Assembly: GCF_007971225.1 (NCBI RefSeq)
Contig: NZ_CP042435.1
Location: forward strand, 1-64,000
Length of the DNA stretch: 64,000 nucleotides
Reading direction: 5' to 3'
Source of the DNA: Panacibacter ginsenosidivorans
GTDB lineage: Bacteria; Bacteroidota; Bacteroidia; Chitinophagales; Chitinophagaceae
This document shows positions 1 to 64,000 of the stretch, one piece after another. How positions within the stretch are numbered: the stretch's first letter is position 1; every line of letters begins with the position of its first letter. Below the pieces are notes generated by a model. The model saw only the letters and a list, made by a program, of their open reading frames with translations. It searched no databases and was not told the origin of the DNA. The position numbers were made by a program, and so were the translations under genes.

Positions 1-467
1 TCGTATCCGATACTCGTAAGTAGTTCTGCTACCTGTTTTAAAGAAATGCCTGTATGGTTGAATATTATACTTACTTCTTTTTTTTACAAAATTTACTTTA
101 CTGCTTATAATATGTTCATTAAGCCGGTGTAGATTCTCTAATAACCACAGGCAACTGCTGCAATGTATTTGGGGCAGGTAAAAGGTAACGTGGGATTGGG
201 TTTTATCGGTATAATCAAGAAGAGAGCGCTGTATCTTTTCATCATTAAGAAAATTGAATTTATCTTTTCGTACAACTACCTTTCTGTTACTACCGGGATT
301 TTTTGAAATGGAATAATAATCACACAGGCCATTTGTGTTTAATATGCCGTATACCATTTTGCAACCTTCACAGCAAAAATTTTTTCCGTAAGCACCAGTG
401 GATTTTTACCACAATCTTCCCCACAATGATAACAGGTTGTTTGTTGATGAATAGTCTGTTGGTCCAT
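1..467 (-). CDS. ccoI: Copper-translocating P-type ATPase for cbb3 oxidase (CcoI/FixI type), N-terminal part, frameshifted
   Basis: N-terminal end of a heavy-metal P-type ATPase that runs off the left edge. From the start at 467 the protein begins MDQQTIHQQT, then a Cys-rich CYHCGEDCGKNP motif typical of the putative metal-binding domain of CcoI/FixI ATPases, then further on a CSSC metal site in an HMA-like domain (about 165-185). Two single-base slips break the frame: one T too few near 371-377 and one A too many in the 8-base run at 78-85. After correction the frame is open to base 1. Divergent from hemN, the usual neighbour of cco genes in Bacteroidota. The ATPase family is clear; assignment to CcoI rather than another Cu-ATPase rests on this N-terminal domain and context. 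Confidence 0.6.
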
Positions 468-488
468 GTTGATTTTATGTAAACGCTG

Positions 489-553
489 CAAAGCTATCCT
501 CAATGAACGCCTGCGTTGCTGATGCGTCTCAACTATAAACATGATCATGGTCA
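489..553 (-). promoter_or_regulatory. FNR-type dyad plus -7 element, ccoI promoter
   Basis: Dyad TGATCATGGTCA at 542-553 (one mismatch to TGAT-N4-ATCA) and, on the minus strand, TAGCTTTG at 489-496, a perfect TAnnTTTG -7. Centre-to-centre distance is 55 bp, the class I position, and the start codon is about 20 nt downstream. The divergent hemN shows no match at the same spacing. Confidence 0.6.
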
Positions 554-619
554 TGTAACCCAGGAAAGAGGCTGACCAGAATCATATTGTTTGGCAGAAA
601 GCATTTCTATTTTCGTACG

Positions 620-1991
620 ATGAAAAATGATTTTGATGTACCTGCTGCATTGATAAGGAAATATAACAGCCTGTTCCCAGGTATACAAGCTATCCAACTG
701 TTCCTTCGTGGAAGGAAACAATAGACACAGGAGAGTGGAAAAATATTATTCAAACAAAATTTGCAGCAGCGAACGGTCAGGGTATCAGCCTTTACCTGCA
801 TCTTCTTTTGTGAAAGTCTTTGCACCTATTGCGGTTGTAACAAAAAAATTACAACTAATACAGCGTAGAAGAAAGATATATTGCTGCGTTAGAAAAGGAA
901 TGGGAACTTTACAGGGAGCTGATGCAACAGGCGCCGGTAATAAGAGAATTACATCTCGGAGGAGGCACACCCACATTTTTTTCTGCCACCAACCTGGAAA
1001 GAATACTTCAACTAGTTCTAAAAGATACCATCGTTCATCCCTTGCATGAGTTTAGCATAGAAGGCCACCCTAATAATACAACCATTGAACAATTAGAAAC
1101 TTTATATAAACTAGGTTTCAGGCGCATTAGCTATGGCGTGCAGGATAATGACCCAACTGTGCAAAAGATCATAAACCGCATTCAGCCGTTTGAACATGTA
1201 AAATCGGCAACTGAAAATGCAAGAGCAACTGGGTTTACTTCTGTGAATTTTGATCTTATCTATGGCTTGCCTTTTCAAACAAAAGATAGTATAAAGAAAA
1301 CAATAGAACAGGTAATAACATTAATGCCCGATCGTATTGCTTTTTACAGTTATGCACACGTGCCCTGGACAAGTAAAGCACAACGCCTCTTTGATGAAAC
1401 AGACCTTCCATCTGCTGAAGATAAAATAGGATTATACCTGACCGGCAAGCAACTATTACTTGAAAATGGTTATGCAGATATAGGTATGGATCATTTTGCT
1501 TTACCGCATGATGCATTGTATAAAGCACGTATAGACGGAAGTTTACACAGGAATTTTATGGGTTATACCACGCAACATACCAGCGTGCTGCTGGGCCTTG
1601 GTGTATCAGCTATAAGTGATGCAGGCACTGCGTTTGCCCAGAATGATAAAACATTAAGCGGCTACTACACTGCTCTTGAAGAGTATAATTGCCTATAAAA
1701 AAAGGTTACATACTTAATCAGGAAGACCTGCTTTTCAGGAAAAATATAAAAGATATAAGCTGTATCGGTAAAACAACTTTCGCAGAAGAGCAGTTGCCTT
1801 TGCTGAAAGAATACAGTTTTTCTCAGCTATCATTACTGGCGGAGGATGGACTTGTTCAGTTTGATTCAGATGGTTGCGTGTTAACTGAGAAGGGACATTA
1901 TTTTATAAGGAATATTTGCAGTGCGTTTGATTTGCATCTGCAGCGAAATAAAATTGAAAATGAAAAACTTTTATTTAGCAAAGCTATATGA
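620..1991 (+). CDS. hemN: Oxygen-independent coproporphyrinogen III dehydrogenase, frameshifted
   Basis: Radical SAM enzyme that decarboxylates coproporphyrinogen III without oxygen in haem synthesis. Read across frames it starts MKNDFDVPAA at 620. It then has a CxxxCxxC cluster motif (CESLCTYC, first Cys damaged by a slip at about 801-812), the conserved LHLGGGTPT segment (from about 949), SYGVQD (about 1128), NFDLIYGLP (1249-1275), and a HemN C-terminal domain ending at 1991. Reading needs at least four slips corrected, near 679, 801-812, 860 and 1691, all of them apparent missing bases. The total length of about 455 residues is normal for HemN. The coding content is well conserved between slips, so sequence error near a contig end is more likely than true decay, but a pseudogene cannot be excluded. 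Confidence 0.8.
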
Positions 1992-2012
1992 TCTGCAGGC
2001 TTTTTTCTTTGC

Positions 2013-2077
2013 TGATCACAATCATAACGGCAGGTGATGCAGGCTAATTATTTAGCCTTTACAACATTATAGCTTTG
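2013..2077 (+). promoter_or_regulatory. FNR-type dyad plus -7 element upstream of the 2148 gene
   Basis: Exact dyad TGATCACAATCA at 2013-2024 and exact -7 TAGCTTTG at 2070-2077. The centres are 55 bp apart (class I spacing), with the start codon about 65 nt downstream of the expected transcription start. Confidence 0.65.
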
Positions 2078-2147
2078 TAAAATCAGTAACCATACAGAGC
2101 GACTTAAAGCATAAAAATTACAAAGACAAGCGTAACTATTTTCAAAA

Positions 2148-2548
2148 ATGACAAACCAGGCCAGGGAAATATTAATCACAGAAGACACACTGGTATCAGA
2201 CATACAGGAAATTTTTAGCAGTTTTTATCCCTTTCTGAAAATAGAATTCTCAAAACTGCAAAGCAATAGTCAAAGCTTGCAAAAATCCAGGAAGGTTTTA
2301 CCTCAGGACAGTATAAAAATATAACCAATGCAATGATGCCAGTAAAACTTAGAATAGAAAACAAACGCACCATTGCACAGGTTGAAGATGATTGCATACA
2401 ACAGTTGGGTTTACTTGTGCAGATATCACGAAAATCCGGAAATGTGTGGAATACGATTTCGCTCACAGAAAACTGGACACTGGAAGAGCAGAACAATGCA
2501 GGAAAATTTATCAGTTCTGAAATGAAACTTCCGCCGGTGAAAGAATAA
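2148..2548 (+). CDS. Small conserved protein of unknown function, frameshifted
   Basis: About 133 residues when one slip (between about 2270 and 2322) is corrected. The first part reads MTNQAREILITEDTLVSDIQ and the second part ends in a segment with LLVQISRKSGNVWNTISLT and WTLEEQNNAGKFISS. I recall similar small Bacteroidota proteins but know no function for them. No signal peptide or membrane segment is seen. It stands alone between hemN and a repeat element, and its promoter carries an exact FNR-type dyad, so it is predicted to be induced with the low-oxygen genes of this window. Confidence 0.5.
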
Positions 2549-2549
2549 T

Positions 2550-2810
2550 TTTTTTTGTGTCCAGCAACAACGGTCACTTCAGCATCGCTGTGTCACTCAC
2601 TTGTACATTTCAGCTTCGGGCGGCGAGCTTTGAGCTTCGGGTCTTTCACTCGTGGCTCGCAGCTAAAAGCTCACAGCTATTTTACAGTACAAGTGTGCGA
2701 CGCAACGAAGATGCCATAAAATGCTGTAGCTGACTTACAATATATCTACAGTATTAACTGAAACTAAAATAATAGATACTTCAGTTAAAACAAAGCCGGG
2801 TACCTAAAAA
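2550..2810. repeat. Dispersed intergenic element, head-to-head pair
   Basis: Left arm 2550-2606 (subtype B core with GTGTCAC) and right arm 2687-2810 (subtype A core with GCGACGC, carrying an extra stretch before the tail GCCGGGTACCTAAAA). The inner part (2607-2686) holds its own inverted motifs of the GAGCTTTGAGCTT / AAAAGCTC kind. The right tail abuts the regulator stop codon. Confidence 0.75.
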
Positions 2811-3865
2811 TTAATAAGGCAGGTTCCTCAATTTTTTTTCATCTGTAATGATTACTTTACCATGTTGAATATCTATCAGCTTTTCATCTTTAAAATCTCC
2901 AAGCGTTCTTATCAGTGATTCTGTAGCTATGCCAACTGATTGTGCCATGTGTTCGCGGGAAAGATTGAGTATTGGATTTTCTTCCTGCTCTGTGCGGTAT
3001 TTTCCAATAACTGTATAAGGCCGAACGCAACTTTTTTTCTTAATGAATTATAAGCAAGGTTTAGCAGGCTTTCTTCTTTCTCGGCTATATTCTGTGTAAT
3101 GATCTTTATAAATGTTTGTGCTATCTGCATATCGCCTGATATGAGTTGAAGAAAATCTTCACGTGGTATAAGCATTAACTGTGCATCTTCCAGTATTTGC
3201 GCTTCTTCTTTATAGCTTGTATTTTCCATTACAGGTGTGTAGCCAAAGAAATCTCCCGGCCCGTATATGCCCGTGATAAATTCTTTTCCATCATCATTGC
3301 ACCTTGCTGTTTTTACCTTGCCTGATATAATATGGTACACAGCACGGGGGCGCTGCCCTTCTTTATAAAGTGAGTATTTTTTACTGTAAGCGTTTACTTC
3401 GCGTTCATCTGATACAAGTTTAACCTTACCGGTTTTCTGAACATCTGCAAGAAAATCATTTACTGCTCCCGGGCCTTCATAACGGTTTTTTACCAATGAA
3501 GCCTTTTTTAGTCTTGCTTCTATTGCATTTAATAATTCAATGCCATCAAATGGCTTTGTTATATAATCATCGGCGCCCATTTCCATACCTTTTCGCAGAT
3601 CTGTTTTTTCTGATTTTGCTGTTAAGAAAATAAAAGGAATGGCAGATGTCTCTTTGTGCTTACTTAACAGGTGAAGCACGCCATAGCCATCCAGCACCGG
3701 CATCATAATATCGCATACGATGAGGTCTGGTAATTCTTTCAAAGCAATTTCTACGCCCTGTTTTCCATTCTCCGCAGTAAGGACTTTATAATTGGAAAGT
3801 GCCACGATCTCTGCGGTATTTTCCCTTACTTCCATGTTGTCTTCTATGATCAGAATTGTTTTCAT
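2811..3865 (-). CDS. Hybrid response regulator: REC domain plus cNMP-binding and Crp-type HTH, frameshifted near the C-terminus
   Basis: Receiver domain at residues 1-120 with the phospho-acceptor in CDIMMP (Asp52) and the KPF motif. A cyclic-nucleotide-binding jelly roll follows at about 155-270, then a Crp helix-turn-helix. The plain frame stops at 2927. Adding one A in the GAAAATACC run near 2997-3003 restores the HTH, including SVGIATESLIRTLGDF, and the natural stop at 2811. The restored protein matches the paralogue at 29274-30332 over its whole length. It follows the kinase gene with a 15-nt gap, so it is the likely partner regulator. The recognition helix TESLIR keeps the Glu and Arg that in CRP/FNR proteins contact TGA half-sites. 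Confidence 0.8.
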
Positions 3866-3880
3866 GCCTTCAGTTGAAAA

Positions 3881-5155
3881 TTAATTTTGTGGAATATAAA
3901 TGGTGAATACTGAACCTTCTTCAAGTTTGCTTTTAATTTCAATTCTTCCATTCATCAGCTCAAGATATTTGGCTACTATATGCAATCCAAGCCCTGTGCC
4001 CTGTATGTTTGCTGCATTTTTTGCCCTGAAGAAACGTTCAAACAAATGCTCCTGGTCTTCCTGTGAAATACCAATGCCATTATCCCTGATGGCAATAATA
4101 AGATCCACATCTGATAGATCGCAGGAGATATTAATGCTTGAGTGTTCCTGTGTAAATTTAATTGCATTTGATACCAGGTTGATGAGAATATTTTTTAAAA
4201 GCTGCTTGTCAACCAATACATCGTTATAAATAGAATCGTTAAGCTGAATGTGCTGGCCGGTTTTTAGCATACCATCCATTTCCTGTATTACGTTCCGGAT
4301 TATTTCAATTACGGTTACAGCCTCTGTTTTTTCCATCTGCACTTTTACCCTGCCTTCTTCGAGTTTACCCAGCGAAAGAAAATCTTCCAGAATACTTTTC
4401 ATACCGCCTACTGCAGCTTTGATGCGAAGTATATGTTTGTTTATTTTTTCATCGGGTAGTTGTTCGGTATATTTTTCAAGCAGGTAAGCCGAGGAAAGAA
4501 TAGTACTTAAAGGAGTTCTGAACTCATGAGAAGCCATGGTTACAAATCTTGATTTCAATTCGCTCAACTCTTTTTCATTTTCATAAGCTTCGCTAAGTTC
4601 TTCTTTTGATTTTTCAAGCTCTACCAATGCTTCCCGCAGCATTTTTGTGCGATCGTCTATTTTTTGTTCCAGTTCGCTATTCATTTCCCTGATCTCTGTA
4701 GTTACTCTTTCCAGCTCTTTCTTTTGATCCAATACAAGACTTTCCTGCTTCTTGCGAACGGTTATATCAATTACAAAAGCAATTACAAAAGTTTCGTTCC
4801 CTATTTTGTAATGACTAAGACTTACTTCCACGGGGAAAGTACCGCCATTCTTATTGGTTGCATAAAGATCCCTGCCATGGCCCATTACTCTTGGCTCAGG
4901 ATGTTCATAATACTGGTGGCGATAATTTACATGCCGCGAATGTATTGCCTGTGGTAAGAGTACTTCAACTCTTTTCCCTACTATCTCTTCTTTCGTGTAG
5001 CCAAACTGGTTCTCTGCAAACTTATTAAAGTTAAGAATCTCACCGTTATGGTTCGTTACAACAATACCAATGGAAGCAAAATTAAAAAGTGCTTCCAGCT
5101 GCTGACTGCCGTCAACAGAAATTGAAACAATTTGCTTGTCGTTATTATCCTTCAT
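3881..5155 (-). CDS. PAS-domain sensor histidine kinase
   Basis: Soluble kinase of 424 residues with no membrane segment. A PAS domain (about 18-135) is followed by a PAC-like end, a coiled coil (about 137-205), the dimerisation/phospho-acceptor box ASHEFRTPLS (His210), and an ATPase domain with NLVSNAIKFT, DNGIGI and GTGLGLHIV. Within the PAS domain, His75 in SRHVNY and Arg95 in GHGRD fall where FixL has its haem-ligating His and distal Arg. The same pattern also occurs in PAS domains that I do not think bind haem, so this is only suggestive. It precedes the hybrid REC-Crp regulator and resembles the kinase at 30334-31548. Confidence 0.9.
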   Translation of the reverse strand: MKDNNDKQIVSISVDGSQQLEALFNFASIGIVVTNHNGEILNFNKFAENQFGYTKEEIVGKRVEVLLPQAIHSRHVNYRHQYYEHPEPRVMGHGRDLYATNKNGGTFPVEVSLSHYKIGNETFVIAFVIDITVRKKQESLVLDQKKELERVTTEIREMNSELEQKIDDRTKMLREALVELEKSKEELSEAYENEKELSELKSRFVTMASHEFRTPLSTILSSAYLLEKYTEQLPDEKINKHILRIKAAVGGMKSILEDFLSLGKLEEGRVKVQMEKTEAVTVIEIIRNVIQEMDGMLKTGQHIQLNDSIYNDVLVDKQLLKNILINLVSNAIKFTQEHSSINISCDLSDVDLIIAIRDNGIGISQEDQEHLFERFFRAKNAANIQGTGLGLHIVAKYLELMNGRIEIKSKLEEGSVFTIYIPQN

Positions 5156-5249
5156 ACTGATTCATTCCCTTGTTATTTACAAATATAATTTACAGGGAAA
5201 TTACAGCATAAACGGCAGAATAATTCATGTGAGTTTATGAAGCAGGGAA

Positions 5250-5654
5250 CTATGTTTTATTTATCTGTTGTATCGGGCTGTTTTCGTGTAATATCTTCAA
5301 TTGCATAACTGTGGCTATACTTATAGCTCTTTGCTTGGCAAGCTCAGCTTTGTCGCCTTCGAAAAGCCGGTCAACGGTAGATGTAAATAATTTTATCCAC
5401 TGCTCAAAATGATCTGTAGTAAAATGCACTATGCTATGCATCTTAACATGCGCCGTCATTGGGTTGCCATTATAAGAGCCGGTAAAAAATATTACATTCT
5501 CCCAGAAATTATACATCACCGGTAAATGTTTTTCCCAATTTACTTTAGCAATATCATTAAATATATAGCCAATGGTTTTATCTGCTTTCACTTTATCATA
5601 AAAGCTGTTTATCAAAAGTTTTATATCCTCAATATTTTCAATGTCTTTTTTCAT
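5250..5654 (-). CDS. Truncated haemoglobin, probably group III
   Basis: A 134-residue globin with the truncated 2-on-2 pattern: FYDKVKADKTIGYIF near the N-terminus, then KVNWEKHLPVMYNFWENVIFFTGSY, which looks like the group III signature (Trp before the E helix and a Phe-Trp pair). The later HVKMHSIVHF (about residues 69-78) holds the likely proximal His. Such globins bind O2 or NO and often accompany NO or denitrification genes. It sits six bases downstream of the cupin gene, just beyond the nos cluster on the same strand, so a role in NO handling or in delivering a signal is an inference from context. Confidence 0.85.
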   Translation of the reverse strand: MKKDIENIEDIKLLINSFYDKVKADKTIGYIFNDIAKVNWEKHLPVMYNFWENVIFFTGSYNGNPMTAHVKMHSIVHFTTDHFEQWIKLFTSTVDRLFEGDKAELAKQRAISIATVMQLKILHENSPIQQINKT

Positions 5655-5659
5655 AGCAT

Positions 5660-5950
5660 TTATTTTACAAGTAAGAAAGAAGTATCCGTTAATGCCTGCA
5701 CTGCATGTTTCTCTCCCGCCCTAAAGGTAAAGCTGTCACCCTTTTTCAACAGGTATTCTTTTTCTACCAGCAAAAATAATATGTCTCCATCTAATACCAG
5801 TAAGAATGCATCTGTGGGAGAGGTGTGTGTTTTTAATAATTCGCCTTCTTTCATTTGCAGCAGTAAAACATGGAAACGTTCATTTTTATACAATTGCTTT
5901 TTACTAATGCTATCATGTATTGCCTGCTGGTAAATATTTTCTACTTTCAT
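5660..5950 (-). CDS. Small cupin-domain protein
   Basis: A 96-residue single cupin barrel: HTSPTDAFLLVLDGDILF, then LKKGDSFTFRAGEKHAVQAL. This pattern keeps a His in the first cupin motif (HTSPTDA) and GEKHAV in the second. The start at 5950 (MKVENIYQQ) is preferred over one at 6010 because the upstream 20 codons lie inside a repeat arm. It is followed six bases later by the truncated haemoglobin and preceded by nosY on the same strand, with a repeat pair between. The ligand is unknown; such cupins near Crp/Fnr and globin genes may bind metal or a small molecule. Confidence 0.75.
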   Translation of the reverse strand: MKVENIYQQAIHDSISKKQLYKNERFHVLLLQMKEGELLKTHTSPTDAFLLVLDGDILFLLVEKEYLLKKGDSFTFRAGEKHAVQALTDTSFLLVK

Positions 5951-5958
5951 AATAATAA

Positions 5959-6127
5959 TTTTTTTTGAGCCATGCTTTAGTAATGCTATGATACTTTCGT
6001 TGCGTCGCACACTTGTACTGTTTATCCCTCTGTCGACAGTCGACTGTCAACTGTCGACGGCTTTTCCGAATGTACAAGTGAGTGACACAACCGGCGATGC
6101 CACCTGCACCGTAGCCCGTAAACAAAA
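5959..6127. repeat. Dispersed intergenic element, head-to-head pair
   Basis: Left arm 5959-6018 (subtype A) and right arm 6072-6127 (subtype B, GTGACAC core). The loop holds an inner inverted repeat GTCGACAGT / ACTGTCGAC (about 6032-6058). Lies between cupin and nosY. Confidence 0.8.
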
Positions 6128-6130
6128 TAT

Positions 6131-6898
6131 CTAAAGATCTTTCCTGGAAAAATTTCTTACAGAAAACCACAATGGCAAAAATGCCCACAACAATAAAATG
6201 AATAAAGCAATTACAGAGCCTGTTGCGCTATCGAAAAAATTTCTGAATATAGCGCCTGTGTAACCCATGAGTGCTGACATATCCATGTGTAATAAAATAA
6301 GTATCCGGGTAAGATCAATTGGGTTTAGGGCTGAAAAAAGGAGCATGGGTTTTTCCATAGGGTAATCCTGGAATTGAAATAATATAAATAAAACCAGCCC
6401 ATCGAAAATGATGGAAAAATAAAACCACAATAAAATGGATAGACCAATGCCTCTGGCTTTATCTCTTGTTTTTACAGATGCGAGTAATGCAATGGAAACA
6501 AAAATTACGGAAAGCAGCATGCCTGTTAAAAGCATTGTTATTCCTGTGGCATCGGGCTGATACAATAAAATGGGAATGCCTGCGCCGATAAAAAATGCCA
6601 GTAGAAATGCAAAGGAAAGACCAATAAAAATACTTAGCCACAAGGTTCTTCTTTTAACAGGCTGACTTACCAGCAGCTCAATAAATTCAGTGCTGTTGTA
6701 GACATAAATGGTAGAAAATATTATGGCAACAAGCGGCACAATTATGAGGATGATATTCAACAGGCTGATTAAACCCTTGCTGCTGCTGTCTTCCAGGCTG
6801 AAGACACTTAATGATACCGCAAGCAGAAACAAAGTATAGCCAATGATGATCTTGCTGCGCAGTATGTCAAGCATTACATATTTTATGATTTTTTTCAT
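6131..6898 (-). CDS. nosY: ABC-2 type permease of the nos cluster (NosY)
   Basis: A 255-residue membrane protein with about six hydrophobic segments (around residues 16-30, 43-66, 96-115, 119-142, 158-177 and 229-246). This is the usual build of NosY, the permease that works with NosF and NosD in supplying copper-sulfide parts for the CuZ centre of N2O reductase. It contains the ABC-2 feature of a short loop with ELLVSQPVKRRTLWLS after the second helix. It lies downstream of nosF on the same strand; the 94-bp gap contains a perfect 12-bp hairpin. Order nosD-nosF-nosY supports the call. Confidence 0.85.
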   Translation of the reverse strand: MKKIIKYVMLDILRSKIIIGYTLFLLAVSLSVFSLEDSSSKGLISLLNIILIIVPLVAIIFSTIYVYNSTEFIELLVSQPVKRRTLWLSIFIGLSFAFLLAFFIGAGIPILLYQPDATGITMLLTGMLLSVIFVSIALLASVKTRDKARGIGLSILLWFYFSIIFDGLVLFILFQFQDYPMEKPMLLFSALNPIDLTRILILLHMDMSALMGYTGAIFRNFFDSATGSVIALFILLLWAFLPLWFSVRNFSRKDL

Positions 6899-6921
6899 TT
6901 ACCTTGTTTTAACCTCACCCT

Positions 6922-6948
6922 AAGTCCCTCTCCAAAGGAGAGGGACTT
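6922..6948. repeat. Perfect 12-bp inverted repeat in the nosF-nosY gap
   Basis: AAGTCCCTCTCC and its exact reverse complement are separated by AAA. No T-run follows on the minus strand, so it is less like a terminator and more like an mRNA-processing or stability hairpin, or a short extragenic palindrome of the type seen in many genomes. Confidence 0.6.
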
Positions 6949-6992
6949 TGAAGAAGCTTACTGTTAACTGATATTTATTCTCGATTCACGTT

Positions 6993-7694
6993 TCACGATT
7001 GCATCACTCTTGCTATTGCTTTTGCCAGTTTTTCTTCACCTGTATCTTTACGTAATAATTCAATGGACTTATGAAAACGTAACTGACCTTCCTGTAAATA
7101 CATAACCTGCGTAATGAGATCATCGAGTTCGCTAAGTATGTGAGAAGTGATCAAAATAAGTTTACCTTTTTGTTTTTCTGCGATGATCTTTTCTTTCAAA
7201 ATTTCTGATGCAACGGGATCGAGCCCTGCAGTGGGTTCATCTAATATCAATACATCAGGATTAAATAAGAATGCAAGTGCGGCACTTACTTTTTGTCTGG
7301 TACCACCAGATAAGGTACGCATACGTTTCTGCATTAGTTTATCAAGACCAAACGCATGAATCAGTTCTTCGTCAATATTCGTTTTGTGTTTGCGAATGTC
7401 TTTCATCATTTCAAAAACCTGTGCGATGGTCATGTTATCAGGATACCTGCCTATTTGTGGCATATAACCAATATGTTTCCTGTATTCCCAATCGTGTATA
7501 ATGTTGCTGCCTTTAAAAGTGATAAAGCCATTATCGGGTACAACCATACCCAGCAGGCATTTTATAAAAGTTGTTTTACCGCTTCCATTAGGACCAATCA
7601 ATGCAATGCATTGCCCTTCTTCGCAGTTAACGGATACATCTTTCAATACCTGCAGCTTGCCAAATGATTTATTTACATTGTTTGCGATGATCAT
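6993..7694 (-). CDS. nosF: ABC transporter ATP-binding protein NosF
   Basis: A 233-residue ABC ATPase with Walker A GPNGSGKTT (about residues 34-42), Q-loop YMPQIGRYP, signature LSGGTRQKV, Walker B VLILDEPTAGLDP and the switch His in ITSH. It powers the NosDFY complex in maturation of N2O reductase in the periplasm. Its start overlaps the nosD stop by four bases, a sign of translational coupling. The ATPase call is certain; the NosF name rests on the position between nosD and nosY. Confidence 0.92.
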   Translation of the reverse strand: MIIANNVNKSFGKLQVLKDVSVNCEEGQCIALIGPNGSGKTTFIKCLLGMVVPDNGFITFKGSNIIHDWEYRKHIGYMPQIGRYPDNMTIAQVFEMMKDIRKHKTNIDEELIHAFGLDKLMQKRMRTLSGGTRQKVSAALAFLFNPDVLILDEPTAGLDPVASEILKEKIIAEKQKGKLILITSHILSELDDLITQVMYLQEGQLRFHKSIELLRKDTGEEKLAKAIARVMQS

Positions 7695-8935
7695 AATGGT
7701 AATGGTTTCATGAGTGGCCTGTTATCTATCAAATCTTCGGGAATGAGACTGGGTAATACTTTTTCTGTTTTATCCATTAATGTTGTAATAAAACTCCTGT
7801 ACAGCATCATTAATGTTGGGTTTTGTTCTACCAGCATTGAATACATGCTTACAGGTCTGTAAGGAACATCGCCAATATTGTCTTTGTTAATATCATAGCC
7901 TTCATATTTATCCCAGTAATTATTGTTGAACGTATTTAATACAAGGCTTCCGTTGGTACTTATATCAAATGTGTTGGCCAGGTAGTTATTATTACTAACA
8001 GCAACATCTGAACAGTTGGCTTCTATCTTTAAAGCCCACCCATTACCTTTGAAAAGATTGCGTTGCACCACGATGCGATTGCCGCCTTCCATAAAAATAC
8101 CACTCGTGTTATTCATGAAATGATTGCCGGAAATATTACTATCGGAAATTTCTTTCAGTAACAAACCAAAGGCTGCATCCCCGGTATTGTCTTCAAAATA
8201 ATTGTTGAACATCTTTACGCCATGTGTGTACATAACCGCAACGCCTGCACCATTAAAACGAAAGATGTTGGTGATGTAAGCATTGTTATGCGCCGTCATA
8301 AAGTGCAAGCCATAACGTATGTTTTTTTCACTGGTATTTCTCCAGATAAGTGATGAGGTAACAAATTCAAGGTAGATGCCATCTCTAAATTGATGAATAG
8401 TATTATGCGTGATCTGCAGGCTATCGCTCTTCCAGCAATGAATGCCGTCGCCACTGGTTGTTTCTGTGCCACCATTACCACTTAACTCATTATCTCTTAC
8501 TATACAATTAATGGCGCCTTGTATGTAAATACCAAAATACACTTCTTTAAAAGTATTATGCGTAACAGTTACATTCCTGCAATTGTAAATTTTTATGCCA
8601 GCCAATTCATTCAAACTGGAAAAACCTGTGCGCCGGATGGTGAACCCTTCAATTAAAACATCGTTCGCATGCACTGTTAGTACTTCGTATTTCCCATCAC
8701 CATCCAGCACAGGTTTGTCTATCCCCTTCAAATAAATTTTCTTATCAATAACTATATTTTGTTCATGATATTCCCCTCCATGCACTATTAATGTATCGCC
8801 ATCTTTAGCAATCCCAAGCGCTTGCTTTATTGCAGAAAATTTTTCTTTGGTGCCAATATGAAGTGTAGAAGCAAAAGCATTTATGGATAAAAGATTACCA
8901 GTAAAGAAAAATAATATGATAAAAATATTTCGCAT
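7691..8935 (-). CDS. nosD: Periplasmic copper-processing protein NosD
   Basis: A 414-residue right-handed beta-helix protein with an N-terminal signal peptide (residues 1-22, ending FASTLH). Many short repeats of the N-x-F/ I-x-x-N type are visible from about residue 95 to 330, as in carbohydrate-binding/sugar-hydrolase (CASH) domains of NosD. NosD works with NosF and NosY to assemble the CuZ tetranuclear centre of NosZ. Two bases separate it from the NosL-fusion gene upstream. Confidence 0.9.
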   Translation of the reverse strand: MRNIFIILFFFTGNLLSINAFASTLHIGTKEKFSAIKQALGIAKDGDTLIVHGGEYHEQNIVIDKKIYLKGIDKPVLDGDGKYEVLTVHANDVLIEGFTIRRTGFSSLNELAGIKIYNCRNVTVTHNTFKEVYFGIYIQGAINCIVRDNELSGNGGTETTSGDGIHCWKSDSLQITHNTIHQFRDGIYLEFVTSSLIWRNTSEKNIRYGLHFMTAHNNAYITNIFRFNGAGVAVMYTHGVKMFNNYFEDNTGDAAFGLLLKEISDSNISGNHFMNNTSGIFMEGGNRIVVQRNLFKGNGWALKIEANCSDVAVSNNNYLANTFDISTNGSLVLNTFNNNYWDKYEGYDINKDNIGDVPYRPVSMYSMLVEQNPTLMMLYRSFITTLMDKTEKVLPSLIPEDLIDNRPLMKPLPL

Positions 8936-8937
8936 TA

Positions 8938-9966
8938 TTAGTTATATAGATCGCTCCAGGTAATAGTATCTCCGTTTATTTGTGCATGCAGTTTTGCTCT
9001 TTCATCAGTATTGCCAAATGCAGCAATATTGCCGTTCATAGGACTATGCAATATTTCATTCTTTAAAAGAAATGCAGCAGTTGATGGAATAAATTCCTTT
9101 GGATTACTGTAATCAACAAAATAAATTTCTTTTATTTCTTTTTTTTCCATGTTACCTGAATGCAAATAGGAGAGCAGGCAATGCGTATCATCAAACTTGT
9201 ATATCTTGCCTTTTGTAGTAATAAGTTCTGATGCAAATCTTGTATCCATGATTGTCATTTTGCAGAAGTCGCAATTCATTTTTCCAACTTCAATTGCCTG
9301 CGGCTGTGTATTGCATGAGGTAATAGAAATTGCAAACATTACGGCAACTATTCCAGCCATCTTTGAACTCACTTTTAAAACCTTTTTTTCTTTCTTTTTT
9401 AAGATAATGTCATAAAACATTAACGCACCAATTATAACGCCTGTCGCAATAAAGATCCATCCACCTATATCAGGAACAGAATATGCTCCAAAATTCAGCA
9501 GTTGTTTATAACCGATCAATGGCGGCTGATAAGCCATGCCGGGAACTTTGATAGCTGCTTCAGGGTTTAGATTGTGACCATAGTTGTATTCCCATTTCCA
9601 AAAGTCTGTCATAGCAACAACACCAAATACCAGCAATGCGATAAATGAAAAACGCAATGCACGGCTGGTCCCTCTGAATGCAGTAAATATAAACAGTGCG
9701 GCAAAGCCTGCAGTGAGATATGGCAATATTTTGAATTCAAAAAAATCTGCTGCATGTAAGGTCTTCATTCCTATATAATGGTTGAGGCCATTAATGATGT
9801 CAACATCCCCACCCAGTTTGCCGGTATAGATCTGTAATAATAAACCTTCAGGATATTGCGGTGCATCCAGCTCTATTCTCCAGAACGGCATAAACAATAC
9901 ACCAACAAGTGCCAATGCGCAAATAAATATTATCACACGCATCCACAATGGCAACATTTTTTTCAT
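8938..9966 (-). CDS. nosL: Membrane protein fused to NosL copper chaperone domain
   Basis: A 342-residue protein in two parts. Residues 1-190 hold four to five membrane helices (about 10-28, 80-96, 104-120, 166-186) and a long periplasmic loop. A second hydrophobic stretch then ends in a lipobox-like ITSC (Cys218), followed by a NosL domain with MNCDFCKMTIMD, whose Cys232, Cys235 and Met237 fit the NosL copper-binding motif, and FDDTHCLLSYL. NosL delivers Cu(I) to NosZ. The N-terminal part resembles a separate membrane protein seen in clade II nos clusters. The join is either a real fusion or an internal signal anchor. Confidence 0.85.
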   Translation of the reverse strand: MKKMLPLWMRVIIFICALALVGVLFMPFWRIELDAPQYPEGLLLQIYTGKLGGDVDIINGLNHYIGMKTLHAADFFEFKILPYLTAGFAALFIFTAFRGTSRALRFSFIALLVFGVVAMTDFWKWEYNYGHNLNPEAAIKVPGMAYQPPLIGYKQLLNFGAYSVPDIGGWIFIATGVIIGALMFYDIILKKKEKKVLKVSSKMAGIVAVMFAISITSCNTQPQAIEVGKMNCDFCKMTIMDTRFASELITTKGKIYKFDDTHCLLSYLHSGNMEKKEIKEIYFVDYSNPKEFIPSTAAFLLKNEILHSPMNGNIAAFGNTDERAKLHAQINGDTITWSDLYN

Positions 9967-10031
9967 AAAATAATTTTTACTTTTCTTTCAGACCTGTTTG
10001 GTTTTAAAAACCTAACAGCTTTAGATCATGT

Positions 10032-10607
10032 TTATTTTTTAGCAGGCGGCAATAACACTGCATCTATTACATGTATAATACCGTTAGATGCAGGAATAGA
10101 TGCAACAATATGTGCATTGCCATTCAATGTAACTTTACCATCTTTCACACTAACTGTTACATTATCTCCATTCACCATTCCAAGTGTTTGACCGTCTGTT
10201 AAACTTTCTGCTTTTAATGCTGATAGAAAAACATGATACTGTAAAATGTTTTGGAGGTCTGCTTTCTTATCATCTTTCATCAAACCCTCTACAGTGCCCG
10301 CCGGAAGTGCATCAAATGCTGCATTGGTTGGTGCAAAAACTGTAAATGGCCCTGCATTGGAAAGGGATGTTACAAGGTCTGCCTGCTTAATAGCAGCCAC
10401 CAGTGTTGTATGATCTTTTGAGCCCATTGCAATCTTCACAACATTTTTTTCAGACTCATCGTCCTGCACATTTTCCTGTCCGCCTGTTGCAGCCTGCTCT
10501 GTGCTTACTGCTGCTGTTGTGTTTGTTGCATCTTCAGTTGCATTGTTGTTGCAGGAAAAAATTCCTGTGACCAAAGCGAGTGAAAATATTTTTATAATCT
10601 TTTTCAT
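10032..10607 (-). CDS. Fasciclin (FAS1) domain lipoprotein
   Basis: A 191-residue exported protein: lipoprotein signal ending in GIFSC, an Asn/Thr/Ala-rich linker to about residue 55, then one FAS1 domain with TLVAAIKQADLVTSL, FTVFAPTNAAFDALP, ILQYHVFLSAL and NGIIHVIDAVLLPP. The start at 10607 is chosen because the longer open frame runs into a repeat arm. It lies between nosZ and the NosL fusion on the same strand. The function of FAS1 domains in bacteria is mostly adhesion or surface protein contact; a link to N2O reduction is inferred from its place only. Confidence 0.9.
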   Translation of the reverse strand: MKKIIKIFSLALVTGIFSCNNNATEDATNTTAAVSTEQAATGGQENVQDDESEKNVVKIAMGSKDHTTLVAAIKQADLVTSLSNAGPFTVFAPTNAAFDALPAGTVEGLMKDDKKADLQNILQYHVFLSALKAESLTDGQTLGMVNGDNVTVSVKDGKVTLNGNAHIVASIPASNGIIHVIDAVLLPPAKK

Positions 10608-10629
10608 GTTAATTGTTTTGATAGTGAAG

Positions 10630-10859
10630 TTTTTTATGAAACCAACAGCAGGATTGCTATACGGCTGTTGTTGCGTCGCACTCTTGTGCTGTATTGCATA
10701 TATCAGCAAGTGAAAGGTCAAAAGTGAAAAATAAACGTGCAGAAATGTTTTGCTTTTCACCTCTCGCTTTTCACATTGTTCAAAATAGTTCTGAATGTAC
10801 AAGTGAGTGACGCAACCAACGATGCTACAAGTACTATTGCAGGGCTCATAATAAAAAAA
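10630..10859. repeat. Dispersed intergenic element, head-to-head pair
   Basis: Left arm 10630-10689 (subtype A) and right arm 10797-10859 (A/B hybrid core, GTGACGC). The inner region holds inverted short motifs: GTGAAA / AAGTGAAAA on the left and TTTTCAC twice on the right. Confidence 0.8.
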
Positions 10860-10877
10860 CTTTTCAATGAACTTTTT

Positions 10878-10909
10878 AAAAGGAGTAAGTAACTGACTTA
10901 CTCCTTTTT
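10878..10909. terminator. Terminator downstream of nosZ
   Basis: A 13-base stem (AAAAGGAGTAAGT with its complement) around the loop AACTG, with A-run and T-run flanks, so it can act in both directions. It begins 11 bases beyond the nosZ stop. Confidence 0.75.
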
Positions 10910-10919
10910 CTCATGTGTA

Positions 10920-12911
10920 TTATTTTGCTGTACTATCTGCCGGGGGAAGATTTTTACCCGTGCTAAACAAAAGTGGCACATTGCTACCTGCAGCTGAAAC
11001 CCTTACGTAGCCTTGCATTTCCTGGTGCAGTGCACTACAGAAATCTGTACAATACATTGGATAGATACCGGTTTTTGCGGGTAACCATTTTACACTTTGT
11101 GTTTCGCCGGGCATTACAAGTAATTCTCCATTGTTGTTTCCTTTGATGGCAAAACCGTGTGGTATATCCCAATCCTGTTCAAGATTGGTAACATGGAAAT
11201 AAACTTCATCGTCCACTTTAATGCCTTCAATATTATCAGGAGTTATATGAGAACGAATAACGGTCATGTACACATCTACTCTCTTTCCTGTTCTTACCAC
11301 TTTTGTTTCACCTTCACCTTTAGAAACATATGTATTGGCATTGTCTTCTATTTTGAAAAACTTCACACTGTTCTTTTTGATAAGATCTGCGGGACAAGCC
11401 TGTGCATAGTGCGGTTCACCAACAGTTGGAAAGTCGAGTATCAATTGCATCTTATCACCACTGATATCAAATAGCTGTGCACTTTGTGTAAGTTCAGGAC
11501 CAGTTGGTAAATACCTGTCTTTTGTTATTTTGTTATAAGCAATAACATATTTTGCATTAGGTTTTTTAGAATCACCACCGGGCACACACAAGTGACCAAT
11601 AGAATAATAAGTTGGGGCTCTATCTAATACTTTCAAATCTTTTACATTCCACTTTACTATTTCAGAAGAAACAAAGAATGAAGTGTATGCATTTCCCTTG
11701 CCATCAAACTCTGTATGTAAAGGACCAAGACCTGGTTTTGGTACTTCGCCGTACAATGCAGACTGGTACTTAACTACAGGGATACCGCCATAATTTCCTT
11801 CGAAGTCTTTGTTGTTAATGGCAGTTTGTAATTTTTGAAAGCTAAACACAGGAATCAATGCTGCAAGCTTGCCTGAACCAACAATGTATTCACCTGTTGG
11901 ATCAACATCGCAACCGTGTGGAGATTTTGGGCATGGAATAAAATAGCACATGCCTTCAAGACTCTTTGCGTCAAGCATATTAACTTCTGTTTCTATGGTT
12001 GAAGTTGCAGAGTGCGTTTTTTCACTATATATATTGTGGGCATATTTTGTTGTAACCTTTTGCGCCTTGCCTTGTGCCAGATATTCTTCTGCTTTTTTCC
12101 AGTTAACAGCAAGAATAAAATCTTTGTCTTTTTGTGAAGCATTTACTTCAAGTAAAGTGTTTGCCTGTTCGCTGTTATAACAGGAGAAGAAGAACCAACC
12201 TTCTGAAGGTCCTTTACCTGCATGGGCAAGATCAAAGTCAATACCTGGCAAAAGAATCTGGAATGCAATTTTCATGTTACCTGTTGTTTTATCAACGCTG
12301 ATAAAACTTACGGTGCCTTTAAAATTTTGTTTGTAGGTGTTAATAGGCACATCTCCATTTGCATTATCCATTGGTATGCTAAAGCGTGTACCAGCTACAA
12401 CATATTCTGTGTTGGATGTTATAAATGGACTGCTGTGGTTACCTGCACTGTTGGGCACTTCAAGAATTTCATCTGTGCGGAATGTTGAAAGATTTACACG
12501 TGCCACACGTGGTGTGTTGTTGCCGTTTACGAAGATCCAGCGACCATCTATTTCTCCATTTGTTTGAGAAAGTTCTGCGTGGTGAGAATCATCCCATGGT
12601 ATGTAACCATGTGATGTGTTGAGCATGGGTTTTGTTTCTTCGCTATAGCCCCAGCCACTTTCGGGATCTTGTGAGTAAATAGGGATGGTGCGGAACAACC
12701 TGCCGGATGGTAATCCATATACAGCCAATTGTCCGCTAAAACCTCCGGAAACAAAATTGTAGAATTCATCATACTTTCCCGGGGCAACGTATGCTTTTGC
12801 TGCAGCATCGCCACTTACAGCGCTTGCCGCATTTTTAGGTTTACAGGAGTCAAAGCCAAGCAAAGTTGCCAGTGCAACTGTTACTGCCAAACCTGTTTTT
12901 ATTATTTTCAT
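10920..12911 (-). CDS. nosZ: Nitrous oxide reductase, clade II, lipoprotein type
   Basis: Reduces N2O to N2 in the periplasm. The 663 residues begin with a Sec-type signal that ends in a lipobox-like GFDSC (Cys23), with no twin-arginine motif, which fits clade II. The beta-propeller supplies CuZ ligands, e.g. DDSHHAELSQTNGEIDGRW (about 108-126), CYFIPCPKSPHGCDVDPTGEY (in the middle) and GLGPLHTEFD. The C-terminal cupredoxin domain has the CuA motif YCTDFCSALHQEM (about 620-632) with two Cys, His and Met. It lies downstream of a cytochrome c gene and upstream of the accessory genes. No nosR is present, as expected for clade II. Confidence 0.96.
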   Translation of the reverse strand: MKIIKTGLAVTVALATLLGFDSCKPKNAASAVSGDAAAKAYVAPGKYDEFYNFVSGGFSGQLAVYGLPSGRLFRTIPIYSQDPESGWGYSEETKPMLNTSHGYIPWDDSHHAELSQTNGEIDGRWIFVNGNNTPRVARVNLSTFRTDEILEVPNSAGNHSSPFITSNTEYVVAGTRFSIPMDNANGDVPINTYKQNFKGTVSFISVDKTTGNMKIAFQILLPGIDFDLAHAGKGPSEGWFFFSCYNSEQANTLLEVNASQKDKDFILAVNWKKAEEYLAQGKAQKVTTKYAHNIYSEKTHSATSTIETEVNMLDAKSLEGMCYFIPCPKSPHGCDVDPTGEYIVGSGKLAALIPVFSFQKLQTAINNKDFEGNYGGIPVVKYQSALYGEVPKPGLGPLHTEFDGKGNAYTSFFVSSEIVKWNVKDLKVLDRAPTYYSIGHLCVPGGDSKKPNAKYVIAYNKITKDRYLPTGPELTQSAQLFDISGDKMQLILDFPTVGEPHYAQACPADLIKKNSVKFFKIEDNANTYVSKGEGETKVVRTGKRVDVYMTVIRSHITPDNIEGIKVDDEVYFHVTNLEQDWDIPHGFAIKGNNNGELLVMPGETQSVKWLPAKTGIYPMYCTDFCSALHQEMQGYVRVSAAGSNVPLLFSTGKNLPPADSTAK

Positions 12912-12972
12912 ATTGATCGTTTTAGATATTAGTGATGTTATTATTAATTGCGCAATGATGTGCTAAGCGCTG

Positions 12973-13023
12973 AAGAGTGCGACGCAACAAGTGTTACATA
13001 GCATTGCAGCAGGGTTCAAAAAC
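12973..13023 (+). repeat. Dispersed intergenic element, single arm
   Basis: Subtype A core GAGTGCGACGCAAC at about 12974-12987 with tail AGGGTTCAAAAA just before the cytochrome c stop codon. No partner arm. Confidence 0.7.
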
Positions 13024-13026
13024 ATT

Positions 13027-13509
13027 TTACTTTACACCATCATTTTTGCGCATGAATTCTAAAAGATGTCTTGCGTCATCATCGGAAAGATTTTGGTTTG
13101 GCATTCTTACCAAACAAATTTCAAGCTGTGCCTGCGCTGCAGGATCTTTATCTATCATTGCATCTGTGTTGGTCACGAAATTCATGATCCATTCAGGCGC
13201 ATGTCTTGAAGTAACACCAGACCAGCCGGGACCAACCAGTTTTTCAGTGGTGAGTTTGTGACAGGCAGAGCATTTTACATCATAAACTTTTTTACCTGCA
13301 TCAGCCATTGTTGCATCAAGCGTTGCACCAATATCAACTTTCGTAAACTTGCCTTCGCCTCTTTTGGGATCGTACGAAGGATTTGCACTGTTATCAGTTG
13401 CACTTACTGCATCTGAATTTGCAGTTGTATTTGCATTGTTTTCTTTTGTACCACCGCTGCAGGCATATAATAAGAAGCCTGCGATGAATATGCCGAATAC
13501 CTTTTTCAT
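13027..13509 (-). CDS. Cytochrome c lipoprotein, probable NosZ electron donor
   Basis: A 160-residue monohaem cytochrome c: lipobox LYAC (Cys17), an Asn/Ala/Ser-rich linker, haem motif CSACH (about 80-84) and a Met ligand in VRMPNQ. The start at 13509 fits the signal peptide better than a longer one at 13617, which would cross two operator dyads. It is upstream of nosZ on the same strand, so it most likely passes electrons from the quinol or cytochrome pool to NosZ. Its promoter carries an FNR-type dyad at class II spacing. Confidence 0.88.
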   Translation of the reverse strand: MKKVFGIFIAGFLLYACSGGTKENNANTTANSDAVSATDNSANPSYDPKRGEGKFTKVDIGATLDATMADAGKKVYDVKCSACHKLTTEKLVGPGWSGVTSRHAPEWIMNFVTNTDAMIDKDPAAQAQLEICLVRMPNQNLSDDDARHLLEFMRKNDGVK

Positions 13510-13539
13510 AATTTGTGTTTTGAGTTTGATTTTGGAGTA

Positions 13540-13582
13540 CAAGATTAGAACAGGAAATAGCTTGAGGATATGATTGCAATCA
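13540..13582 (-). promoter_or_regulatory. FNR-type dyad plus -7 element for cytochrome c/nos
   Basis: Dyad TGATTGCAATCA at 13571-13582 sits in a perfect 16-bp palindrome (13569-13584). Minus-strand -7 TAATCTTG at 13540-13547 has one mismatch. The centres are 33 bp apart, the class II spacing. Confidence 0.7.
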
Positions 13583-13604
13583 TAAAACACAAAAAATTGA
13601 TACA

Positions 13605-13647
13605 TGATTCTTGTCATATTTTATGCTGATTTATTTTGAAAAATTTG
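13605..13647 (+). promoter_or_regulatory. FNR-type dyad plus -7 element for the Crp/Fnr gene
   Basis: Dyad TGATTCTTGTCA at 13605-13616 (one mismatch) and -7-like AAAATTTG at 13640-13647 (one mismatch), centres 33 bp apart. With the neighbouring dyad it gives each divergent gene its own site and suggests autoregulation. Confidence 0.55.
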
Positions 13648-13685
13648 CATTTAATATGATATAAGCAATTTTATCCGGCGTTTAC

Positions 13686-14279
13686 ATGATACAACAAGAC
13701 CTGTTACTTGCATGGGGCGGAACTTTTAGAAAGTATGAAAAGAATCAGCCTATTTTCTTTGAAGGTGATAAGCCTTTATTTTATTACCAGGTAATGGAAG
13801 GAACCGTGCGTATGGCTAATATCAATGATGATGGCAAAGAGTTTATACAAGGAATATTTAAAAAGGGAGAAAGTTTTGGTGAGCCTGTTTTGTTTTTGGA
13901 TGAACCATATCCTGCAACTGCAATTGCAAACGAAGCATGTGTGGTGATGCGCATAACCAAAGAAAATTTTTTGTACATACTCAAAGAATATCCTGATATA
14001 CATTTAAGTATTACCAGAATACTTGCGGCACGCATTTATAATAAATCAATCCTTTCAAAAGAAATTGCAGGTGAAACGCCTGAGCACCGAATAAAAACCA
14101 TGTTGCATTTATTGAAGCAACAAAATAATTGCAGAAATAATGAGCCTTACAAAGTAGAATTATCAAGACAGCAAATTGCAGACATGACGGGGCTTCGCAC
14201 GGAAACAGTAATACGCATTATGCGTAAACTACATGAGCGTGGTGAATTGCATATAGAAAAAGGAAAAGTTTTTTTATGA
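13686..14279 (+). CDS. Crp/Fnr family transcription regulator
   Basis: A 197-residue regulator: cNMP-type jelly roll (about 15-120, with GEPVLFLDEPYPATAIA), a dimer helix, and a Crp winged HTH (QQIADMTGLRTETVIRIMRKL). The recognition helix has Glu and Arg in TETVIR, as in CRP/FNR proteins that read TGA half-sites. There is no N-terminal Cys cluster (only two Cys in all), so it is not a classic 4Fe-4S FNR; haem or another ligand, or none, are options. Divergent from cytochrome c-nosZ with two dyads between. It is the best candidate for direct control of nos and for the wider TGAT-N4-ATCA regulon. Confidence 0.92.
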   Translation: MIQQDLLLAWGGTFRKYEKNQPIFFEGDKPLFYYQVMEGTVRMANINDDGKEFIQGIFKKGESFGEPVLFLDEPYPATAIANEACVVMRITKENFLYILKEYPDIHLSITRILAARIYNKSILSKEIAGETPEHRIKTMLHLLKQQNNCRNNEPYKVELSRQQIADMTGLRTETVIRIMRKLHERGELHIEKGKVFL

Positions 14280-14339
14280 TACCAGCTCTTCCACTTCGTA
14301 GCATCAACTGTTGCGTCGCAATCCTTTAATCTGTATAAC
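14269..14339 (-). repeat. Dispersed intergenic element, single arm
   Basis: Reverse-oriented arm: tail TTTTTATGATACC overlaps the Crp/Fnr stop codon, and core GTTGCGTCGCA is at about 14310-14320. The distal part of the core has decayed. Confidence 0.65.
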
Positions 14340-14365
14340 ATTTGGCGACATACAAGAAAAAAATT

Positions 14366-15583
14366 ATGAAGCAGTTTTCTTTATCAACCTGGATGAAAAT
14401 TCCATTTCTTAATTTATTGATCGTAAGTTTTATTGGAATTATTTTAAGATACAAAATCGCATTCGCTTTACCCTTTGTTGATCAAAAATTTTTACTGCAT
14501 GCACATTCTCATTTCGCTTTCTCAGGCTGGCTTTCGCAATTGTTGATGGCTTTTATTGTTCAATACCTTCAAAGCAAAAAGAGAGACCTTGATTTGCGAA
14601 AATATAATGCGCTGCTTTGGATAAACCTTATCAGTGCTTATGGTATGCTCTTTTCTTTTCCATTTGAGGGTTATGCTGCCGTATCAATTTCATTTTCTAC
14701 ACTATCTGTGTTTGATGCCTACGTATTTGCATTCGTAGTTTGGAGAGACCTGAATAAGTTACCGCTAAAAAGTATCAGTCATTACTGGTTTAAAGCCGCA
14801 TTAGTATTCAATGCAGTTTCTTCGCTTGGCGCATTTGCTTTAGGGTACATGATGGCAAATAAGATCGCATCGCAGGAATGGTACCTGGCGGCAGTTTATT
14901 TTTTCCTGCATTTTCAATACAACGGCTGGTTCTTCTTTACAGCGATGGGTTTGTTAATACAGTGGTTAATTGATCGAGACATTGCAGTAAATACAAACTC
15001 ATCAAAAAAAATGTTCTGGTTATTTTTTGCCGCATCAATACCTGCTTATCTTCTTTCTGTTTTATGGCTGCCTATGCCTTTATGGCTTTATGTTTTGGTC
15101 GTTGCTTCGGGAGCTGCACAAATAATTGGCTTTATTATGTTGATTAAGCATATAAAACAGCATGCAACAGACATTACAAATATCATAAGCAACCCGGTGA
15201 AATGGCTATGGATATTGAGTTGCATAGCACTTGGTATAAAATTATTATTGCAGGCAGGATCAACTATTCCTTCATTAAATATGGTGGCTTATGGATTCAG
15301 GCCTATCGTTATAGGTTATCTGCACCTTGTATTGCTGGGTGTGCTTTCTATTTTCTTAATTGGGTACTTTCTTACTATAACCAAAATAGAATATTTGTCT
15401 ATATTGAAAAAAGGGTTGATCTTATTTGTCTCCGGTATTATTATCAATGAAATATTATTAATGCTGCAGGGTGTTAATGGTATAATGTATAATAACATTG
15501 CTTATATTAATTATTTTTTATTGTCTGCAGCGGTGATCATGTTTTTGGGCTTGGCATTTATAAACAGGTACATCTGGAAATAA
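14366..15583 (+). CDS. Polytopic membrane protein, oxidase subunit I-like, function unknown
   Basis: A 405-residue protein of about 12 hydrophobic segments. The second region carries a His-rich HAHSHFAFSGWLSQ, and further His lie in FFLHFQYNGWFF and IGYLHLVLLG, a distribution reminiscent of haem-binding subunit I of haem-copper oxidases and NO reductases; a full Cu-binding set is not obvious. The start at ATG 14366 is preferred to a TTG at 14342 that lies at the end of a repeat arm. It follows the Crp/Fnr regulator of the nos genes. A role in quinol or NO chemistry is a guess from position. Confidence 0.55.
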   Translation: MKQFSLSTWMKIPFLNLLIVSFIGIILRYKIAFALPFVDQKFLLHAHSHFAFSGWLSQLLMAFIVQYLQSKKRDLDLRKYNALLWINLISAYGMLFSFPFEGYAAVSISFSTLSVFDAYVFAFVVWRDLNKLPLKSISHYWFKAALVFNAVSSLGAFALGYMMANKIASQEWYLAAVYFFLHFQYNGWFFFTAMGLLIQWLIDRDIAVNTNSSKKMFWLFFAASIPAYLLSVLWLPMPLWLYVLVVASGAAQIIGFIMLIKHIKQHATDITNIISNPVKWLWILSCIALGIKLLLQAGSTIPSLNMVAYGFRPIVIGYLHLVLLGVLSIFLIGYFLTITKIEYLSILKKGLILFVSGIIINEILLMLQGVNGIMYNNIAYINYFLLSAAVIMFLGLAFINRYIWK

Positions 15584-15586
15584 AAC

Positions 15587-15650
15587 TGATCTCTATCACC
15601 CAAACTGTTCACTTCCGTCAGTTTTATGCATTTTTTATTTGATCAATTTG
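15587..15650 (+). promoter_or_regulatory. FNR-type dyad upstream of the AI-2E family gene
   Basis: Exact dyad TGATCTCTATCA at 15587-15598. A -7-like TCAATTTG at 15643-15650 is 54 bp away, one base off the usual spacing, and would leave a very short leader. The dyad is firm, the promoter weak. Confidence 0.4.
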
Positions 15651-15660
15651 CACCGGTAAA

Positions 15661-16695
15661 ATGATGAAACTTATTACACAACCAGGCTGGCCAGTTTTAA
15701 GATATTTGCAGATCATTCTTTTTTCTGCTATTATATTATATTTTGGTAAAACACTTTTTATTCCGCTTTTTTTAGGCTTGTTGATTGCTATTGTTATGTA
15801 TCCCGTATGTAAGTGGTTTGAAAAGCATGGATGGAGCAGATACCTTGCTATTGCTGCCTGCCTGCTGATAATAACGCTTCTTTTTTCTTCATTATTTATA
15901 TTACTGGCATGGCAATTAAATGTATTTAGCGAGGATGCACCTGCTATACTTAGCAAACTGGAAGTATCAGTTCAGCAAATGCAGACCTGGATGAGCAATA
16001 ATATTGGGGTAGCCACTGATCTGAAAAATAACTGGGTTGAAAGATTTTCCGGAACGATCGGCAGTGTGCTGCAATCAACACTTCAAACAACGATCAATAC
16101 GTTGTTTATTCTTTTTCTTACCCCTGTTTATACTGCTTTGTTTATGTATCACCGCAAAACTTTTGTTCAGTATATCAAGTTGATAACACCAGGTAATTAT
16201 CAGCACCAACTTGATAATATCCTGCAGCAAACAATACACACTTATTTTAACTACATAAAGGGAATGGTTTTAGTGTACCTTATAGTTGGTATACTTAATA
16301 GCATTGGCTTATTTGCATTAGGGGTAAAACATCCCGTACTTTTTGGAATGCTTTGTGCCATTATGACCATCATTCCTTATATCGGTATTTTTATAAGCGC
16401 TTTATTGCCTATATCAGTAGTGTGGCTGGAGACAGGAAATATCCTGTATCCGGTGGGAGTGATTGCTGTATTTTCTTTTGTTCAATACCTTGAAGCTAAT
16501 GTAATTTTTCCAAAAGTGGTAGGCACGCAATTGCATGTAAGTACATTTGCTATGTTGGTCGCAATTATTGCAGGTGGTATTGTTTGGGGTGTATCGGGAA
16601 TGATACTGTTCATTCCGTTTGTAGCCATTCTTAAGATCATTAGTGATAATATTGAAGAGTGGAAACCAATTAACGTGCTGTTAAGTCGCAGGTAA
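15661..16695 (+). CDS. AI-2E family transporter (PerM-like permease)
   Basis: A 344-residue membrane protein with the family layout: two N-terminal helices (about 14-45), a third at 60-80, an extended soluble stretch (about 85-150), a helix at 155-172, then paired helices from about 205 to 325 with PYIGIFISALLPISVVW. The family includes TqsA-type exporters and other permeases with varied or unknown cargo, so the substrate cannot be told from sequence. It is a single gene in the survival region with an exact FNR-type dyad about 68 bp upstream. Confidence 0.8.
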   Translation: MMKLITQPGWPVLRYLQIILFSAIILYFGKTLFIPLFLGLLIAIVMYPVCKWFEKHGWSRYLAIAACLLIITLLFSSLFILLAWQLNVFSEDAPAILSKLEVSVQQMQTWMSNNIGVATDLKNNWVERFSGTIGSVLQSTLQTTINTLFILFLTPVYTALFMYHRKTFVQYIKLITPGNYQHQLDNILQQTIHTYFNYIKGMVLVYLIVGILNSIGLFALGVKHPVLFGMLCAIMTIIPYIGIFISALLPISVVWLETGNILYPVGVIAVFSFVQYLEANVIFPKVVGTQLHVSTFAMLVAIIAGGIVWGVSGMILFIPFVAILKIISDNIEEWKPINVLLSRR

Positions 16696-16764
16696 TATTA
16701 TAAAACTATTATAGCTTTTCTATTTTTTGACTTTCTCAATTATGAGCACAGTCAATCTTTTGGC

Positions 16765-16807
16765 TGATGGTGATCATAAGTAAAGACTGTGATGCTGGGT
16801 AGATTTG
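16765..16807 (+). promoter_or_regulatory. FNR-type dyad plus -7 element upstream of the 16834 gene
   Basis: Exact dyad TGATGGTGATCA at 16765-16776 and exact -7 TAGATTTG at 16800-16807, centres 33 bp apart (class II). One of the clearest examples in the window. Confidence 0.72.
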
Positions 16808-16833
16808 TTATAATAAGAATTCAAATTTAGACA

Positions 16834-17283
16834 ATGCTAGGAACACTAAATGAAACGCAAATCAATAATGTACTTTCCAGCCAGGTGATTGGAAGAGTGG
16901 CTTGTACAGATGGCAAACAGCCTTATATTGTACCGGTAACCTATACTTATGACGGATCATACATTTATGGGCAGACGAATGAAGGCATGAAGCTGAATAT
17001 ACTTCGTAAAAATCCGAATGTATGTTTTGAAGTGGATATGATGACAGATATGCGGAACTGGCAGAGTGTGGTTGTATTAGGAAAATTTGAAGAGCTGAAA
17101 AATAAAGAAGCTGATGAAGCCCGTGAGGTATTATTCGGTCGCGTTTTTTCATTAATGACAAGCAGCACTATACATGTACATGAACATGCAGCCACAGGTA
17201 AAGTAGATGACAGTACAAGAGTTAAACACGTGATGTACAGAATAAAAATAAAAAAAGTTACTGGCAGGTTTGAAAAGCAATAG
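16834..17283 (+). CDS. Pyridoxamine 5'-phosphate oxidase family protein (FMN-binding split barrel)
   Basis: A 149-residue split-barrel protein. The N-terminal ILSSQVIGRVACTDGKQPYIVPVTY segment and the later PNVCFEVDMM and WQSVVVLGKFEEL are typical of small flavin-binding PNPOx-like proteins, which may reduce nitro compounds, quinones or act as F420/FMN-linked enzymes. A paralogue is at 34512-34967. Related proteins are common in hypoxia-induced sets. It has its own promoter with an FNR-type dyad. The true substrate is unknown. Confidence 0.85.
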   Translation: MLGTLNETQINNVLSSQVIGRVACTDGKQPYIVPVTYTYDGSYIYGQTNEGMKLNILRKNPNVCFEVDMMTDMRNWQSVVVLGKFEELKNKEADEAREVLFGRVFSLMTSSTIHVHEHAATGKVDDSTRVKHVMYRIKIKKVTGRFEKQ

Positions 17284-17326
17284 AATAGTTGAGTTGCTAT
17301 TGATAAGGTGCATACAAGCTAATAAC

Positions 17327-17394
17327 AGATATACTGATAAAGTGCTTGCGACGCAAGGGACGATGCTATACTTGCCAAAGCCGGTATCAAAAAT
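17327..17394 (+). repeat. Dispersed intergenic element, single arm, subtype C
   Basis: Core CTTGCGACGCAAG (6-bp stem with one-base loop) at 17344-17356 and tail GCCGGTATCAAAAA. The segment 17327-17365 is identical, in reverse, to 22909-22947. Confidence 0.7.
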
Positions 17395-17407
17395 ATTACT
17401 AAAAATA

Positions 17408-18415
17408 TTACTGCATTACCAGCACTGCAGCGCCCTGTATATTCCCGTTTCTTAAATCATTTAAAGCTTCATTGGCTTGCGCCAAGGGATAAGTTTTTAT
17501 CTCTGTTTGTACAGGGACTAACGGTGCGATCTTCAAAAATTCTTCTCCATCTTTTCTTGTAAGGTTTGCCACAGAATGAACAGATCTTTCTTCCCATAAA
17601 ATACGATAGGGAAAAGAAGGTATATCACTCATGTGAATGCCGCCGCACACAACCATTCCACCTTTGTCAACATCCTGTAATGCTTTAGGCACAAGGCTTC
17701 CAACAGGAGCAAAGATGATGGCAGCATCAAGTTTTTCAGGAGTAGTTTGTAACGAATCTCCTGCCCAGGCAGCACCTAGTTGTAATGCAAACTGCCGGGC
17801 TTTTGTATCGCCTTCTCTTGTAAAAGCAAATATTTTTTTGTGTTGGTATTTCGCAACCTGTATTAAAATATGTGCCGCTGCACCAAAGCCATAGATGCCA
17901 ATATTGATTGCGTGTTTATTGATCATGTTATATGAACGATAACCAATGAGTCCTGCACAAAGCAACGGTGCACCTGAGGCATTGCCGTACAGGGAGGGTA
18001 GAGGAAAGCAATATTTTTCATCGGCAACAGTGTATTCAGCATATCCGCCATCAATTGTATAGCCTGTAAAGCCTGCCTTGTCGCAAAGATTTTCCTGTTC
18101 ATTTAAACAATATTTGCAGGTGCCACAGGTATAACCAAGCCAGGGAACTCCAACAAGATCACCTTCTTTTAAATTTTTTATATTATCCCCGGTTTGTGCA
18201 ACAATGCCAACGATCTCATGCCCAGGTATCAACGGAAGTTTAGGCCGCGTAAGTTCGCCATCAATTATATGCAAATCAGTTCTGCATATACCACATGCAA
18301 TTACTTTTATTAAAACCTGCCGTTGTGAAGGAAACGGTATCGGAATTGTTTTAAGTACCAATGGGTTTTTTGATCGTTCAAAAATCATTGCACGCATAGT
18401 TACAGGAAGCTGCAT
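17408..18415 (-). CDS. Zinc-dependent alcohol dehydrogenase
   Basis: A 335-residue medium-chain dehydrogenase. Catalytic zinc ligands appear as Cys in CGICRTDLH and His in GHEIVG; the structural zinc site is CGTCKYCLNEQENLC. A Rossmann motif GIYGFGAAAHI lies near residues 175-185. It oxidises alcohols or reduces aldehydes with NAD(P); it is closest to AdhA-like class enzymes that serve fermentation or aldehyde detoxification. Convergent with the gene at 16834 across a repeat arm. No FNR-type dyad was seen in its upstream gap. Confidence 0.92.
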   Translation of the reverse strand: MQLPVTMRAMIFERSKNPLVLKTIPIPFPSQRQVLIKVIACGICRTDLHIIDGELTRPKLPLIPGHEIVGIVAQTGDNIKNLKEGDLVGVPWLGYTCGTCKYCLNEQENLCDKAGFTGYTIDGGYAEYTVADEKYCFPLPSLYGNASGAPLLCAGLIGYRSYNMINKHAINIGIYGFGAAAHILIQVAKYQHKKIFAFTREGDTKARQFALQLGAAWAGDSLQTTPEKLDAAIIFAPVGSLVPKALQDVDKGGMVVCGGIHMSDIPSFPYRILWEERSVHSVANLTRKDGEEFLKIAPLVPVQTEIKTYPLAQANEALNDLRNGNIQGAAVLVMQ

Positions 18416-18538
18416 AGCTGCGGTTTAATTTTATAGATTAATAAAAAAAAGATGCACTGTGCAAAGCATACGCTCTGATAATTTAAAGATAAATTCATGG
18501 TTGATGATCAAAAGAAAACGTTGTTGCTGTTTCTTTTG

Positions 18539-19297
18539 CTATGCATTAAATCCGCCATCCACTGGCATTGCAATACCTGTAATAAAAGAAGCTGCATCAG
18601 AGCATAACCATACCACTGCTTCTGCTACTTCTTCAGGAGTACCCATACGGCCAACAGGTTCCATACTTGTATATTGCTTTTCCACTTCTTTGTCTTTGCC
18701 GGTAATCCGATCTATCATTGCTGTATGAATTACACCAGGGCAAACTGCATTTACACGAATATTATTTTTGGCGTATTCAAGCGCTGATGTTTTGGTTAAA
18801 CCAACAACTGCGTGTTTGCTTGCAACATAGGCGGGCAGGCCAACAAATCCATTTAAGCCGGCCACAGATGCACAGTTGACAATAACTCCTTTTCCATTTT
18901 TTAGCATGTATGGAATTTCATGCTTCATGCATAACCAAATTCCTTTCAAATTCACGTCAAGTGTTTTGTCCCAGTTTTCTTCGCTGCACTCATGTGTTAT
19001 TGCGGTAGCGCCTTCAACACCTGCATTATTAAATGCAAAGTCAAGTTTCCCGAAAGTTGAAATTATTTGTTCTGTCATCTTTCCAACCTCAGCGCTTACA
19101 GAGACATTGCATTTAATAAATGCAGCAGTTCCGCCTTCGCCTTGTATAAATTTTACAACATCGTTTTCTTTATCATCAAGCATATCTGCTATAACCACCT
19201 TTGCACCCCTTCCTGCAAATGCAATTGCCGTTGCACGGCCAATGCCAAAACTGCCTCCGGTTACAAGCGCAACTTTACCTTCAAATATTTTTTCCAT
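18539..19297 (-). CDS. Short-chain dehydrogenase/reductase
   Basis: A 252-residue classical SDR: cofactor motif TGGSFGIGRA (residues 14-23), NNAG, catalytic Ser in NCASVAGL, and YVASKHAVVG (Tyr-x-x-x-Lys). Asp in VVIADML suggests preference for NAD. The substrate is unknown. The gene is transcribed in the same direction as the alcohol dehydrogenase downstream, with a gap of 123 bp, and has a promoter with a class II-spaced FNR-type dyad. Confidence 0.92.
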   Translation of the reverse strand: MEKIFEGKVALVTGGSFGIGRATAIAFAGRGAKVVIADMLDDKENDVVKFIQGEGGTAAFIKCNVSVSAEVGKMTEQIISTFGKLDFAFNNAGVEGATAITHECSEENWDKTLDVNLKGIWLCMKHEIPYMLKNGKGVIVNCASVAGLNGFVGLPAYVASKHAVVGLTKTSALEYAKNNIRVNAVCPGVIHTAMIDRITGKDKEVEKQYTSMEPVGRMGTPEEVAEAVVWLCSDAASFITGIAMPVDGGFNA

Positions 19298-19568
19298 AAA
19301 ATTATTTTAAGGCTAAAGCTATTAACCATATATCAGAAAATAAATGACAGCTATCATCTGCTGTGTTGATTGTAAAGTATATTTATAATACCTGCTTTTG
19401 ATACATTTGGCAGCGTTCCCTGCGTTGCAAATGAAATTCACGGATACCAGAACAAAATAAAAGAAGAATCCGTAATCCGTTTCATCTGTATTGATTTTGG
19501 CATCATATCGAATAAAGGATCAATACAGATAAGCCATATCAATTAAAGCTGTAAATGCATTTTTAAGT
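19298..19568. other. Divergent intergenic region
   Basis: Holds the SDR promoter (19314-19356) and, at about 19440-19510, a stretch with AATCCGTAATCCGTTTCAT that looks like a short non-coding repeat. No gene seen. Confidence 0.4.
19314..19356 (-). promoter_or_regulatory. FNR-type dyad plus -7 element upstream of the SDR gene
   Basis: Dyad TGACAGCTATCA at 19345-19356 (one mismatch) and minus-strand -7 TAGCTTTA at 19314-19321 (one mismatch), centres 33 bp apart. Confidence 0.55.
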
Positions 19569-20156
19569 ATGTCATCGCTGCCAGACTATATTTATCATCT
19601 TTCTTATATTGGTATATTTTTATGGTTTGCTTTTATTGAACAGGTTACTCCTGTTCCGGAAGAAGTGGCATTGATAACTGTTGGCTATACATCAATGCAT
19701 ACAAAATTAGAGCCAGTAGTTTGTGGTGTTATCGCTATTGCCGGTTTGCTTACAGCTGATAATTTAATTTTCTATCTTTCTTTAAAGAGTAATAAACTTG
19801 TAGAAAAACTTACCGGAAAAGTAAACAAACACCTTGCAGATAAGATTAAAATGAATTTTCAAAAAAATGCAGTTAAAACACTTATCGTAATGGCATTGTT
19901 ACCAAAGCTTCGTTTCCTGAGTCCTGTAATATCTGCTGCTTCAGGTATTTCGTGGAAGCTTTTTCTTTTTATTAATTCTCTTGTAACAGTTTTTTATGTT
20001 ACCGTATATATGCTTATTGGTATCTTTTTTCAGAAACAGTTGAATGCTGTATTGCATGAATTAGCATTGTGGCAGCATATAATATTTGTTGCCATTATAT
20101 TGACAATTGCAATTTTTTTAATTGTAAAAATTAAAAAAATAAAGGAAGCTTCATGA
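19569..20156 (+). CDS. DedA-like (SNARE-associated) membrane protein
   Basis: A 195-residue membrane protein with FIEQVTPVPEEVALITVGY near the N-terminus, matching the DedA pattern of an acidic E-x-x-x-P-x-P-E start. Helices lie at about 11-28, 50-72, 103-120, 128-150 and 165-187. The DedA family is thought to move lipids such as undecaprenyl phosphate, or to keep membrane potential. The Arg usually found in the GRF/RF-x-P motif appears here as LRFLSPVISAASG. Stands alone upstream of the MgtA-like ATPase. Confidence 0.72.
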   Translation: MSSLPDYIYHLSYIGIFLWFAFIEQVTPVPEEVALITVGYTSMHTKLEPVVCGVIAIAGLLTADNLIFYLSLKSNKLVEKLTGKVNKHLADKIKMNFQKNAVKTLIVMALLPKLRFLSPVISAASGISWKLFLFINSLVTVFYVTVYMLIGIFFQKQLNAVLHELALWQHIIFVAIILTIAIFLIVKIKKIKEAS

Positions 20157-20231
20157 TATGTTTCTGGTTTACCGTATTAAATCGAATCGTGACTAATATA
20201 AGAACCGTATTGCTGAAAAGAATTACAGAAC

Positions 20232-20288
20232 GTACAAGTGAGTGACACAACGAAGATGATAGCAATAATGGGGTTTGTAACATAAAAA
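20232..20288 (+). repeat. Dispersed intergenic element, single arm
   Basis: Subtype B core GTACAAGTGAGTGACACAAC and tail GGGGTTTGTAACATAAAA; its end reaches the likely promoter of the mgtA-like gene. Confidence 0.75.
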
Positions 20289-20317
20289 TATAATTGGTAT
20301 AAAAACCTTACCGTTAA

Positions 20318-22858
20318 ATGGCAGATCAGCAATTTTCATCGATACCACTTGAACAACTGTATATGCAGCTTCAATCTGGTGAGAAAGGTTTATCGCTTTC
20401 ACTTGCAGAAACAAGAATGAAAGAACAGGCAAAGTTGTCCCGTACGGAAAGCCGCTTTAAAAAAGAGGCAAAATTATTTATACGGCAGTTTACAAATCCA
20501 TTGATATTGTTGTTGGTGATTGCAGTAATTCTGTCTGCTATCCTGGGGCAATCTTCAGATAGTTTTATCATTCTTTTTATTTTAGTAACCACAGGGTTAT
20601 TGGGATTCTTCCAGGAACTCAATGCAGGCAGAGCCATGGAAAAACTGCGCGGTATGATTTCTATGAAACATACCATATTACGTGATGGACAGGAATTACA
20701 ACTATCGACACAGCAAATAGTAGCCGGTGATATTTTAATATTGGATGCGGGTGATATTATTCCCGCTGATTGCCGCATTATTGAAAGCAATGAGTTACAT
20801 GTTAATGAAAGTACACTTACCGGTGAGTCTTATCCGGTTGAGAAAATTGCCGGGCAGATTGCAGATGAATTACCACTTGTAAAAAAAAGCAATTGCTTAT
20901 GGAAGGGTACCAATGTTATCAGTGGAACTGCCACTGTTATTGTATTTCAGGCAGGGAATGACACAATATTCGGACATATGGCACACAGCCTTACTGAAAC
21001 AACTGAAACGGCTTTTGAAAAAGGTATCAAACATTTTGGCTTTTTCCTGTTGCGCATTACTGTTATTTTATCATTGATCATCCTGGTAGTAAACTTATAT
21101 TTTCATAAACCACTTTTTGATTCTGTACTTTTTTCTTTGGCGCTGGCTGTAGGCATGGCGCCGGAATTATTACCTGCTATTATGACTTTCGCTATGTCAG
21201 CCGGGGCAAAAAGAATGCTGCAAAAGAAAGTGATTGTAAAAAAACTTTCTTCCATATTCAACTTTGGTGAAGTGAATGTGCTTTGTACGGATAAGACCGG
21301 AACTATAACGGAAGGAAATGTTATGGTAAAAGATATTGTAGATGCACATGGTGCCACAAATGAGCGCATAAGGCTGTATGCCTTCTTAAACGCTTCATTA
21401 CAGAATGGATTTAGTAATCCAATAGATGATGCGATAAAGTCATTAAACATAACCATCAATGGTTATAAAAAGATCAACGAGATACCTTATGATTTTATAC
21501 GTAAGAGACTAAGCGTCGCTGTTAATTTTAATGAGCGAAAGTTTTTTATTACTAAAGGCGCTTTCAATAATGTATTGGAAATATGTGATAAGATTGAAAC
21601 TGAAAATGAACAAACAGAACCGCTTGATGAACAAAGACGAAAACTGCTGGCAGATAAGTATATCTCATTTAGTGAAGAGGGGTACCGGGTTCTGGGGCTT
21701 GCATACAGGAAAATAGAAAAAGATAAAATAGCCAGGGATGACGAGCAGCAATTAGTCTTTCTTGGTTTTATACTACTCGAAGATCCTTTAAAGGAAAGCA
21801 CGCTTGCATCTATAAAGCGTTTAGAAGAGTTGCATATCAGCATAAAGATCATTACAGGAGATAACCGTTATGCAGCTTCGCATGCAGCGCAAAAGATCGG
21901 TATGCAGAATCCTGTAATAGTTACCGGAGAAGCATTGCGCAAGCTTACACCAGAGGCTTTTGTAGTAAAAGCAAAAGCCGCGAATATTTTTGCAGAAATT
22001 GAGCCGCAGCAAAAGGAATTTATCATTAAGGCATTGCAAAAATCAAAACTTACTGTAGCATATATTGGAGATGGTATCAATGATGCCGCCGCAATTAACG
22101 CTGCAGACATCGGTATTTCTACAAACAACGCAGTGGATGTAGCAAAAGAAGCTGCTGATTTTGTTTTGCTGGAAAAAGACTTATCTGTATTAGCTGATGG
22201 TGTATACGAGGGGAGAAGGTCTTTTGTAAACTCTATGAAATATATTTTCATAACTACAGGCGCAACTTTCGGGAACATGTTCAGTGTGGCAGGTGCATCG
22301 CTCTTTCTTCCTTTTTTGCCAATGCTTCCCAAACAGATATTACTCACCAATCTTATTACAGATCTTCCATTTCTCAGCATCGCCTCCGATCATGTAGACG
22401 ATGAAGATCTTGTGCAGCCCGGTAAATGGAACCTCAAAATGATCAGTAGTTTTATGATTGTTTTTGGATTGCACAGTTCACTGTTCGACTTTATAACTTT
22501 TTATTTTCTCTATTTTTATTTCAGGCTTTCCGGCTCTGCATTTCAAACAGGATGGTTTTTAGAATCTTCTATTACCGAGCTGTTGATACTTTTTATTATA
22601 CGCACTAAAAAATCTTTTATCAAAAGCAAACCGGGCAGGTTATTGTTGATAACAGGAATAATTGCGTTTTGTATTACCATATATCTTCCGCTCTCACCAT
22701 TTGCAGATCTGTTAGGCTTTTCTGTAGCCCATACACAACAATTGATAACTATTACGCTTATTTTGGTTGCTTATATTATAACTGCAGATATTTTGAAAAT
22801 AATTTTCTTCAGAATAAATGAAAGAAAACAGATGAAAGTAAGTATGCGGGCATTATAA
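20318..22858 (+). CDS. mgtA: Magnesium-transporting P-type ATPase (MgtA type, P3B)
   Basis: An 846-residue P-type ATPase. Actuator motif STLTGESYPVEK; the fourth membrane helix region GMAPELLPAIMTFAMSAGAK; and phosphorylation site VLCTDKTGTIT preceded by IVKKLSSIFNFGEVN. The last two features fit MgtA/MgtB Mg2+ importers. Hinge GDGINDAAAI and six C-terminal helices follow. MgtA takes up Mg2+ with the gradient. It is a monocistronic gene before a second ATPase; no FNR-type dyad was seen at the right spacing. Confidence 0.82.
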   Translation: MADQQFSSIPLEQLYMQLQSGEKGLSLSLAETRMKEQAKLSRTESRFKKEAKLFIRQFTNPLILLLVIAVILSAILGQSSDSFIILFILVTTGLLGFFQELNAGRAMEKLRGMISMKHTILRDGQELQLSTQQIVAGDILILDAGDIIPADCRIIESNELHVNESTLTGESYPVEKIAGQIADELPLVKKSNCLWKGTNVISGTATVIVFQAGNDTIFGHMAHSLTETTETAFEKGIKHFGFFLLRITVILSLIILVVNLYFHKPLFDSVLFSLALAVGMAPELLPAIMTFAMSAGAKRMLQKKVIVKKLSSIFNFGEVNVLCTDKTGTITEGNVMVKDIVDAHGATNERIRLYAFLNASLQNGFSNPIDDAIKSLNITINGYKKINEIPYDFIRKRLSVAVNFNERKFFITKGAFNNVLEICDKIETENEQTEPLDEQRRKLLADKYISFSEEGYRVLGLAYRKIEKDKIARDDEQQLVFLGFILLEDPLKESTLASIKRLEELHISIKIITGDNRYAASHAAQKIGMQNPVIVTGEALRKLTPEAFVVKAKAANIFAEIEPQQKEFIIKALQKSKLTVAYIGDGINDAAAINAADIGISTNNAVDVAKEAADFVLLEKDLSVLADGVYEGRRSFVNSMKYIFITTGATFGNMFSVAGASLFLPFLPMLPKQILLTNLITDLPFLSIASDHVDDEDLVQPGKWNLKMISSFMIVFGLHSSLFDFITFYFLYFYFRLSGSAFQTGWFLESSITELLILFIIRTKKSFIKSKPGRLLLITGIIAFCITIYLPLSPFADLLGFSVAHTQQLITITLILVAYIITADILKIIFFRINERKQMKVSMRAL

Positions 22859-22880
22859 ATATAGATAGAATATTTTATTG

Positions 22881-22949
22881 TTTTTAATACCAACTGTTGT
22901 ATAGATGTCATCGTCCCTTGCGTCGCAAGCACTTTATCAGTATATCTTT
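22881..22949 (-). repeat. Dispersed intergenic element, single arm, subtype C
   Basis: Reverse copy of the arm at 17327-17394: identical over 39 bp (22909-22947), with tail TTTTTAATACCAACTG on the left. Confidence 0.7.
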
Positions 22950-23017
22950 ATCAGCAATGAAATAAACTGTTATAGCTTTCTTTTCAAAGGTTTATCAGCC
23001 TGTAAATTTTTAATATT

Positions 23018-25618
23018 ATGATGAACTGGCATCTTGAAGATATTGACAAAGTATTAGAAATAACCGGTAGCTCTAAAGAAGGATTATCAACTACAGAAGC
23101 CGGAAAAAGGCTGCTGGAATATGGACCTAATGAAATAACCCAGGTACATAGAAGATCTGCATGGCTTTTATTGCTGCAGCAGTTTAAAGACTTTATGATA
23201 CTTATACTGGTAGTTGCCGCAATTATCTCAGGTTTGCTTGGAGATGTTACAGATACGCTTGTTATTGTTGCGATTGTTATCCTCAATGCTGTCATTGGTT
23301 TTATACAGGAATATCGCGCAGAAAAAGCAATGGAGTCTTTAAGGAAAATGACAGCAACAAACGTTCAGGTATTCAGGGATAATACCATCCTTTCAATGCC
23401 TTCAGATATCCTTGTGCCCGGTGATATTATTTTACTGGAGGCGGGAAATATTCTTCCTGCAGACATACGTTTAATAGAAGCCGTACAGGTGAAAGTAAAT
23501 GAAGCTTCTCTTACAGGCGAGTCATTACCTGTAGAAAAACAAACTGATACACTAAACGCACAGGTGCTTCCGCTTGGAGATTATACAAATATGGCTTTTA
23601 AAGGAACTTTTGTAACCGGCGGACGCGGAAAGGGAGTAGTTATTGCTACCGGTATGAATACCGAATTAGGAAAAGTAGCCCGTTTACTTCAGCAGCCGGA
23701 AGTGCAGACACCTCTTCAAAAAAGACTGGCTTCCTTCGGAAGAAATCTTGCTTATATAATCCTTTTCATCTGTTTTGTTGTATTTGCTATCGGGTTTCTG
23801 AAAGGGGAGGATGTGATACTCATGTTAATGACTTCACTTTCACTTGCTGTGGCCGCCATACCTGAAGCCTTGCCGGCTGTGATAACGATTGCTCTTGCAA
23901 TAGGCGCCAAAAAAATGGTCAGAAAAAATGTGTTGATACGAAAGCTGCCAGCCGTAGAAACATTAGGGTCAGTCACCTATATCTGTACAGATAAAACGGG
24001 AACGCTAACCCTTAATAAAATGACAGTGGAAGAAATTGCAGGTAATGATTTTTCTATTTATGACAACTGCAACACATCTGAAAAATATTCAGGCAATGAA
24101 TATCGATTGCTTATGTTGGCAATGGCATTAAATAATGATGTGTACAGAGATAAGGACAATAACCTGATTGGCGACCCTACCGAAATTGCTTTATTTGAAT
24201 TTGCATCAGCAGCCGGGTATGATAAAACTAAAATGGAAAAACAATATCCACGTGTAGCAGAAATTCCTTTTGATTCTAAAAGAAAATGTATGACCACCAT
24301 TCACCGTTATGGTGATGAATTTATTGCCTTTACTAAAGGTGCCACAGAAGTTTTACTACAAAAAATAAAAGATCCTTCCTCTGTTGAAAAATGGCAGAAA
24401 CCATTGGATAATATGACGGGAAAAGGATTGCGTGTATTAGGTTTTGCAACAAGAAAATTTGATGTGTTACCTGCTTCTATTACCCCGGATACAATCGAAG
24501 AGCAGCTAAACCTGCAAGGTTTAACCGGACTTATCGATCCTCCAAGGGAAGAAGCCAGACAGGCTGTACAGGAATGTAAAACAGCAGGTATTAATCCTGT
24601 AATGATTACCGGAGATCATCCGGTTACTGCTGCAGTTATTGCCAGGCGACTTAATATTATTGAAACAGAAGATGATAGAATTATTACCGGGGCAGAATTA
24701 AGTAGTATGAGTGACCGTGATCTGCTGGAGATAGTAGATGATATTAAAGTTTATGCAAGGGTGTCACCGGAGCAAAAGCTAAATATTGTAAAAGCGCTTC
24801 AAAAAAAAGGAGCCTATGTGGCCATGACCGGCGATGGTGTAAATGACGCACCGGCTTTAAAACGTGCTGATATTGGTGTAGCGATGGGAATAACGGGAAC
24901 AGATGTTGCAAAAGAGGCTGCACATATGATATTGTTAGATGATAATTTCGCCAGCATAGTAAAAGCTGTTAAAGAGGGGCGAAAAATTTTCGATAACACA
25001 AGAAGATTTATACGTTACGTTCTTACGGGTAATACTGCTGAAATACTGACAATTTTCCTGGCTCCTTTTTTTTCTTTACCTATTCCGTTATTACCCATTC
25101 ATATTTTGTGGATTAACCTTGTTACAGATGGTCTGCCCGGGTTGGCTCTTACAGCAGAATCAGCAGAAGAAAATATTATGCATCGTCCGCCAAGAAATCC
25201 TAAGCAAAGCATTTTTGATGACGGCTTGGGAATTCATGTACTGTGGGTTGGTCTTTTGTTGGCATCATTAACCATAGGTACGCAAGCCTACGCTATACAT
25301 GTTAATGATTCGCATTGGCAGACAATGGTATTTACTGTTCTTTGCCTGGGCCAGTTAACATATGCAATGGCTATAAGATCTGAAACTTTATCTCTGTTCC
25401 GTCAGGGAATTTTTTCAAACAGGGCACTGATCTTTACAGTAGTTATTACATTTATCCTGCAATTGGCTATTATTTACTTTCCTTTCCTGAATATGATATT
25501 CAAAACTGAGCCCTTATCCATAAAGGATTTGGTTTTTTGTATTGCTGTTTCAATGGTTGTTTTTGTAGTTGTAGAAGCTAAGAAAGTCATACATGCATCC
25601 ATCAGAAGCAGGCAATGA
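23018..25618 (+). CDS. Cation-transporting P-type ATPase, P2A (Ca2+-type) family
   Basis: An 866-residue P2-type ATPase. N-terminal cation ATPase domain (GLSTTEAGKRLLEYGPNE), actuator motif EASLTGESLPVEK, fourth helix AAIPEALPAVITIALAIGAKK, phosphorylation site ICTDKTGTLT, hinge TGDGVNDAPALK, and a C-terminal domain of six helices. PEALP resembles secretory-pathway Ca2+/Mn2+ pumps and mycobacterial CtpF, a member of the DosR dormancy regulon. The ion is not proven. Its stop codon overlaps the FNR-type dyad of the hsp20 promoter downstream. Confidence 0.85.
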   Translation: MMNWHLEDIDKVLEITGSSKEGLSTTEAGKRLLEYGPNEITQVHRRSAWLLLLQQFKDFMILILVVAAIISGLLGDVTDTLVIVAIVILNAVIGFIQEYRAEKAMESLRKMTATNVQVFRDNTILSMPSDILVPGDIILLEAGNILPADIRLIEAVQVKVNEASLTGESLPVEKQTDTLNAQVLPLGDYTNMAFKGTFVTGGRGKGVVIATGMNTELGKVARLLQQPEVQTPLQKRLASFGRNLAYIILFICFVVFAIGFLKGEDVILMLMTSLSLAVAAIPEALPAVITIALAIGAKKMVRKNVLIRKLPAVETLGSVTYICTDKTGTLTLNKMTVEEIAGNDFSIYDNCNTSEKYSGNEYRLLMLAMALNNDVYRDKDNNLIGDPTEIALFEFASAAGYDKTKMEKQYPRVAEIPFDSKRKCMTTIHRYGDEFIAFTKGATEVLLQKIKDPSSVEKWQKPLDNMTGKGLRVLGFATRKFDVLPASITPDTIEEQLNLQGLTGLIDPPREEARQAVQECKTAGINPVMITGDHPVTAAVIARRLNIIETEDDRIITGAELSSMSDRDLLEIVDDIKVYARVSPEQKLNIVKALQKKGAYVAMTGDGVNDAPALKRADIGVAMGITGTDVAKEAAHMILLDDNFASIVKAVKEGRKIFDNTRRFIRYVLTGNTAEILTIFLAPFFSLPIPLLPIHILWINLVTDGLPGLALTAESAEENIMHRPPRNPKQSIFDDGLGIHVLWVGLLLASLTIGTQAYAIHVNDSHWQTMVFTVLCLGQLTYAMAIRSETLSLFRQGIFSNRALIFTVVITFILQLAIIYFPFLNMIFKTEPLSIKDLVFCIAVSMVVFVVVEAKKVIHASIRSRQ

Positions 25619-25680
25619 TACCAATCATGGTTTCCGGTAATCATCATCATTAAAACGGGCTGATCATTATGCTATCTTCA
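25616..25680 (+). promoter_or_regulatory. FNR-type dyad upstream of hsp20-phosphorylase operon
   Basis: Exact dyad TGATACCAATCA at 25616-25627, overlapping the stop codon of the ATPase gene, and a -7-like TATCTTCA at 25673-25680 (two mismatches), centres 55 bp apart. Confidence 0.5.
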
Positions 25681-25700
25681 CCAAACTAATACATTTCCCA

Positions 25701-26144
25701 ATGACAGATAATATATCATTTGCGAAACCGTGCAACGTTTATCCGGGAGAATATATTCCTATGCCTGAAATAGAATTATTATTGGCAGAATTAAAAATTA
25801 CCGGTAAAGACGCTGCAAAACCACCTGTAAATATGGATGAATTTAAAGATTGCTTCAGGATTGAAATGGTTATACCCGGTGTAAAACGGGAAGATATATT
25901 AGTTCGTATTGAAGAGAATAATATCTTATCTGTTATGGTACTGCATAAAGAGGAGAAAGAACGTAACAGGAAACTCAAAATACATGAATTTGAATCCGAT
26001 TGCCTGGCGCGAAAAATTATTTTGCCAGGCAATGTAGATACTGAATTTATAAGTGCTGAATACAGGCAGGGTATTTTAAGTTTCTATATACCTAAAAACG
26101 GTAAACGCTCCGGTTCGGCCATCAACCAGGTATTTGTTTACTAA
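25701..26144 (+). CDS. Hsp20/alpha-crystallin small heat shock protein (divergent)
   Basis: A 147-residue small chaperone with an alpha-crystallin domain (about 45-135): FRIEMVIPGVKREDILVRIEENNILSV and the C-terminal sheet segment YRQGILSFYIPK, which takes the place of the usual A-x-x-x-n-G-v-L motif. It lacks the usual long N-terminal arm. It holds unfolded proteins under stress. It is 15 bases upstream of the phosphorylase-like gene, so the two are likely an operon, with an FNR-type dyad in front. Mycobacterial HspX (Acr) is a comparable low-oxygen small chaperone. Confidence 0.88.
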   Translation: MTDNISFAKPCNVYPGEYIPMPEIELLLAELKITGKDAAKPPVNMDEFKDCFRIEMVIPGVKREDILVRIEENNILSVMVLHKEEKERNRKLKIHEFESDCLARKIILPGNVDTEFISAEYRQGILSFYIPKNGKRSGSAINQVFVY

Positions 26145-26159
26145 TACCCCATTTATTAC

Positions 26160-27806
26160 ATGAGTTTTTCATTCACCTTTCCCTACACTGCAAATCCTGA
26201 GTTTAAAAAAAGAGTGGCTTATTTCTGCATGGAGTATGGCATTCACCAGCCTTTGAAAACATATGCAGGAGGTTTGGGATTCCTTGCAGGGTCTCACATG
26301 CGCAGTGCTTTTGAATTAAAGCAAAATATAGTGGGCATCGGTATTTTATGGAAATATGGCTATTACGACCAGGTACGTAAGCAGGACCAGACCATGGATG
26401 TATTGTTCGAAGAAAAAATTTATGGATTCCTCGAGCCCACAGATATAAAATTTACCATCAAAGTATCCAGGCATGATGTATGGGTAACAGCTTTTTATTT
26501 ACCACCCGCTATCTTTAACACGGCGCCACTTTTTTTTCTTAGTACTGACTTGCCTGAAAACGATTACCTCGCTAAAACCATTTCTCATAAATTATATGAT
26601 GCAAATCCTGAAACAGTAATTGCTGCAGCTATCCTGCTTGGTGAAGGTGGCGCCAAATTACTTGAGGTATTGAATTGGGAACCTGAGATATACCACCTGA
26701 ATGAATCACATGCATTACCACTTGCCTTTTATTTATACAATAAATATAAAAGCCTGCAGGAAGTTCAGAAACGATTGGTGTTTACCAATCATACACCTGA
26801 AGAAGCCGGCAATCAAAAAACAAGTATCAGTCTTTTAGAGAAAATGGGATTTTTTTGTGATGTGCCGGTTACAGAAATAAAAGCCATTTCACAAACTTTT
26901 AATGGAGAATTGGATCATACATTAACGGCGCTCAGAATGGCCAAAAAAGCAAACGCTGTTTCAAAAATGCACCAGCGTACTCTATGTGGTTTGTGGTCAA
27001 AAGAAAAAGGTATCTGCGATATCATTGCTATTACAAATGGACAGAACTACACGTACTGGCACAATGATGATATGTACCAGGCATTAGAAAAAAAAGATGA
27101 TAACGCTATCATTCAAAAAAAAACAGAAGGCAAGCGTAACCTGTTTGAAATAGTAGCAGACCAATGCGGAGAAATTTATGATGAGAAGATCTGTACCATT
27201 GTGTTTGCAAAAAGATTTGCAGGGTATAAACGGGCAGATCTTTTACTGCACGATATGGAAAGATTTCATCGCCTGGTTACAGATAAAGAAAGACCCGTGC
27301 AGATCATATGGGCTGGAAAGCCTTACCCAATGGACTATACAGCCATCGGCGTTTTCGATAAGATTGTAAACGTTTGCAAAACATACACCAACTGTTCTAT
27401 TCTGGTGGGTTATGAAATAAAATTATCCCGCCAGCTTAAACAGGGTGCAGATATCTGGCTTAACCTTCCGCGTCTTACACATGAAGCATGCGGTACAAGT
27501 GGTATAGCTGCTGCCATGAATGGCACTGTAAATGTTGGATTACCAGATGGCTGGTTTCCTGAATTTGCAAAAGATAAAATAAACAGTTTTATAGTTCCTC
27601 CATGCGATATTAGTTTGCCCGATCACATACAGGATGATGCGGATGCAGAAAGTCTGTATCACCTGCTCGAAACAGAAGTGCTTCCCATGTATTATGATTA
27701 TCCTAACCGCTGGATAGAAATTATAAAGAATGGTTTAAGAGATGTGGCTCCTCAATTCGACAGCAACCGCATGGTAAAAGAATATTATCAAAAACTTTAT
27801 AGCTAA
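26160..27806 (+). CDS. Alpha-glucan phosphorylase-like protein (GT35 relative), PLP lysine apparently missing
   Basis: A 548-residue protein of the short alpha-glucan phosphorylase type: VAYFCMEYGIHQPLKTYAGGLGFLAGSH, IYHLNESHALPLAFYL, LVFTNHTPEEAGNQ and FAKRFAGYKRADLLL. The family normally has a PLP-binding Lys in a motif like EASGTSGMKAAMNG. Here the segment reads HEACGTSGIAAAMNG, with Ala where Lys is expected. So it may not be a PLP-dependent phosphorylase, or may act as another type of glucan transferase. Second gene of the hsp20 operon; a role in glycogen use during energy stress is inferred. Confidence 0.75.
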   Translation: MSFSFTFPYTANPEFKKRVAYFCMEYGIHQPLKTYAGGLGFLAGSHMRSAFELKQNIVGIGILWKYGYYDQVRKQDQTMDVLFEEKIYGFLEPTDIKFTIKVSRHDVWVTAFYLPPAIFNTAPLFFLSTDLPENDYLAKTISHKLYDANPETVIAAAILLGEGGAKLLEVLNWEPEIYHLNESHALPLAFYLYNKYKSLQEVQKRLVFTNHTPEEAGNQKTSISLLEKMGFFCDVPVTEIKAISQTFNGELDHTLTALRMAKKANAVSKMHQRTLCGLWSKEKGICDIIAITNGQNYTYWHNDDMYQALEKKDDNAIIQKKTEGKRNLFEIVADQCGEIYDEKICTIVFAKRFAGYKRADLLLHDMERFHRLVTDKERPVQIIWAGKPYPMDYTAIGVFDKIVNVCKTYTNCSILVGYEIKLSRQLKQGADIWLNLPRLTHEACGTSGIAAAMNGTVNVGLPDGWFPEFAKDKINSFIVPPCDISLPDHIQDDADAESLYHLLETEVLPMYYDYPNRWIEIIKNGLRDVAPQFDSNRMVKEYYQKLYS

Positions 27807-27821
27807 GAACAGTTCAATACA

Positions 27822-28031
27822 TTTTTTATGTACCAAACTGTAGTGCTGCCATATGGCACTTGTTGCGTCGCACACTTGTACTTTCTGAATTTTTATGAAA
27901 CGAATGAAAAGACAAATCGAAAACCCTTTTCACTTCTCACTTTTGACTTTTCACGGTGCTATATCTTCTTCAGTACAAGAGTGCGACGCAACGTAAGATG
28001 AGCAGTGTGATGAACGCCTGGCTCAAAAAAA
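27822..28031. repeat. Dispersed intergenic element, head-to-head pair
   Basis: Left arm 27822-27881 and right arm 27973-28031, both subtype A, the best preserved pair. Inner part (27882-27972) carries GAAAAG and repeated CTTTTCAC / CACTTTTGAC motifs. Takes up most of the 350-bp gap. Confidence 0.85.
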
Positions 28032-28044
28032 TTTTTCTTACTGC

Positions 28045-28109
28045 TGATTAATCTCATTGCATCCGCTGACCATAGTCCTTGATTGTCTGTACACTGCGAA
28101 ATACATTTG
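28045..28109 (+). promoter_or_regulatory. FNR-type dyad plus promoter of the second hsp20
   Basis: Dyad TGATTAATCTCA at 28045-28056 (one mismatch), a -33-like CTTG at 28078-28081 and exact -7 TACATTTG at 28102-28109. Dyad to -7 centre distance is 55 bp. Confidence 0.62.
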
Positions 28110-28145
28110 CTCAATAAACAAGTATATTTTAAAATAACAAAAAAC

Positions 28146-28152
28146 AAGGAGG
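28146..28152 (+). promoter_or_regulatory. Strong Shine-Dalgarno of hsp20
   Basis: AAGGAGG four bases before the ATG at 28157. This is unusual here, since most genes in the window lack a clear Shine-Dalgarno. Confidence 0.7.
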
Positions 28153-28156
28153 TTTT

Positions 28157-28600
28157 ATGGGAACTCAAGCATTAGCTAAACTAAGCGAAAGAATGCCATC
28201 TGTATTTGATGATTTTTTTAAACCATGGAACGAATGGTTTGATGGTGGTGGCCTGCTGGGCCGTACAATGAATGTGCCTGCAGTAAATATTGTAGAACAG
28301 AAAGATGATTACCTCGTATCGCTGGCGGTACCCGGTATGAAGAAAGATGATTTTAAAATTGATGTAGATGGTAACATGCTTACCATAAGCAGCGAGAAGG
28401 AAGAAAATAAAGAAGAAAAAGACAAAAAGTTTACACGCAAGGAATATAATTATTCTTCTTTTAGCCGCAGCTTTACTTTGCCTGAAGAAATAAATAAAGA
28501 AAAGATTGAAGCAAAGTATGAAGATGGTGTGCTTAAAATTTCTTTGCCGCGTAAAGAAGAAGCAAAAAAAACTGCTGCAAAACAAATTGCCGTTAAATAA
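28157..28600 (+). CDS. Hsp20/alpha-crystallin small heat shock protein
   Basis: A 147-residue small chaperone: alpha-crystallin domain at about 40-140 with PAVNIVEQKDDYLVSLAVPGMKKDDFKIDVDGNML, the charged loop KEENKEEKDKK, FSRSFTLPEEIN and the end motif YEDGVLKISLPRKEE. Single gene with its own promoter, a strong Shine-Dalgarno (very likely high translation) and a good terminator, so it may be made at high level. It is more typical than the first Hsp20 at 25701. An FNR-type dyad upstream suggests low-oxygen control. Confidence 0.95.
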   Translation: MGTQALAKLSERMPSVFDDFFKPWNEWFDGGGLLGRTMNVPAVNIVEQKDDYLVSLAVPGMKKDDFKIDVDGNMLTISSEKEENKEEKDKKFTRKEYNYSSFSRSFTLPEEINKEKIEAKYEDGVLKISLPRKEEAKKTAAKQIAVK

Positions 28601-28661
28601 TCATTGCTATTTACATGGCCCTATAGAGCCGTTGCTATTCCTGTAACCCTATAGTCTTTTA

Positions 28662-28689
28662 CCCCGTCTGCTGGTTTGACGGGGTTTTT
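28662..28689 (+). terminator. Rho-independent terminator of hsp20
   Basis: Stem CCCCGTC / GACGGGG with a nine-base loop followed by TTTTT. Confidence 0.85.
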
Positions 28690-28700
28690 CTATTGCCGGG

Positions 28701-28765
28701 TGATCACAATCATGATTAACGCTGATAAGTGTTTTGGTTTGGGGTTTTTAAAAAATATAGTTTTA
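28701..28765 (+). promoter_or_regulatory. FNR-type dyad plus -7 element upstream of the 28809 gene
   Basis: Exact dyad TGATCACAATCA at 28701-28712 (same 12-mer as at 2013) and -7-like TAGTTTTA at 28758-28765 (one mismatch), centres 55 bp apart. Confidence 0.6.
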
Positions 28766-28808
28766 CAATTAAGATGTGGTTCAAAAAAAAAGACCGGCAT
28801 TGTGAAAT

Positions 28809-29219
28809 ATGATCGATACCTTATTAAAACCAGATGTTATGTTTAAGTTGAAATTAACACAGTTGCAATATGAAAGCGATGCCTGGAAAAGGTTACTTGC
28901 TTTTATGATGGATGAAAATGTTTATTTGAAAAACAGGGTCGCTGAAGTTTTGGGAGATGGATTTAATAATGATTTGCTTGATAGTGTTGAGAATTTTCAA
29001 ACACGTTTTATAAAAATAGATGAATGTATTAATTTACTGCGTAATAATGTTGCAGAACTGGATAAACTGTTGATGCGTGAAGTGTTTGAAGACGGGAAGA
29101 TCGTAAAAGAAGTTGGCAGAAAGCTGCACAAATTGCGTGCTGATATGATGGATGTGGAGAAACAATTTGGTAGGCTTAAACATGATTTCAATAGTTACCT
29201 TTCAGAAAATATAGTGTAA
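28809..29219 (+). CDS. Coiled-coil protein of unknown function
   Basis: A 136-residue acidic, helix-rich protein that I do not recognise. It has long predicted helices (about 20-50, 60-95, 95-130) with heptad-like Leu/Ile/Met spacing: YLKNRVAEVL, IDECINLLRNNVAELDKLL, LHKLRADMMDVEKQF. No signal peptide, no membrane segment, no Cys. Its promoter carries an exact FNR-type dyad and it lies convergent to a kinase-regulator pair, so it is a candidate new member of the low-oxygen set. The absence of a known family is from memory only. Confidence 0.6.
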   Translation: MIDTLLKPDVMFKLKLTQLQYESDAWKRLLAFMMDENVYLKNRVAEVLGDGFNNDLLDSVENFQTRFIKIDECINLLRNNVAELDKLLMREVFEDGKIVKEVGRKLHKLRADMMDVEKQFGRLKHDFNSYLSENIV

Positions 29220-29273
29220 CCCGGCACGCAGAAATTGAGATTGTTTATCAAATAACTAATTATAGTTGCTTTT

Positions 29274-30332
29274 TTAATTGAGCATCTGTTCCAGTTTTAA
29301 TGGGTCAGTAATAGTAATAATTCCATCTGTGATGTCTATGATCTTTTCATGCCGAAAGTCGCTAAGTGTACGGATAAAAGATTCGGTGGCGGTGCCTGCC
29401 ATGCTTGCCAGGCTTTCACGGTTCATATCGATGGTGAATTTTTCTGCTTTATTATGATGGTATTTTTTCTTGAGCATTAAAAGTGCATCAGCAACTTTTT
29501 TTCTCAGTGAATGATAAGCAAGACCCAGCAACTGATTTTCTTTTTCAGAAATATTGCCAGCCAGCAATTCCATAAATTTTTTTGAGACGGCTGTATTTTT
29601 ATTCAGTAGTTCGTCAAAATCTTCTTTAGGTATTACAGCCAGTTCCGTTTCATCAATTGCCTCTGCTGTGTCTTTATAAGTAGCGCCTTCAAGCAATGCT
29701 ATATAGCCTATAAATTCACCGGCACCAAATAAACCGGTTACCAGTTCTTTTCCATCTTCATTGCTCTTGTATGTTTTTATTTTGCCTTTTAAAATATAAT
29801 ACAACTTGTTAGGGTGGTTGCCCTCCGCATAGATAGTTTGTTTCTTTTTATATTTGTTGGTGTCTCTGTCTTTCGTAAAAGAGCTAAGTGTAGTATTGCC
29901 TGTGCTTGCCTGCATTAATTGTTCCAATCCCTGCAGACCAGGCGCTAGATGCTGCTTCAACTGATCAAGTTTTTTTAACCGGCTGTCTACAGCATTTAAT
30001 AACTCAGTTCCGCTGAAAGGTTTGGTAATATAATCATCAGCACCCAGTTCCATACCCTTGCGAAAATCACTTCGTTCTGTTTTAGCGGTTAAGAAAATAA
30101 AGGGCGTGTTTTTTATTGCTTCATTTTTATGGATTGCATGCAGCACGCCATAACCATCAAGACCGGGCATCATTATATCGCAGATAATAAGATCTGGCTT
30201 GTGCTCAATGGCTTTTTCTATGCCGGTTTTTCCATCTGCTGCTTCAATTACTTTATAATTTGACAACTGAAGTATTTCTGCAGTGTTGCTGCGTATATCT
30301 TCATTATCTTCTATTATTAAGATCTTTTTCAT
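29274..30332 (-). CDS. Hybrid response regulator: REC domain plus cNMP-binding and Crp-type HTH
   Basis: A 352-residue intact paralogue of the regulator at 2811-3865. REC domain at 1-120 (Asp52 in CDIMMP, KPF near 105), cNMP-type jelly roll at about 160-275 (GKIKTYKSNEDGKELVTGLFGAGEFIGY), and Crp HTH (LASMAGTATESFIRTLSDF) near 310-330. Phosphorylation of REC may control DNA binding by the Crp module. It starts one base after the stop of the PAS kinase gene at 30334, so the pair is co-translated. The recognition helix TESFIR matches those of the other two Crp-type proteins here. Confidence 0.9.
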   Translation of the reverse strand: MKKILIIEDNEDIRSNTAEILQLSNYKVIEAADGKTGIEKAIEHKPDLIICDIMMPGLDGYGVLHAIHKNEAIKNTPFIFLTAKTERSDFRKGMELGADDYITKPFSGTELLNAVDSRLKKLDQLKQHLAPGLQGLEQLMQASTGNTTLSSFTKDRDTNKYKKKQTIYAEGNHPNKLYYILKGKIKTYKSNEDGKELVTGLFGAGEFIGYIALLEGATYKDTAEAIDETELAVIPKEDFDELLNKNTAVSKKFMELLAGNISEKENQLLGLAYHSLRKKVADALLMLKKKYHHNKAEKFTIDMNRESLASMAGTATESFIRTLSDFRHEKIIDITDGIITITDPLKLEQMLN

Positions 30333-30333
30333 G

Positions 30334-31548
30334 TTAGCTTTTTTGCGTATAAAAAATTATGATAAATTCAGTCCCTTTTTCCAGTTCGCTTTTACATTGT
30401 AAAGTGCCGTTCATCAGCTCGGCATACCTGGAAACAATATGCAGGCCAAGCCCTGTGCCTTGTATATTTACTGCATTGGTGCCGCGGAAGAATCGTTTCG
30501 TTAGATGACGCTGGTCTTCTTTTGAAATGCCTATACCATTATCCTTTACGGAAAGAGTTACTTTGTTATTAATACAACTGGTTTTTATTTCTATTATTCC
30601 TGTCTCAGAAGAAAATTTACTTGCATTTGAAACCAGGTTCATGATGATATGTTTCAGGAAAGATGCATCAAGCTGTGCAAAAAGATCGCCTTCGTGCCGA
30701 TACGTTATTTGCTGCTGCTTTTTCAGGTTATCTTTTATTTCTTCTTTTATAGTTGCGGTTAATTCTTTGATGTTGAACCGGGTAATCTTTACCTCTGCCT
30801 TACCCTCTTCAATTTTACCTACACTAAGAAAATCATTCAGTATATCTATCAGTATGTTTACAGAAGAAACAATTCGCTGCAGGTGTATCTCCCGTTTTGG
30901 CTGACTTTCTGTAGTTGTATATTTATCTATAAGATAGGCTGAAGATAATATAGTGCTAAGCGGTGTGCGGAATTCATGCGATGCTGTAGTAACAAATCTC
31001 GATTTTAATTCATTAAGCTCCTTTTCTTTTTTTAATGACCGGGAAAGTTCTTCTTTTGAAATTTCTAACTGGCGCATCGCATGCGTAAGTTCCAGTGTAC
31101 GTTGCTCTACGGTAGATTCCAGCTCATCGTGTAACTTTATTATTTCTGCTTCCGCTTGTTTTCGTTCGGAAATATTATTAATGAAAGCCATTACAAATTT
31201 TTCATTGTTTTTGTTAAAATAGCTGAGGGTTATTTCTACCGGCAATTCTGTACCGTCTTTTTTAATGGCAAACAGGTCTTTGCCAGAATGCATCGGCCGG
31301 CTTTTTGGGTCTTTAAAATATTCTACATGATATACCGCATGGTCTTTCCGGAAACGCTCCGGGATAAGCAGATCAATTGGTCTGCCGGTTAATTCATCAT
31401 CGGCATAGCCAAATTCCTGTAATGCAAATGGGTTAATGGCTGTAATAGTTCCTGAAAAATCCACAATTATAATACCCATAGTAGCATAATTGAAAATCGC
31501 TTCAAAATAATTCGAGCTCTCTTTTTTATTTTTAACGGAATGTGGCAT
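30334..31548 (-). CDS. PAS-domain sensor histidine kinase
   Basis: A 404-residue soluble kinase, paralogue of that at 3881-5155. PAS domain at about 14-130, coiled coil at about 130-185, His191 in ASHEFRTPLS, ATPase domain with NLVSNASKFS, DNGIGI and GTGLGLHIV. In the PAS domain, His70 in KDHAVYH is kept but the FixL-type distal Arg position is Lys (HSGKD), unlike the other kinase. So the two may read different signals. First gene of a two-gene operon with the REC-Crp regulator; its upstream gap is filled by a repeat pair. Confidence 0.9.
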   Translation of the reverse strand: MPHSVKNKKESSNYFEAIFNYATMGIIIVDFSGTITAINPFALQEFGYADDELTGRPIDLLIPERFRKDHAVYHVEYFKDPKSRPMHSGKDLFAIKKDGTELPVEITLSYFNKNNEKFVMAFINNISERKQAEAEIIKLHDELESTVEQRTLELTHAMRQLEISKEELSRSLKKEKELNELKSRFVTTASHEFRTPLSTILSSAYLIDKYTTTESQPKREIHLQRIVSSVNILIDILNDFLSVGKIEEGKAEVKITRFNIKELTATIKEEIKDNLKKQQQITYRHEGDLFAQLDASFLKHIIMNLVSNASKFSSETGIIEIKTSCINNKVTLSVKDNGIGISKEDQRHLTKRFFRGTNAVNIQGTGLGLHIVSRYAELMNGTLQCKSELEKGTEFIIIFYTQKS

Positions 31549-31560
31549 TCATCAATAATT

Positions 31561-31747
31561 TATTTTACAGGCTATTGTCTTTTATGGCATCGCCTGTTGT
31601 GTCACTCACTTATACTGTTGAATAAAAGTCAGCAAGGCCGAAAGACTATTACTTCATCCGATTTTCTTGCTGACTTCCGAACTATAAGTACAAGTGTGCG
31701 ACGCAACGAAGCCCAATAATAATTCCTGTGCCTGGTACATAAAAAAT
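31561..31747. repeat. Dispersed intergenic element, head-to-head pair
   Basis: Left arm 31561-31615 (subtype B) and right arm 31688-31747 (subtype A, tail GCCTGGTACATAAAAAA). Inner hairpin AGTCAGCAAG (from about 31628) with CTTGCTGACT (to about 31676). Fills most of a 298-bp gap. Confidence 0.85.
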
Positions 31748-31846
31748 TCCGGCACATGCATATTATTTCATGTTACTAAGCTCTTTAAAAGCAGGAAAGA
31801 TGTTTATGATTAACGTCAGCCACTGGCCTGACTATGCGCAATGTTT

Positions 31847-34360
31847 TTAACTGGTGGTAACAGTGTTTTTAAAAAATGATTTATATACTTCAAACCACAT
31901 TACACATACGAATGCCACGCCAGAGCAAAGCCAGAACTGAACTTGCGTAATTGCTGCGAGTTGAAAAAGATTGCGTACAAAAGGAATAAAATGCAAAGAA
32001 AGCAGGAATAAAACCGACACAATAAGTATAACAGGAACGAGATTATTTTTGTAACGGCTGGTATAATAAATAGTTCTGGAAAAAGAACGGTTTGCAAACG
32101 TGAGGAATATATTGCTTACAATAAGTGAGGTAAACACAATGGTTCTTGTTTGTTCAAGCGTGGCGCCATTGTTCATAAAATAATGATAAAGGCCTAAAGC
32201 TCCTGCAGCAATAATAATTCCCTGCACAAAGCTTACCAGTAATTCCTTTTTTGTAAATAAACTATCTTTTCTTTCTCTCGGAGTTTGCTGCATAATATTT
32301 TTTTCTACCGGTTCTCTTTCAAAGAAAATTGAACAGGTAGGACCCATTATCAATTCCATAAAAATGATATGAACAGGAGAGAAGATGTTGGGATAGACCC
32401 ATCCAAATATAAGCGGCAGCGAAGCTGTAAGAATTATAGGAATGTGAATGGAAATAATATAGCGGATCGCTTTTTTTAAATTGCTGAAGATTTTTCTTCC
32501 TTCTCTGATAGCCGTTACCATGCTTTCGATGTTATCATCAGTAAGAATAAGATCTGCTGCCTGCCGTGCAATTTCTGTTCCTCTTTGCCCCATCGCAATA
32601 CCAATATTTGCAGATTTTAATGCGGGGCCATCATTAACGCCATCACCTGTCATGGCTACAATTTCTCCGTTAGCTTTTATTGCATCAATCACTTTCATTT
32701 TAGCATCTGGAAACATCCGGGCAAATACATTGGTGTTTTTTACAAGCTGCATTAAAGAGTCTTGTGTCATATTCATCACCTCATCGCCGGTAACACTATT
32801 AAGATGGTTGACCAAACCAACCTGGCCAGCAATATTCATGGCAGTTTCGGGGTAATCTCCTGTTATCAGTTTTACTTCAATCTTTGCATTATAAAATTGT
32901 TGAAGTACAGCTGCAATATTTTTCTTTGGGGCATCATATAATGCCAGCAAGCCTTTGAACTGCCAGTTAAAGTCATCCTGTAAAGATGGGAATAACTGCT
33001 CCGTATGAGCAGCGCCGGCTACGCCAATAACACGGTATCCTTTGGTGGCAAGCAATTTTACATATGCTGAAATTTTCTTTTTATCATTCTCATTTAAATG
33101 ACAAATATTAATGATGCGTTCCGCAGCGCCTTTTGCTGTTACAACCTTTGTGTTGTCATGTTCATATACATGCGTCATCATAGGTGGTTGCCCTTCCAGC
33201 GGGTATTCATAGATCATCTTCAGCGGATGATATATTCCGGCATTTGTATATAAATGATATGCTTCTAAAATTGCTTTTTCCATTGCGTCAAAAGGATTCA
33301 CTTCACTGGCCAGCATTGCATAATAGAGTACTTCATCATCCTGCAGTTGGTTGTCATGATCTAATTCAAGCAATGCGTCGCTTTTATAATCATAGACAGT
33401 TTTTACCTGCATTTTATTTTCAGTAAGTGTACCGGTTTTATCAAAGCAAAGAACACTGACCGCACCAAGATTTTCAACGATCTGCGGTTGTCGTGAGATT
33501 ATGCCCAGTTTACTCATCTTATAAGTGCCCAATGCCATGAAAGAAGAAAAAGCAACTGGTATCTCCTCAGGTATCACAGACATGGCTAATGTTAAGGCAA
33601 ATAACAGGCTGGTCACAAATTCACGGTGATGTAAATAATTTACAAAGAAGATAATACAAAAACCAAGGAAGCCAAATAAGGCAAAACGGCGTACAAACTT
33701 ATTGATCTGCTGTTGCAGCAAGGTTTTAGGGGGTTGATAGGTACCAATTGTTTTACCTAGTTTGCCCAGTGTGGTATTATTGCCTGTAGCAGTTACCTGT
33801 GCAATACATTTGCCGCTATTAATAGTTGTGCCCTGAAACAGGGCATTCGAATTTTCTGTTTCATTTTTATCTACAGGTAAAGATTCACCGGTGATGATCG
33901 ATTCATTTACAGTAAGATCATTGGCCTGTAGAATGATCGCATCTGCAGGAATATTCATTCCCTCATCAAGCAACATAATATCGCCGGGAACCAATTCTTC
34001 TGCGGCAATTACAATTTCTTTGCCATCCCTTATCACCGTTACTTTCGGTTCTGTAAATTCCTGTAGTGCTTTTAATGCATTGCTGCTTTTTACTTCCTGG
34101 TACAGAGAAATAGCAGTTACCAGGATTATGGCTACCAGCATCATAATACCTTCACTTACTTCACCTAAAATAAAATACAATAAACAGGCAACAAAGAGCA
34201 GGATAAACATGGGCTCTTTTACAACGTCCCATACAATATGAATAAAGCCACGGGATGGTTCTGCATGAAAAATATTTTTTCCATACTGCAGTTGCAGACT
34301 GGGAACTTCTGATCCTGATAACCCTATTACATTTCCCAACTCAATTACTTTTCCTGGCAT
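31847..34360 (-). CDS. Cation-transporting P-type ATPase (P2-like)
   Basis: An 837-residue P-type ATPase. Actuator motif ESIITGESLPVDK; helix 4 region SVIPEEIPVAFSSFMALGTYK; phosphorylation site VLCFDKTGTLT; hinge TGDGVNDGPALK; C-terminal helices with FMELIMGPTCSIFFEREP. PEEIP in helix 4 differs from the PEALP of the enzyme at 23018, so the ion may differ. Related enzymes are usually annotated as Ca2+ or Mn2+ ATPases on weak grounds. Alone on its strand between repeat elements; no FNR-type dyad with a -7 element was found in its upstream gap. Confidence 0.85.
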   Translation of the reverse strand: MPGKVIELGNVIGLSGSEVPSLQLQYGKNIFHAEPSRGFIHIVWDVVKEPMFILLFVACLLYFILGEVSEGIMMLVAIILVTAISLYQEVKSSNALKALQEFTEPKVTVIRDGKEIVIAAEELVPGDIMLLDEGMNIPADAIILQANDLTVNESIITGESLPVDKNETENSNALFQGTTINSGKCIAQVTATGNNTTLGKLGKTIGTYQPPKTLLQQQINKFVRRFALFGFLGFCIIFFVNYLHHREFVTSLLFALTLAMSVIPEEIPVAFSSFMALGTYKMSKLGIISRQPQIVENLGAVSVLCFDKTGTLTENKMQVKTVYDYKSDALLELDHDNQLQDDEVLYYAMLASEVNPFDAMEKAILEAYHLYTNAGIYHPLKMIYEYPLEGQPPMMTHVYEHDNTKVVTAKGAAERIINICHLNENDKKKISAYVKLLATKGYRVIGVAGAAHTEQLFPSLQDDFNWQFKGLLALYDAPKKNIAAVLQQFYNAKIEVKLITGDYPETAMNIAGQVGLVNHLNSVTGDEVMNMTQDSLMQLVKNTNVFARMFPDAKMKVIDAIKANGEIVAMTGDGVNDGPALKSANIGIAMGQRGTEIARQAADLILTDDNIESMVTAIREGRKIFSNLKKAIRYIISIHIPIILTASLPLIFGWVYPNIFSPVHIIFMELIMGPTCSIFFEREPVEKNIMQQTPRERKDSLFTKKELLVSFVQGIIIAAGALGLYHYFMNNGATLEQTRTIVFTSLIVSNIFLTFANRSFSRTIYYTSRYKNNLVPVILIVSVLFLLSLHFIPFVRNLFQLAAITQVQFWLCSGVAFVCVMWFEVYKSFFKNTVTTS

Positions 34361-34417
34361 CAGGTTACAAAAGATTTAATGATGAGTGTACTATTTACTT
34401 TCAACACTCAATGTAAT

Positions 34418-34471
34418 GTTTTTTTGGCCAAACTGTATTGCTGCTATTAAGCTTCGTTGCGTCGCACTCTT
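34418..34471 (-). repeat. Dispersed intergenic element, single arm
   Basis: Reverse arm: tail TTTTTTTGGCCAAACTG and subtype A core GTTGCGTCGCACTCTT. Confidence 0.75.
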
Positions 34472-34511
34472 CAGGTTTCTTTTCGCTGCTGTGCATGTGC
34501 GCCTCTAATGG

Positions 34512-34967
34512 TTATTCATCTTCAAACCGTCCTGTTTTTTCCGTAATAACAATACGGTAAACAACAGGCCTTATCTTTTCCTGCATTTGCGGATGAGCAA
34601 TATTTCCCTCCGTTTCAGGTAATATTGCCGTTGCACTTATTTTCATATGCATCATTCGGTCCACAAATAATTTCATAGCATAATACCTGTCCCTTTTATC
34701 TGTAAGCTCCTGGTATTGCCCCCATACAATTACACTTTTCCATTTGGTAAAACTTTTCATTTCATCTACTTCAAAACATACATCAGGATTCTTTCTCATC
34801 ATTTTTATCTTCATGCCTTCAACAGAATGGGCAATGATAAATTTCCCATCATATACATAATTGACAGGAACCACATAAGTTTTCAGGCCGTCATTACAAC
34901 CAATGCGACCCAATATATTTTCTTTTAGCACTTCTTCTATTTCCTGATCATTCAGTTTATCGATCAT
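34512..34967 (-). CDS. Pyridoxamine 5'-phosphate oxidase family protein (FMN-binding split barrel)
   Basis: A 151-residue paralogue of the protein at 16834-17283: LKENILGRIGCNDGLKTYVVPVNYVYDG, PDVCFEVDEM and WKSVIVWGQYQEL. The start at 34967 (MIDKLNDQEIEEVL) lines up with that paralogue; a start at 34997 would overlap the ppsA stop. It follows ppsA by ten bases, so it is in the same operon. Such proteins bind FMN or F420-like flavins; the function here is unknown, but the pairing with PEP synthase hints at stress metabolism. Confidence 0.82.
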   Translation of the reverse strand: MIDKLNDQEIEEVLKENILGRIGCNDGLKTYVVPVNYVYDGKFIIAHSVEGMKIKMMRKNPDVCFEVDEMKSFTKWKSVIVWGQYQELTDKRDRYYAMKLFVDRMMHMKISATAILPETEGNIAHPQMQEKIRPVVYRIVITEKTGRFEDE

Positions 34968-34977
34968 GAAAGTATTT

Positions 34978-37380
34978 TTATAATTCTTCATCATCAATAT
35001 AAGCAGCTTCTAAAGTTGATTCAGCTTTATTAATGTTTTCAATCCCTTTCAGCAATGCATCCGCATTGAAAGAAATGCTATCAATACCCCGCTGTACAAG
35101 AAATTGTGCAAACGCCGGAAAATCGCTGGGAGCCTGGCCGCACAAACCTATTTTAACACCAGCCTGCTTAGCCTTACTTATCATCGTGGCGATCATTTCT
35201 TTTGCAGCTTCATTTTGCTCGCTGAATAAATTGCTTACAATGGCAGAATCCCTGTCTATACCTAAAGTAAGTTGAGTAAGATCATTTGAGCCAATGGAGA
35301 AACCATCAAATATTTGTGCAAATTTTTCTGCAAGTATCACATTGCTGGGTATCTCTGCCATTACATATATTTCAAGATTATTTACACCTTGCTCAAGGCC
35401 ATATTTTTTCATTACGGCAATTACTTTATTGCCTTCATCAATTGTTCTGCAGAATGGGATCATCACTTTTACATTTGTTAAACCCATCTCATCTCTTACC
35501 TTTTGAATGGCTTTACATTCAAGTCCAAAGCCTTCTTTATACAGATCGTTGTAATATCTTGATGCGCCGCGAAAACCGATCATGGGATTTTCTTCAATTG
35601 GTTCAAAATCTTTACCACCAATAAGATTGGCATATTCATTGGTTTTAAAATCACTCATACGCACAATAACATCTTTTGGATAGAATGCTGCTGCAATGCT
35701 GGCTACACCTTCTGCCAGTTTATCTATAAAATATTTTTCTTTGTCCGGATAATGATGTGTTAGTTCTTCTATCTTTTGTTTTACGGTTGCATCTTTTAGT
35801 TCATTGAATTTTACCAGGGCCATCGGATGTATTTGTATGGAATGAGTAATGATAAATTCAATGCGCATCAATCCTACACCATCGTTTGGATAGAACGAAA
35901 GTTTAAAAGCTTTATCAGGGTCTGCAACAATCAGCATTACATCGGTGCTCTCTGGTTTTTTGATGTTGGAGAAATCAAGCGCTGTTTCTTTGAAATTTAA
36001 TCTCCCGTTATATACATAACCGGTTTTTCCCTCGCAGCAGGATACCGTTATAACAGATCCATCCGTAATTTTTTCTGTTGCATTACCACAACCAACGACG
36101 GCGGGCACTCCTAATTCTCTTGCTACAATAGAAGCATGACTTGTTCTGCCGCCTTTATTGGTAATGATGGCAACGGCATTTTTTAGAATGGGATCCCAGT
36201 CCGGGCTGGTAAGATCTGTAACTACAATTTCACCAGGCTGTAATTTGTATGATTCATGTGGTGATTGCAGAATCCTTGCTATACCTGTTGCTACTTTAGA
36301 ACCAATGGCTTCACCGGTTGTTATGGCTTCAGCTTTATCGAGCAACTTATATTCTTTTACCAGCAATGGATTTTTTTGTGAGTGAACAGTTTCCGGCCTT
36401 GCCTGTATAATAAATAATTCATTAGTAAGCCCGTCTTTGGCCCATTCAATATCCATTGGTTTTTGATAATGCTTTTCAATGATCAGCGCCCATTTGGCAA
36501 GCTTTGTTATTTCATCATCGCTTAATACAAATTGTTCCTGCTTTTCTTTTGGCGTTGTAATATTGACAACCGGATTTTTTTCATCATCGCTATAGATCAT
36601 GGTCTTTGCTTTTTCTCCCAGCTTCTTCTGGATAATAGCTTTTTTTCCCTGCAACAGGGTTGTTTTGAAAACAAAAAATTCATCCGGTGTTACGGTGCCC
36701 TGCACAATATTTTCACCCAGGCCCCATACGCCGCTTAAATGAATAATATCCCGGAAGCCAGATTCCGGTTCCAGCGTAAAACCCACGCCGGATGAAGCTT
36801 TATCACTGCGCACCATTTTCTGCACACCTACAGACAGTACAACTTTTTCATGTGGAAAGCCATTGTCTTCACGATACTTGATGGCCCTGTCTGTATACAG
36901 AGATGCGAAACATTTTTTAACCGCCTTGCGCAAAGCATCTTCACCTTTAATATTAAGGTAAGATTCATGCTGACCTGCAAAACTTGCTTGTGGAAGATCT
37001 TCTGCAGTTGCGCTGCTGCGAACGGCAACTGCTGCATTATCATCTGGTTCAAGCTCTTTGTATGCATCGGTTATTGCCTGCATCAGATCATCGGGCAATG
37101 CAGCTTTGAGTAAAAGATCCCGAATGCGTGCACCAATATTTGAAAGATTTGAAAATTTATCTCTATCAAGATGTGCTAATATTTCGTGTATGGGTTTGTA
37201 CAAACCATTATAAGATAAAAATCTTTCAAACGCAAAAGCAGTAGTGGCAAAACCGTTAGGTACAGCAATACCTTTTGAAGAAAGTTTGGAATACATTTCA
37301 CCTAAAGAAGCGTTTTTACCGCCCACTGTAACTATATCAGCTATACTAATTTCACTGAATTTTTTTATGTATGATTGCAT
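34978..37380 (-). CDS. ppsA: Phosphoenolpyruvate synthase
   Basis: An 800-residue enzyme that converts pyruvate and ATP to PEP, AMP and phosphate. N-terminal PPDK ATP-grasp domain (1-340; VGGKNASLGEM, AVRSSATAEDLPQASFAGQHES), swivelling phospho-His domain with GGRTSHASIVARELGVPAVVG (His at about residue 420), and C-terminal TIM barrel with GSNDLTQLTLGIDRDS and GLCGQAPSD. Length is usual for PpsA. Gluconeogenic; found in low-oxygen or starvation sets. It has its own upstream repeat arm, but no FNR-type dyad was seen. Confidence 0.95.
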   Translation of the reverse strand: MQSYIKKFSEISIADIVTVGGKNASLGEMYSKLSSKGIAVPNGFATTAFAFERFLSYNGLYKPIHEILAHLDRDKFSNLSNIGARIRDLLLKAALPDDLMQAITDAYKELEPDDNAAVAVRSSATAEDLPQASFAGQHESYLNIKGEDALRKAVKKCFASLYTDRAIKYREDNGFPHEKVVLSVGVQKMVRSDKASSGVGFTLEPESGFRDIIHLSGVWGLGENIVQGTVTPDEFFVFKTTLLQGKKAIIQKKLGEKAKTMIYSDDEKNPVVNITTPKEKQEQFVLSDDEITKLAKWALIIEKHYQKPMDIEWAKDGLTNELFIIQARPETVHSQKNPLLVKEYKLLDKAEAITTGEAIGSKVATGIARILQSPHESYKLQPGEIVVTDLTSPDWDPILKNAVAIITNKGGRTSHASIVARELGVPAVVGCGNATEKITDGSVITVSCCEGKTGYVYNGRLNFKETALDFSNIKKPESTDVMLIVADPDKAFKLSFYPNDGVGLMRIEFIITHSIQIHPMALVKFNELKDATVKQKIEELTHHYPDKEKYFIDKLAEGVASIAAAFYPKDVIVRMSDFKTNEYANLIGGKDFEPIEENPMIGFRGASRYYNDLYKEGFGLECKAIQKVRDEMGLTNVKVMIPFCRTIDEGNKVIAVMKKYGLEQGVNNLEIYVMAEIPSNVILAEKFAQIFDGFSIGSNDLTQLTLGIDRDSAIVSNLFSEQNEAAKEMIATMISKAKQAGVKIGLCGQAPSDFPAFAQFLVQRGIDSISFNADALLKGIENINKAESTLEAAYIDDEEL

Positions 37381-37420
37381 GATAACTATAGTTGTTTAAA
37401 TGCTGCATAAAGAAATAAAT

Positions 37421-37479
37421 GTACAAGAGTGCGACGCAACAAAAGTCTTATATCAATTCGTAAGCCTGGTACCTAAAAT
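37421..37479 (+). repeat. Dispersed intergenic element, single arm
   Basis: Subtype A core GTACAAGAGTGCGACGCAAC and tail GCCTGGTACCTAAAA. Confidence 0.8.
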
Positions 37480-37516
37480 TCTTTACTTGTGTTTTAAAGA
37501 AAAGGTAATATTAATT

Positions 37517-38335
37517 TTATTTATGTAATGCCATTACCGGAACATGACTGTGTAATACCAATTGTTTCGAATGACTTTTATGCACCAGTTTATCAAACAG
37601 GCCATGTCGTTTTGGAAGTACGATCAAAAAATCTATATGGTTTTTTTCTGCAAAGTCTATAATTGCCTGGTCCTTATCATCGCCGGGTATAAAGTGATAA
37701 TCTGCCTGTATATCTTTCAACAGATCCCGCAGTGTGCCTGATTCAAAAACAATTTCGGGATTATATGTTCTTTGCCTGCCTGTATTAAGTACATGAAGTT
37801 TAGCATGAAAATCTTCTACTAGTTTTTTTATTTCATCAGCAGGTACTGTATCGGTTACTTTATTAAAGTCGCATGCAAGCCCTATGTTTTTTATGGACGA
37901 GAATGTGGCCTGCGGAGAAACAGTTATAAGCGGCCACATCAAATTTTTCAGGGCATATATTGTATGCCCCCCCAAAAGCAAACGCGTAGCTGCTGTGGTA
38001 CCCTGGCTTCCCATTACTACGGCATAAGGATTTATACGTTCGCAAACGGCATTTAACTCGGTAAAAAAAATGCCCGTTCTTATTTCACTTTCAATAGGTA
38101 TTTTATTTTTTGTTTTAGTGGTGAGTTCTTCTTTAAGTTGTGCAAGCGATCTTTCAGGATCAAGTGTCATTTGCGCTTCGTTCAGGGCTGCAGGCACTTC
38201 CAGATAATTTATAGGTATTTGAAATACATGCAGCAAAAATAAATCTGCATTAATGGCTAAAGCCATTTCAGCGGCATAATGTGCAGCATTTGCAGCGGCA
38301 GTAGAAAAATCAGTAGCAACCAGAATCGTTTTCAT
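37517..38335 (-). CDS. Universal stress protein, two UspA domains
   Basis: A 272-residue tandem UspA protein. The first domain (1-145) has the ATP-loop-like GSQGTTAATRLLLGGHT, in which the usual final G-(S/T) is altered; the second (about 150-272) ends with PVMAL but lacks a clear G-2x-G-9x-G motif. UspA proteins are induced by starvation and hypoxia. It is second in an operon behind the baeRF-like gene (11-bp gap), whose promoter has two FNR-type dyads. Confidence 0.88.
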   Translation of the reverse strand: MKTILVATDFSTAAANAAHYAAEMALAINADLFLLHVFQIPINYLEVPAALNEAQMTLDPERSLAQLKEELTTKTKNKIPIESEIRTGIFFTELNAVCERINPYAVVMGSQGTTAATRLLLGGHTIYALKNLMWPLITVSPQATFSSIKNIGLACDFNKVTDTVPADEIKKLVEDFHAKLHVLNTGRQRTYNPEIVFESGTLRDLLKDIQADYHFIPGDDKDQAIIDFAEKNHIDFLIVLPKRHGLFDKLVHKSHSKQLVLHSHVPVMALHK

Positions 38336-38346
38336 AAACAGTATAT

Positions 38347-39441
38347 TTAATAATGTTGAATAAGCGCTATATGCCCATATTTTTTCAATACATCCTTATC
38401 AACAAATTCTACATCCCCACCGGTTTCCAGTATTTTTTCTATCACGTCATCTACTGCATCCTTTATGTAAGAAAATTTGTTGTAGGGCTCATTTATTTTA
38501 TATATCTTATCCTCATTGCTTCCATGTTCTGCTGCATACATATAATCTTTTTCCACTACCAGCAAACGTCCCTTATTATGCATGGCCTCACGCCAAACAT
38601 TATGCATGCCAACAGCTAGTTTTTTATTATCCATAGCTTCTTCCATCCGGTTTAAGAGATCTGCTTGTATTACTGTTTTCCAATCAGCTATGTGTGGTTC
38701 AAGAATGGCTTTTAATTCTGATAAGGTACAGGCCTCGTAGTTGCCATAAATATATTCTATAACAGCTGCTTTATGTTTGGTAATGTTTTTAAAATGCCCC
38801 ACCATTCTTTCGGGGCCTAAAACAAAAAGCGGTAATTGATAAGCATTGAGAATAATATCCAGTCCATCATCAATGTGATGCAGGAACTTATCCATTATTA
38901 TTTCCCTGCGGGATGACATGTCTGAAAAATTAGATACTCTTTCCGGCAACTCATTTACATATGCATCAACTTCAGATATATTTGATACGATGTTTACAAA
39001 GGATGAAGAATTTCCAAGATAAATTCTGCTTTCTTTACCATCCATCAGCAGTACAAGATATTTATGCAATTGTTTTTTACTGTAAACAAGGTCGCGAATT
39101 TCAAATGATTCATCTACGATAATTTTTTCCTCTACCGCTATATCCAGGTACAACACTTTCTCAAATACCGGTGATACATATATCGCGATACTTTTTTTAT
39201 GGGTATTAAAATTCAGGTTCTTTAGGATGGCCCTTAATTTTTCCATTACCAATACAGACATTTCACCAGGATAATTTTGCATTAATTCCCGCTCAGCCTT
39301 GTCGGCAGCTATTTTAAGGCTGTGTGACAATTCTGCTTTTAAACCCATTTTTGGTTCAAACGGAACAATGATTGATACGGCAGGACGATAGTGTACCGCA
39401 TCCATTACTTCGCGTATTTCAGGTGGGATAGTTGAACTCAT
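38347..39441 (-). CDS. Archaeo-eukaryotic release-factor-like protein (baeRF family 3-like), hypothetical
   Basis: A 364-residue protein that resembles the bacterial relatives of archaeo-eukaryotic release factors (baeRF family 3), in my recollection: RPAVSIIVPFEPKMGLK at the N-terminus, SIAIYVSPVFEKVLYLDIAVEEKIIVDESFEIRDL, LVLLMDGKESRIYLG, then a region with PLFVLGPERMVGHFKNIT and a C-terminal segment GGDVEFVDKDVL. These proteins are proposed to act on ribosomes or RNA under stress; no activity is proven. First gene of an operon with a universal stress protein, controlled by a double FNR-type dyad. Confidence 0.6.
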   Translation of the reverse strand: MSSTIPPEIREVMDAVHYRPAVSIIVPFEPKMGLKAELSHSLKIAADKAERELMQNYPGEMSVLVMEKLRAILKNLNFNTHKKSIAIYVSPVFEKVLYLDIAVEEKIIVDESFEIRDLVYSKKQLHKYLVLLMDGKESRIYLGNSSSFVNIVSNISEVDAYVNELPERVSNFSDMSSRREIIMDKFLHHIDDGLDIILNAYQLPLFVLGPERMVGHFKNITKHKAAVIEYIYGNYEACTLSELKAILEPHIADWKTVIQADLLNRMEEAMDNKKLAVGMHNVWREAMHNKGRLLVVEKDYMYAAEHGSNEDKIYKINEPYNKFSYIKDAVDDVIEKILETGGDVEFVDKDVLKKYGHIALIQHY

Positions 39442-39461
39442 AACCGGAGTGTTTTAGTATA

Positions 39462-39526
39462 CGAAACTACTGGTAACTAATCCGGTAAATGCTGATACTG
39501 ATCAATGCTTTCTTTGATTATCATCA
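39462..39526 (-). promoter_or_regulatory. Double FNR-type dyad plus -7 element upstream of baeRF-usp
   Basis: Two exact dyads, TGATACTGATCA at 39493-39504 and TGATTATCATCA at 39515-39526, lie 22 bp apart centre to centre. Minus-strand -7 TAGTTTCG (39462-39469, one mismatch) is 33 and 55 bp from them, so both class II and class I positions are filled. Confidence 0.75.
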
Positions 39527-39549
39527 GCATTTATACTGCGTTTGAATAA

Positions 39550-39700
39550 TTTTTTTATGTTGTGTAGCCGGCAGAAGAATTATTATTGAGCGTTCGTTGC
39601 GTCGCACATTTCAACGCTTTGTTCATTGCTGAATAAAGAAAAGAAAGTACAAGTGTGCGACGCAAGTGGAACCCATAGTAGCACTAAGGCCGGGCTCAAA
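39550..39700. repeat. Dispersed intergenic element, head-to-head pair
   Basis: Left arm 39550-39612 and right arm 39647-39700, both subtype A, with a short inner part of about 35 bp. Together with the promoter region it fills the 401-bp gap; no gene seen. Confidence 0.85.
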
Positions 39701-39785
39701 AGAAAATATCTTTCTGATATATTTACACTTTTCTGTTTGTTGTATTTAAAGCTTGCAAATGGTTTTAGCGTTTGTGGTAAAACAG

Positions 39786-39809
39786 AAAAGGGCTGGTCGA
39801 CACCAGCCC
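39786..39809 (-). terminator. Terminator downstream of the 39843 stress protein gene
   Basis: Stem GGGCTGGT / ACCAGCCC with a four-base loop; on the minus strand it is followed by TTTTC. Confidence 0.7.
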
Positions 39810-39842
39810 ACTAAACTAAACCCCCAAGAGTTGAATAAATAA

Positions 39843-40664
39843 TTATTTATGTGCTATAAAAACGGGTAACCAATGCTCTGCAATAAGATCGTTTACAAAG
39901 CTCTTTTTAAAAAGCTGCGACAGGCCATGCCGCCCATATGAGCCGCTTACCACGATTGCAGATCTTTTTTCTGAGGCCCATGTACTAAAATGTTTTTTTG
40001 GTATATCCAGCTTAGACATGGTAAGATTATTGAAATGTCTTGCTGCAAGCTCTTCTATTTGTATTTTATCGGGGAAATCTTCCTCCGCCTCATTACTTAT
40101 ATATACCAGTAAAGTTTCTTTTTTAGTCAGTTCGGGGAACAGGTATGCAAATTGTTTAATTGCAAAAACAGATTCTTCACTTCCGTCATAAGCGAGTATA
40201 ATGTTTTCAGGAAAATCAAATTTTTCAGGCACCAGGATCACGGGGCATTTTACATCCTCCAATGCATCTTCTAAATAATCATTGGGAGAACCGGCATGGA
40301 TATTTTCATAAAATATTTCACTGCCTAATATTAGCAGGTCTGCATAGCGGCTTTCTTTTTTTAATTCGGGCAATGCCAGGTCAAAAAAATCTTTGTGCAC
40401 ACGGTACTCAATGCCACTATGTTTGCAACGTTCTTCAAAGTGTTCAATATTTTCTTTTATGAGTTCGGATTCACCTGGTTCTACCAATGGTATCATTAAG
40501 GGGCTTCCTACACCATCTGCGTAACTCCATAAGTTGGCAAGCTCTGCCTGCGGTAAAAAAACGCCGGTTAGTAAGATGGGGCTAAGTTCATTTAGCCTGC
40601 GGGCAAATTCAAAAGCGCCTTCTGATGCATTGCTTCCATCGAAAGCAAGTAATATCTTTTTCAT
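39843..40664 (-). CDS. Universal stress protein, two UspA domains
   Basis: A 273-residue tandem UspA protein: MKKILLAFDGSNASEGAFEFA starts the first domain, and the second has NIILAYDGSEESVFAIKQFA near residue 155. The second domain ends with VSGSYGRHGLSQLFKKS, where the G-2x-G-9x motif is present but the last Gly is Lys. ATP binding is therefore uncertain. Single gene with terminator and an upstream exact FNR-type dyad. It is distinct in sequence from the one at 37517. Confidence 0.9.
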   Translation of the reverse strand: MKKILLAFDGSNASEGAFEFARRLNELSPILLTGVFLPQAELANLWSYADGVGSPLMIPLVEPGESELIKENIEHFEERCKHSGIEYRVHKDFFDLALPELKKESRYADLLILGSEIFYENIHAGSPNDYLEDALEDVKCPVILVPEKFDFPENIILAYDGSEESVFAIKQFAYLFPELTKKETLLVYISNEAEEDFPDKIQIEELAARHFNNLTMSKLDIPKKHFSTWASEKRSAIVVSGSYGRHGLSQLFKKSFVNDLIAEHWLPVFIAHK

Positions 40665-40701
40665 AAATGAAATATTAACTGGTTATTATAATTTCTAAGT
40701 G

Positions 40702-40766
40702 TGAAATTATGCAGGTACAGGAAATTGAAGAATGATGTGTATTGGCAGTTTAGTTGATCTTGATCA
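40702..40766 (-). promoter_or_regulatory. FNR-type dyad upstream of the 39843 stress protein gene
   Basis: Exact dyad TGATCTTGATCA at 40755-40766. Minus-strand -7-like TAATTTCA at 40702-40709 (two mismatches) is 55 bp away. Confidence 0.5.
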
Positions 40767-40831
40767 GTACCAAAGCAGTATAAATAAAAGTCTGCAATAT
40801 TGCAGGTTTTTTATAATTCGCCTATGTAAAG

Positions 40832-40905
40832 TCGGGATGACTGGATTCGAACCAGCGGCCCCCACGTCCCGAACGTGATGCGCTACCGGGCTGCGCTACA
40901 TCCCG
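40832..40905 (-). tRNA. tRNA-Pro (anticodon CGG)
   Basis: Cloverleaf of 74 nt: acceptor stem CGGGATG / CATCCCG, D arm GCGC / GCGC, anticodon loop TTCGGGA between stems TCACG / CGTGG, T arm GCTGG-TTCGAAT-CCAGT, discriminator A. The CCA end is not encoded. It stands alone in the gap between a stress protein gene and a Nudix gene. Confidence 0.95.
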
Positions 40906-41017
40906 AAAAAATTTAAGGAGAACAAATGTATTCTACATAAATTATTTCTCAAAATCAATGATGGATAAAATAATGATCATTGATCTCGCCTTTTCATATT
41001 GGCTATTTTTTAAGCTA

Positions 41018-41079
41018 TTTTTCGTGGCCCGTCAGCTGATATTTTCATGGCAACTTATGTTGCGTCGCACCCTTATACT
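41018..41079 (-). repeat. Dispersed intergenic element, single arm
   Basis: Reverse arm: tail TTTTTCGTGGCC and subtype A core TGTTGCGTCGCACCCTTATAC. Confidence 0.7.
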
Positions 41080-41137
41080 GAACAATACTATGCGGCTTTC
41101 ATTCGTCTCCTGCAAATGAAATAAATATCTTTACCGG

Positions 41138-41602
41138 ATGGCAAAAAGAAGCGCTGGAATTCTTTTATATCGTTTTCATGCAAATGAACCAGAAGTATTG
41201 CTGGTGCACCCCGGGGGACCTTTTTGGCAGAAAAAAGACCTGGGTGCATGGTCTATTCCCAAAGGCGAATTTGAAGAAGAGGAAGATCCGTTGGATGCTG
41301 CAAAAAGAGAAATGGAAGAAGAAACAGGAATAAAAGTTTCTGGAGCTTTTATTGAATTAACCCCTGCAAAACAAAAAAGCGGGAAGACCATTTACGCATG
41401 GTCTTTACTTAAAGATGCAGACGTTGGTGAAATAAAGAGTAATAGCTTTGAAATGGAGTGGCCACCAAAATCAGGAAAGAAAAAAGAGTTCCCTGAAATT
41501 GATAAGGCAGGCTGGTTTGCTATGGCCGAAGCGAAAGAAAAAATTATTGAAGGCCAGGTTCCATTTATCATCGAACTTGAACAGAAACTCAAGATTCAAT
41601 AG
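41138..41602 (+). CDS. Nudix hydrolase
   Basis: A 154-residue Nudix protein: the box GEFEEEEDPLDAAKREMEEETGI spans about residues 43-65 and has all consensus residues (G-5x-E-7x-REVxEExG type). The start RSAGILLYRFHANEPEVLLVHPGGPFW is seen in a subgroup often called NTP pyrophosphohydrolases or diadenosine tetraphosphate-type hydrolases in bacteria; the substrate is not known. Single gene, convergent with the phosphoribosyltransferase gene. No FNR-type dyad near it. Confidence 0.93.
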   Translation: MAKRSAGILLYRFHANEPEVLLVHPGGPFWQKKDLGAWSIPKGEFEEEEDPLDAAKREMEEETGIKVSGAFIELTPAKQKSGKTIYAWSLLKDADVGEIKSNSFEMEWPPKSGKKKEFPEIDKAGWFAMAEAKEKIIEGQVPFIIELEQKLKIQ

Positions 41603-41635
41603 AGATTATTGTTATTTAACCGACGTCAAAATTTT

Positions 41636-42268
41636 TTATCCTGCCTTTTTCAATTCTCTTAATTTATCGAGGTAGAACATTACTTCTTCATCAGTTACCT
41701 GTTCAAAATTTTCATAAAATGCACCTACGCCATAAAATTCATCAGGTATAAGTACCGCAACTACTTCGTCTACTTCTTTTGATAATTTTTGCACTGCACT
41801 TTTTGGTGCTACCGGTACACCAATTACAATTTTACCGGGTTTGCCTTTACGCAATACCTGCACTGTACTTAGCAGAGTATTACCTGTTGCAATACCATCA
41901 TCTATCACTATTACTGTTTTACCCTGCAGGCTTTCAGGCTCCCTGTCATCCATAAATCTCGCTTGCATTTCTTTAAGCCTGCTACGAATGCGCCGCAATT
42001 CGTTTTGAATATATTCATCCGAAACGTTTTCATGGGGAATAACAAAATAATCTGTAAGGCTTGCTGCACCGATAGCATATTCTTTATTAAAGGGGTGACC
42101 TATTTTCTTTGTAAGAATGACTTCAATGGGAAACCCTAGTTCATTAGCAACTGCATAAGCAACAGGCACACCACCTCTTGGAACAGCCAGTACAATACCT
42201 GGATCATTCCTATATTTTTTTAGTTTTGCTGCAAGTAATAAACCTGCCTCTATTCTGTCGCGGAACAT
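41636..42268 (-). CDS. Phosphoribosyltransferase
   Basis: A 210-residue type I PRTase fold: N-terminal RDRIEAGLLLAAKL, then VPRGGVPVAYAVANELG and the PRPP loop VIVIDDGIATGNTLL (about 120-134). In mycobacterial DosR-regulated proteins this domain is fused to a dienelactone hydrolase (Rv0571c) or an erythromycin esterase (Rv2030c) domain. Here it is separate, but 43 bp downstream of a hydrolase gene in the same operon. The base substrate is unknown. Confidence 0.9.
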   Translation of the reverse strand: MFRDRIEAGLLLAAKLKKYRNDPGIVLAVPRGGVPVAYAVANELGFPIEVILTKKIGHPFNKEYAIGAASLTDYFVIPHENVSDEYIQNELRRIRSRLKEMQARFMDDREPESLQGKTVIVIDDGIATGNTLLSTVQVLRKGKPGKIVIGVPVAPKSAVQKLSKEVDEVVAVLIPDEFYGVGAFYENFEQVTDEEVMFYLDKLRELKKAG

Positions 42269-42311
42269 ATAAATTTATTTTATCGTGAATTGCCGTTTAT
42301 GCGACTATATA

Positions 42312-42968
42312 TTATGTTTCTTGTGTTGCAGAATGCAAATACTTTTCAAACCATTTAGCAGCCAGTCCGGAAACAATATCCATTTTACCTGGTTCTTCAA
42401 ACAAATGAGTGGCGCCATCCACCACTTCTAATTTCTTTTCACATGTTAATTGCAAATAGGCATGCTTGTTTAATTGCAACACATCAATGTCTAAACTGCC
42501 AACAATCAATAGTGTAGGCGACTGAACTTTTTTTAAATCGTTCATCGCTAAATCAGGCCTGCCTCCCCTGGAAACTACGGCTTGTATTTGTGGCAACATA
42601 GTTGCAGCCCTTAAAGCAGACGCGGCGCCTGTACTGGCGCCAAAATAACCGATGCGACATTCTTTTGCGGATGGGAATCTTTCCAGCCACTCAGTCGCAC
42701 CGGCTAATCTTTTTGTAAGCAGGTCAATATTAAAACGATTATTATAAACCCTGTCTTCTTCTTTGGTAAGCAGATCTAACAGTAACGTCCCAAAGTTTTT
42801 TTGCTGCAGAAATTTTGCGACAATTTGATTACGCACGCTAAACCTGCTGCTGCCGCTGCCGTGTGAAAAAATTACAACAGCACCTGCATTATGTGGAATG
42901 ATCAATTCACCCTCTACTGTTGTTTTATCAACGGGAATGTGTACCTCGCCGTTATATTGCAGATCCAT
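42312..42968 (-). CDS. Dienelactone hydrolase-like alpha/beta hydrolase
   Basis: A 218-residue alpha/beta hydrolase: oxyanion segment VIFSHGSGSSR (about residues 31-41), nucleophile elbow GYFGASTGAAS (Ser near 109), likely Asp in VGSLDIDV and His in DGATHLFEEPG. The start at 42968 avoids overlap with the upstream gene. Lies between the YciE-like and phosphoribosyltransferase genes on one strand, so the three are a likely operon. It matches the C-terminal type of domain found fused to PRTases in dormancy genes of mycobacteria. Substrate unknown. Confidence 0.87.
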   Translation of the reverse strand: MDLQYNGEVHIPVDKTTVEGELIIPHNAGAVVIFSHGSGSSRFSVRNQIVAKFLQQKNFGTLLLDLLTKEEDRVYNNRFNIDLLTKRLAGATEWLERFPSAKECRIGYFGASTGAASALRAATMLPQIQAVVSRGGRPDLAMNDLKKVQSPTLLIVGSLDIDVLQLNKHAYLQLTCEKKLEVVDGATHLFEEPGKMDIVSGLAAKWFEKYLHSATQET

Positions 42969-42978
42969 CTTTTTTTGT

Positions 42979-43503
42979 TTACCGTGGTAATACAATAGTT
43001 GTTCTTGCTTCCATATTTACATCATGCTCTGCCAATTGCGATAAGCGGTCGTCAATTTGTTTTTCGTTTATTTCAGCTTCGTGAAAAATGGCTGCTTGTT
43101 TTTCCATGCCAACTGCATTGGCGTACGCAGTAGCAGTGCCATACATACTGATCTTAAAATGATTGATTGCCTGTATACATGCAAGCAGGCACGCATCTCT
43201 AACTTTTGTATCTGCACAATGAGAAAGCTTCTCCTGTGTTTCTTCTATATATGCATGCATGATACGGTTTGTGAGACTTATTGAACTGATCTTCTCCTCT
43301 TCAAAAAAGCCTTCTATGTTTTGAACATGCGTTCCTATAAAATCAAGATAGCGCTGCAATGTGTTTTTGAGTTTTATAGAACCTGCTTTATTTATCCATT
43401 CAGGCAGGATTTGTTGTAATTGTGCTTCGGCACTGGTAAACTTACCTGCATCATAATTCAGCAGGTTATGCAAAGTGGTGATGGTTTGGTTATGTGCTGC
43501 CAT
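42979..43503 (-). CDS. YciE/DUF892-like ferritin-fold protein
   Basis: A 174-residue four-helix-bundle protein: TITTLHNLLNYDAGKFTSAEAQLQQILPEWI, with Glu in helix 1, then a Glu-rich second helix IGTHVQNIEGFFEE, and helix 3/4 with CIQAINHFKISMYGTATAYA and FHEAEINEKQIDDRLSQLAEH. This is the layout of DUF892/YciF-type stress proteins with a possible di-iron site. First gene of a three-gene operon. Its promoter has a one-mismatch FNR-type dyad at class II distance with an exact -7. Confidence 0.82.
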   Translation of the reverse strand: MAAHNQTITTLHNLLNYDAGKFTSAEAQLQQILPEWINKAGSIKLKNTLQRYLDFIGTHVQNIEGFFEEEKISSISLTNRIMHAYIEETQEKLSHCADTKVRDACLLACIQAINHFKISMYGTATAYANAVGMEKQAAIFHEAEINEKQIDDRLSQLAEHDVNMEARTTIVLPR

Positions 43504-43524
43504 AGTATTTCAATTTTATTGTTA

Positions 43525-43567
43525 CAAATCTAACTGTCCAAATATTCTGGATGAATGACCACCATCA
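43525..43567 (-). promoter_or_regulatory. FNR-type dyad plus -7 element upstream of the YciE-like operon
   Basis: Dyad TGACCACCATCA at 43556-43567 (one mismatch) and exact minus-strand -7 TAGATTTG at 43525-43532, centres 33 bp apart. Confidence 0.65.
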
Positions 43568-43672
43568 AACAAAACCTTGACCTTGCTCATTGCCGGGTAC
43601 CATTAAATGCTTTTGTTTTGATAATCGTTTGATCTGCTCAATTAGTGTTATGGCTGAATAGTATTGCCGAAC

Positions 43673-43732
43673 GTACAAGTGAGTGACACAACAGCAGCTA
43701 TATAGCAGTAATGCAGTTTGTAAATAAAAAAA
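43673..43732 (+). repeat. Dispersed intergenic element, single arm
   Basis: Subtype B core GTACAAGTGAGTGACACAAC and tail GCAGTTTGTAAATAAAA. Confidence 0.78.
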
Positions 43733-43797
43733 ATGCTTACAACGATAAGCGGATAATAAATAATACAATGCTTAAACACAACAATAAATAAATATTT

Positions 43798-43986
43798 ATG
43801 CCAACGAAAAAGCAGCCGGGTAAGCCATTTGAAACACCCGTGCCGGAAAAACATCCGGAGATAAAGCCACCGGATGACCCGGAAGAGCCAATTAAGATTC
43901 CGGAGGAAAACCCGGATATAATACCAAATGAAGAACCATTTGAACCACCTCCTTTTGAAGTGCCGCCACCAGGTGAGGGACCTTAA
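43798..43986 (+). CDS. Small proline/glutamate-rich protein
   Basis: A 62-residue protein of low complexity: almost half Pro and Glu, e.g. PPDDPEEPIKIPEENPDI and PFEPPPFEVPPPGEGP. Likely disordered. No signal peptide or membrane segment. It is 12 bases upstream of the PEBP-like gene, and downstream of a repeat arm. It may be a real small protein in an operon with the next two genes. No family recognised; a function cannot be given. Confidence 0.55.
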   Translation: MPTKKQPGKPFETPVPEKHPEIKPPDDPEEPIKIPEENPDIIPNEEPFEPPPFEVPPPGEGP

Positions 43987-43998
43987 ATGTAAAATAAC

Positions 43999-44487
43999 AT
44001 GAGCGATTTTACACTACATAATGAAGCTACGAGAGCTGTTGATTTTAAACCATTAAAAGTTAACAGTACTGCATTTAATAATGACGGAATGATTCCTGTT
44101 GCATTTACCTGCGATGGAAGTAATATTAGCCCACCGCTTGATATTGACCACATTCCTGAAGAAGCCAAATGTCTTGTATTGATTGTAGATGACCCCGATG
44201 CTTCTGTTGGTACCTGGGTACATTGGATAGTTTGGAATATTCCTGTAACGCATCACATCAAAGAAAACCAGGTGCATGGCATAAAAGGCATGAATGACTT
44301 TCAACAATATGATTATTCTGGTCCATGTCCACCATCGGGTACACACCATTATTTCTATAAAGTATATGCCCTTGATGCTTTACTTAATTTACCTGCAAAC
44401 ACAAGAAAACCCCAGTTAGAAAAGGAAATGAGTAAGCATATTATAGCATTTGGTGAACTGGTTGGATTGTATAAAAGAGATCAGTAA
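43999..44487 (+). CDS. YbhB/YbcL family (PEBP, Raf kinase inhibitor-like) protein
   Basis: A 162-residue PEBP-fold protein: IPVAFTCDGSNISPPLDIDHIPEEAK (about 32-57), VDDPDASVGTWVHWIVWNIP (the D-P-D-A and W-V-H-W pocket residues), and YSGPCPPSGTHHYFYKVYALD. This pattern fits the cytoplasmic YbhB/YbcL group, which binds small anions. A role in stress is unknown. It is followed after 15 bases by the erythromycin-esterase-like gene. Confidence 0.93.
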   Translation: MSDFTLHNEATRAVDFKPLKVNSTAFNNDGMIPVAFTCDGSNISPPLDIDHIPEEAKCLVLIVDDPDASVGTWVHWIVWNIPVTHHIKENQVHGIKGMNDFQQYDYSGPCPPSGTHHYFYKVYALDALLNLPANTRKPQLEKEMSKHIIAFGELVGLYKRDQ

Positions 44488-44502
44488 AAAAATTATAAAA
44501 TC

Positions 44503-45837
44503 ATGCGACGCTATTTTACAAAAGAAGTATTGTTTGATGAACATGCAGCGATAAGCACCATCAAACAAAAGGCGCACCCTTTACAAAGCAAAGTTGATCT
44601 GCAACCATTATTCAACCGAATAGGTGATTCAAGAATTGTAATGCTGGGTGAGGCAAGTCATGGTACACATGAGTATTATACCTGGAGGGCACATATCACT
44701 AAACGGCTGATAGAAGAAAAGGGTTTTAATTTTATTGCAGTGGAAGGAGACTGGCCTGATTGTTACAGGTTGAATCGTTTTATAAAGGGATATGATGCAG
44801 ATAATAAAAGTGCATTTAAAGTTTTACGCGCGTTTAACAGATGGCCTACATGGATGTGGGCTAACTGGGAAATAATAGCCCTGGCTGATTGGTTAAGACA
44901 ATACAATATAGGATTAGCTGCTAATAAGAAAAGCGGATTTTATGGTCTGGATGTGTATAGTCTTTGGGAGAGTATGGAAAGTATTATGCGGTACCTGCAA
45001 AAAACAGACAAGGCTGCATTGAAAGTTGCAGAAGAAGCTTACCATTGTTTTGAACCTTATAAGAAAGATGAAGGCCAAGCTTATGCAAGGGCTTTGCAGT
45101 TTGTGCCTGAATTATGCGAAAATGAAGTGGTGCATTTACTGAAAGAGATACAACGAAAATTACCTAGTTACAATACAGATCATGAAAATGTTTTTAATGC
45201 AGAACAGAATGCATTGGTAACAGTGAATGCTGAAAAATATTATCGTGCCATGATCAAAGGAGGGCCGCATAGCTGGAACGTTCGTGACAGGCATATGGCC
45301 GATACACTGGAACGTTTACTGACATTCCATGGTCCCAATTCAAAAGTAATTGTATGGGAGCATAACACACATATTGGCGATGCAAGGGCAACAGATATGA
45401 TTGATGAAGGCATGTTTAATATTGGTGAACTGGCAAGAATGCAGCACCACGAAAAAGGCGTAGTACTTGTAGGCTTTGGTTCATACAAAGGTTCTGTAAT
45501 GGCAGGTCGAAGCTGGGGCGCTCCTATGCATAGCATACAAATGCCAGAAGCAGAAAAGGGAAGCTGGGAATATTTATTACATAAAGCCGGTGCAGCAAAT
45601 AAATTACTAATGATGGATGATTTTATGACTGATGTGTTTATGGAAAATCATATTGGTCACCGTGCTATTGGTGTAGTGTATAACCCCCGGTATGAGCAAT
45701 ATGGAAATTATGTGCCTACTATTTTGCCTATGCGTTACGATGCATTTATTTACCTGGATGAAACCAAAGCATTGCACCCGTTGCATATAGAACCTGATGG
45801 TGCACAAATGCCGGAAACATATCCTTTTGGTGTGTGA
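44503..45837 (+). CDS. Erythromycin esterase family protein
   Basis: A 444-residue EreA/ChaN-like hydrolase: VMLGEASHGTHEYYTWRAHITKRLIEEKGFNFIAVEGDWPD (residues about 46-86) holds the catalytic His and Glu of the family, and VIVWEHNTHIGDAR the third conserved motif. Without a resistance context this family is often a stress protein. In mycobacterial Rv2030c the same domain is fused to a phosphoribosyltransferase and controlled by DosR. Last gene of the 43798-45837 operon. Confidence 0.92.
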   Translation: MRRYFTKEVLFDEHAAISTIKQKAHPLQSKVDLQPLFNRIGDSRIVMLGEASHGTHEYYTWRAHITKRLIEEKGFNFIAVEGDWPDCYRLNRFIKGYDADNKSAFKVLRAFNRWPTWMWANWEIIALADWLRQYNIGLAANKKSGFYGLDVYSLWESMESIMRYLQKTDKAALKVAEEAYHCFEPYKKDEGQAYARALQFVPELCENEVVHLLKEIQRKLPSYNTDHENVFNAEQNALVTVNAEKYYRAMIKGGPHSWNVRDRHMADTLERLLTFHGPNSKVIVWEHNTHIGDARATDMIDEGMFNIGELARMQHHEKGVVLVGFGSYKGSVMAGRSWGAPMHSIQMPEAEKGSWEYLLHKAGAANKLLMMDDFMTDVFMENHIGHRAIGVVYNPRYEQYGNYVPTILPMRYDAFIYLDETKALHPLHIEPDGAQMPETYPFGV

Positions 45838-45860
45838 TGGAATAAGCAATACAAAGCAAA

Positions 45861-45920
45861 TTTTTTTATGTACCCGGCAACAGTTCCTTTGTCATCGCCT
45901 GTTGCGTCGCACTCTTGTAC
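45861..45920 (-). repeat. Dispersed intergenic element, single arm
   Basis: Reverse arm with full length: tail TTTTTTTATGTACCCGG and subtype A core GTTGCGTCGCACTCTTGTAC. Confidence 0.82.
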
Positions 45921-46003
45921 AGCAGCATAACGATGAGTGGTTTTTATAGAAATACATTGCTTATTGCAACAGTGACAGATATATAAGATCATTAGTAACA
46001 ATA

Positions 46004-46025
46004 ATGCCGGGAATAATCCCGGCAT
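46004..46025. terminator. Bidirectional terminator between convergent genes
   Basis: Stem ATGCCGGGA / TCCCGGCAT with a four-base loop and AT-rich flanks, between the erythromycin-esterase-like and the HMA genes. Confidence 0.6.
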
Positions 46026-46072
46026 ATAATTAACCATTCAACCAAATCAACTTTAAAACCTGCCATCATCTG

Positions 46073-46288
46073 TTAGTTTATTCTTTCTCCTTTATAACCT
46101 GCCTGCTCCAAAGCATTAATAACTTTATCTGCTGTTGTTTTTTCACCCGCTGCAACTGTCAATGTCTTATCAGCATTTTGCAGATCCACTTCCCAGTTAT
46201 CTTCTCCGGCTGCTTCGTTTAAAAATGGTGTTACCTTATTTACGCAACCTGTGCATTTGATCGTTGTTTTGAATTTTAGTGTTTCCAT
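46073..46288 (-). CDS. Heavy-metal-associated (HMA) domain protein, CopZ-like
   Basis: A 71-residue single HMA domain: METLKFKTTIKCTGCVNKVTPFL with the metal motif CTGC (Cys12 and Cys15), then a typical alternating beta-alpha pattern to GYKGERIN. Such proteins carry Cu(I) to P-type ATPases. It is the second of two small HMA genes on this strand (about 14 bp behind the first), upstream of which lie an MBL-fold gene and copA. Hence a copper chaperone for CopA is likely, although another soft metal is possible. Confidence 0.85.
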   Translation of the reverse strand: METLKFKTTIKCTGCVNKVTPFLNEAAGEDNWEVDLQNADKTLTVAAGEKTTADKVINALEQAGYKGERIN

Positions 46289-46301
46289 CTTTTAATTTTT
46301 T

Positions 46302-46504
46302 TTATTGTTCAACTTTATATCCCATCTTTTCAATAGCCGCTATTACTTCTTTTTTGATGTTTTAGTTTCATCGATCGTAACATCGGCTTTACCAATTTCA
46401 ATCTCATCAAGTGTAGCACCATCCTGTTTGGCGATAATATTTTTTACTACCATCACACAATGCTGGCTGCCCATACCACTTATTTTTAATGAATGTGTTT
46501 GCAT
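46302..46504 (-). CDS. Heavy-metal-associated (HMA) domain protein, frameshifted
   Basis: The start at 46504 gives MQTHSLKISGMGSQHCVMVV. One A is missing in the run near 46348-46354; when restored, the end reads KEVIAAIEKMGYKVEQ and the stop is at 46302, giving a normal 67-residue HMA domain. The usual CxxC has become SQHC (first Cys is Ser), so metal affinity may be altered. The uncorrected frame stops early at 46343. Operon with the HMA gene at 46073. Likely a copper chaperone relative; the slip may be a sequence error. Confidence 0.65.
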
Positions 46505-46619
46505 ATACTTTGTTTTTTGTACTGTAAAATTATGCACAGCAGGCAGGCTGGTTGTTATAGAATAGGGGAGATAAGTTATATAATTTTCAGGCTTAGTTTT
46601 AGATGCATACTGATGAATA

Positions 46620-46679
46620 GTACAAGTGTGCGACGCAACGATGCCGCCATTAAAAACTACTGCCTGGTACAATAAAAAA
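46620..46679 (+). repeat. Dispersed intergenic element, single arm
   Basis: Subtype A core GTACAAGTGTGCGACGCAAC and tail GCCTGGTACAATAAAAAA. Confidence 0.82.
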
Positions 46680-46743
46680 CCATGAGGTAGATTCGGGTAA
46701 GTAATAATTACAGAGAAAGCCTAAGCTATGAATTCTGTGGCAT

Positions 46744-47517
46744 TTAAATAGTGACCCACTCCCCGTCGTTTGGGATCATCACCTGGTTGGTAAGATTATG
46801 CTCTACGATTGCTGCGCGGAAATGCGGCCTGCGCTGGAGACAATGATTAACTGTTTCCAAATGCGCTACAGATATGTTTGTTTTAGTTAACCGTGATAGT
46901 TTGATCACATCATTAGTGGTCATTGTAATAGGGCCGCCTTCCAGAAATTGAGCACCTCCGCCATTAACAACAATATGGGTGGGTTGATGTAATGTAATAG
47001 CTTCTTCTACATCGGGGCACCAAATAGTATCGCCGGCTATATAAAGTTTTTCAGTATTATTTTCAAGTACATACCCCGACACCGTTCCCATTAGTTTTCC
47101 AATTTCTCCGGTGCCGTGTTGCCCGTTTGTGCGGTGAATTTTTATATTGTTCCACTGCCATACCTTGTCGATTGACTCTACATTGCTAAAACCTTGTTCG
47201 CGTATTTTGACTTTATCTTCAGGCTGACAGATGATCATTTTTTCTTTATTTATCTGTTGCTGCGCAGCAATATCCCAATGGTCACGATGTGTATGCGTAA
47301 CGAGTATCGCATCGGTTTTATCCAGGATGGTATTCAGTTCCCGCTCGTCAACAGGTAAATCTACCAAAGGCATCCTGTTTGAATTTGAAGCATTCTGTAC
47401 CGGGGCCATCGCCTCTTTTTTACTCAGCATGGGGTCTACTAAAATTTTTTTGCCTGCCATTTCAATCAACAATGTGGCGTGTCTTAATAAACGGAACCTG
47501 CTGTTTGTCTTTTCCAT
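46744..47517 (-). CDS. Metallo-beta-lactamase fold hydrolase (UlaG-like)
   Basis: A 257-residue MBL-fold protein. The metal motif is THTHRDHWD (residues about 74-82), with further His in NGQHGTGEIG and Asp in IAGDTIWC. The start FRLLRHATLLIEMAGKKILVDPML is typical of the UlaG/YjfR-like group that cleaves lactones or phosphodiesters. Single gene, 196 bp downstream of copA on the same strand; a link to metal handling is not shown. Confidence 0.88.
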   Translation of the reverse strand: MEKTNSRFRLLRHATLLIEMAGKKILVDPMLSKKEAMAPVQNASNSNRMPLVDLPVDERELNTILDKTDAILVTHTHRDHWDIAAQQQINKEKMIICQPEDKVKIREQGFSNVESIDKVWQWNNIKIHRTNGQHGTGEIGKLMGTVSGYVLENNTEKLYIAGDTIWCPDVEEAITLHQPTHIVVNGGGAQFLEGGPITMTTNDVIKLSRLTKTNISVAHLETVNHCLQRRPHFRAAIVEHNLTNQVMIPNDGEWVTI

Positions 47518-47713
47518 TGTAATACTTTTATTGTCTGTTATAATATTACGGCAGGATAATATACTGTGTTTGCAAAAGGCCTGTTTTTTGTGCCATAATA
47601 AATATTAAAAGACTGGTGCAAAATTATTTTTTAGTGAAAAAAATATTCTTGCGGCTCGCATCAATTGAACAATTTGATGATTGAATCTACAAAGGGCGTA
47701 TTAAAAAAACTCA

Positions 47714-49987
47714 TTATAAAAGTTTTGAAAATTTTAACCGGAGGCTGTTGCTTACAACACTTACACTGCTTAATGCCATAGCAGCGCCTGCAATCATCGG
47801 ATCAAGTAAAAATCCGTTGATGGGATATAAGACTCCTGCTGCTATTGGAATCCCAATAAGATTATAAATGAATGCCCAGAATAAATTTTGTTTGATGGTG
47901 TTTACTGTTTTCCCAGAGAGCTTTAAAGCTTTCGGTATACTATTGAGGTCAGAAGTAATTAATGTCATTTTAGCTACATCCATTGCTATATCGCTTCCTT
48001 TGCCCATGGCAATACTTACATCGGCCTGTGCAAGTGCATGACTATCGTTAATGCCATCTCCAACCATTGCTACTATTTTTCCCTGTTGCTGTAAGTCTTT
48101 TACGAATGCAGCTTTGTCTGCGGGCAGCACTTCGGCTTTATAGTGTTGTAAGCCAACTTCAGCAGCAATGGCTGCGGCAGTTTGTTTGTTATCACCGGTA
48201 AGCATATACACTTCTATTCCTTCAGCCTGTAGTTTTTGGATGGCTTCCTTTGATGTCTTTTTTATTTTATCGGCGATGGCTATTATACCAGCCAGTTTTT
48301 TATCAGCAGAGAATAATACTACCGTCTTTGCTTCACGTTGCAGCAACTGAACCTGGCTGGTCTGCAGCGCATCAATCGTTATTCCGTTTTCTTCTATGAG
48401 CTTGCTATTTCCTGCCAGGTATTGTTTACCCTGGTATAATGCTGATATGCCTTTGCCTGTAATACTTTCTATTTTATCAACCGTTGCGGGTGATACCGCA
48501 AATGATCTCAGTTGTTTTACTACTGCCTCTGCCAGCGGATGTTCTGATTGCATTTCTATCGCCATCAATATTGGTTGCAATTCATCCGCATCAAAGCCCT
48601 CTGTAAAGAGCATATCTGTCACTTCAGGTTTACCTTCTGTGATCGTTCCTGTTTTATCTAAAAGGATGGCCGTTACTTTATGTGCCAATTCAAGACTCTC
48701 TGCATCTTTAATAAGAATATTATTTTCTGCGCCTTTACCCACTCCAACCATAATAGCTGTAGGTGTAGCCAGACCCAATGCACAAGGGCATGCTATCACC
48801 AATACTGTAACTGCTGTAAGTAAACCATGTGTAAATGCATTATCCCCGCCCAATAACATCCAGATAATAAATGTGAGTATAGAAATACCAATAACAACCG
48901 GCACAAAAATGCCTGCAATTTTATCTACCAGTTTTTGTACAGGTGCTTTACTGCCTTGTGCTTCCTGCACCATTTTAATAATCTGTGCCAGCAAAGTTTC
49001 AGCGCCAACTTTTTCTGCTTTGAACTGAAAACTTCCTTTTTGATTGATAGTGCCCGCAAAAACTTTTTCGCCTGCATTTTTTTCTACGGGTATAGGCTCA
49101 CCGGTTATCATACTTTCATCCACAAAAGATTCACCGCTTGCAACAATACCATCCACGGGAATTTTTTCTCCCGGTTTTACCAGCAACAAATCATTGACTT
49201 TTACCTGCTGTACGGGAATCTCCCTTGGTTGATTATTTTCAAGAATCAATGTTACCGTTTTAGGTTGCAGGCCCATTAATTTTTTAATGGCGGATGAGGT
49301 ATTTGATTTGGCTTTTTCTTCCAGCATTTTACCTAACGAAATAAATGCGATCACCACTGCGGCTGCTTCAAAATATACATGTGCATGTAAACCTCTTGCA
49401 TGCCAGAATTCAGGAAAAAAAGTATTGAAGGCGCTGAATAAATAAGCAATACCGGTGCTCAATGCCACCAGTGTATCCATGTTTGATTTACGATGTTTAG
49501 CCTGTTTCCATGCATTAATAAAAAAACTGCGGCCAAAATAAAATACCACCGGTGTTGCCAATATCAGCATAATGTAATTTGCATAAGGCATTTCCATAAA
49601 GAACATACCAATGAGCACGATAGGAAATGAAAGTACGGAAGACCAAATGGTACGTTGCTTTACTGCTTCGTAATGTTTTTGCTGTGATGCTTCTTTAATT
49701 TCCTGTTGGTTTTCTTTTTCAATTACAATGTCATAACCAATGGAGCGCACAGTGTTTTGCAAAAGTTCGGGTGTAGCAACAGCCGGGTTATATTCTACCC
49801 ACGCATCCTGGTTGGCAAAATTTACACCTGCATCTTTTACGCCGTCTACAGATTTCAGCATAGACTCTACACTTATTGCGCATGCAGCACAGGTCATATC
49901 TAATACGGGGAATGTTTCTTTAATAAAATCAGTCTTACTTTTTCTACTGGCAGAGATTTTCTTTTCAATTCTTAATTCCTGTTCCAT
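47714..49987 (-). CDS. copA: Copper-exporting P-type ATPase
   Basis: A 757-residue P1B-type ATPase. One N-terminal HMA domain with [14 protein letters not shown] (about 30-43); eight helices with the CPC motif [19 protein letters not shown]; phosphorylation site [15 protein letters not shown]-binding HP motif SEHPLAEAV; hinge [13 protein letters not shown] with two Cys in the HMA site means Cu(I) export. The start at 49987 is chosen over 50167, as the longer form crosses a repeat arm. The HMA-AraC regulator gene lies upstream on the same strand. Confidence 0.93.
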
Positions 49988-50108
49988 AAAAAATCTTTTC
50001 ACAAAGGTCCTGTTGTTTGGGTTGCCAGCTGTTATATTATCTGCTCGTAATTGTATATTATTTTGATTAACGCCAAACCTGCTGACATCGATCAATAATG
50101 ATGAGGAC

Positions 50109-50250
50109 GTACAAGAGTGCGACGCAACAGGAGCCTCATAGCATTGATGCAGCCTGGTACTCGCCATCTCAGGTAATTATTTGTAAATACATTTACTGTG
50201 CCCGTCTGCAGCATGGCATTTAACTTCCGTTGCGTCGCACACTTATGCTG
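50109..50250. repeat. Dispersed intergenic element, two arms tail to tail
   Basis: Right-facing arm 50109-50160 (subtype A, tail GCCTGGTAC) and left-facing arm about 50187-50250 (core GTTGCGTCGCACACTTATGC). The orientation is opposite to the usual head-to-head pairs. It lies in the 430-bp gap upstream of copA; the remainder of this gap shows nothing clear. Confidence 0.7.
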
Positions 50251-50417
50251 TATATCGCAATGCGGCATGTTGATGCTGCTGTAGTGCTTTGAAGCAGGGA
50301 GGAGTGAGACTGGTCTTTAAATAGGTAGAAGAGAAGTGCCACGCTGATGAAGCCCAAATACAATGTGTAAGCAGCCACTGTGTTATACATTGTATAAGAG
50401 GTGTTATAAATTATCCG

Positions 50418-50984
50418 TTATATTTTGTCCAGAGGTTTCCGCATGTTTTCTTTAAGCTCTTTAAAATGTGTGGGTGTTAGCCCGGTTACTTTTTTAAATT
50501 GTTGAGAAAGGTGCTGTGTGCTGCTGTAGCCCATTTCATAAGCAATTTCACTCAGGTTTTTTTCATCATACATCAGCAGTTCTTTTACTCTTTCGATCCT
50601 TTGCAGTATGGCATATTTTTCAATGGTAATACCTTCTACCGAAGAAAATAATGTGGTAAGATAATGATAATCCATAGCCAGTTTCTGTTCCAGCATAGCT
50701 GAGAGTTTCAGGTTAAACTCATCTGCATCCTTACCATGGATCAATGAAACAATTGCATTTTTGATCTTTTCAACCGTTTTTGATTTTTTATCATCCAGTA
50801 ATTCAAAACCATTTATTGTTAAACTATCACGAAAGCTTTGCAGTTGTGATTCACTGGGCTCTGTACTTAATTCCACCTGTCCCAGTTGAATGTTTTTATA
50901 ATCTAAACCCAGATCATCCAATTGATGCCTTACCGACATAATGCAACGGTCGCAAACCATATTTTTTATGTAAAGCTGTTTCAT
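50418..50984 (-). CDS. HMA-AraC family regulator, likely copper sensor
   Basis: A 188-residue fusion: N-terminal HMA-like domain (about 1-65) with MVCDRCIMSV, whose CxxC site can bind a soft metal, a short linker, and a C-terminal AraC helix-turn-helix pair (about 105-180) with NLSEIAYEMGYSSTQHLSQQFKKVTGLTPTHF. This is an unusual one-component metal sensor design, shared to my knowledge with other Bacteroidota. It is upstream of copA on the same strand, hence a likely copper-responsive activator of copA and the HMA genes. Confidence 0.85.
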   Translation of the reverse strand: MKQLYIKNMVCDRCIMSVRHQLDDLGLDYKNIQLGQVELSTEPSESQLQSFRDSLTINGFELLDDKKSKTVEKIKNAIVSLIHGKDADEFNLKLSAMLEQKLAMDYHYLTTLFSSVEGITIEKYAILQRIERVKELLMYDEKNLSEIAYEMGYSSTQHLSQQFKKVTGLTPTHFKELKENMRKPLDKI

Positions 50985-51042
50985 ACTGTAATTTCATAGC
51001 AAAATTACAGGAGGAAATTTTATAAGGCCATATAGCTTTTTT

Positions 51043-52230
51043 TTAACGTTTAAAAATTATTTTTCCTTTTACAACCGTCATTTCAATATTGATATTGTTA
51101 TCAAAAATTGCAATGTCAGCATCTTTATCTTTTGCTAAAGTTCCTTTTTTATCTGATACATTCATAATGCGTGCAGGTGTAGCGGTGATCATTTTTACAG
51201 CATCGATCAGGGGAATGCCTGCCATGTTTACCATGTTTCTTACAAGCCGGTCTGCTGTTGCAACACTACCTGCAAAAGAGCTGCGGTCGGGGAGTTTTGC
51301 CACACCATTTTCTATAATTACTTTTAAACCATTGTGCAAACTGCCTAAGATGCTTTCACCTTCGGGCATGGCTGCGCCACGCATAGCATCGGTGATCAGT
51401 GCAGTTTTGTCTGCACCTTTTATTTTATATACCAGCTTTAATAATGGCGCAGGAAGATGAATACCATCTGCGATAATTTCCACATCCATCTCATCAATTA
51501 GGTATGCAGCTTCAACCACACCGGCATAGCGGTATGCATTTCTTTTGGTAACACCAGTCATAGCTGAATACAAATGCGTGGCAAGTGTATAACCGTTTTC
51601 AAATGCTGCCATAGCTTCTTCATAAATAGCATCAGTATGCGCTAATGCTGGCAGTACTCCTTTTGATTTTATATAATTTGCAAATTCAAATGCTCCTTTT
51701 AATTCCGGTGCGGCACTCCATCTTTTTATTGATGATGAACGTGATAATATTTCTTTATATTCTTCAGGGTTTGGATCTCTGATATATTTAGGATCCTGCG
51801 CACCGCATTGGTTCATGGATAAGTATGGACCTTCTAAATGCATACCAAGGAATTGTGCGCCATTGATGTTATTCCTGTTGGCATCTTCGTACACAGCAAG
51901 TGTTTGTAATATTTCTGTTTTGCTTGCCGACAAAGTTGTTGGCAACATTGATGTTGTTCCATACTGTGCATGTGTTTCAGCAATTTTAAGAAAAGCAGTT
52001 TCTGTACCATCCATGAAATCATGCCCGCCACCACCGTGTACATGTATATCAATAAAGCCAGGAGAAATATATTTGCCGTTTGCATTTATTTCAATGGCAT
52101 CTTCAAACTCAATGCCTGATTCACTTATAGCAGTGATGGTATCGCCGGTTATAAGAACAGCACCACCATCAATTATTTTATCTGGTGTTATAATTTTTCC
52201 ATTGAATATTTTTAAGCGCTGCTTATTCAT
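51043..52230 (-). CDS. nagA: N-acetylglucosamine-6-phosphate deacetylase
   Basis: A 395-residue amidohydrolase: metal motif HVHGGGGHDFMDGT (about 58-71), HLEGPYLS, TLATHLYSAMT, and Asp in LITDAMRGAAMPEG. It removes the acetyl group from GlcNAc-6-phosphate in amino sugar breakdown. Its start overlaps the nagB stop by four bases, so the two are a translationally coupled operon. Confidence 0.95.
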   Translation of the reverse strand: MNKQRLKIFNGKIITPDKIIDGGAVLITGDTITAISESGIEFEDAIEINANGKYISPGFIDIHVHGGGGHDFMDGTETAFLKIAETHAQYGTTSMLPTTLSASKTEILQTLAVYEDANRNNINGAQFLGMHLEGPYLSMNQCGAQDPKYIRDPNPEEYKEILSRSSSIKRWSAAPELKGAFEFANYIKSKGVLPALAHTDAIYEEAMAAFENGYTLATHLYSAMTGVTKRNAYRYAGVVEAAYLIDEMDVEIIADGIHLPAPLLKLVYKIKGADKTALITDAMRGAAMPEGESILGSLHNGLKVIIENGVAKLPDRSSFAGSVATADRLVRNMVNMAGIPLIDAVKMITATPARIMNVSDKKGTLAKDKDADIAIFDNNINIEMTVVKGKIIFKR

Positions 52231-52976
52231 GCCAATGTCTTTTTGGAAAGAAGTGCTGAAGAGAATTTATCAAGATAGAAAGTACAATCTTCATGCTGTT
52301 GCAAAATAGTTGCAGGATATAAATTATTGATTGGTTTTTCCAAACTGTTTTTTACAGCCATTGCTTTCCGTTCATCCGGTACTGAACAGATAATATGTTT
52401 TGATCGCAGTATTTGTTTTACAGACATACTGATTGCATGGGTTGGTACTTCATCAAATGATTTAAACCAACCTTCACCCAATTGTTGTTTGCGGCACTGT
52501 TCATCTAATGTAACAACGATGTAAGGCTGTTCAGTTTCAAAATCTGCAGGCGGGTCGTTGAATGCAAGATGACCGTTTTCTCCAATACCAACGAGCGCCA
52601 CATCTATGGGATGCTTTGAAATTAAATTTCCTATTTTTTCACATTCCTCTTGTGGATTCGCTTCTCCGTTTATTAAATGTGCAGCTTTTAATTTAGGAAC
52701 TTTTGATATAAATCTTTCCTGTAAATATTTCCTGAAACTCGCAGGATGTGTAATAGGCAAACCAATATATTCATCGAGATGAAACATAACAACTTTACTC
52801 CAATCGATTTCTTTTTCTGTTATCAATTGATTTAATGTTTCGAACTGGCTGGTGCCTGTTGCAAGAATAATATTTGCTGATCCTTTTTGTTTAATGGCTT
52901 CACGTATTAATTGGGCTGCAGTAGTGCCTGCTGCTTTACCTAATTCATGTGTGTCATTATAAATATTAATCTTCAT
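52227..52976 (-). CDS. nagB: Glucosamine-6-phosphate deaminase
   Basis: A 249-residue NagB of the isomerase fold: ILATGTSQFETLNQL, VVMFHLDEYIGLPITHPASFRKYLQERF, VALVGIGENGHLAFNDPPADF (catalytic Asp and His). It converts glucosamine-6-phosphate to fructose-6-phosphate and ammonia. First gene of the nagB-nagA operon. Length normal for the short, non-allosteric bacterial type. Confidence 0.95.
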   Translation of the reverse strand: MKINIYNDTHELGKAAGTTAAQLIREAIKQKGSANIILATGTSQFETLNQLITEKEIDWSKVVMFHLDEYIGLPITHPASFRKYLQERFISKVPKLKAAHLINGEANPQEECEKIGNLISKHPIDVALVGIGENGHLAFNDPPADFETEQPYIVVTLDEQCRKQQLGEGWFKSFDEVPTHAISMSVKQILRSKHIICSVPDERKAMAVKNSLEKPINNLYPATILQQHEDCTFYLDKFSSALLSKKTLA

Positions 52977-53067
52977 GCTACTTTAAAAGTAAGCTATTAG
53001 CTGTACTTTATTCTTACTGCATTAGCAACAAATTGTCCTTGTATGAAAGATGCATTTAAACTATACT

Positions 53068-53125
53068 GTACAAGAGTGCGACGCAAGTAAAGCTTAATAG
53101 AAATACAAAAGCCGGGCTCATAAAA
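53068..53125 (+). repeat. Dispersed intergenic element, single arm
   Basis: Subtype A core GTACAAGAGTGCGACGCAAG and tail GCCGGGCTCATAAAA, whose tail forms half of the terminator at 53107-53139. Confidence 0.8.
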
Positions 53126-53139
53126 AGAACCCGGCTTTT
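53107..53139. terminator. Terminator downstream of the LemA/TPM operon, built on a repeat tail
   Basis: Stem AAAAGCCGGG / CCCGGCTTTT with a 13-base loop. The left half is the tail of the repeat arm. It lies about 20 bases after the TPM gene stop at 53160 (minus strand). Confidence 0.75.
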
Positions 53140-53159
53140 GTAATATGTTATTGAAATTA

Positions 53160-53948
53160 TTACCACCCTCCGCTGGCACCGCCGCCACCGCTGCTTCCAC
53201 CACCAAAACCTCCAAATCCGCCACCACCACCACCGAAGCCGCCTCCACCTCCGCCGCCCCAGCCGCCACCGCGGTTACCTCCGCCAAGATTGCTGAATAT
53301 AAGCGGCCACAATAAACTGCTATAGCCTCTGCGACTCATCATTCCACCGCCACCGCGGCCACCACCTCCTCTGCTAACGATCATAATAACTACAAAGAGA
53401 ATAACAATGAAGCCTATAATAGAACCGCCTCCGCCACCTCCGTCATCTCGTTTTCTTTGTTCGTTATATTCTCCTGCGGCTGCTTTACCAAGTGAAGTGA
53501 TGGCTTCATCAAAAGCACGGTAATAATCTCCGTTCTTTATATTGGGAATAATATCATTATCGATAATGCTCTTGGCAGTTATATCAGGTATGGCGCCTTC
53601 CAGTCCATAACCAACTTCTATTCTTACCTTTTTTTCGTTTGGCGCTACAAGAATAAGAATACCATTGTTGTGTTTTGATCCTCCAATGCCCCATGAGCGA
53701 AATAATTTATTAGCGTAGTCTGCCACGTCATAACCTTTAAGATCAGGGATGGTAACTATAGCGATCTGATTAGAAGAACTGTTGTCTAATTCTACCAAAC
53801 GTTGCTCAAGAATATCTCTTTGCTCTGGCGATAAAACATTCGCTACATCATTTACCAGTCGCGGCGGATTTGGCTTTGGCAAAAGATCCTGCGCAAAACC
53901 AACAGCAGCAACAATTAGAAAGGATAATATGAATAAAAGTTTTTTCAT
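53160..53948 (-). CDS. TPM domain protein (YgcG-like) with glycine-rich tail
   Basis: A 262-residue exported membrane protein: signal peptide (1-19, ending GFAQ), TPM phosphatase/chaperone-like domain (about 28-160; NVLSPEQRDILEQRLVELDNSSSNQIAIVTI, GILILVAPNEKKVRIEVGYGLEGAIPD), one membrane helix (about 175-193), then a Gly-rich low-complexity tail, almost two-thirds Gly, to the C-terminus. Third gene of an operon with lemA and a second TPM gene. Such proteins are often paired with LemA; their role in envelope upkeep is inferred. The tail is cytoplasmic if the helix is a normal type I anchor. Confidence 0.9.
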   Translation of the reverse strand: MKKLLFILSFLIVAAVGFAQDLLPKPNPPRLVNDVANVLSPEQRDILEQRLVELDNSSSNQIAIVTIPDLKGYDVADYANKLFRSWGIGGSKHNNGILILVAPNEKKVRIEVGYGLEGAIPDITAKSIIDNDIIPNIKNGDYYRAFDEAITSLGKAAAGEYNEQRKRDDGGGGGGSIIGFIVILFVVIMIVSRGGGGRGGGGMMSRRGYSSLLWPLIFSNLGGGNRGGGWGGGGGGGFGGGGGGFGGFGGGSSGGGGASGGW

Positions 53949-53990
53949 TTTATAAAGAAGTCCCGCTTTGCGACAGGACCTTTGAGAAAT

Positions 53991-54452
53991 TTATTTTCCA
54001 AAAACTATATCGTCTGGTAACTCATTCTTATCTGTATCGGCATCGTAAGGAAAATTGGCATGTAGTAATTCGCCAATCTCTTTCACAACAGTGGCAATAC
54101 CATCAGCATAATTTTCTTTGTTGAATTGGGACAACATTTTTGATACTTCTTCTTTCCAGAAAGCTGCGCTGGCTTTTTTGTAAATACCTTCATCTGCAAA
54201 AATGGCCAGTTGCCTGTCTTTCATGGCAACGTATACCAATACGCCATTATGTAATTCTGTTGCATCCATCTTCAGGCTATAAAATATCTCCATAGCCCTG
54301 TCAATGGGATCTACATAACTGCAACGGCTTTCAATATAAACCCTTACTTCACCGCTGGTGTTCCGTTCCGCTTCATTTATGGCAGCAAGGATTTTTTCTT
54401 TTTCCGGTGCGGAAAAGAATTCATGCGTTTTCTTCCTGAATAATCCAAACAT
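53991..54452 (-). CDS. TPM domain protein
   Basis: A 153-residue protein with the short TPM variant: FSAPEKEKILAAINEAERNTSGEVRVYIESRC, then NGVLVYVAMKDRQLAIFADEGIYKKASAAFWKEE. No signal peptide and no membrane helix, in contrast to the next gene. It is 17 bases from lemA and 42 bases from the Gly-rich TPM gene, so one operon. The family is common in Bacteroidota beside lemA. Function unknown. Confidence 0.88.
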   Translation of the reverse strand: MFGLFRKKTHEFFSAPEKEKILAAINEAERNTSGEVRVYIESRCSYVDPIDRAMEIFYSLKMDATELHNGVLVYVAMKDRQLAIFADEGIYKKASAAFWKEEVSKMLSQFNKENYADGIATVVKEIGELLHANFPYDADTDKNELPDDIVFGK

Positions 54453-54469
54453 GCGTTTGAGGTAAGAAA

Positions 54470-55063
54470 TTATTTAATATTGAAATTGACGTCAGGTGCT
54501 TTTTCACTGCCCGCATCTGCTTTGTAGTATGCTTTTTCTTTAAAGCCAAATATGCCTGCAAAAAGACTATTCGGGAAAGTTTTTACCTGCAGGTTATAAT
54601 CGTTTACTGATTTATTATAATCCTGCCTTGCAATGTTGATGCGGTTTTCAGTTCCTTCGATCTGTGTTTGAAAATCCTGGAAAGCTTTTGTTGTTTTAAG
54701 ATCAGGATATGCTTCTGCAACAGCCATTAACCTGCCAAATGCGCTTTGCAACTGACCCTGTGCCGCCTGGTATTTGGCAAGCGATTCAGGATCGTTTATA
54801 TCAACCTGCACACTCGTAGCTTTTGCTCTTGCTTCGATTACTTCTTTTAAAGTAGATTTTTCAAAGTTGGCAGAACCTTCAATTGTCTTAATAACGCTGC
54901 TGTAAAGATCTGTACGGCGCTGGTAGTTTGTTTCTACATTGCTCCATACCTGTTTTACACTCTGATCACCTTTTACAAGACCATTATAACTGCTGCAGCC
55001 GCAACCGCCAAGAACAAGAATAAGTGCTACAACGACTATTAAACCAAGGCTTTTTGTTTTCAT
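54470..55063 (-). CDS. lemA: LemA family lipoprotein
   Basis: A 197-residue LemA protein: an N-terminal hydrophobic segment with lipobox-like VLGGCGC, then long helices with YNGLVKGDQSVKQVWSNVETNYQRRTDLYSSVIKTIEG and RLMAVAEAYPDLKTTKAFQDFQTQIEGTENRINIARQDYN, which are the family hallmarks. First gene of the operon. The role of LemA is not settled; envelope stress is suggested. Confidence 0.93.
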   Translation of the reverse strand: MKTKSLGLIVVVALILVLGGCGCSSYNGLVKGDQSVKQVWSNVETNYQRRTDLYSSVIKTIEGSANFEKSTLKEVIEARAKATSVQVDINDPESLAKYQAAQGQLQSAFGRLMAVAEAYPDLKTTKAFQDFQTQIEGTENRINIARQDYNKSVNDYNLQVKTFPNSLFAGIFGFKEKAYYKADAGSEKAPDVNFNIK

Positions 55064-55134
55064 GTGCTGATGAATTTATTTATTAAATATAGTTATCAAA
55101 ATAAATACCGTTTAAAAAATTATGACGTTAAGTC

Positions 55135-55194
55135 ATTTTTGTGAACCAAACATAAGTGCATGCATGAAACTTTTGTTGCGTCGCACTCTTGTAC
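55135..55194 (-). repeat. Dispersed intergenic element, single arm
   Basis: Reverse arm: tail TTTTTGTGAACC and subtype A core GTTGCGTCGCACTCTTGTAC. Confidence 0.78.
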
Positions 55195-55274
55195 TGCTGA
55201 ATCTTGATGATCAATCAAAACAGGAAGCTTATCGTTAGCAATCTTATTTAACAATTATGGTTCGCAATTTACAA

Positions 55275-56300
55275 CTAATATAATCCTGCAAATTCTTTTG
55301 CCATTTTATCTATAACTTCGTTTGTTAGTCGCTCCTTTGCCGCATTTATTACAATGCGGTAACGAAATCTTACACCTTCATCTCTTTTCAAACTAAAGTT
55401 GAGTGATTCTTTTCCATTACTAAAATTTTTTTGCCCCAAAGGATTGGCGGCAAATAAACCATAGCCTCTTGCGTGCCAGTAAGTAGGATATCCAACATTT
55501 TTCGGATGATCAATAATGGCGATACTGATGCTGTCGTTTCCTTTCCTGCCGTACAACATACACCAGTCTGCTCTTGTTGCCCATGCATCATTACCTTCTT
55601 TTCCTGCACTCGTAATATAGTTACCGGATGGAAGTGTATCTGCACTTGCTTTTACTGTTATTACAATGCCATTTGCATCAGTAAAATCACGGTCTTCTTT
55701 TGAAGGTATTTCTAATTCATGCGCTACACGCAAACCCAGAAAACCATCTTTTATGTCGGGCATGTTTACATCCTGCATGGCTGTAAGCGTTGTTACCCTG
55801 TCTATAATATTTGTATTGCCACGTGAGTTGAAAATAAAAGTGGTTAATTCTTTAAGAAGAATATTATTATGTATATCGGTCCAGTTTGCTTCGTAAGTTA
55901 ACTGACCTTCTTTACCACTTTTCATAAATACGATGCGTACAGTTCTTATCCAGCCATAATTCGATTTTTTATCTTTAGGAATCGCATAAGAGTTGTTCCA
56001 GAAATCAAGTCCATTCACATTTTCATAATTAAGCCAAAGCCCAATGTGGTGTGGGTGATCAACAGGCTCATTGGCTCTTGGCTGCAAAGGAAAGCCTCTT
56101 GTTATTATTTCACCATCAGTTGCATAGATCGGGTAGAGAAAAGGTTTTTCCAAACTATCGGGGTAACAGAAAGCAGTAAATGGCTTACCATCAACAGTAA
56201 CCAGAACCTTTTGCTGATTTTTTACCTGCACAACTTTTATTTGCTGTGCCTGGAGATTTGTTGCAATAAGAAATAAAAATAATGGAAGAAAGTTTTTCAT
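55275..56300 (-). CDS. DUF6807 (PmoA-like) family exported protein
   Basis: A 341-residue protein with a signal peptide (1-18, ending NLQAQ). It has RANEPVDHPHHIGLWLNYENVNGLDFWNN (about 73-101) and NVGYPTYWHARGYGLFAANPLG (near 270-291), hallmarks of DUF6807, a family named after PmoA relatives but widespread in sugar-degrading Bacteroidota. Likely periplasmic, with a jelly-roll fold. It is divergent from the Gfo/Idh/MocA gene, a common partner. Activity unknown. Confidence 0.85.
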   Translation of the reverse strand: MKNFLPLFLFLIATNLQAQQIKVVQVKNQQKVLVTVDGKPFTAFCYPDSLEKPFLYPIYATDGEIITRGFPLQPRANEPVDHPHHIGLWLNYENVNGLDFWNNSYAIPKDKKSNYGWIRTVRIVFMKSGKEGQLTYEANWTDIHNNILLKELTTFIFNSRGNTNIIDRVTTLTAMQDVNMPDIKDGFLGLRVAHELEIPSKEDRDFTDANGIVITVKASADTLPSGNYITSAGKEGNDAWATRADWCMLYGRKGNDSISIAIIDHPKNVGYPTYWHARGYGLFAANPLGQKNFSNGKESLNFSLKRDEGVRFRYRIVINAAKERLTNEVIDKMAKEFAGLY

Positions 56301-56392
56301 TTATCAACTCTGTTATCTTTAGTGACTGGTTTTATAATTTGCAAAATATATAACTTTAATGGCGATTGCAAAATGCTGCATAACGAACAGTA

Positions 56393-56451
56393 TGCACAAG
56401 AGTGCGACGCAACGAATGTATGATTATTAAACTAAAGTCAGGCTCATAAAA
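56393..56451 (+). repeat. Dispersed intergenic element, single arm
   Basis: Subtype A core CACAAGAGTGCGACGCAAC and tail GTCAGGCTCATAAAA, just upstream of the oxidoreductase gene. Confidence 0.8.
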
Positions 56452-56474
56452 TTCAACTTATAAATATTGCTATC

Positions 56475-57833
56475 ATGAACAATTCACGCAGAGATTTTAT
56501 TAAGAGAACAACATTAACGGGTGCGGCAACTTACCTTGGTACATTGGGCTTAAGTGCAAAGAGTTATAACCGCATCATAGGTGCTAATGATCGTGTAAAT
56601 GTAGGTGTGGTGGGCTTTTCAGACCGACACAAGGATGCGCATATGCCTTCTTTTATGAACCTTTATAAGGAATTGAATTTTGATGTGATTGCAGTAAGTG
56701 ATATATGGAAGAAAAGGAGAGAAGAGGGCGTTGGTATATGGAAAGAAAAACTGGGACATGATATTAAGGCATGCATGAACAATGATGAATTGTATAATAT
56801 AAAAGATGTTGATGCAGTATTTATAAGTACTGCAGATTTTCAACATGCAACACATTGTATTGAAGCAGTAAAAGCCGGAAGAGATGCGTACACTGAAAAG
56901 CCATTGGCAGAAACAATGGAAGATGCACGTGCTGTGTTGAAAGCAGTGAAAGAAAGTAACAAGATCGTGCAGATAGGTTCTCAAAGAAGAAGCGGTGCAA
57001 ATTATGCAGCTGCCTATGATTTTATAAAGTCGGGAAAGTTTGGCCCTATAGTAATGGTGGAATTAACCTGGAATGTCAATCAGCCGGGGCGTTGGCGCAG
57101 ACCAGAACTTGTTGCGCAATTAAAAGAAGAAGATACAGACTGGAAAAGATTTTTGATCAACAGGCCTGCAGCTCCATTTAATGCAAGACATTATTTAGAG
57201 TATCGTTTGTTCTGGCCTTATTCATCTGGCATTCCAGGGCAATGGATGTGTCATCAAATAGATACAGTACATTGGTTTACAGGATTACCACACCCACGCA
57301 GTGTATCTGTGAATGGTGGCAATTATGTTTGGAAAGATGGCAGGCAAAATGCAGATACATTAACTGCAGTATTTGATTACGGCCCGCTTAATGACATGAG
57401 CAATGGTTTTCAGGTAGTGTTTACTTCAAGACAAACAAACAGTGCCGGTGATGTAAAAGAAATTTATTACTCTAATGGCGGAACGCTTAATCTTGATACC
57501 AATAAAATTACACCGGAAGGCGGACTTACTGCAGAGTATGCAAAAGCCATGAATATGCAGCCAAACCTATTGCCGGAAATGAATTTAAATGATATGGCAG
57601 TAAAAGTAAATACAGGTGCTAATACTGGCGGAGACCCGCTTACACAGGCACATGTACGCAACTGGATGGAATGTGTGCGCAACCGTAAGCAACCCAATGC
57701 ACCAATCGAAGCAGGTTATAATCACGCAACTGCAGTTATTATGACCAATGCAGCATACCGTACCGGCCAGAAAGTTACGTTTGATGATAAGACGCAGGAA
57801 GTGATGGCAGGAGGGAAGGTGTTTAAGTATTAA
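56475..57833 (+). CDS. Gfo/Idh/MocA family oxidoreductase, exported
   Basis: A 452-residue protein with a twin-arginine-like start NNSRRDFIKRTTLTGAATYLG, then a Rossmann part (VNVGVVGFSDRHKDAH), AVFISTADFQHATHCIEAVKAGRDAYTEKPLAETMEDAR with the catalytic-loop EKP, and a C-terminal alpha/beta domain (MVELTWNVNQPGRWRRP). It oxidises or reduces sugars or their derivatives with NAD(P). Tat export is common for such proteins in Bacteroidota. Divergent from the DUF6807 gene. Confidence 0.92.
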   Translation: MNNSRRDFIKRTTLTGAATYLGTLGLSAKSYNRIIGANDRVNVGVVGFSDRHKDAHMPSFMNLYKELNFDVIAVSDIWKKRREEGVGIWKEKLGHDIKACMNNDELYNIKDVDAVFISTADFQHATHCIEAVKAGRDAYTEKPLAETMEDARAVLKAVKESNKIVQIGSQRRSGANYAAAYDFIKSGKFGPIVMVELTWNVNQPGRWRRPELVAQLKEEDTDWKRFLINRPAAPFNARHYLEYRLFWPYSSGIPGQWMCHQIDTVHWFTGLPHPRSVSVNGGNYVWKDGRQNADTLTAVFDYGPLNDMSNGFQVVFTSRQTNSAGDVKEIYYSNGGTLNLDTNKITPEGGLTAEYAKAMNMQPNLLPEMNLNDMAVKVNTGANTGGDPLTQAHVRNWMECVRNRKQPNAPIEAGYNHATAVIMTNAAYRTGQKVTFDDKTQEVMAGGKVFKY

Positions 57834-57856
57834 TAGCACTCTGTTAGGAAAATAAA

Positions 57857-57878
57857 AAGTGGCCGTCAAAAGCCACTT
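57857..57878 (+). terminator. Weak terminator-like hairpin downstream of the oxidoreductase gene
   Basis: Stem AAGTGGC / GCCACTT with an eight-base loop, 23 bases after the stop codon. Confidence 0.45.
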
Positions 57879-57887
57879 ATATAAAGT

Positions 57888-58125
57888 CAGCGTTGCGTCG
57901 CATTTTTTTCAGCAGGGAATTTTCCCTGAGCTTCAGCAGGTTTGTTTTTCATTCATTGCAATTGTAAAATACATTCGCAATAGAGACTCAGATTTAAAAC
58001 GGGTTTTAATCATTAGATGATATCGTTAAATCAAATACCGGAAAAAACAGACCGGTTAGCTTTCAGAGGGCAAGCATTACGCAAATGGCGTAATTGAAAA
58101 TGCGACGCAACAAAGACTCGCTTTA
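57888..58125. repeat. Dispersed intergenic element, decayed pair
   Basis: Only the 14-bp core survives on both sides (GTTGCGTCGCATTT at about 57893 and AAATGCGACGCAAC at about 58099). The inner part shows nothing clear. It fills much of a 416-bp gap. Confidence 0.6.
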
Positions 58126-58205
58126 AAGATACAAATATCGAAATATCTCCACCTTAAAATTTTTGACTATTTGATTATGTTAAACCGGATGATGTAATAA
58201 AAAAT

Positions 58206-58233
58206 AAAAGCCTGCATGATCTGCAGGCTTTTA
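58206..58233. terminator. Terminator downstream of xylA
   Basis: Stem AAAAGCCTGCA / TGCAGGCTTTT with loop TGATC, followed by a T-run on the plus strand and flanked by an AT-rich left side; 17 bases past the xylA stop. Confidence 0.8.
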
Positions 58234-58249
58234 TTTTTTTGAAATGCTC

Positions 58250-59578
58250 TTATATAAACCTGTTTATTATATTTTCAAACAATTCCTGCTTACCACTTTT
58301 AATAGCAGGTTCACCATTTGCAATGGCAAATTGTTTCAGATCTTCCAGTGATAATTTGCCTGCTTCAAACTCTGCGCCTTTGCCGCTATCATAAGAAGCA
58401 TAGCGTTCCTTACGCAGCTTTGTAAATGTGCCGTTCTTCAAAATATTCTCAGCAGTAATCAATGCTCTTGCAAAAGTATCCATGCCACCAATGTGTGCAT
58501 AGAAAAGGTCTTCCGCGTCAGTTGAGTTACGGCGGATCTTTGCGTCGAAATTGATACCGCCACCTGCAAAACCACCAGCCTGCAGAATGATCAGCATTGC
58601 TTCTGTTAATTCATTAATATCATTCGGGAATTGGTCTGTATCCCAGCCATTCTGGTAGTCGCCACGGTTGGCATCAATAGAACCAAGTAACCCTGCATCA
58701 GCGGCAACCTGTAATTCATGCGTAAATGTATGACCGGCTAATGTTGCATGGTTCACTTCTATGTTTAGCTTGAAATCGTTCAACAGATCATGTTGACGCA
58801 GGAAACTGATTACAGTTGCTGCATCATAATCATACTGGTGTTTTGTAGGCTCACATGGTTTTGGCTCAATAAAAAATGTGCCTTTAAAGCCTTGTGACCT
58901 TGCATAATCTTTTGCTTTGTGTAAGAACATGGCAAGATGTTCCTGTTCGCGTTTCATGTTAGTGTTAAGCAAACTCATGTAACCTTCGCGACCACCCCAG
59001 AAAACATAGTTCTCTCCGCCTAATGCAATCGTTGCATCCATGGCAAATTTAACCTGTGCACCACCATGCGCCAACACATGAAAATCAGGATTGGTAGCAG
59101 CGCCATTCATATATCTTTTATGCGAAAACAAATTGGCTGTACCCCATAATAATTTTACGCCGGTTGCAGCTTGTTTTTGTTTTGCATATTCTGTTAATGC
59201 CTGTAAGCGTTTTTCATTGTCTGCAACATCATTGCTATAGTCCACTACATCAACGTCATGAAAACAATAGTATGGCAAATTCATTTTGGTGATGAATTCA
59301 AATGCAGCATCCATTTTATCTTTTGCCCTTGCAACCGCATCACTCTTTTCATTCCACGGATGTGCATGTGTAGGCCCGCCGAAAGGATCACTGCCATCTC
59401 CGCAGAACGAGTGCCAGTAAGCACATGCAAAACGCAAATACTCTTTCATCGTTTTGCCGCCAACAACTTTGTTCTCATCATACCAGCGAAATGCAAGCGG
59501 GTTATCACTTTCAGGACCTTCATATTTGATCTGTCCTATGCCTTTAAAAAATTCTTTGTCGCCAATTAGAACTGACAT
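58250..59578 (-). CDS. xylA: Xylose isomerase
   Basis: A 442-residue class II xylose isomerase: [13 protein letters not shown] (catalytic His, about residue 100), [39 protein letters not shown] (metal ligands), [20 protein letters not shown] and [22 protein letters not shown]. It converts D-xylose to D-xylulose. Encoded with xylulokinase upstream on the same strand, a repeat pair between the two. Confidence 0.97.
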
Positions 59579-59628
59579 AATTATTAGTTTAAAAGTTTAT
59601 TGTTTGTGGTTTATAGTTTTATTGTTTT

Positions 59629-59760
59629 GTACTTAGCTGTATTGCTACTGTCATCGCCTGTTGTGTCACTCACTTCATCGTTCAGATCAATATTGAACAA
59701 AACGTACAAGAGTGCGACGCAACGAAAGCTTAATACTTATTCAAAGGTTTGGCTCAACAC
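59629..59760. repeat. Dispersed intergenic element, head-to-head pair
   Basis: Left arm 59629-59676 (subtype B) and right arm 59704-59760 (subtype A, tail GGTTTGGCTCAACAC), with a very short inner part (about 27 bp). It lies between xylB and xylA. Confidence 0.82.
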
Positions 59761-59764
59761 TTTT

Positions 59765-61240
59765 CTACATATCTTTTATCAACAAGGCTTTCCATTGTTG
59801 ATAATGTTCTTCGTAAGCATTTTTGCCATTTGGCTCTATCGTTTCCAAGCGCTGCATTTTTGTAAATGCCTCTTTTGGATTGTTGAAAATTTTTGCACCA
59901 ATGCCTGCGCCCAAAGCCGCGCCAACACTGCCATCGCAATTATATAATTCAACAGGGGTATTAGTAACATTTACAAACGCATTGGTGAACACACTACTTA
60001 AAAACATATTGGCTTTGCCAGCACGAATAACAGATGGAAACATTTTGTTTTCACGCATAATATCAAGACCATAACGGAACGCAAACGCAATGCCTTCCTG
60101 GCCTGCACGATACAAATGTGCCGCTGTATGTTTATTTAAATCTATATTGTGTAAATGTGTGCCGACAATCTTGTTGTTAAGCATACGTTCAGCACCATTA
60201 CCAAAAGGAATAATATACAAACCATCGCTGCCGATATTTATTTTGGAAGCAGCATTATTCAAGTCCGCATAAGAGGAATTTGTACCAGCAATATTTTTGA
60301 TCCATTTATTTAAAATACCTGTGCCGTTTATACAAAGTAAAATGCCAATACGTGTTTGTTCCGCCGTATAATTTACATGCGCAAAACTATTGACACGTGA
60401 TTGCTGATCGTATGCAAGCTGATCGCTTACACCATATATAACACCAGACGTACCTGCAGTTGCAGCGACTTCACCCGGCTCGAGTACATTTAATGAAAGC
60501 GCATTGTTAGGTTGATCACCGGCTTTATAACTTACAGGAATTCCCGGCTTTAATTGTAACAGGTTAGCAACGAGGTCTGTAACATATCCATGTTCACTAA
60601 AAACATCTTTGATAGTTGGAATAATGCTATCATTAAAACCAAAGAAATTCATTACATCTTTTGAAAGTGCATTCTCTTTAAAATCCCAGAATATGCCTTC
60701 AGATAAGGAGGAGATGCTTGTAGTAATGCTACCTGTAAGTAGCATGGCGATATAATCACCGGGCAACATGATCTTATCTATACGTTCATAAATTAAAGGT
60801 TCATTTTCTTTTACCCATGCAAGTTTGGCAGCCGTAAAATTGCCCGGAGAGTTTAATAAATGCGACAAACATTTTTCTTCACCAATAGCTTTAAAAGCTG
60901 CATCACCATAAGGAACAGCGCGGCTGTCACACCAGATAATGGCATCTCTTAGTACTTGTTGATCTTCATCAACGGTTACCAAGCCATGCATCTGGTAAGC
61001 AATTCCAATCGCTGCAATATCTTTTGGATTATAAGTTTTTGTTGCATGTGCTTTTACCAATGCCTGTAAGAAAAATTGCCACCAGCTGTTTGGCGATTGC
61101 TCTGCCCAGCCGCTTTTCTGCGAAATAATTTCTGCTTCCGTTTCAGGATAGCTGGCAGACGCTATGCATTGTTGCGTTTGTGCGTCTACTACAGAAACTT
61201 TTATTGAGGAGGTTCCTACATCTATACCGAGTAATAACAT
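59765..61240 (-). CDS. xylB: Xylulokinase
   Basis: A 491-residue FGGY kinase: LGIDVGTSSIKVSVVDA at the start, YQMHGLVTVDEDQQVLRDAIIWCDSRA (catalytic region), AGDQPNNALSLNVLEPGEVAATAGTSGVIYG (ATP-binding), and the second FGGY motif as VIRAGKANMFLSSVFTNAF. It phosphorylates D-xylulose. It precedes xylA by 186 bp and is divergent from the AraC regulator at 61377, the likely xylose sensor. Confidence 0.95.
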   Translation of the reverse strand: MLLLGIDVGTSSIKVSVVDAQTQQCIASASYPETEAEIISQKSGWAEQSPNSWWQFFLQALVKAHATKTYNPKDIAAIGIAYQMHGLVTVDEDQQVLRDAIIWCDSRAVPYGDAAFKAIGEEKCLSHLLNSPGNFTAAKLAWVKENEPLIYERIDKIMLPGDYIAMLLTGSITTSISSLSEGIFWDFKENALSKDVMNFFGFNDSIIPTIKDVFSEHGYVTDLVANLLQLKPGIPVSYKAGDQPNNALSLNVLEPGEVAATAGTSGVIYGVSDQLAYDQQSRVNSFAHVNYTAEQTRIGILLCINGTGILNKWIKNIAGTNSSYADLNNAASKINIGSDGLYIIPFGNGAERMLNNKIVGTHLHNIDLNKHTAAHLYRAGQEGIAFAFRYGLDIMRENKMFPSVIRAGKANMFLSSVFTNAFVNVTNTPVELYNCDGSVGAALGAGIGAKIFNNPKEAFTKMQRLETIEPNGKNAYEEHYQQWKALLIKDM

Positions 61241-61376
61241 ATAGCTTTTGCAATCTTATGAGGCACTAAGGTATTTGTTATAGCGCAATATCGATTAAAC
61301 TTTATTGTCAATTACTAAAACTATTTTAATACTTTATTTCATAAGTTTATAGATTTGTGCTTAATATAGTTCAGGA

Positions 61377-62228
61377 ATGAAGCCGATTGTAGAAAAGCTC
61401 ACACTTAGCGAGAATACTTCTTTTCTTGCACGTACTTATAGAACGCCGCTATTTGAAGTGCCATGGCACCAGCATATAGAATATGAACTGATCATGTTTA
61501 AAGAAGGAGAGGGCAGCAGCTTTATCGGCAATTATGTTGGCGAATTTAAAACAGGCGATATTTTTTTTCTCGGTTCCAATTTGCCACACACATTTCAGAA
61601 AGCAAATAAGGAGCTTATTACAAGTGCATTGGTAATACAATTCAGGGATGATTTTTGGGGCAAAGATTTTTTACAATTACCCGAAAGCAGGAACATCAAA
61701 CAACTGCTGGACATTTCTTACCAGGGTTTGAAAATTACTGGCAATTTAAAAGAACAGCTAAGACCTTTTGTAGAAGAACTGGAGTTTGCTGAAGGCTTTG
61801 AACGTATTATTCTTTTATGTGAATGCCTGCAGATGATCATGTATAATAAAGAATATGAAACTGTATCTACACAGGAAGTAAAAGCCTATAACACCAAACA
61901 CAAAGAACGCATTGATAAAATATACCAATACACCATTGATTATTTCCAGGATGCTGTTACACTTGATAATGTTGCCGCACATGCAGGCATGAGCGTACCT
62001 GCATTCTGCAATTACTTTAAAAAAAGCACGAAGAAAACTTATATAGATTTTTTAAATGAAGTGCGCATTGGTTATGCCTGCAAGCAACTGATCGATACAC
62101 AAAAAACAATCGAGGCCATTTGCTATGAAAGTGGTTTTAATACGCTTGCTAATTTCAATAAACAGTTTTTAAAAGTGAAGCAGGTTACACCTTCCAGGTA
62201 TAGAAAAGATTTTATGCAAAGAATGTAA
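61377..62228 (+). CDS. AraC family regulator, cupin N-terminus
   Basis: A 283-residue regulator: cupin-type effector domain (about 10-150; PLFEVPWHQHIEYELIMFKEG and KTGDIFFLGSNLPHTF), then AraC HTH pair (about 185-280; VTLDNVAAHAGMSVPAFCNYFKKSTKKTYIDFLNEVRI and TIEAICYESGFNTLANFNKQFLKVKQVTPSRYRKDF). Divergent from xylB, so most likely a sugar-responsive activator of xylose genes and perhaps of the GH2 gene downstream. Confidence 0.9.
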   Translation: MKPIVEKLTLSENTSFLARTYRTPLFEVPWHQHIEYELIMFKEGEGSSFIGNYVGEFKTGDIFFLGSNLPHTFQKANKELITSALVIQFRDDFWGKDFLQLPESRNIKQLLDISYQGLKITGNLKEQLRPFVEELEFAEGFERIILLCECLQMIMYNKEYETVSTQEVKAYNTKHKERIDKIYQYTIDYFQDAVTLDNVAAHAGMSVPAFCNYFKKSTKKTYIDFLNEVRIGYACKQLIDTQKTIEAICYESGFNTLANFNKQFLKVKQVTPSRYRKDFMQRM

Positions 62229-62330
62229 TAGTCGAAAGTCTGTAAAGACGGGAAGTCAGAAAGCAGAGAAGGATTTCGTTTACGATTAATATATATTCCG
62301 GGCTTCCGGTCTTGCCGACTTCCGGGCTTG

Positions 62331-62390
62331 TAGCACAAGAGTGCGACGCAACCTATGCTTAACAGAAATCCTGCTCCCCGGCTCACAAAA
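62331..62390 (+). repeat. Dispersed intergenic element, single arm with decayed partner side
   Basis: Subtype A core CACAAGAGTGCGACGCAAC and tail CCCCGGCTCACAAAA. The sequence before it (62229-62330) carries AGTC / GACT motifs (GGGAAGTCAG, GCCGACTTCC) like the inner hairpins of the pairs. Confidence 0.72.
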
Positions 62391-62450
62391 AATTTTGTAA
62401 TTATCTTATAGCTTTAATCCCTATTTTCATGGCTCATTAGTATAAGAATT

Positions 62451-64000
62451 ATGAGAAAATCCAGCTTCCTTTGTTTTGTTTTTGCTACAATTTTCACTAA
62501 CCTTTTTGCACAGGGTCAGATTAATATTATTCAGAATATCAAAGCCCGCAATATTCTTAACCTCGATGGTAAATGGCACTATATTGTTGATCCATATAAT
62601 ACCGGAGATGGCAGCAGGTTTTTCTCCAACAAAATTCAGGGATCGCCTGATGAACTGGTGGAGTATGATTTTTCTTCTGCGCCTACCTTAAGTGTACCCG
62701 GCGACTGGAACTCTCAGCAAAATGATTTATTATATTATGAGGGCGCTGTCTGGTATGAACGCGATTTTGTGGCACGCCCTAAACAAGGTAAACGATACTT
62801 CTTAAACTTTGGCGCCGTAAATTATAAAGCCGATGTTTATTTGAACGGAAGATTGCTTGGCACACATGAAGGCGGCTTTACGCCTTTCCAGTTTGAAGTA
62901 ACGGATAAGATCGAAGATGGAGATAATTTCATTGTTGTAAAAGCAGATAACACCAGGTATGCAGAGAATGTGCCTGCAGAAAATTTCGACTGGTGGAATT
63001 ATGGAGGCATTACAAGAGATGTAGTGCTTGCTGAAATGAATGAAACTTATATTAACGATTATAGTTTGCAATTAACCAACGACATGAAAAATGTTACCGG
63101 TTATGTGCAGTTAAACGGCATGCAAACATCCCAGCAGGTTACGGTGCAGATAATGGAAGCAAACCTGCAGATAAAAATTCCCACCAATTCAAGTGGCCGT
63201 GCAACATTTATTTTTCCTATAAAAAATATTGAATTCTGGTCGCCGGAAAATCCGCAACTCTATACTATAAAAATTCTTGCAACCAGCGATACAACAACAG
63301 ATCATATTGGCTTCAGAACCATTGAAACAAAAGGGAAAAATATTTTATTAAATGGCAAACCAATTTTCTTAAGAGGCGTTTGCCTGCATGAAGAAAACCC
63401 AATGATACCGGGCCGCCCACGCTCTAAGAGTGATCTTAAAATGCTGCTTTCCTGGGCAAAAGAACTCAACTGTAATTATGTAAGATTAACGCACTACCCA
63501 CATAACGAATACATGAGCCAGCTGGCTGATGAAATGGGTTTGCTGCTTTGGGAAGAAGTGCCTGTTTACTGGAGCATTGACTGGGAAAATAATGACACCT
63601 ATGAGTCTGCGAAACAACAATTGTCTGAATTAATTTACCGCGATAAGAATCGTGCAAGTGTTATCATTTGGTCAATAGGAAATGAAACGCCCAACACAGA
63701 TACAAGAAATAAATTCATGGGCGATCTTGCAGATCATGTGCGCCGCATGGATACCACCAGATTGGTTTCTGCTGCGCTGCTTGGCTATATCGACAGCACC
63801 AAGACTTTCCGCATGAATGATAGTCTTGGCAAGAAGCTTGACCTGCTTAGTTTCAATGAATATATTGGCTGGTATATAGAATCGCCTGCAGAAATTCCAC
63901 AATATAATTTTGCTATTGATGCAGACAAACCCGTTATCATCAGCGAGTTTGGTGCCGAAGCGCTGGGTGGTTTTTATGCAGATACTGCTACGCGTTTTTC
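62451..64000 (+). CDS. Glycoside hydrolase family 2 enzyme (beta-glucuronidase/galactosidase-like), partial
   Basis: Open to the right edge for 516 codons. Signal peptide MRKSSFLCFVFATIFTNLFAQ, then a GH2 sugar-binding domain (about 33-200; GAVWYERDFV, VYLNGRLLGTHEGGFTPFQFEV), an Ig-like domain (about 205-290) and the TIM barrel (from about 295; FLRGVCLHEENPMIPGRP). Catalytic Glu are expected in IIWSIGNE (acid/base) and ISEFGAEA (nucleophile), both present. It cleaves beta-linked sugars in the periplasm or outside; the exact sugar cannot be told. It is downstream of the AraC gene and near xylose genes, so hemicellulose breakdown fits. Confidence 0.9.
   Translation, partial: MRKSSFLCFVFATIFTNLFAQGQINIIQNIKARNILNLDGKWHYIVDPYNTGDGSRFFSNKIQGSPDELVEYDFSSAPTLSVPGDWNSQQNDLLYYEGAVWYERDFVARPKQGKRYFLNFGAVNYKADVYLNGRLLGTHEGGFTPFQFEVTDKIEDGDNFIVVKADNTRYAENVPAENFDWWNYGGITRDVVLAEMNETYINDYSLQLTNDMKNVTGYVQLNGMQTSQQVTVQIMEANLQIKIPTNSSGRATFIFPIKNIEFWSPENPQLYTIKILATSDTTTDHIGFRTIETKGKNILLNGKPIFLRGVCLHEENPMIPGRPRSKSDLKMLLSWAKELNCNYVRLTHYPHNEYMSQLADEMGLLLWEEVPVYWSIDWENNDTYESAKQQLSELIYRDKNRASVIIWSIGNETPNTDTRNKFMGDLADHVRRMDTTRLVSAALLGYIDSTKTFRMNDSLGKKLDLLSFNEYIGWYIESPAEIPQYNFAIDADKPVIISEFGAEALGGFYADTATRF

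Follow-up and report, generated by a model that had tools for sequence, protein, structure and literature searches.

A tandem CRP/FNR-type operator element at promoters of a predicted low-oxygen regulon in Panacibacter ginsenosidivorans and its relatives, with a response regulator fusion as candidate reader

The first 64,000 nucleotides of the Panacibacter ginsenosidivorans contig NZ_CP042435.1 (the window) contain a series of short dyads, of which a preliminary description had listed 14, nine exact (TGAT-N4-ATCA) and five with one mismatch, as sites of an FNR-type regulator serving two promoter classes. This raises the question of how the dyads are organised and which protein is likely to read them. 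All 14 have been recovered at their reported coordinates, and a tenth exact dyad is found at 60960, within the coding sequence of a kinase. Ten exact dyads were reached in none of 100 shuffles of the window, which gave 2.14 ± 1.56 copies. With up to one mismatch the excess is weak, 61 dyads being present against 46 ± 6.8 expected, a number reached in 2 of 100 shuffles. The dyads had been described as lying nearly all upstream of genes, and indeed the centres of all 14 fall outside the assigned coding sequences, under an assignment which places the cytochrome c start at 13509 rather than 13617 and leaves 19% of the window non-coding. The full anaerobox TTGATN4ATCAA was considered as the code and rejected, with 25 sites in the genome against 4 for the reversed control and a single copy in the window, located inside a coding sequence (60959).

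Promoters in Bacteroidota carry -33 and -7 elements, the latter with the sequence TAnnTTTG, and this mark of the primary sigma promoter is present at the sites. Measured from the dyad centre to the first T of the -7 element, the distances are 29 and 51, which correspond to the 33 and 55 bp previously given from centre to centre. The fixed distances stand, while the count of 13 in 14 has been lowered to 11 when at most one mismatch is allowed in the -7; the chance of a -7 at either offset is about 4% (0.039 over all positions, 0.045 in non-coding sequence), giving a binomial tail of about 1e-13 to 5e-13. Offsets 51 (7 matches) and 29 (6) are the most frequent in the window, with at most 2 matches at any other; the dyads at 25616 and 40755 have a -7 at offset 51 only with 2 mismatches, and at 15587, already singled out as the exception, the -7 is 1 bp short. 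The peak is also observed across the genome, where 9 of 18 non-redundant TGATN4ATCA-N20..50-TANNTTTG matches have a gap of 23 or 45 (two of the 31 possible gaps, for which 1.2 matches are expected), and in 80 loci of relatives that carry a gene for the response regulator fusion RR-CRP described below, where 97 of 126 TGAYN4RTCA matches with TANNTTTG are at offsets 29 and 51, compared with 0-1 for four control words or spacers. With N3 or N5 as the spacer, 0-1 dyads are in register; the N4 core TGAT/ATCA is that of FNR/FixK-type operators.

Most dyads have a partner at a distance of 22 bp, either another dyad or a half-site and usually a degenerate one, a point that the preliminary description had passed over. 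The layout of the element is TGATnnnnATCA-N10-TGAYnnnnRTCA-N23-TAnnTTTG, with the dyad centres separated by 22 bp, or two helical turns, and most of the information content in the two dyads and the -7. In the 80 related loci, 58 of 63 far-dyad promoters have one or both halves of the near dyad in exact register, with 0-7 in shifted registers. Dyad pairs, counted with no -7 required, number 34 at 22 bp, while no other spacing between 13 and 60 has more than 4. With tandem defined as each dyad having at most 2 of 8 mismatches, 70 of the 85 distinct promoters in the loci are tandem and 15 are not (8 near-only, 7 far-only). The proposal that dyads near -41 and -63 mark class II and class I promoters thus survives as to the fixed positions and mostly fails as to the classes, since the two distances are mostly the two halves of one element. 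Two separate classes, class II for the 33-bp distance and class I for the 55-bp one, would account for the 15 non-tandem promoters and for single near-site promoters such as those of the cytochrome c and crp genes at 13547 and 13640, but this reading is largely refuted by the near half-site register and the 22-bp peak, and is very improbable. Chance, or a repeated mobile sequence, is refuted and can be given next to no weight: the excess of one-mismatch dyads by themselves is mild, which would suit chance, but offsets and spacing are sharp over 80 loci and many organisms, controls are near zero, and spacer and flank sequences vary from promoter to promoter. The outer T/A of the anaerobox (TTGAT...ATCAA) is not conserved, the left flank of the far dyad showing a weak c (0.4 bit) and the right flanks tending to T, not A.

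Tandem promoters on the forward strand of the window are located at 2013..2077 (TGATCACAATCA and half site TGATGCAGGCTA, -7 TAGCTTTG, no clear same-strand gene downstream), 16743..16807 (TGAGCACAGTCA, TGATGGTGATCA, -7 TAGATTTG; PNPOx-family gene 16834-17283), 28045..28109 (TGATTAATCTCA, TGACCATAGTCC, -7 TACATTTG; HSP20 gene 28157-28600) and 28701..28765 (TGATCACAATCA and a TGAT half site, -7 TAGTTTTA), the last preceding a 136-aa ORF (28809-29219) with no Pfam match. On the reverse strand, the promoter at 489..553 (dyads 542-553 and 520-531, -7 TAGCTTTG at 489-496) runs leftward out of the window, its ORF being in L159, while two exact dyads at 39462..39526 (TGATGATAATCA, TGATCAGTATCA, -7 TAGTTTCG) precede a baeRF gene (38347-39441) and a Usp gene (37517-38335), and 43525..43589 (TGAGCAAGGTCA, TGATGGTGGTCA, -7 TAGATTTG) precedes DUF892, DLH and PRTase genes (41636-43503). 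The latter two dyads can be read in the other direction at 43556..43620 (+), with a weak -7 TTGTTTTG and a short ORF or the PEBP gene at 43999 downstream. A dyad is also common to the divergent promoters 19314..19356 (-), a near-dyad promoter with -7 TAGCTTTA before the SDR gene 18539-19297, and 19345..19409 (+), where the far dyad TGACAGCTATCA and a near TGAT half site are followed by -7 TACATTTG and, as the next forward ORF, 19569-20156.

Three further pairs have an imperfect -7. At 15587..15620 (+), TGATCTCTATCA and, 22 bp farther along, a second site TCACTTCCGTCA precede the short-spaced TCAATTTG and the AI-2E transporter-family gene at 15661; at 25616..25649 (+), TGATACCAATCA and TAATCATCATCA, 22 bp apart, precede a weak -7 at the right offset (TATCTTCA) and an HSP20 gene (25701-26144); and at 40733..40766 (-), TGATCTTGATCA and a half site 22 bp away, with an equally well placed weak -7 (TAATTTCA), lie upstream of a Usp-like gene (39843-40664). 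Single near-dyad promoters occur at 573..615 (+) (TGACCAGAATCA, -7 TATTTTCG with 1 mismatch), 13540..13582 (-) (TGATTGCAATCA, -7 TAATCTTG), before a cytochrome c lipoprotein gene adjoining nosZ, and 13605..13647 (+) (TGATTCTTGTCA, -7 AAAATTTG), before a plain CRP/FNR gene (13686-14279). The radical SAM gene following 573..615 appears HemN-like from its N-terminus; it is a 458-aa frame in the contig-end copy and split frames in the window copy (Pfam Radical_SAM).

The claim of a low-oxygen gene set is supported, with sites found upstream of ccoNO, HSP20, Usp and PAS-kinase genes. In the related loci, an upstream site is carried by 25 of 27 cbb3 oxidase ccoNO genes, 8/8 HSP20 (HSP20b) genes, 5/11 Usp genes and 17/73 PAS-kinase genes (15/30 HK_B-like and 2/43 most like HK_A), compared with 36 of 481 other ORFs. 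Among first downstream genes, 60 of 84 were scanned, among them 18 COX1+FixO, 6 HSP20, 5 PAS kinases and 3 Usp. In P. ginsenosidivorans itself a ccoNO-like ORF (L184, identified by its N-terminus only) has an upstream site, and the site-bearing genes also include a nitroreductase-like ORF. At the stringency used, relatives in the loci showed no upstream site for Ca-ATPase (0/7), HemN (0/1) or PRTase (0/1). The kinds of gene that follow the sites (cbb3 oxidase, HSP20, Usp and PAS kinase) give good support to the prediction that these promoters form a low-oxygen regulon. Autoregulation of the response regulator described below (RR-CRP) is not claimed, because a site directly upstream of its gene is rare (3/80); a route by way of the kinase gene is possible for lineages with a kinase most like HK_B (15/30).

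The likeliest regulator appears to be a response regulator whose output domain is of the CRP/FNR type, rather than an Fe-S FNR. Two such proteins are encoded in the window: RR-CRP_A (29274..30332, -; 352 aa), the candidate regulator, with receiver, cNMP-binding and Crp-type HTH domains, and RR-CRP_B (2927..3865, -), a response regulator with a cNMP-binding domain, whose C-terminus lies in a different reading frame in the window copy and is open in the contig-end copy (5519160-5520203). An N-terminal cysteine cluster for [4Fe-4S] is absent from both and from the stand-alone CRP/FNR-family regulator at 13686..14279 (+), and the proposed FNR-type Fe-S sensor is consequently not supported by the CRP/FNR proteins of the window. 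The CRP half of RR-CRP finds its best PDB match in 2gau (E 7e-32), and its recognition helix is near-invariant among 12 aligned proteins. The CRP part also matches six other places in the genome, two with Cys-rich N-termini (L032 at 786489 and L035 at 4072560), which have not been tied to sites.

In 69 of 80 loci, RR-CRP has a related kinase as its same-strand neighbour. In the window these kinases are HK_A (30334..31548, -) and HK_B (3881..5155, -), whose PAS domains, compared with the PDB at E<=0.001, match FixL or DosP in 13 of 14 cases (FixL E 3e-12) and 13 of 16 cases, respectively; FixL is the closest match for HK_B (E 2e-17), while HK_A scores best with a kinase chain other than FixL, 10jx (E 9e-13). 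Heme binding in FixL involves a ligand His and a distal Arg. His70 of HK_A is aligned with the former, and we take it to be its putative counterpart; this putative heme His is kept in 62 of 64 non-gap rows of the kinase alignment. The distal Arg column contains Met in 30, Leu in 16 and Arg in 10 of 69 non-gap rows, with Lys in HK_A.

Of 248 genomes of the order surveyed, 179 have RR-CRP; promoters were counted in these genomes with fixed-gap patterns, the per-genome counts being complete. Far-dyad matches are dense near RR-CRP, with 64 in 1.36 Mb of loci compared with about 2.9 per whole RR-CRP-positive genome of the family. Since RR-CRP presence or absence alone is confounded by stand-alone CRP relatives (E<=1e-35), genomes were grouped by these as well. 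In the family, genomes which carry RR-CRP but lack a stand-alone relative have a mean of 2.6 far-dyad promoters (at least one in 32 of 40), compared with 0.12 (1 of 8) in genomes with neither, a contrast of p 7e-4 which ignores shared ancestry and in which 3 of the 8 (G230, G242, G244) have a weaker CRP-only match. The gap-34 control is also higher in RR-CRP-positive genomes (0.72 vs 0.19, p 0.018; 0.57 vs 0.12, p 0.13, with stand-alone relatives separated), indicating that part of the contrast is due to genome size and composition. Far-dyad promoters occur in 9 of 12 genomes with a stand-alone relative and no RR-CRP (20 promoters in all), and the receiver is thus not needed everywhere. Frames of 357-380 aa in RR-CRP-negative genomes match the receiver part strongly; in G148, G230 and G194 they were read as running into a histidine-kinase-like part instead of a CRP domain, so that these three hold no hidden RR-CRP.

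What the sequences show is the tandem element with its strict phasing, its concentration near RR-CRP and its place before the cbb3 oxidase, HSP20 and some kinase genes. Taking these together, we favour, with reasonable though far from full confidence, a low-oxygen regulon with tandem CRP/FNR-type operators in which the RR-CRP fusion would be the main activator and a FixL-like kinase its partner; the tandem layout is probably read by this fused two-component regulator. On loss of oxygen, the heme-PAS kinase would phosphorylate the receiver of RR-CRP, and two dimers would then bind adjacently on one face of the DNA. The near dimer, at about -41, may serve as a class II activator, while the far dimer, at about -63, may assist through cooperativity or polymerase contact, both positions being derived from the distance to the -7 element. 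FixJ and FixK would thereby be joined in one protein, which would make this, as judged from sequence, a FixL-FixJ/FixK-like circuit working through strictly tandem promoters. More tentatively, and with somewhat less than even confidence, the circuit may be widespread in Bacteroidota, with CRP-type dimers binding head to tail after phosphorylation, both being needed for a sharp switch, and with stand-alone CRP relatives having taken over the code where the receiver was lost.

Two other readings bear on the protein and on the signal. The tandem sites may be read mainly by stand-alone CRP/FNR proteins, either relatives of the one encoded at 2193446 or Cys-rich FNR-like proteins, RR-CRP being only a neighbour or a regulon member. 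The 2193446 gene does adjoin a tandem promoter (2193253-2193317), its relatives in G182 and G083 adjoin far-dyad promoters among the matches listed, RR-CRP-negative genomes with such relatives keep sites, and two CRP/FNR proteins of the genome have Cys-rich N-termini; but the concentration of sites near RR-CRP genes and their presence in most RR-CRP genomes devoid of a stand-alone relative argue against this reading, which we regard as rather unlikely. Unlikely, too, is that the same circuit answers a redox, nitric oxide or energy-state cue through a non-heme or NO-binding PAS domain. Such a signal would suit the distal-pocket residues, which differ from FixL in most aligned kinases, and the sites at the nitroreductase-like ORF and the cytochrome c gene adjoining nosZ, but ccoNO is the most frequent target found, the HemN-like gene has a single site in this genome, and both the FixL/DosP matches and the conserved putative heme His point to oxygen.

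The favoured arrangement, with RR-CRP as activator, can be placed among known systems. In class II and class III promoters of Escherichia coli FNR and CRP, an operator near -41 acts jointly with a second upstream operator. The present promoters would share this arrangement, as judged by the distance to the -7; RR-CRP, unlike E. coli FNR, has no Fe-S cysteines, and while the spacing of CRP tandem sites varies, here the second site is at one spacing in many organisms. The stand-alone Crp/Fnr-family protein of PDB 2gau matches the CRP half, its 232-residue chain having no receiver, and we know of no tandem promoter code for it. The mycobacterial DosS/DosT-DosR dormancy regulon also combines a heme kinase (here predicted) with a response regulator, and the window resembles it in gene content (HSP20, Usp, cation ATPase, PRTase and erythromycin-esterase-like genes); DosR has a NarL-type output and another binding site, whereas the output domain of RR-CRP is of the CRP type. 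With the alphaproteobacterial FixL-FixJ-FixK(2) circuit are shared a FixL-like PAS kinase, a CRP/FNR-family output and the cbb3 oxidase (fixNO) as main target, the control of the latter being predicted here from upstream sites. The differences lie in the receiver and CRP output within one protein, with no separate NarL-type FixJ, and in tandem operators with strict 22-bp phasing, a Bacteroidota -7 and the unconserved outer T/A.

The published FixK/FnrN consensus, TTGANCNNGATCAANG, has the same TGA/TCA core as the dyads (PMC4999443), and a small heat shock protein of Rhizobium leguminosarum has been placed under an FnrN-dependent anaerobox promoter (PMC11784457). CRP/FNR homologues of Flavobacteriales and Saprospiraceae have been given a MalR-like carbon role in a study whose main text contains neither "tandem" nor "receiver" (PMC8510549). 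A search of the open-licence literature did not turn up a master circuit governing the low-oxygen response of environmental Bacteroidota. A strict promoter code with a candidate regulator, the code being searchable as a pattern in many genera, would allow regulon prediction across the group, which could extend to uncultured members and to carriers of nitrous oxide reductase. They also provide a clean case for asking how the unusual polymerase of Bacteroidota could be activated by a CRP-output response regulator and a pair of phased dimers. Upstream of the -7, TTG occurs among the 81 promoters compared 8 times at spacer 20, 12 times at spacers 14-19 and never at spacers 21-25, while in 1082 other TANNTTTG elements its rate is about 2-3% per spacer; being commoner at spacer 20 than elsewhere (8/81 against about 3%), it suggests that some of these promoters may include their own -33 box.

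The window, which has 38% GC and a -7 element of the Bacteroidota type, comprises bases 1-64000 of a single 5.53-Mb contig. All 14 CRP/FNR-type dyads recorded in the preliminary description have been found in place, and its estimate of about two exact copies agrees with the 2.1 expected, as against 10 occurrences of TGATN4ATCA seen in the window, a number reached in 0 of 100 shuffles. The tenth exact copy, at 60960, falls inside a carbohydrate-kinase coding sequence and has no -7 element in register. Since dyads with one mismatch are only slightly in excess (61 in the window, 46 expected), the case rests on position. A -7 element 33 or 55 bp from the dyad centre, corresponding to offsets of 29 or 51 from the centre to the first T of TAnnTTTG and to gaps of 23 or 45 in pattern searches, had been claimed for 13 of the 14 dyads; the register is upheld at a lower count, 11 of 14 with at most one mismatch, on a background of about 4%. 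Each of the three dyads that sat awkwardly in that description has a partner 22 bp off, at 15609, 25638 and 40733 (a half-site).

The genome-wide distance peak that had been proposed as a check is present in the own genome (GCF_007971225.1): 18 non-redundant pairs of an exact dyad and a -7 element fall within gaps of 20-50, and in 9 of them the gap is 23 or 45. Two further matches, left out of this count, are copies in an overlap of the contig ends. When one mismatch to TGAYN4RTCA is allowed, 56 matches occur at gap 23 and 45 at gap 45, overlap duplicates included, and the reversed pattern gives 15 and 6. The overlap consists of the contig start (1 to ~11690) repeated at the end (from ~5516337), for example 1979-2077 as 5518315-5518413, and resembles a circular assembly with an untrimmed overlap, its extent being judged from the offset. 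Small indel differences separate the two copies, and the frames of a HemN-like gene and of RR-CRP_B (2927-3865, minus strand), a response regulator with a CRP output domain, are open only in the contig-end copy. The register has likewise been observed around RR-CRP genes elsewhere, in the best 80 of at least 592 matching stretches on named contigs (1.36 Mb in all); among the matches listed, many of the named contigs on which the best-matching RR-CRP relatives lie belong to Chitinophagaceae. In these best 80 of at least 592 loci, TGAYN4RTCA combined with TANNTTTG gave 126 matches, 33 at offset 29 (near dyad) and 64 at offset 51 (far dyad), and four control words or spacers gave 0-1 at these offsets.

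The preliminary description treated the two distances as separate, a view that has to be replaced, as they mostly represent one element. A near half-site is found in register in 58 of 63 far-dyad promoters (TGA in 43, TCA in 49, both in 34), compared with 0-7 at shifts of 1-4 bp, and a far half-site accompanies 26 of 33 near-dyad promoters, with 0-3 at shifts. Even when no -7 element is required, pairs of TGAYN4RTCA number 34 at 22 bp, 4 at 21, 3 at 23 and 0-2 at the remaining spacings of 13-60. The consensus can be written approximately as TGATaAAAATCAT-N-TGAtnnnngTCATT-N-TAnTTTTG. In the window, a second site is visible for the -7 elements at 496, 2070 (half), 16800, 19402 (half), 28102, 28758 (half), 39469, 43532 and 43613, and single near sites precede those at 13547 (cytochrome c by nosZ), 13640 (the plain CRP gene, 13686-14279, plus strand), 608 and 19321.

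Of the 84 first downstream ORFs in the RR-CRP loci, 60 were family-scanned, yielding 18 ccoNO-type fusions (COX1 plus FixO), 6 HSP20, 5 PAS histidine kinases, 3 Usp, 2 metal ATPases and 2 baeRF. Counted by gene across the 80 loci, a predicted site with at most one mismatch lies upstream of ccoNO in 25/27, HSP20b in 8/8, Usp in 5/11, baeRF in 2/3, DUF892 in 2/2, PNPOx in 1/2, kinases like HK_B in 15/30, kinases like HK_A in 2/43 and RR-CRP itself in 3/80, and at the same threshold none was found for Ca-ATPase (0/7), HemN (0/1) or PRTase (0/1). Other ORFs of at least 250 aa, which serve as a control although some are themselves regulon members, have a site in 36/481 cases. Pfam families of site-bearing ORFs in the window are HSP20, PNPOx, baeRF, DUF892 and SDR. 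Identified by inspection of N-terminal sequence, site-bearing ORFs of the own genome include L184, a ccoNO-like gene lying immediately to the left of the window, and ORFs whose products resemble HemN, Usp, nitroreductase, CBS-domain proteins and flavodoxin; several have one near site only, and some may be chance. Most ccoNO-sized ORFs in the RR-CRP loci begin ~200-295 bases past the -7 element (e.g., L105:15639-17771), a few having been assigned earlier starts, and this long leader may have a regulatory role as a 5' untranslated region.

The two RR-CRP genes, RR-CRP_A (29274-30332, minus strand) and RR-CRP_B, adjoin the PAS-domain histidine kinases HK_A (30334-31548, minus strand) and HK_B (3881-5155, minus strand). 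FixL or DosP supplies 13 of the 14 chains matched in the PDB by the PAS domain of HK_A, whose best match is another kinase (10jx), and 13 of the 16 matched by that of HK_B. In an alignment of 72 kinases, His occupies the column of the FixL heme-ligand His in 62 of the 64 rows that have no gap there; at the distal Arg position most kinases have Met or Leu, HK_B having Arg and HK_A Lys. These features suggest that the kinases likely bind heme and sense oxygen.

Which protein reads the element has been addressed by comparing genomes. An E-x3-R recognition helix is common to RR-CRP_A, RR-CRP_B, the plain CRP and a stand-alone CRP encoded at 2193446, and sequence alone therefore gives no choice of regulator. 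Of 248 genomes from the order, 179 carry relatives of RR-CRP_A (E<=1e-60, with scoring limited to 8 candidates in each genome). In 81 genomes of the family (G246 left out), with a stand-alone relative defined as a frame shorter than 300 aa that aligns to the 2193446 protein at E<=1e-35, far-dyad promoters per genome average 3.7 in the 21 genomes that have both types, 2.6 in the 40 that have only RR-CRP, 1.7 in the 12 that have only the stand-alone type and 0.12 in the 8 that have neither; of these 8, 3 have weaker CRP-only matches. RR-CRP alone differs from neither for far dyads (p = 7e-4) and near dyads (p = 0.005), the gap-34 control giving p = 0.13, and these values are optimistic because the genomes share kinship. 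RR-CRP by itself thus accompanies the promoter code, and stand-alone relatives can too. A cruder split of the family by RR-CRP separates the gap-34 control as well (p 0.018); genome size or composition accounts for part of the RR-CRP contrast. Sites are far more densely packed around RR-CRP genes, with 64 far-dyad matches per 1.36 Mb (best 80 of at least 592 loci), than over whole genomes, with ~2.9 per RR-CRP-positive family genome.

A mechanism joining the operators, phasing, -7 distance, gene content and linkage observed here would begin with loss of oxygen, which would switch on the kinase and lead to phosphorylation of the RR-CRP receiver. Two dimers would then sit side by side on the tandem operators, the near one, at about -41, acting as a class II activator and the far one, at about -63, helping it. 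The right half of the near operator lies close to the expected position of a -33 box. Among 81 promoters, 12 have TTG at spacers 14-19 and 8 have it at spacer 20, the latter frequency exceeding the 3% seen elsewhere, so that some of these promoters may have a -33 box of their own. The component parts of this circuit are of known kinds, and no description of the promoter element or of a Bacteroidota FixL/RR-CRP oxygen circuit was found in the open full-text literature, a scope in which subscription papers and preprints mostly do not fall.

Several further observations concern CRP-like proteins. In three genomes (own 2193253-2194036, G182:C21:282596-283391 and G083:C66:534380-535163), a stand-alone CRP gene and a far-dyad promoter are arranged divergently, the own promoter preceding an ORF that reads as GcvH-like. 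The arrangement hints that the stand-alone CRP might use the same code. Two other CRP/FNR proteins of the own genome, L032 (near 786489) and L035 (near 4072560), have Cys-rich N-termini (C-x4-C-x2-C-x2-C) and may be Fe-S sensors; L035 adjoins an ORF that by its sequence resembles uroporphyrinogen methyltransferase. The RR-CRP-negative genomes G148, G230 and G194 carry frames of 357-370 aa (L234, L235, L236) with a receiver like that of RR-CRP and a second half resembling a histidine kinase.

Within the window, PRTase, DLH, DUF892, PEBP and erythromycin-esterase-like genes (41636-45837), taken jointly with the HSP20, Usp and cation-ATPase genes, form a set that resembles the mycobacterial DosR regulon in gene content. 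At 6131-13617, nosZ-like and ABC transporter genes adjoin the cytochrome c and plain CRP genes with their single-dyad promoters, and perhaps represent a separate N-oxide branch. A 413-aa ORF (14342-15583) between the CRP gene and an AI-2E-family gene apparently encodes a membrane protein, for which a Pfam match at E 0.001 was not found. The strong tandem promoter at 2013-2077 (plus strand) is directed at convergent RR-CRP_B across ~850 bp in which the plus strand shows no clear gene; this stretch might encode a small RNA or a short protein.
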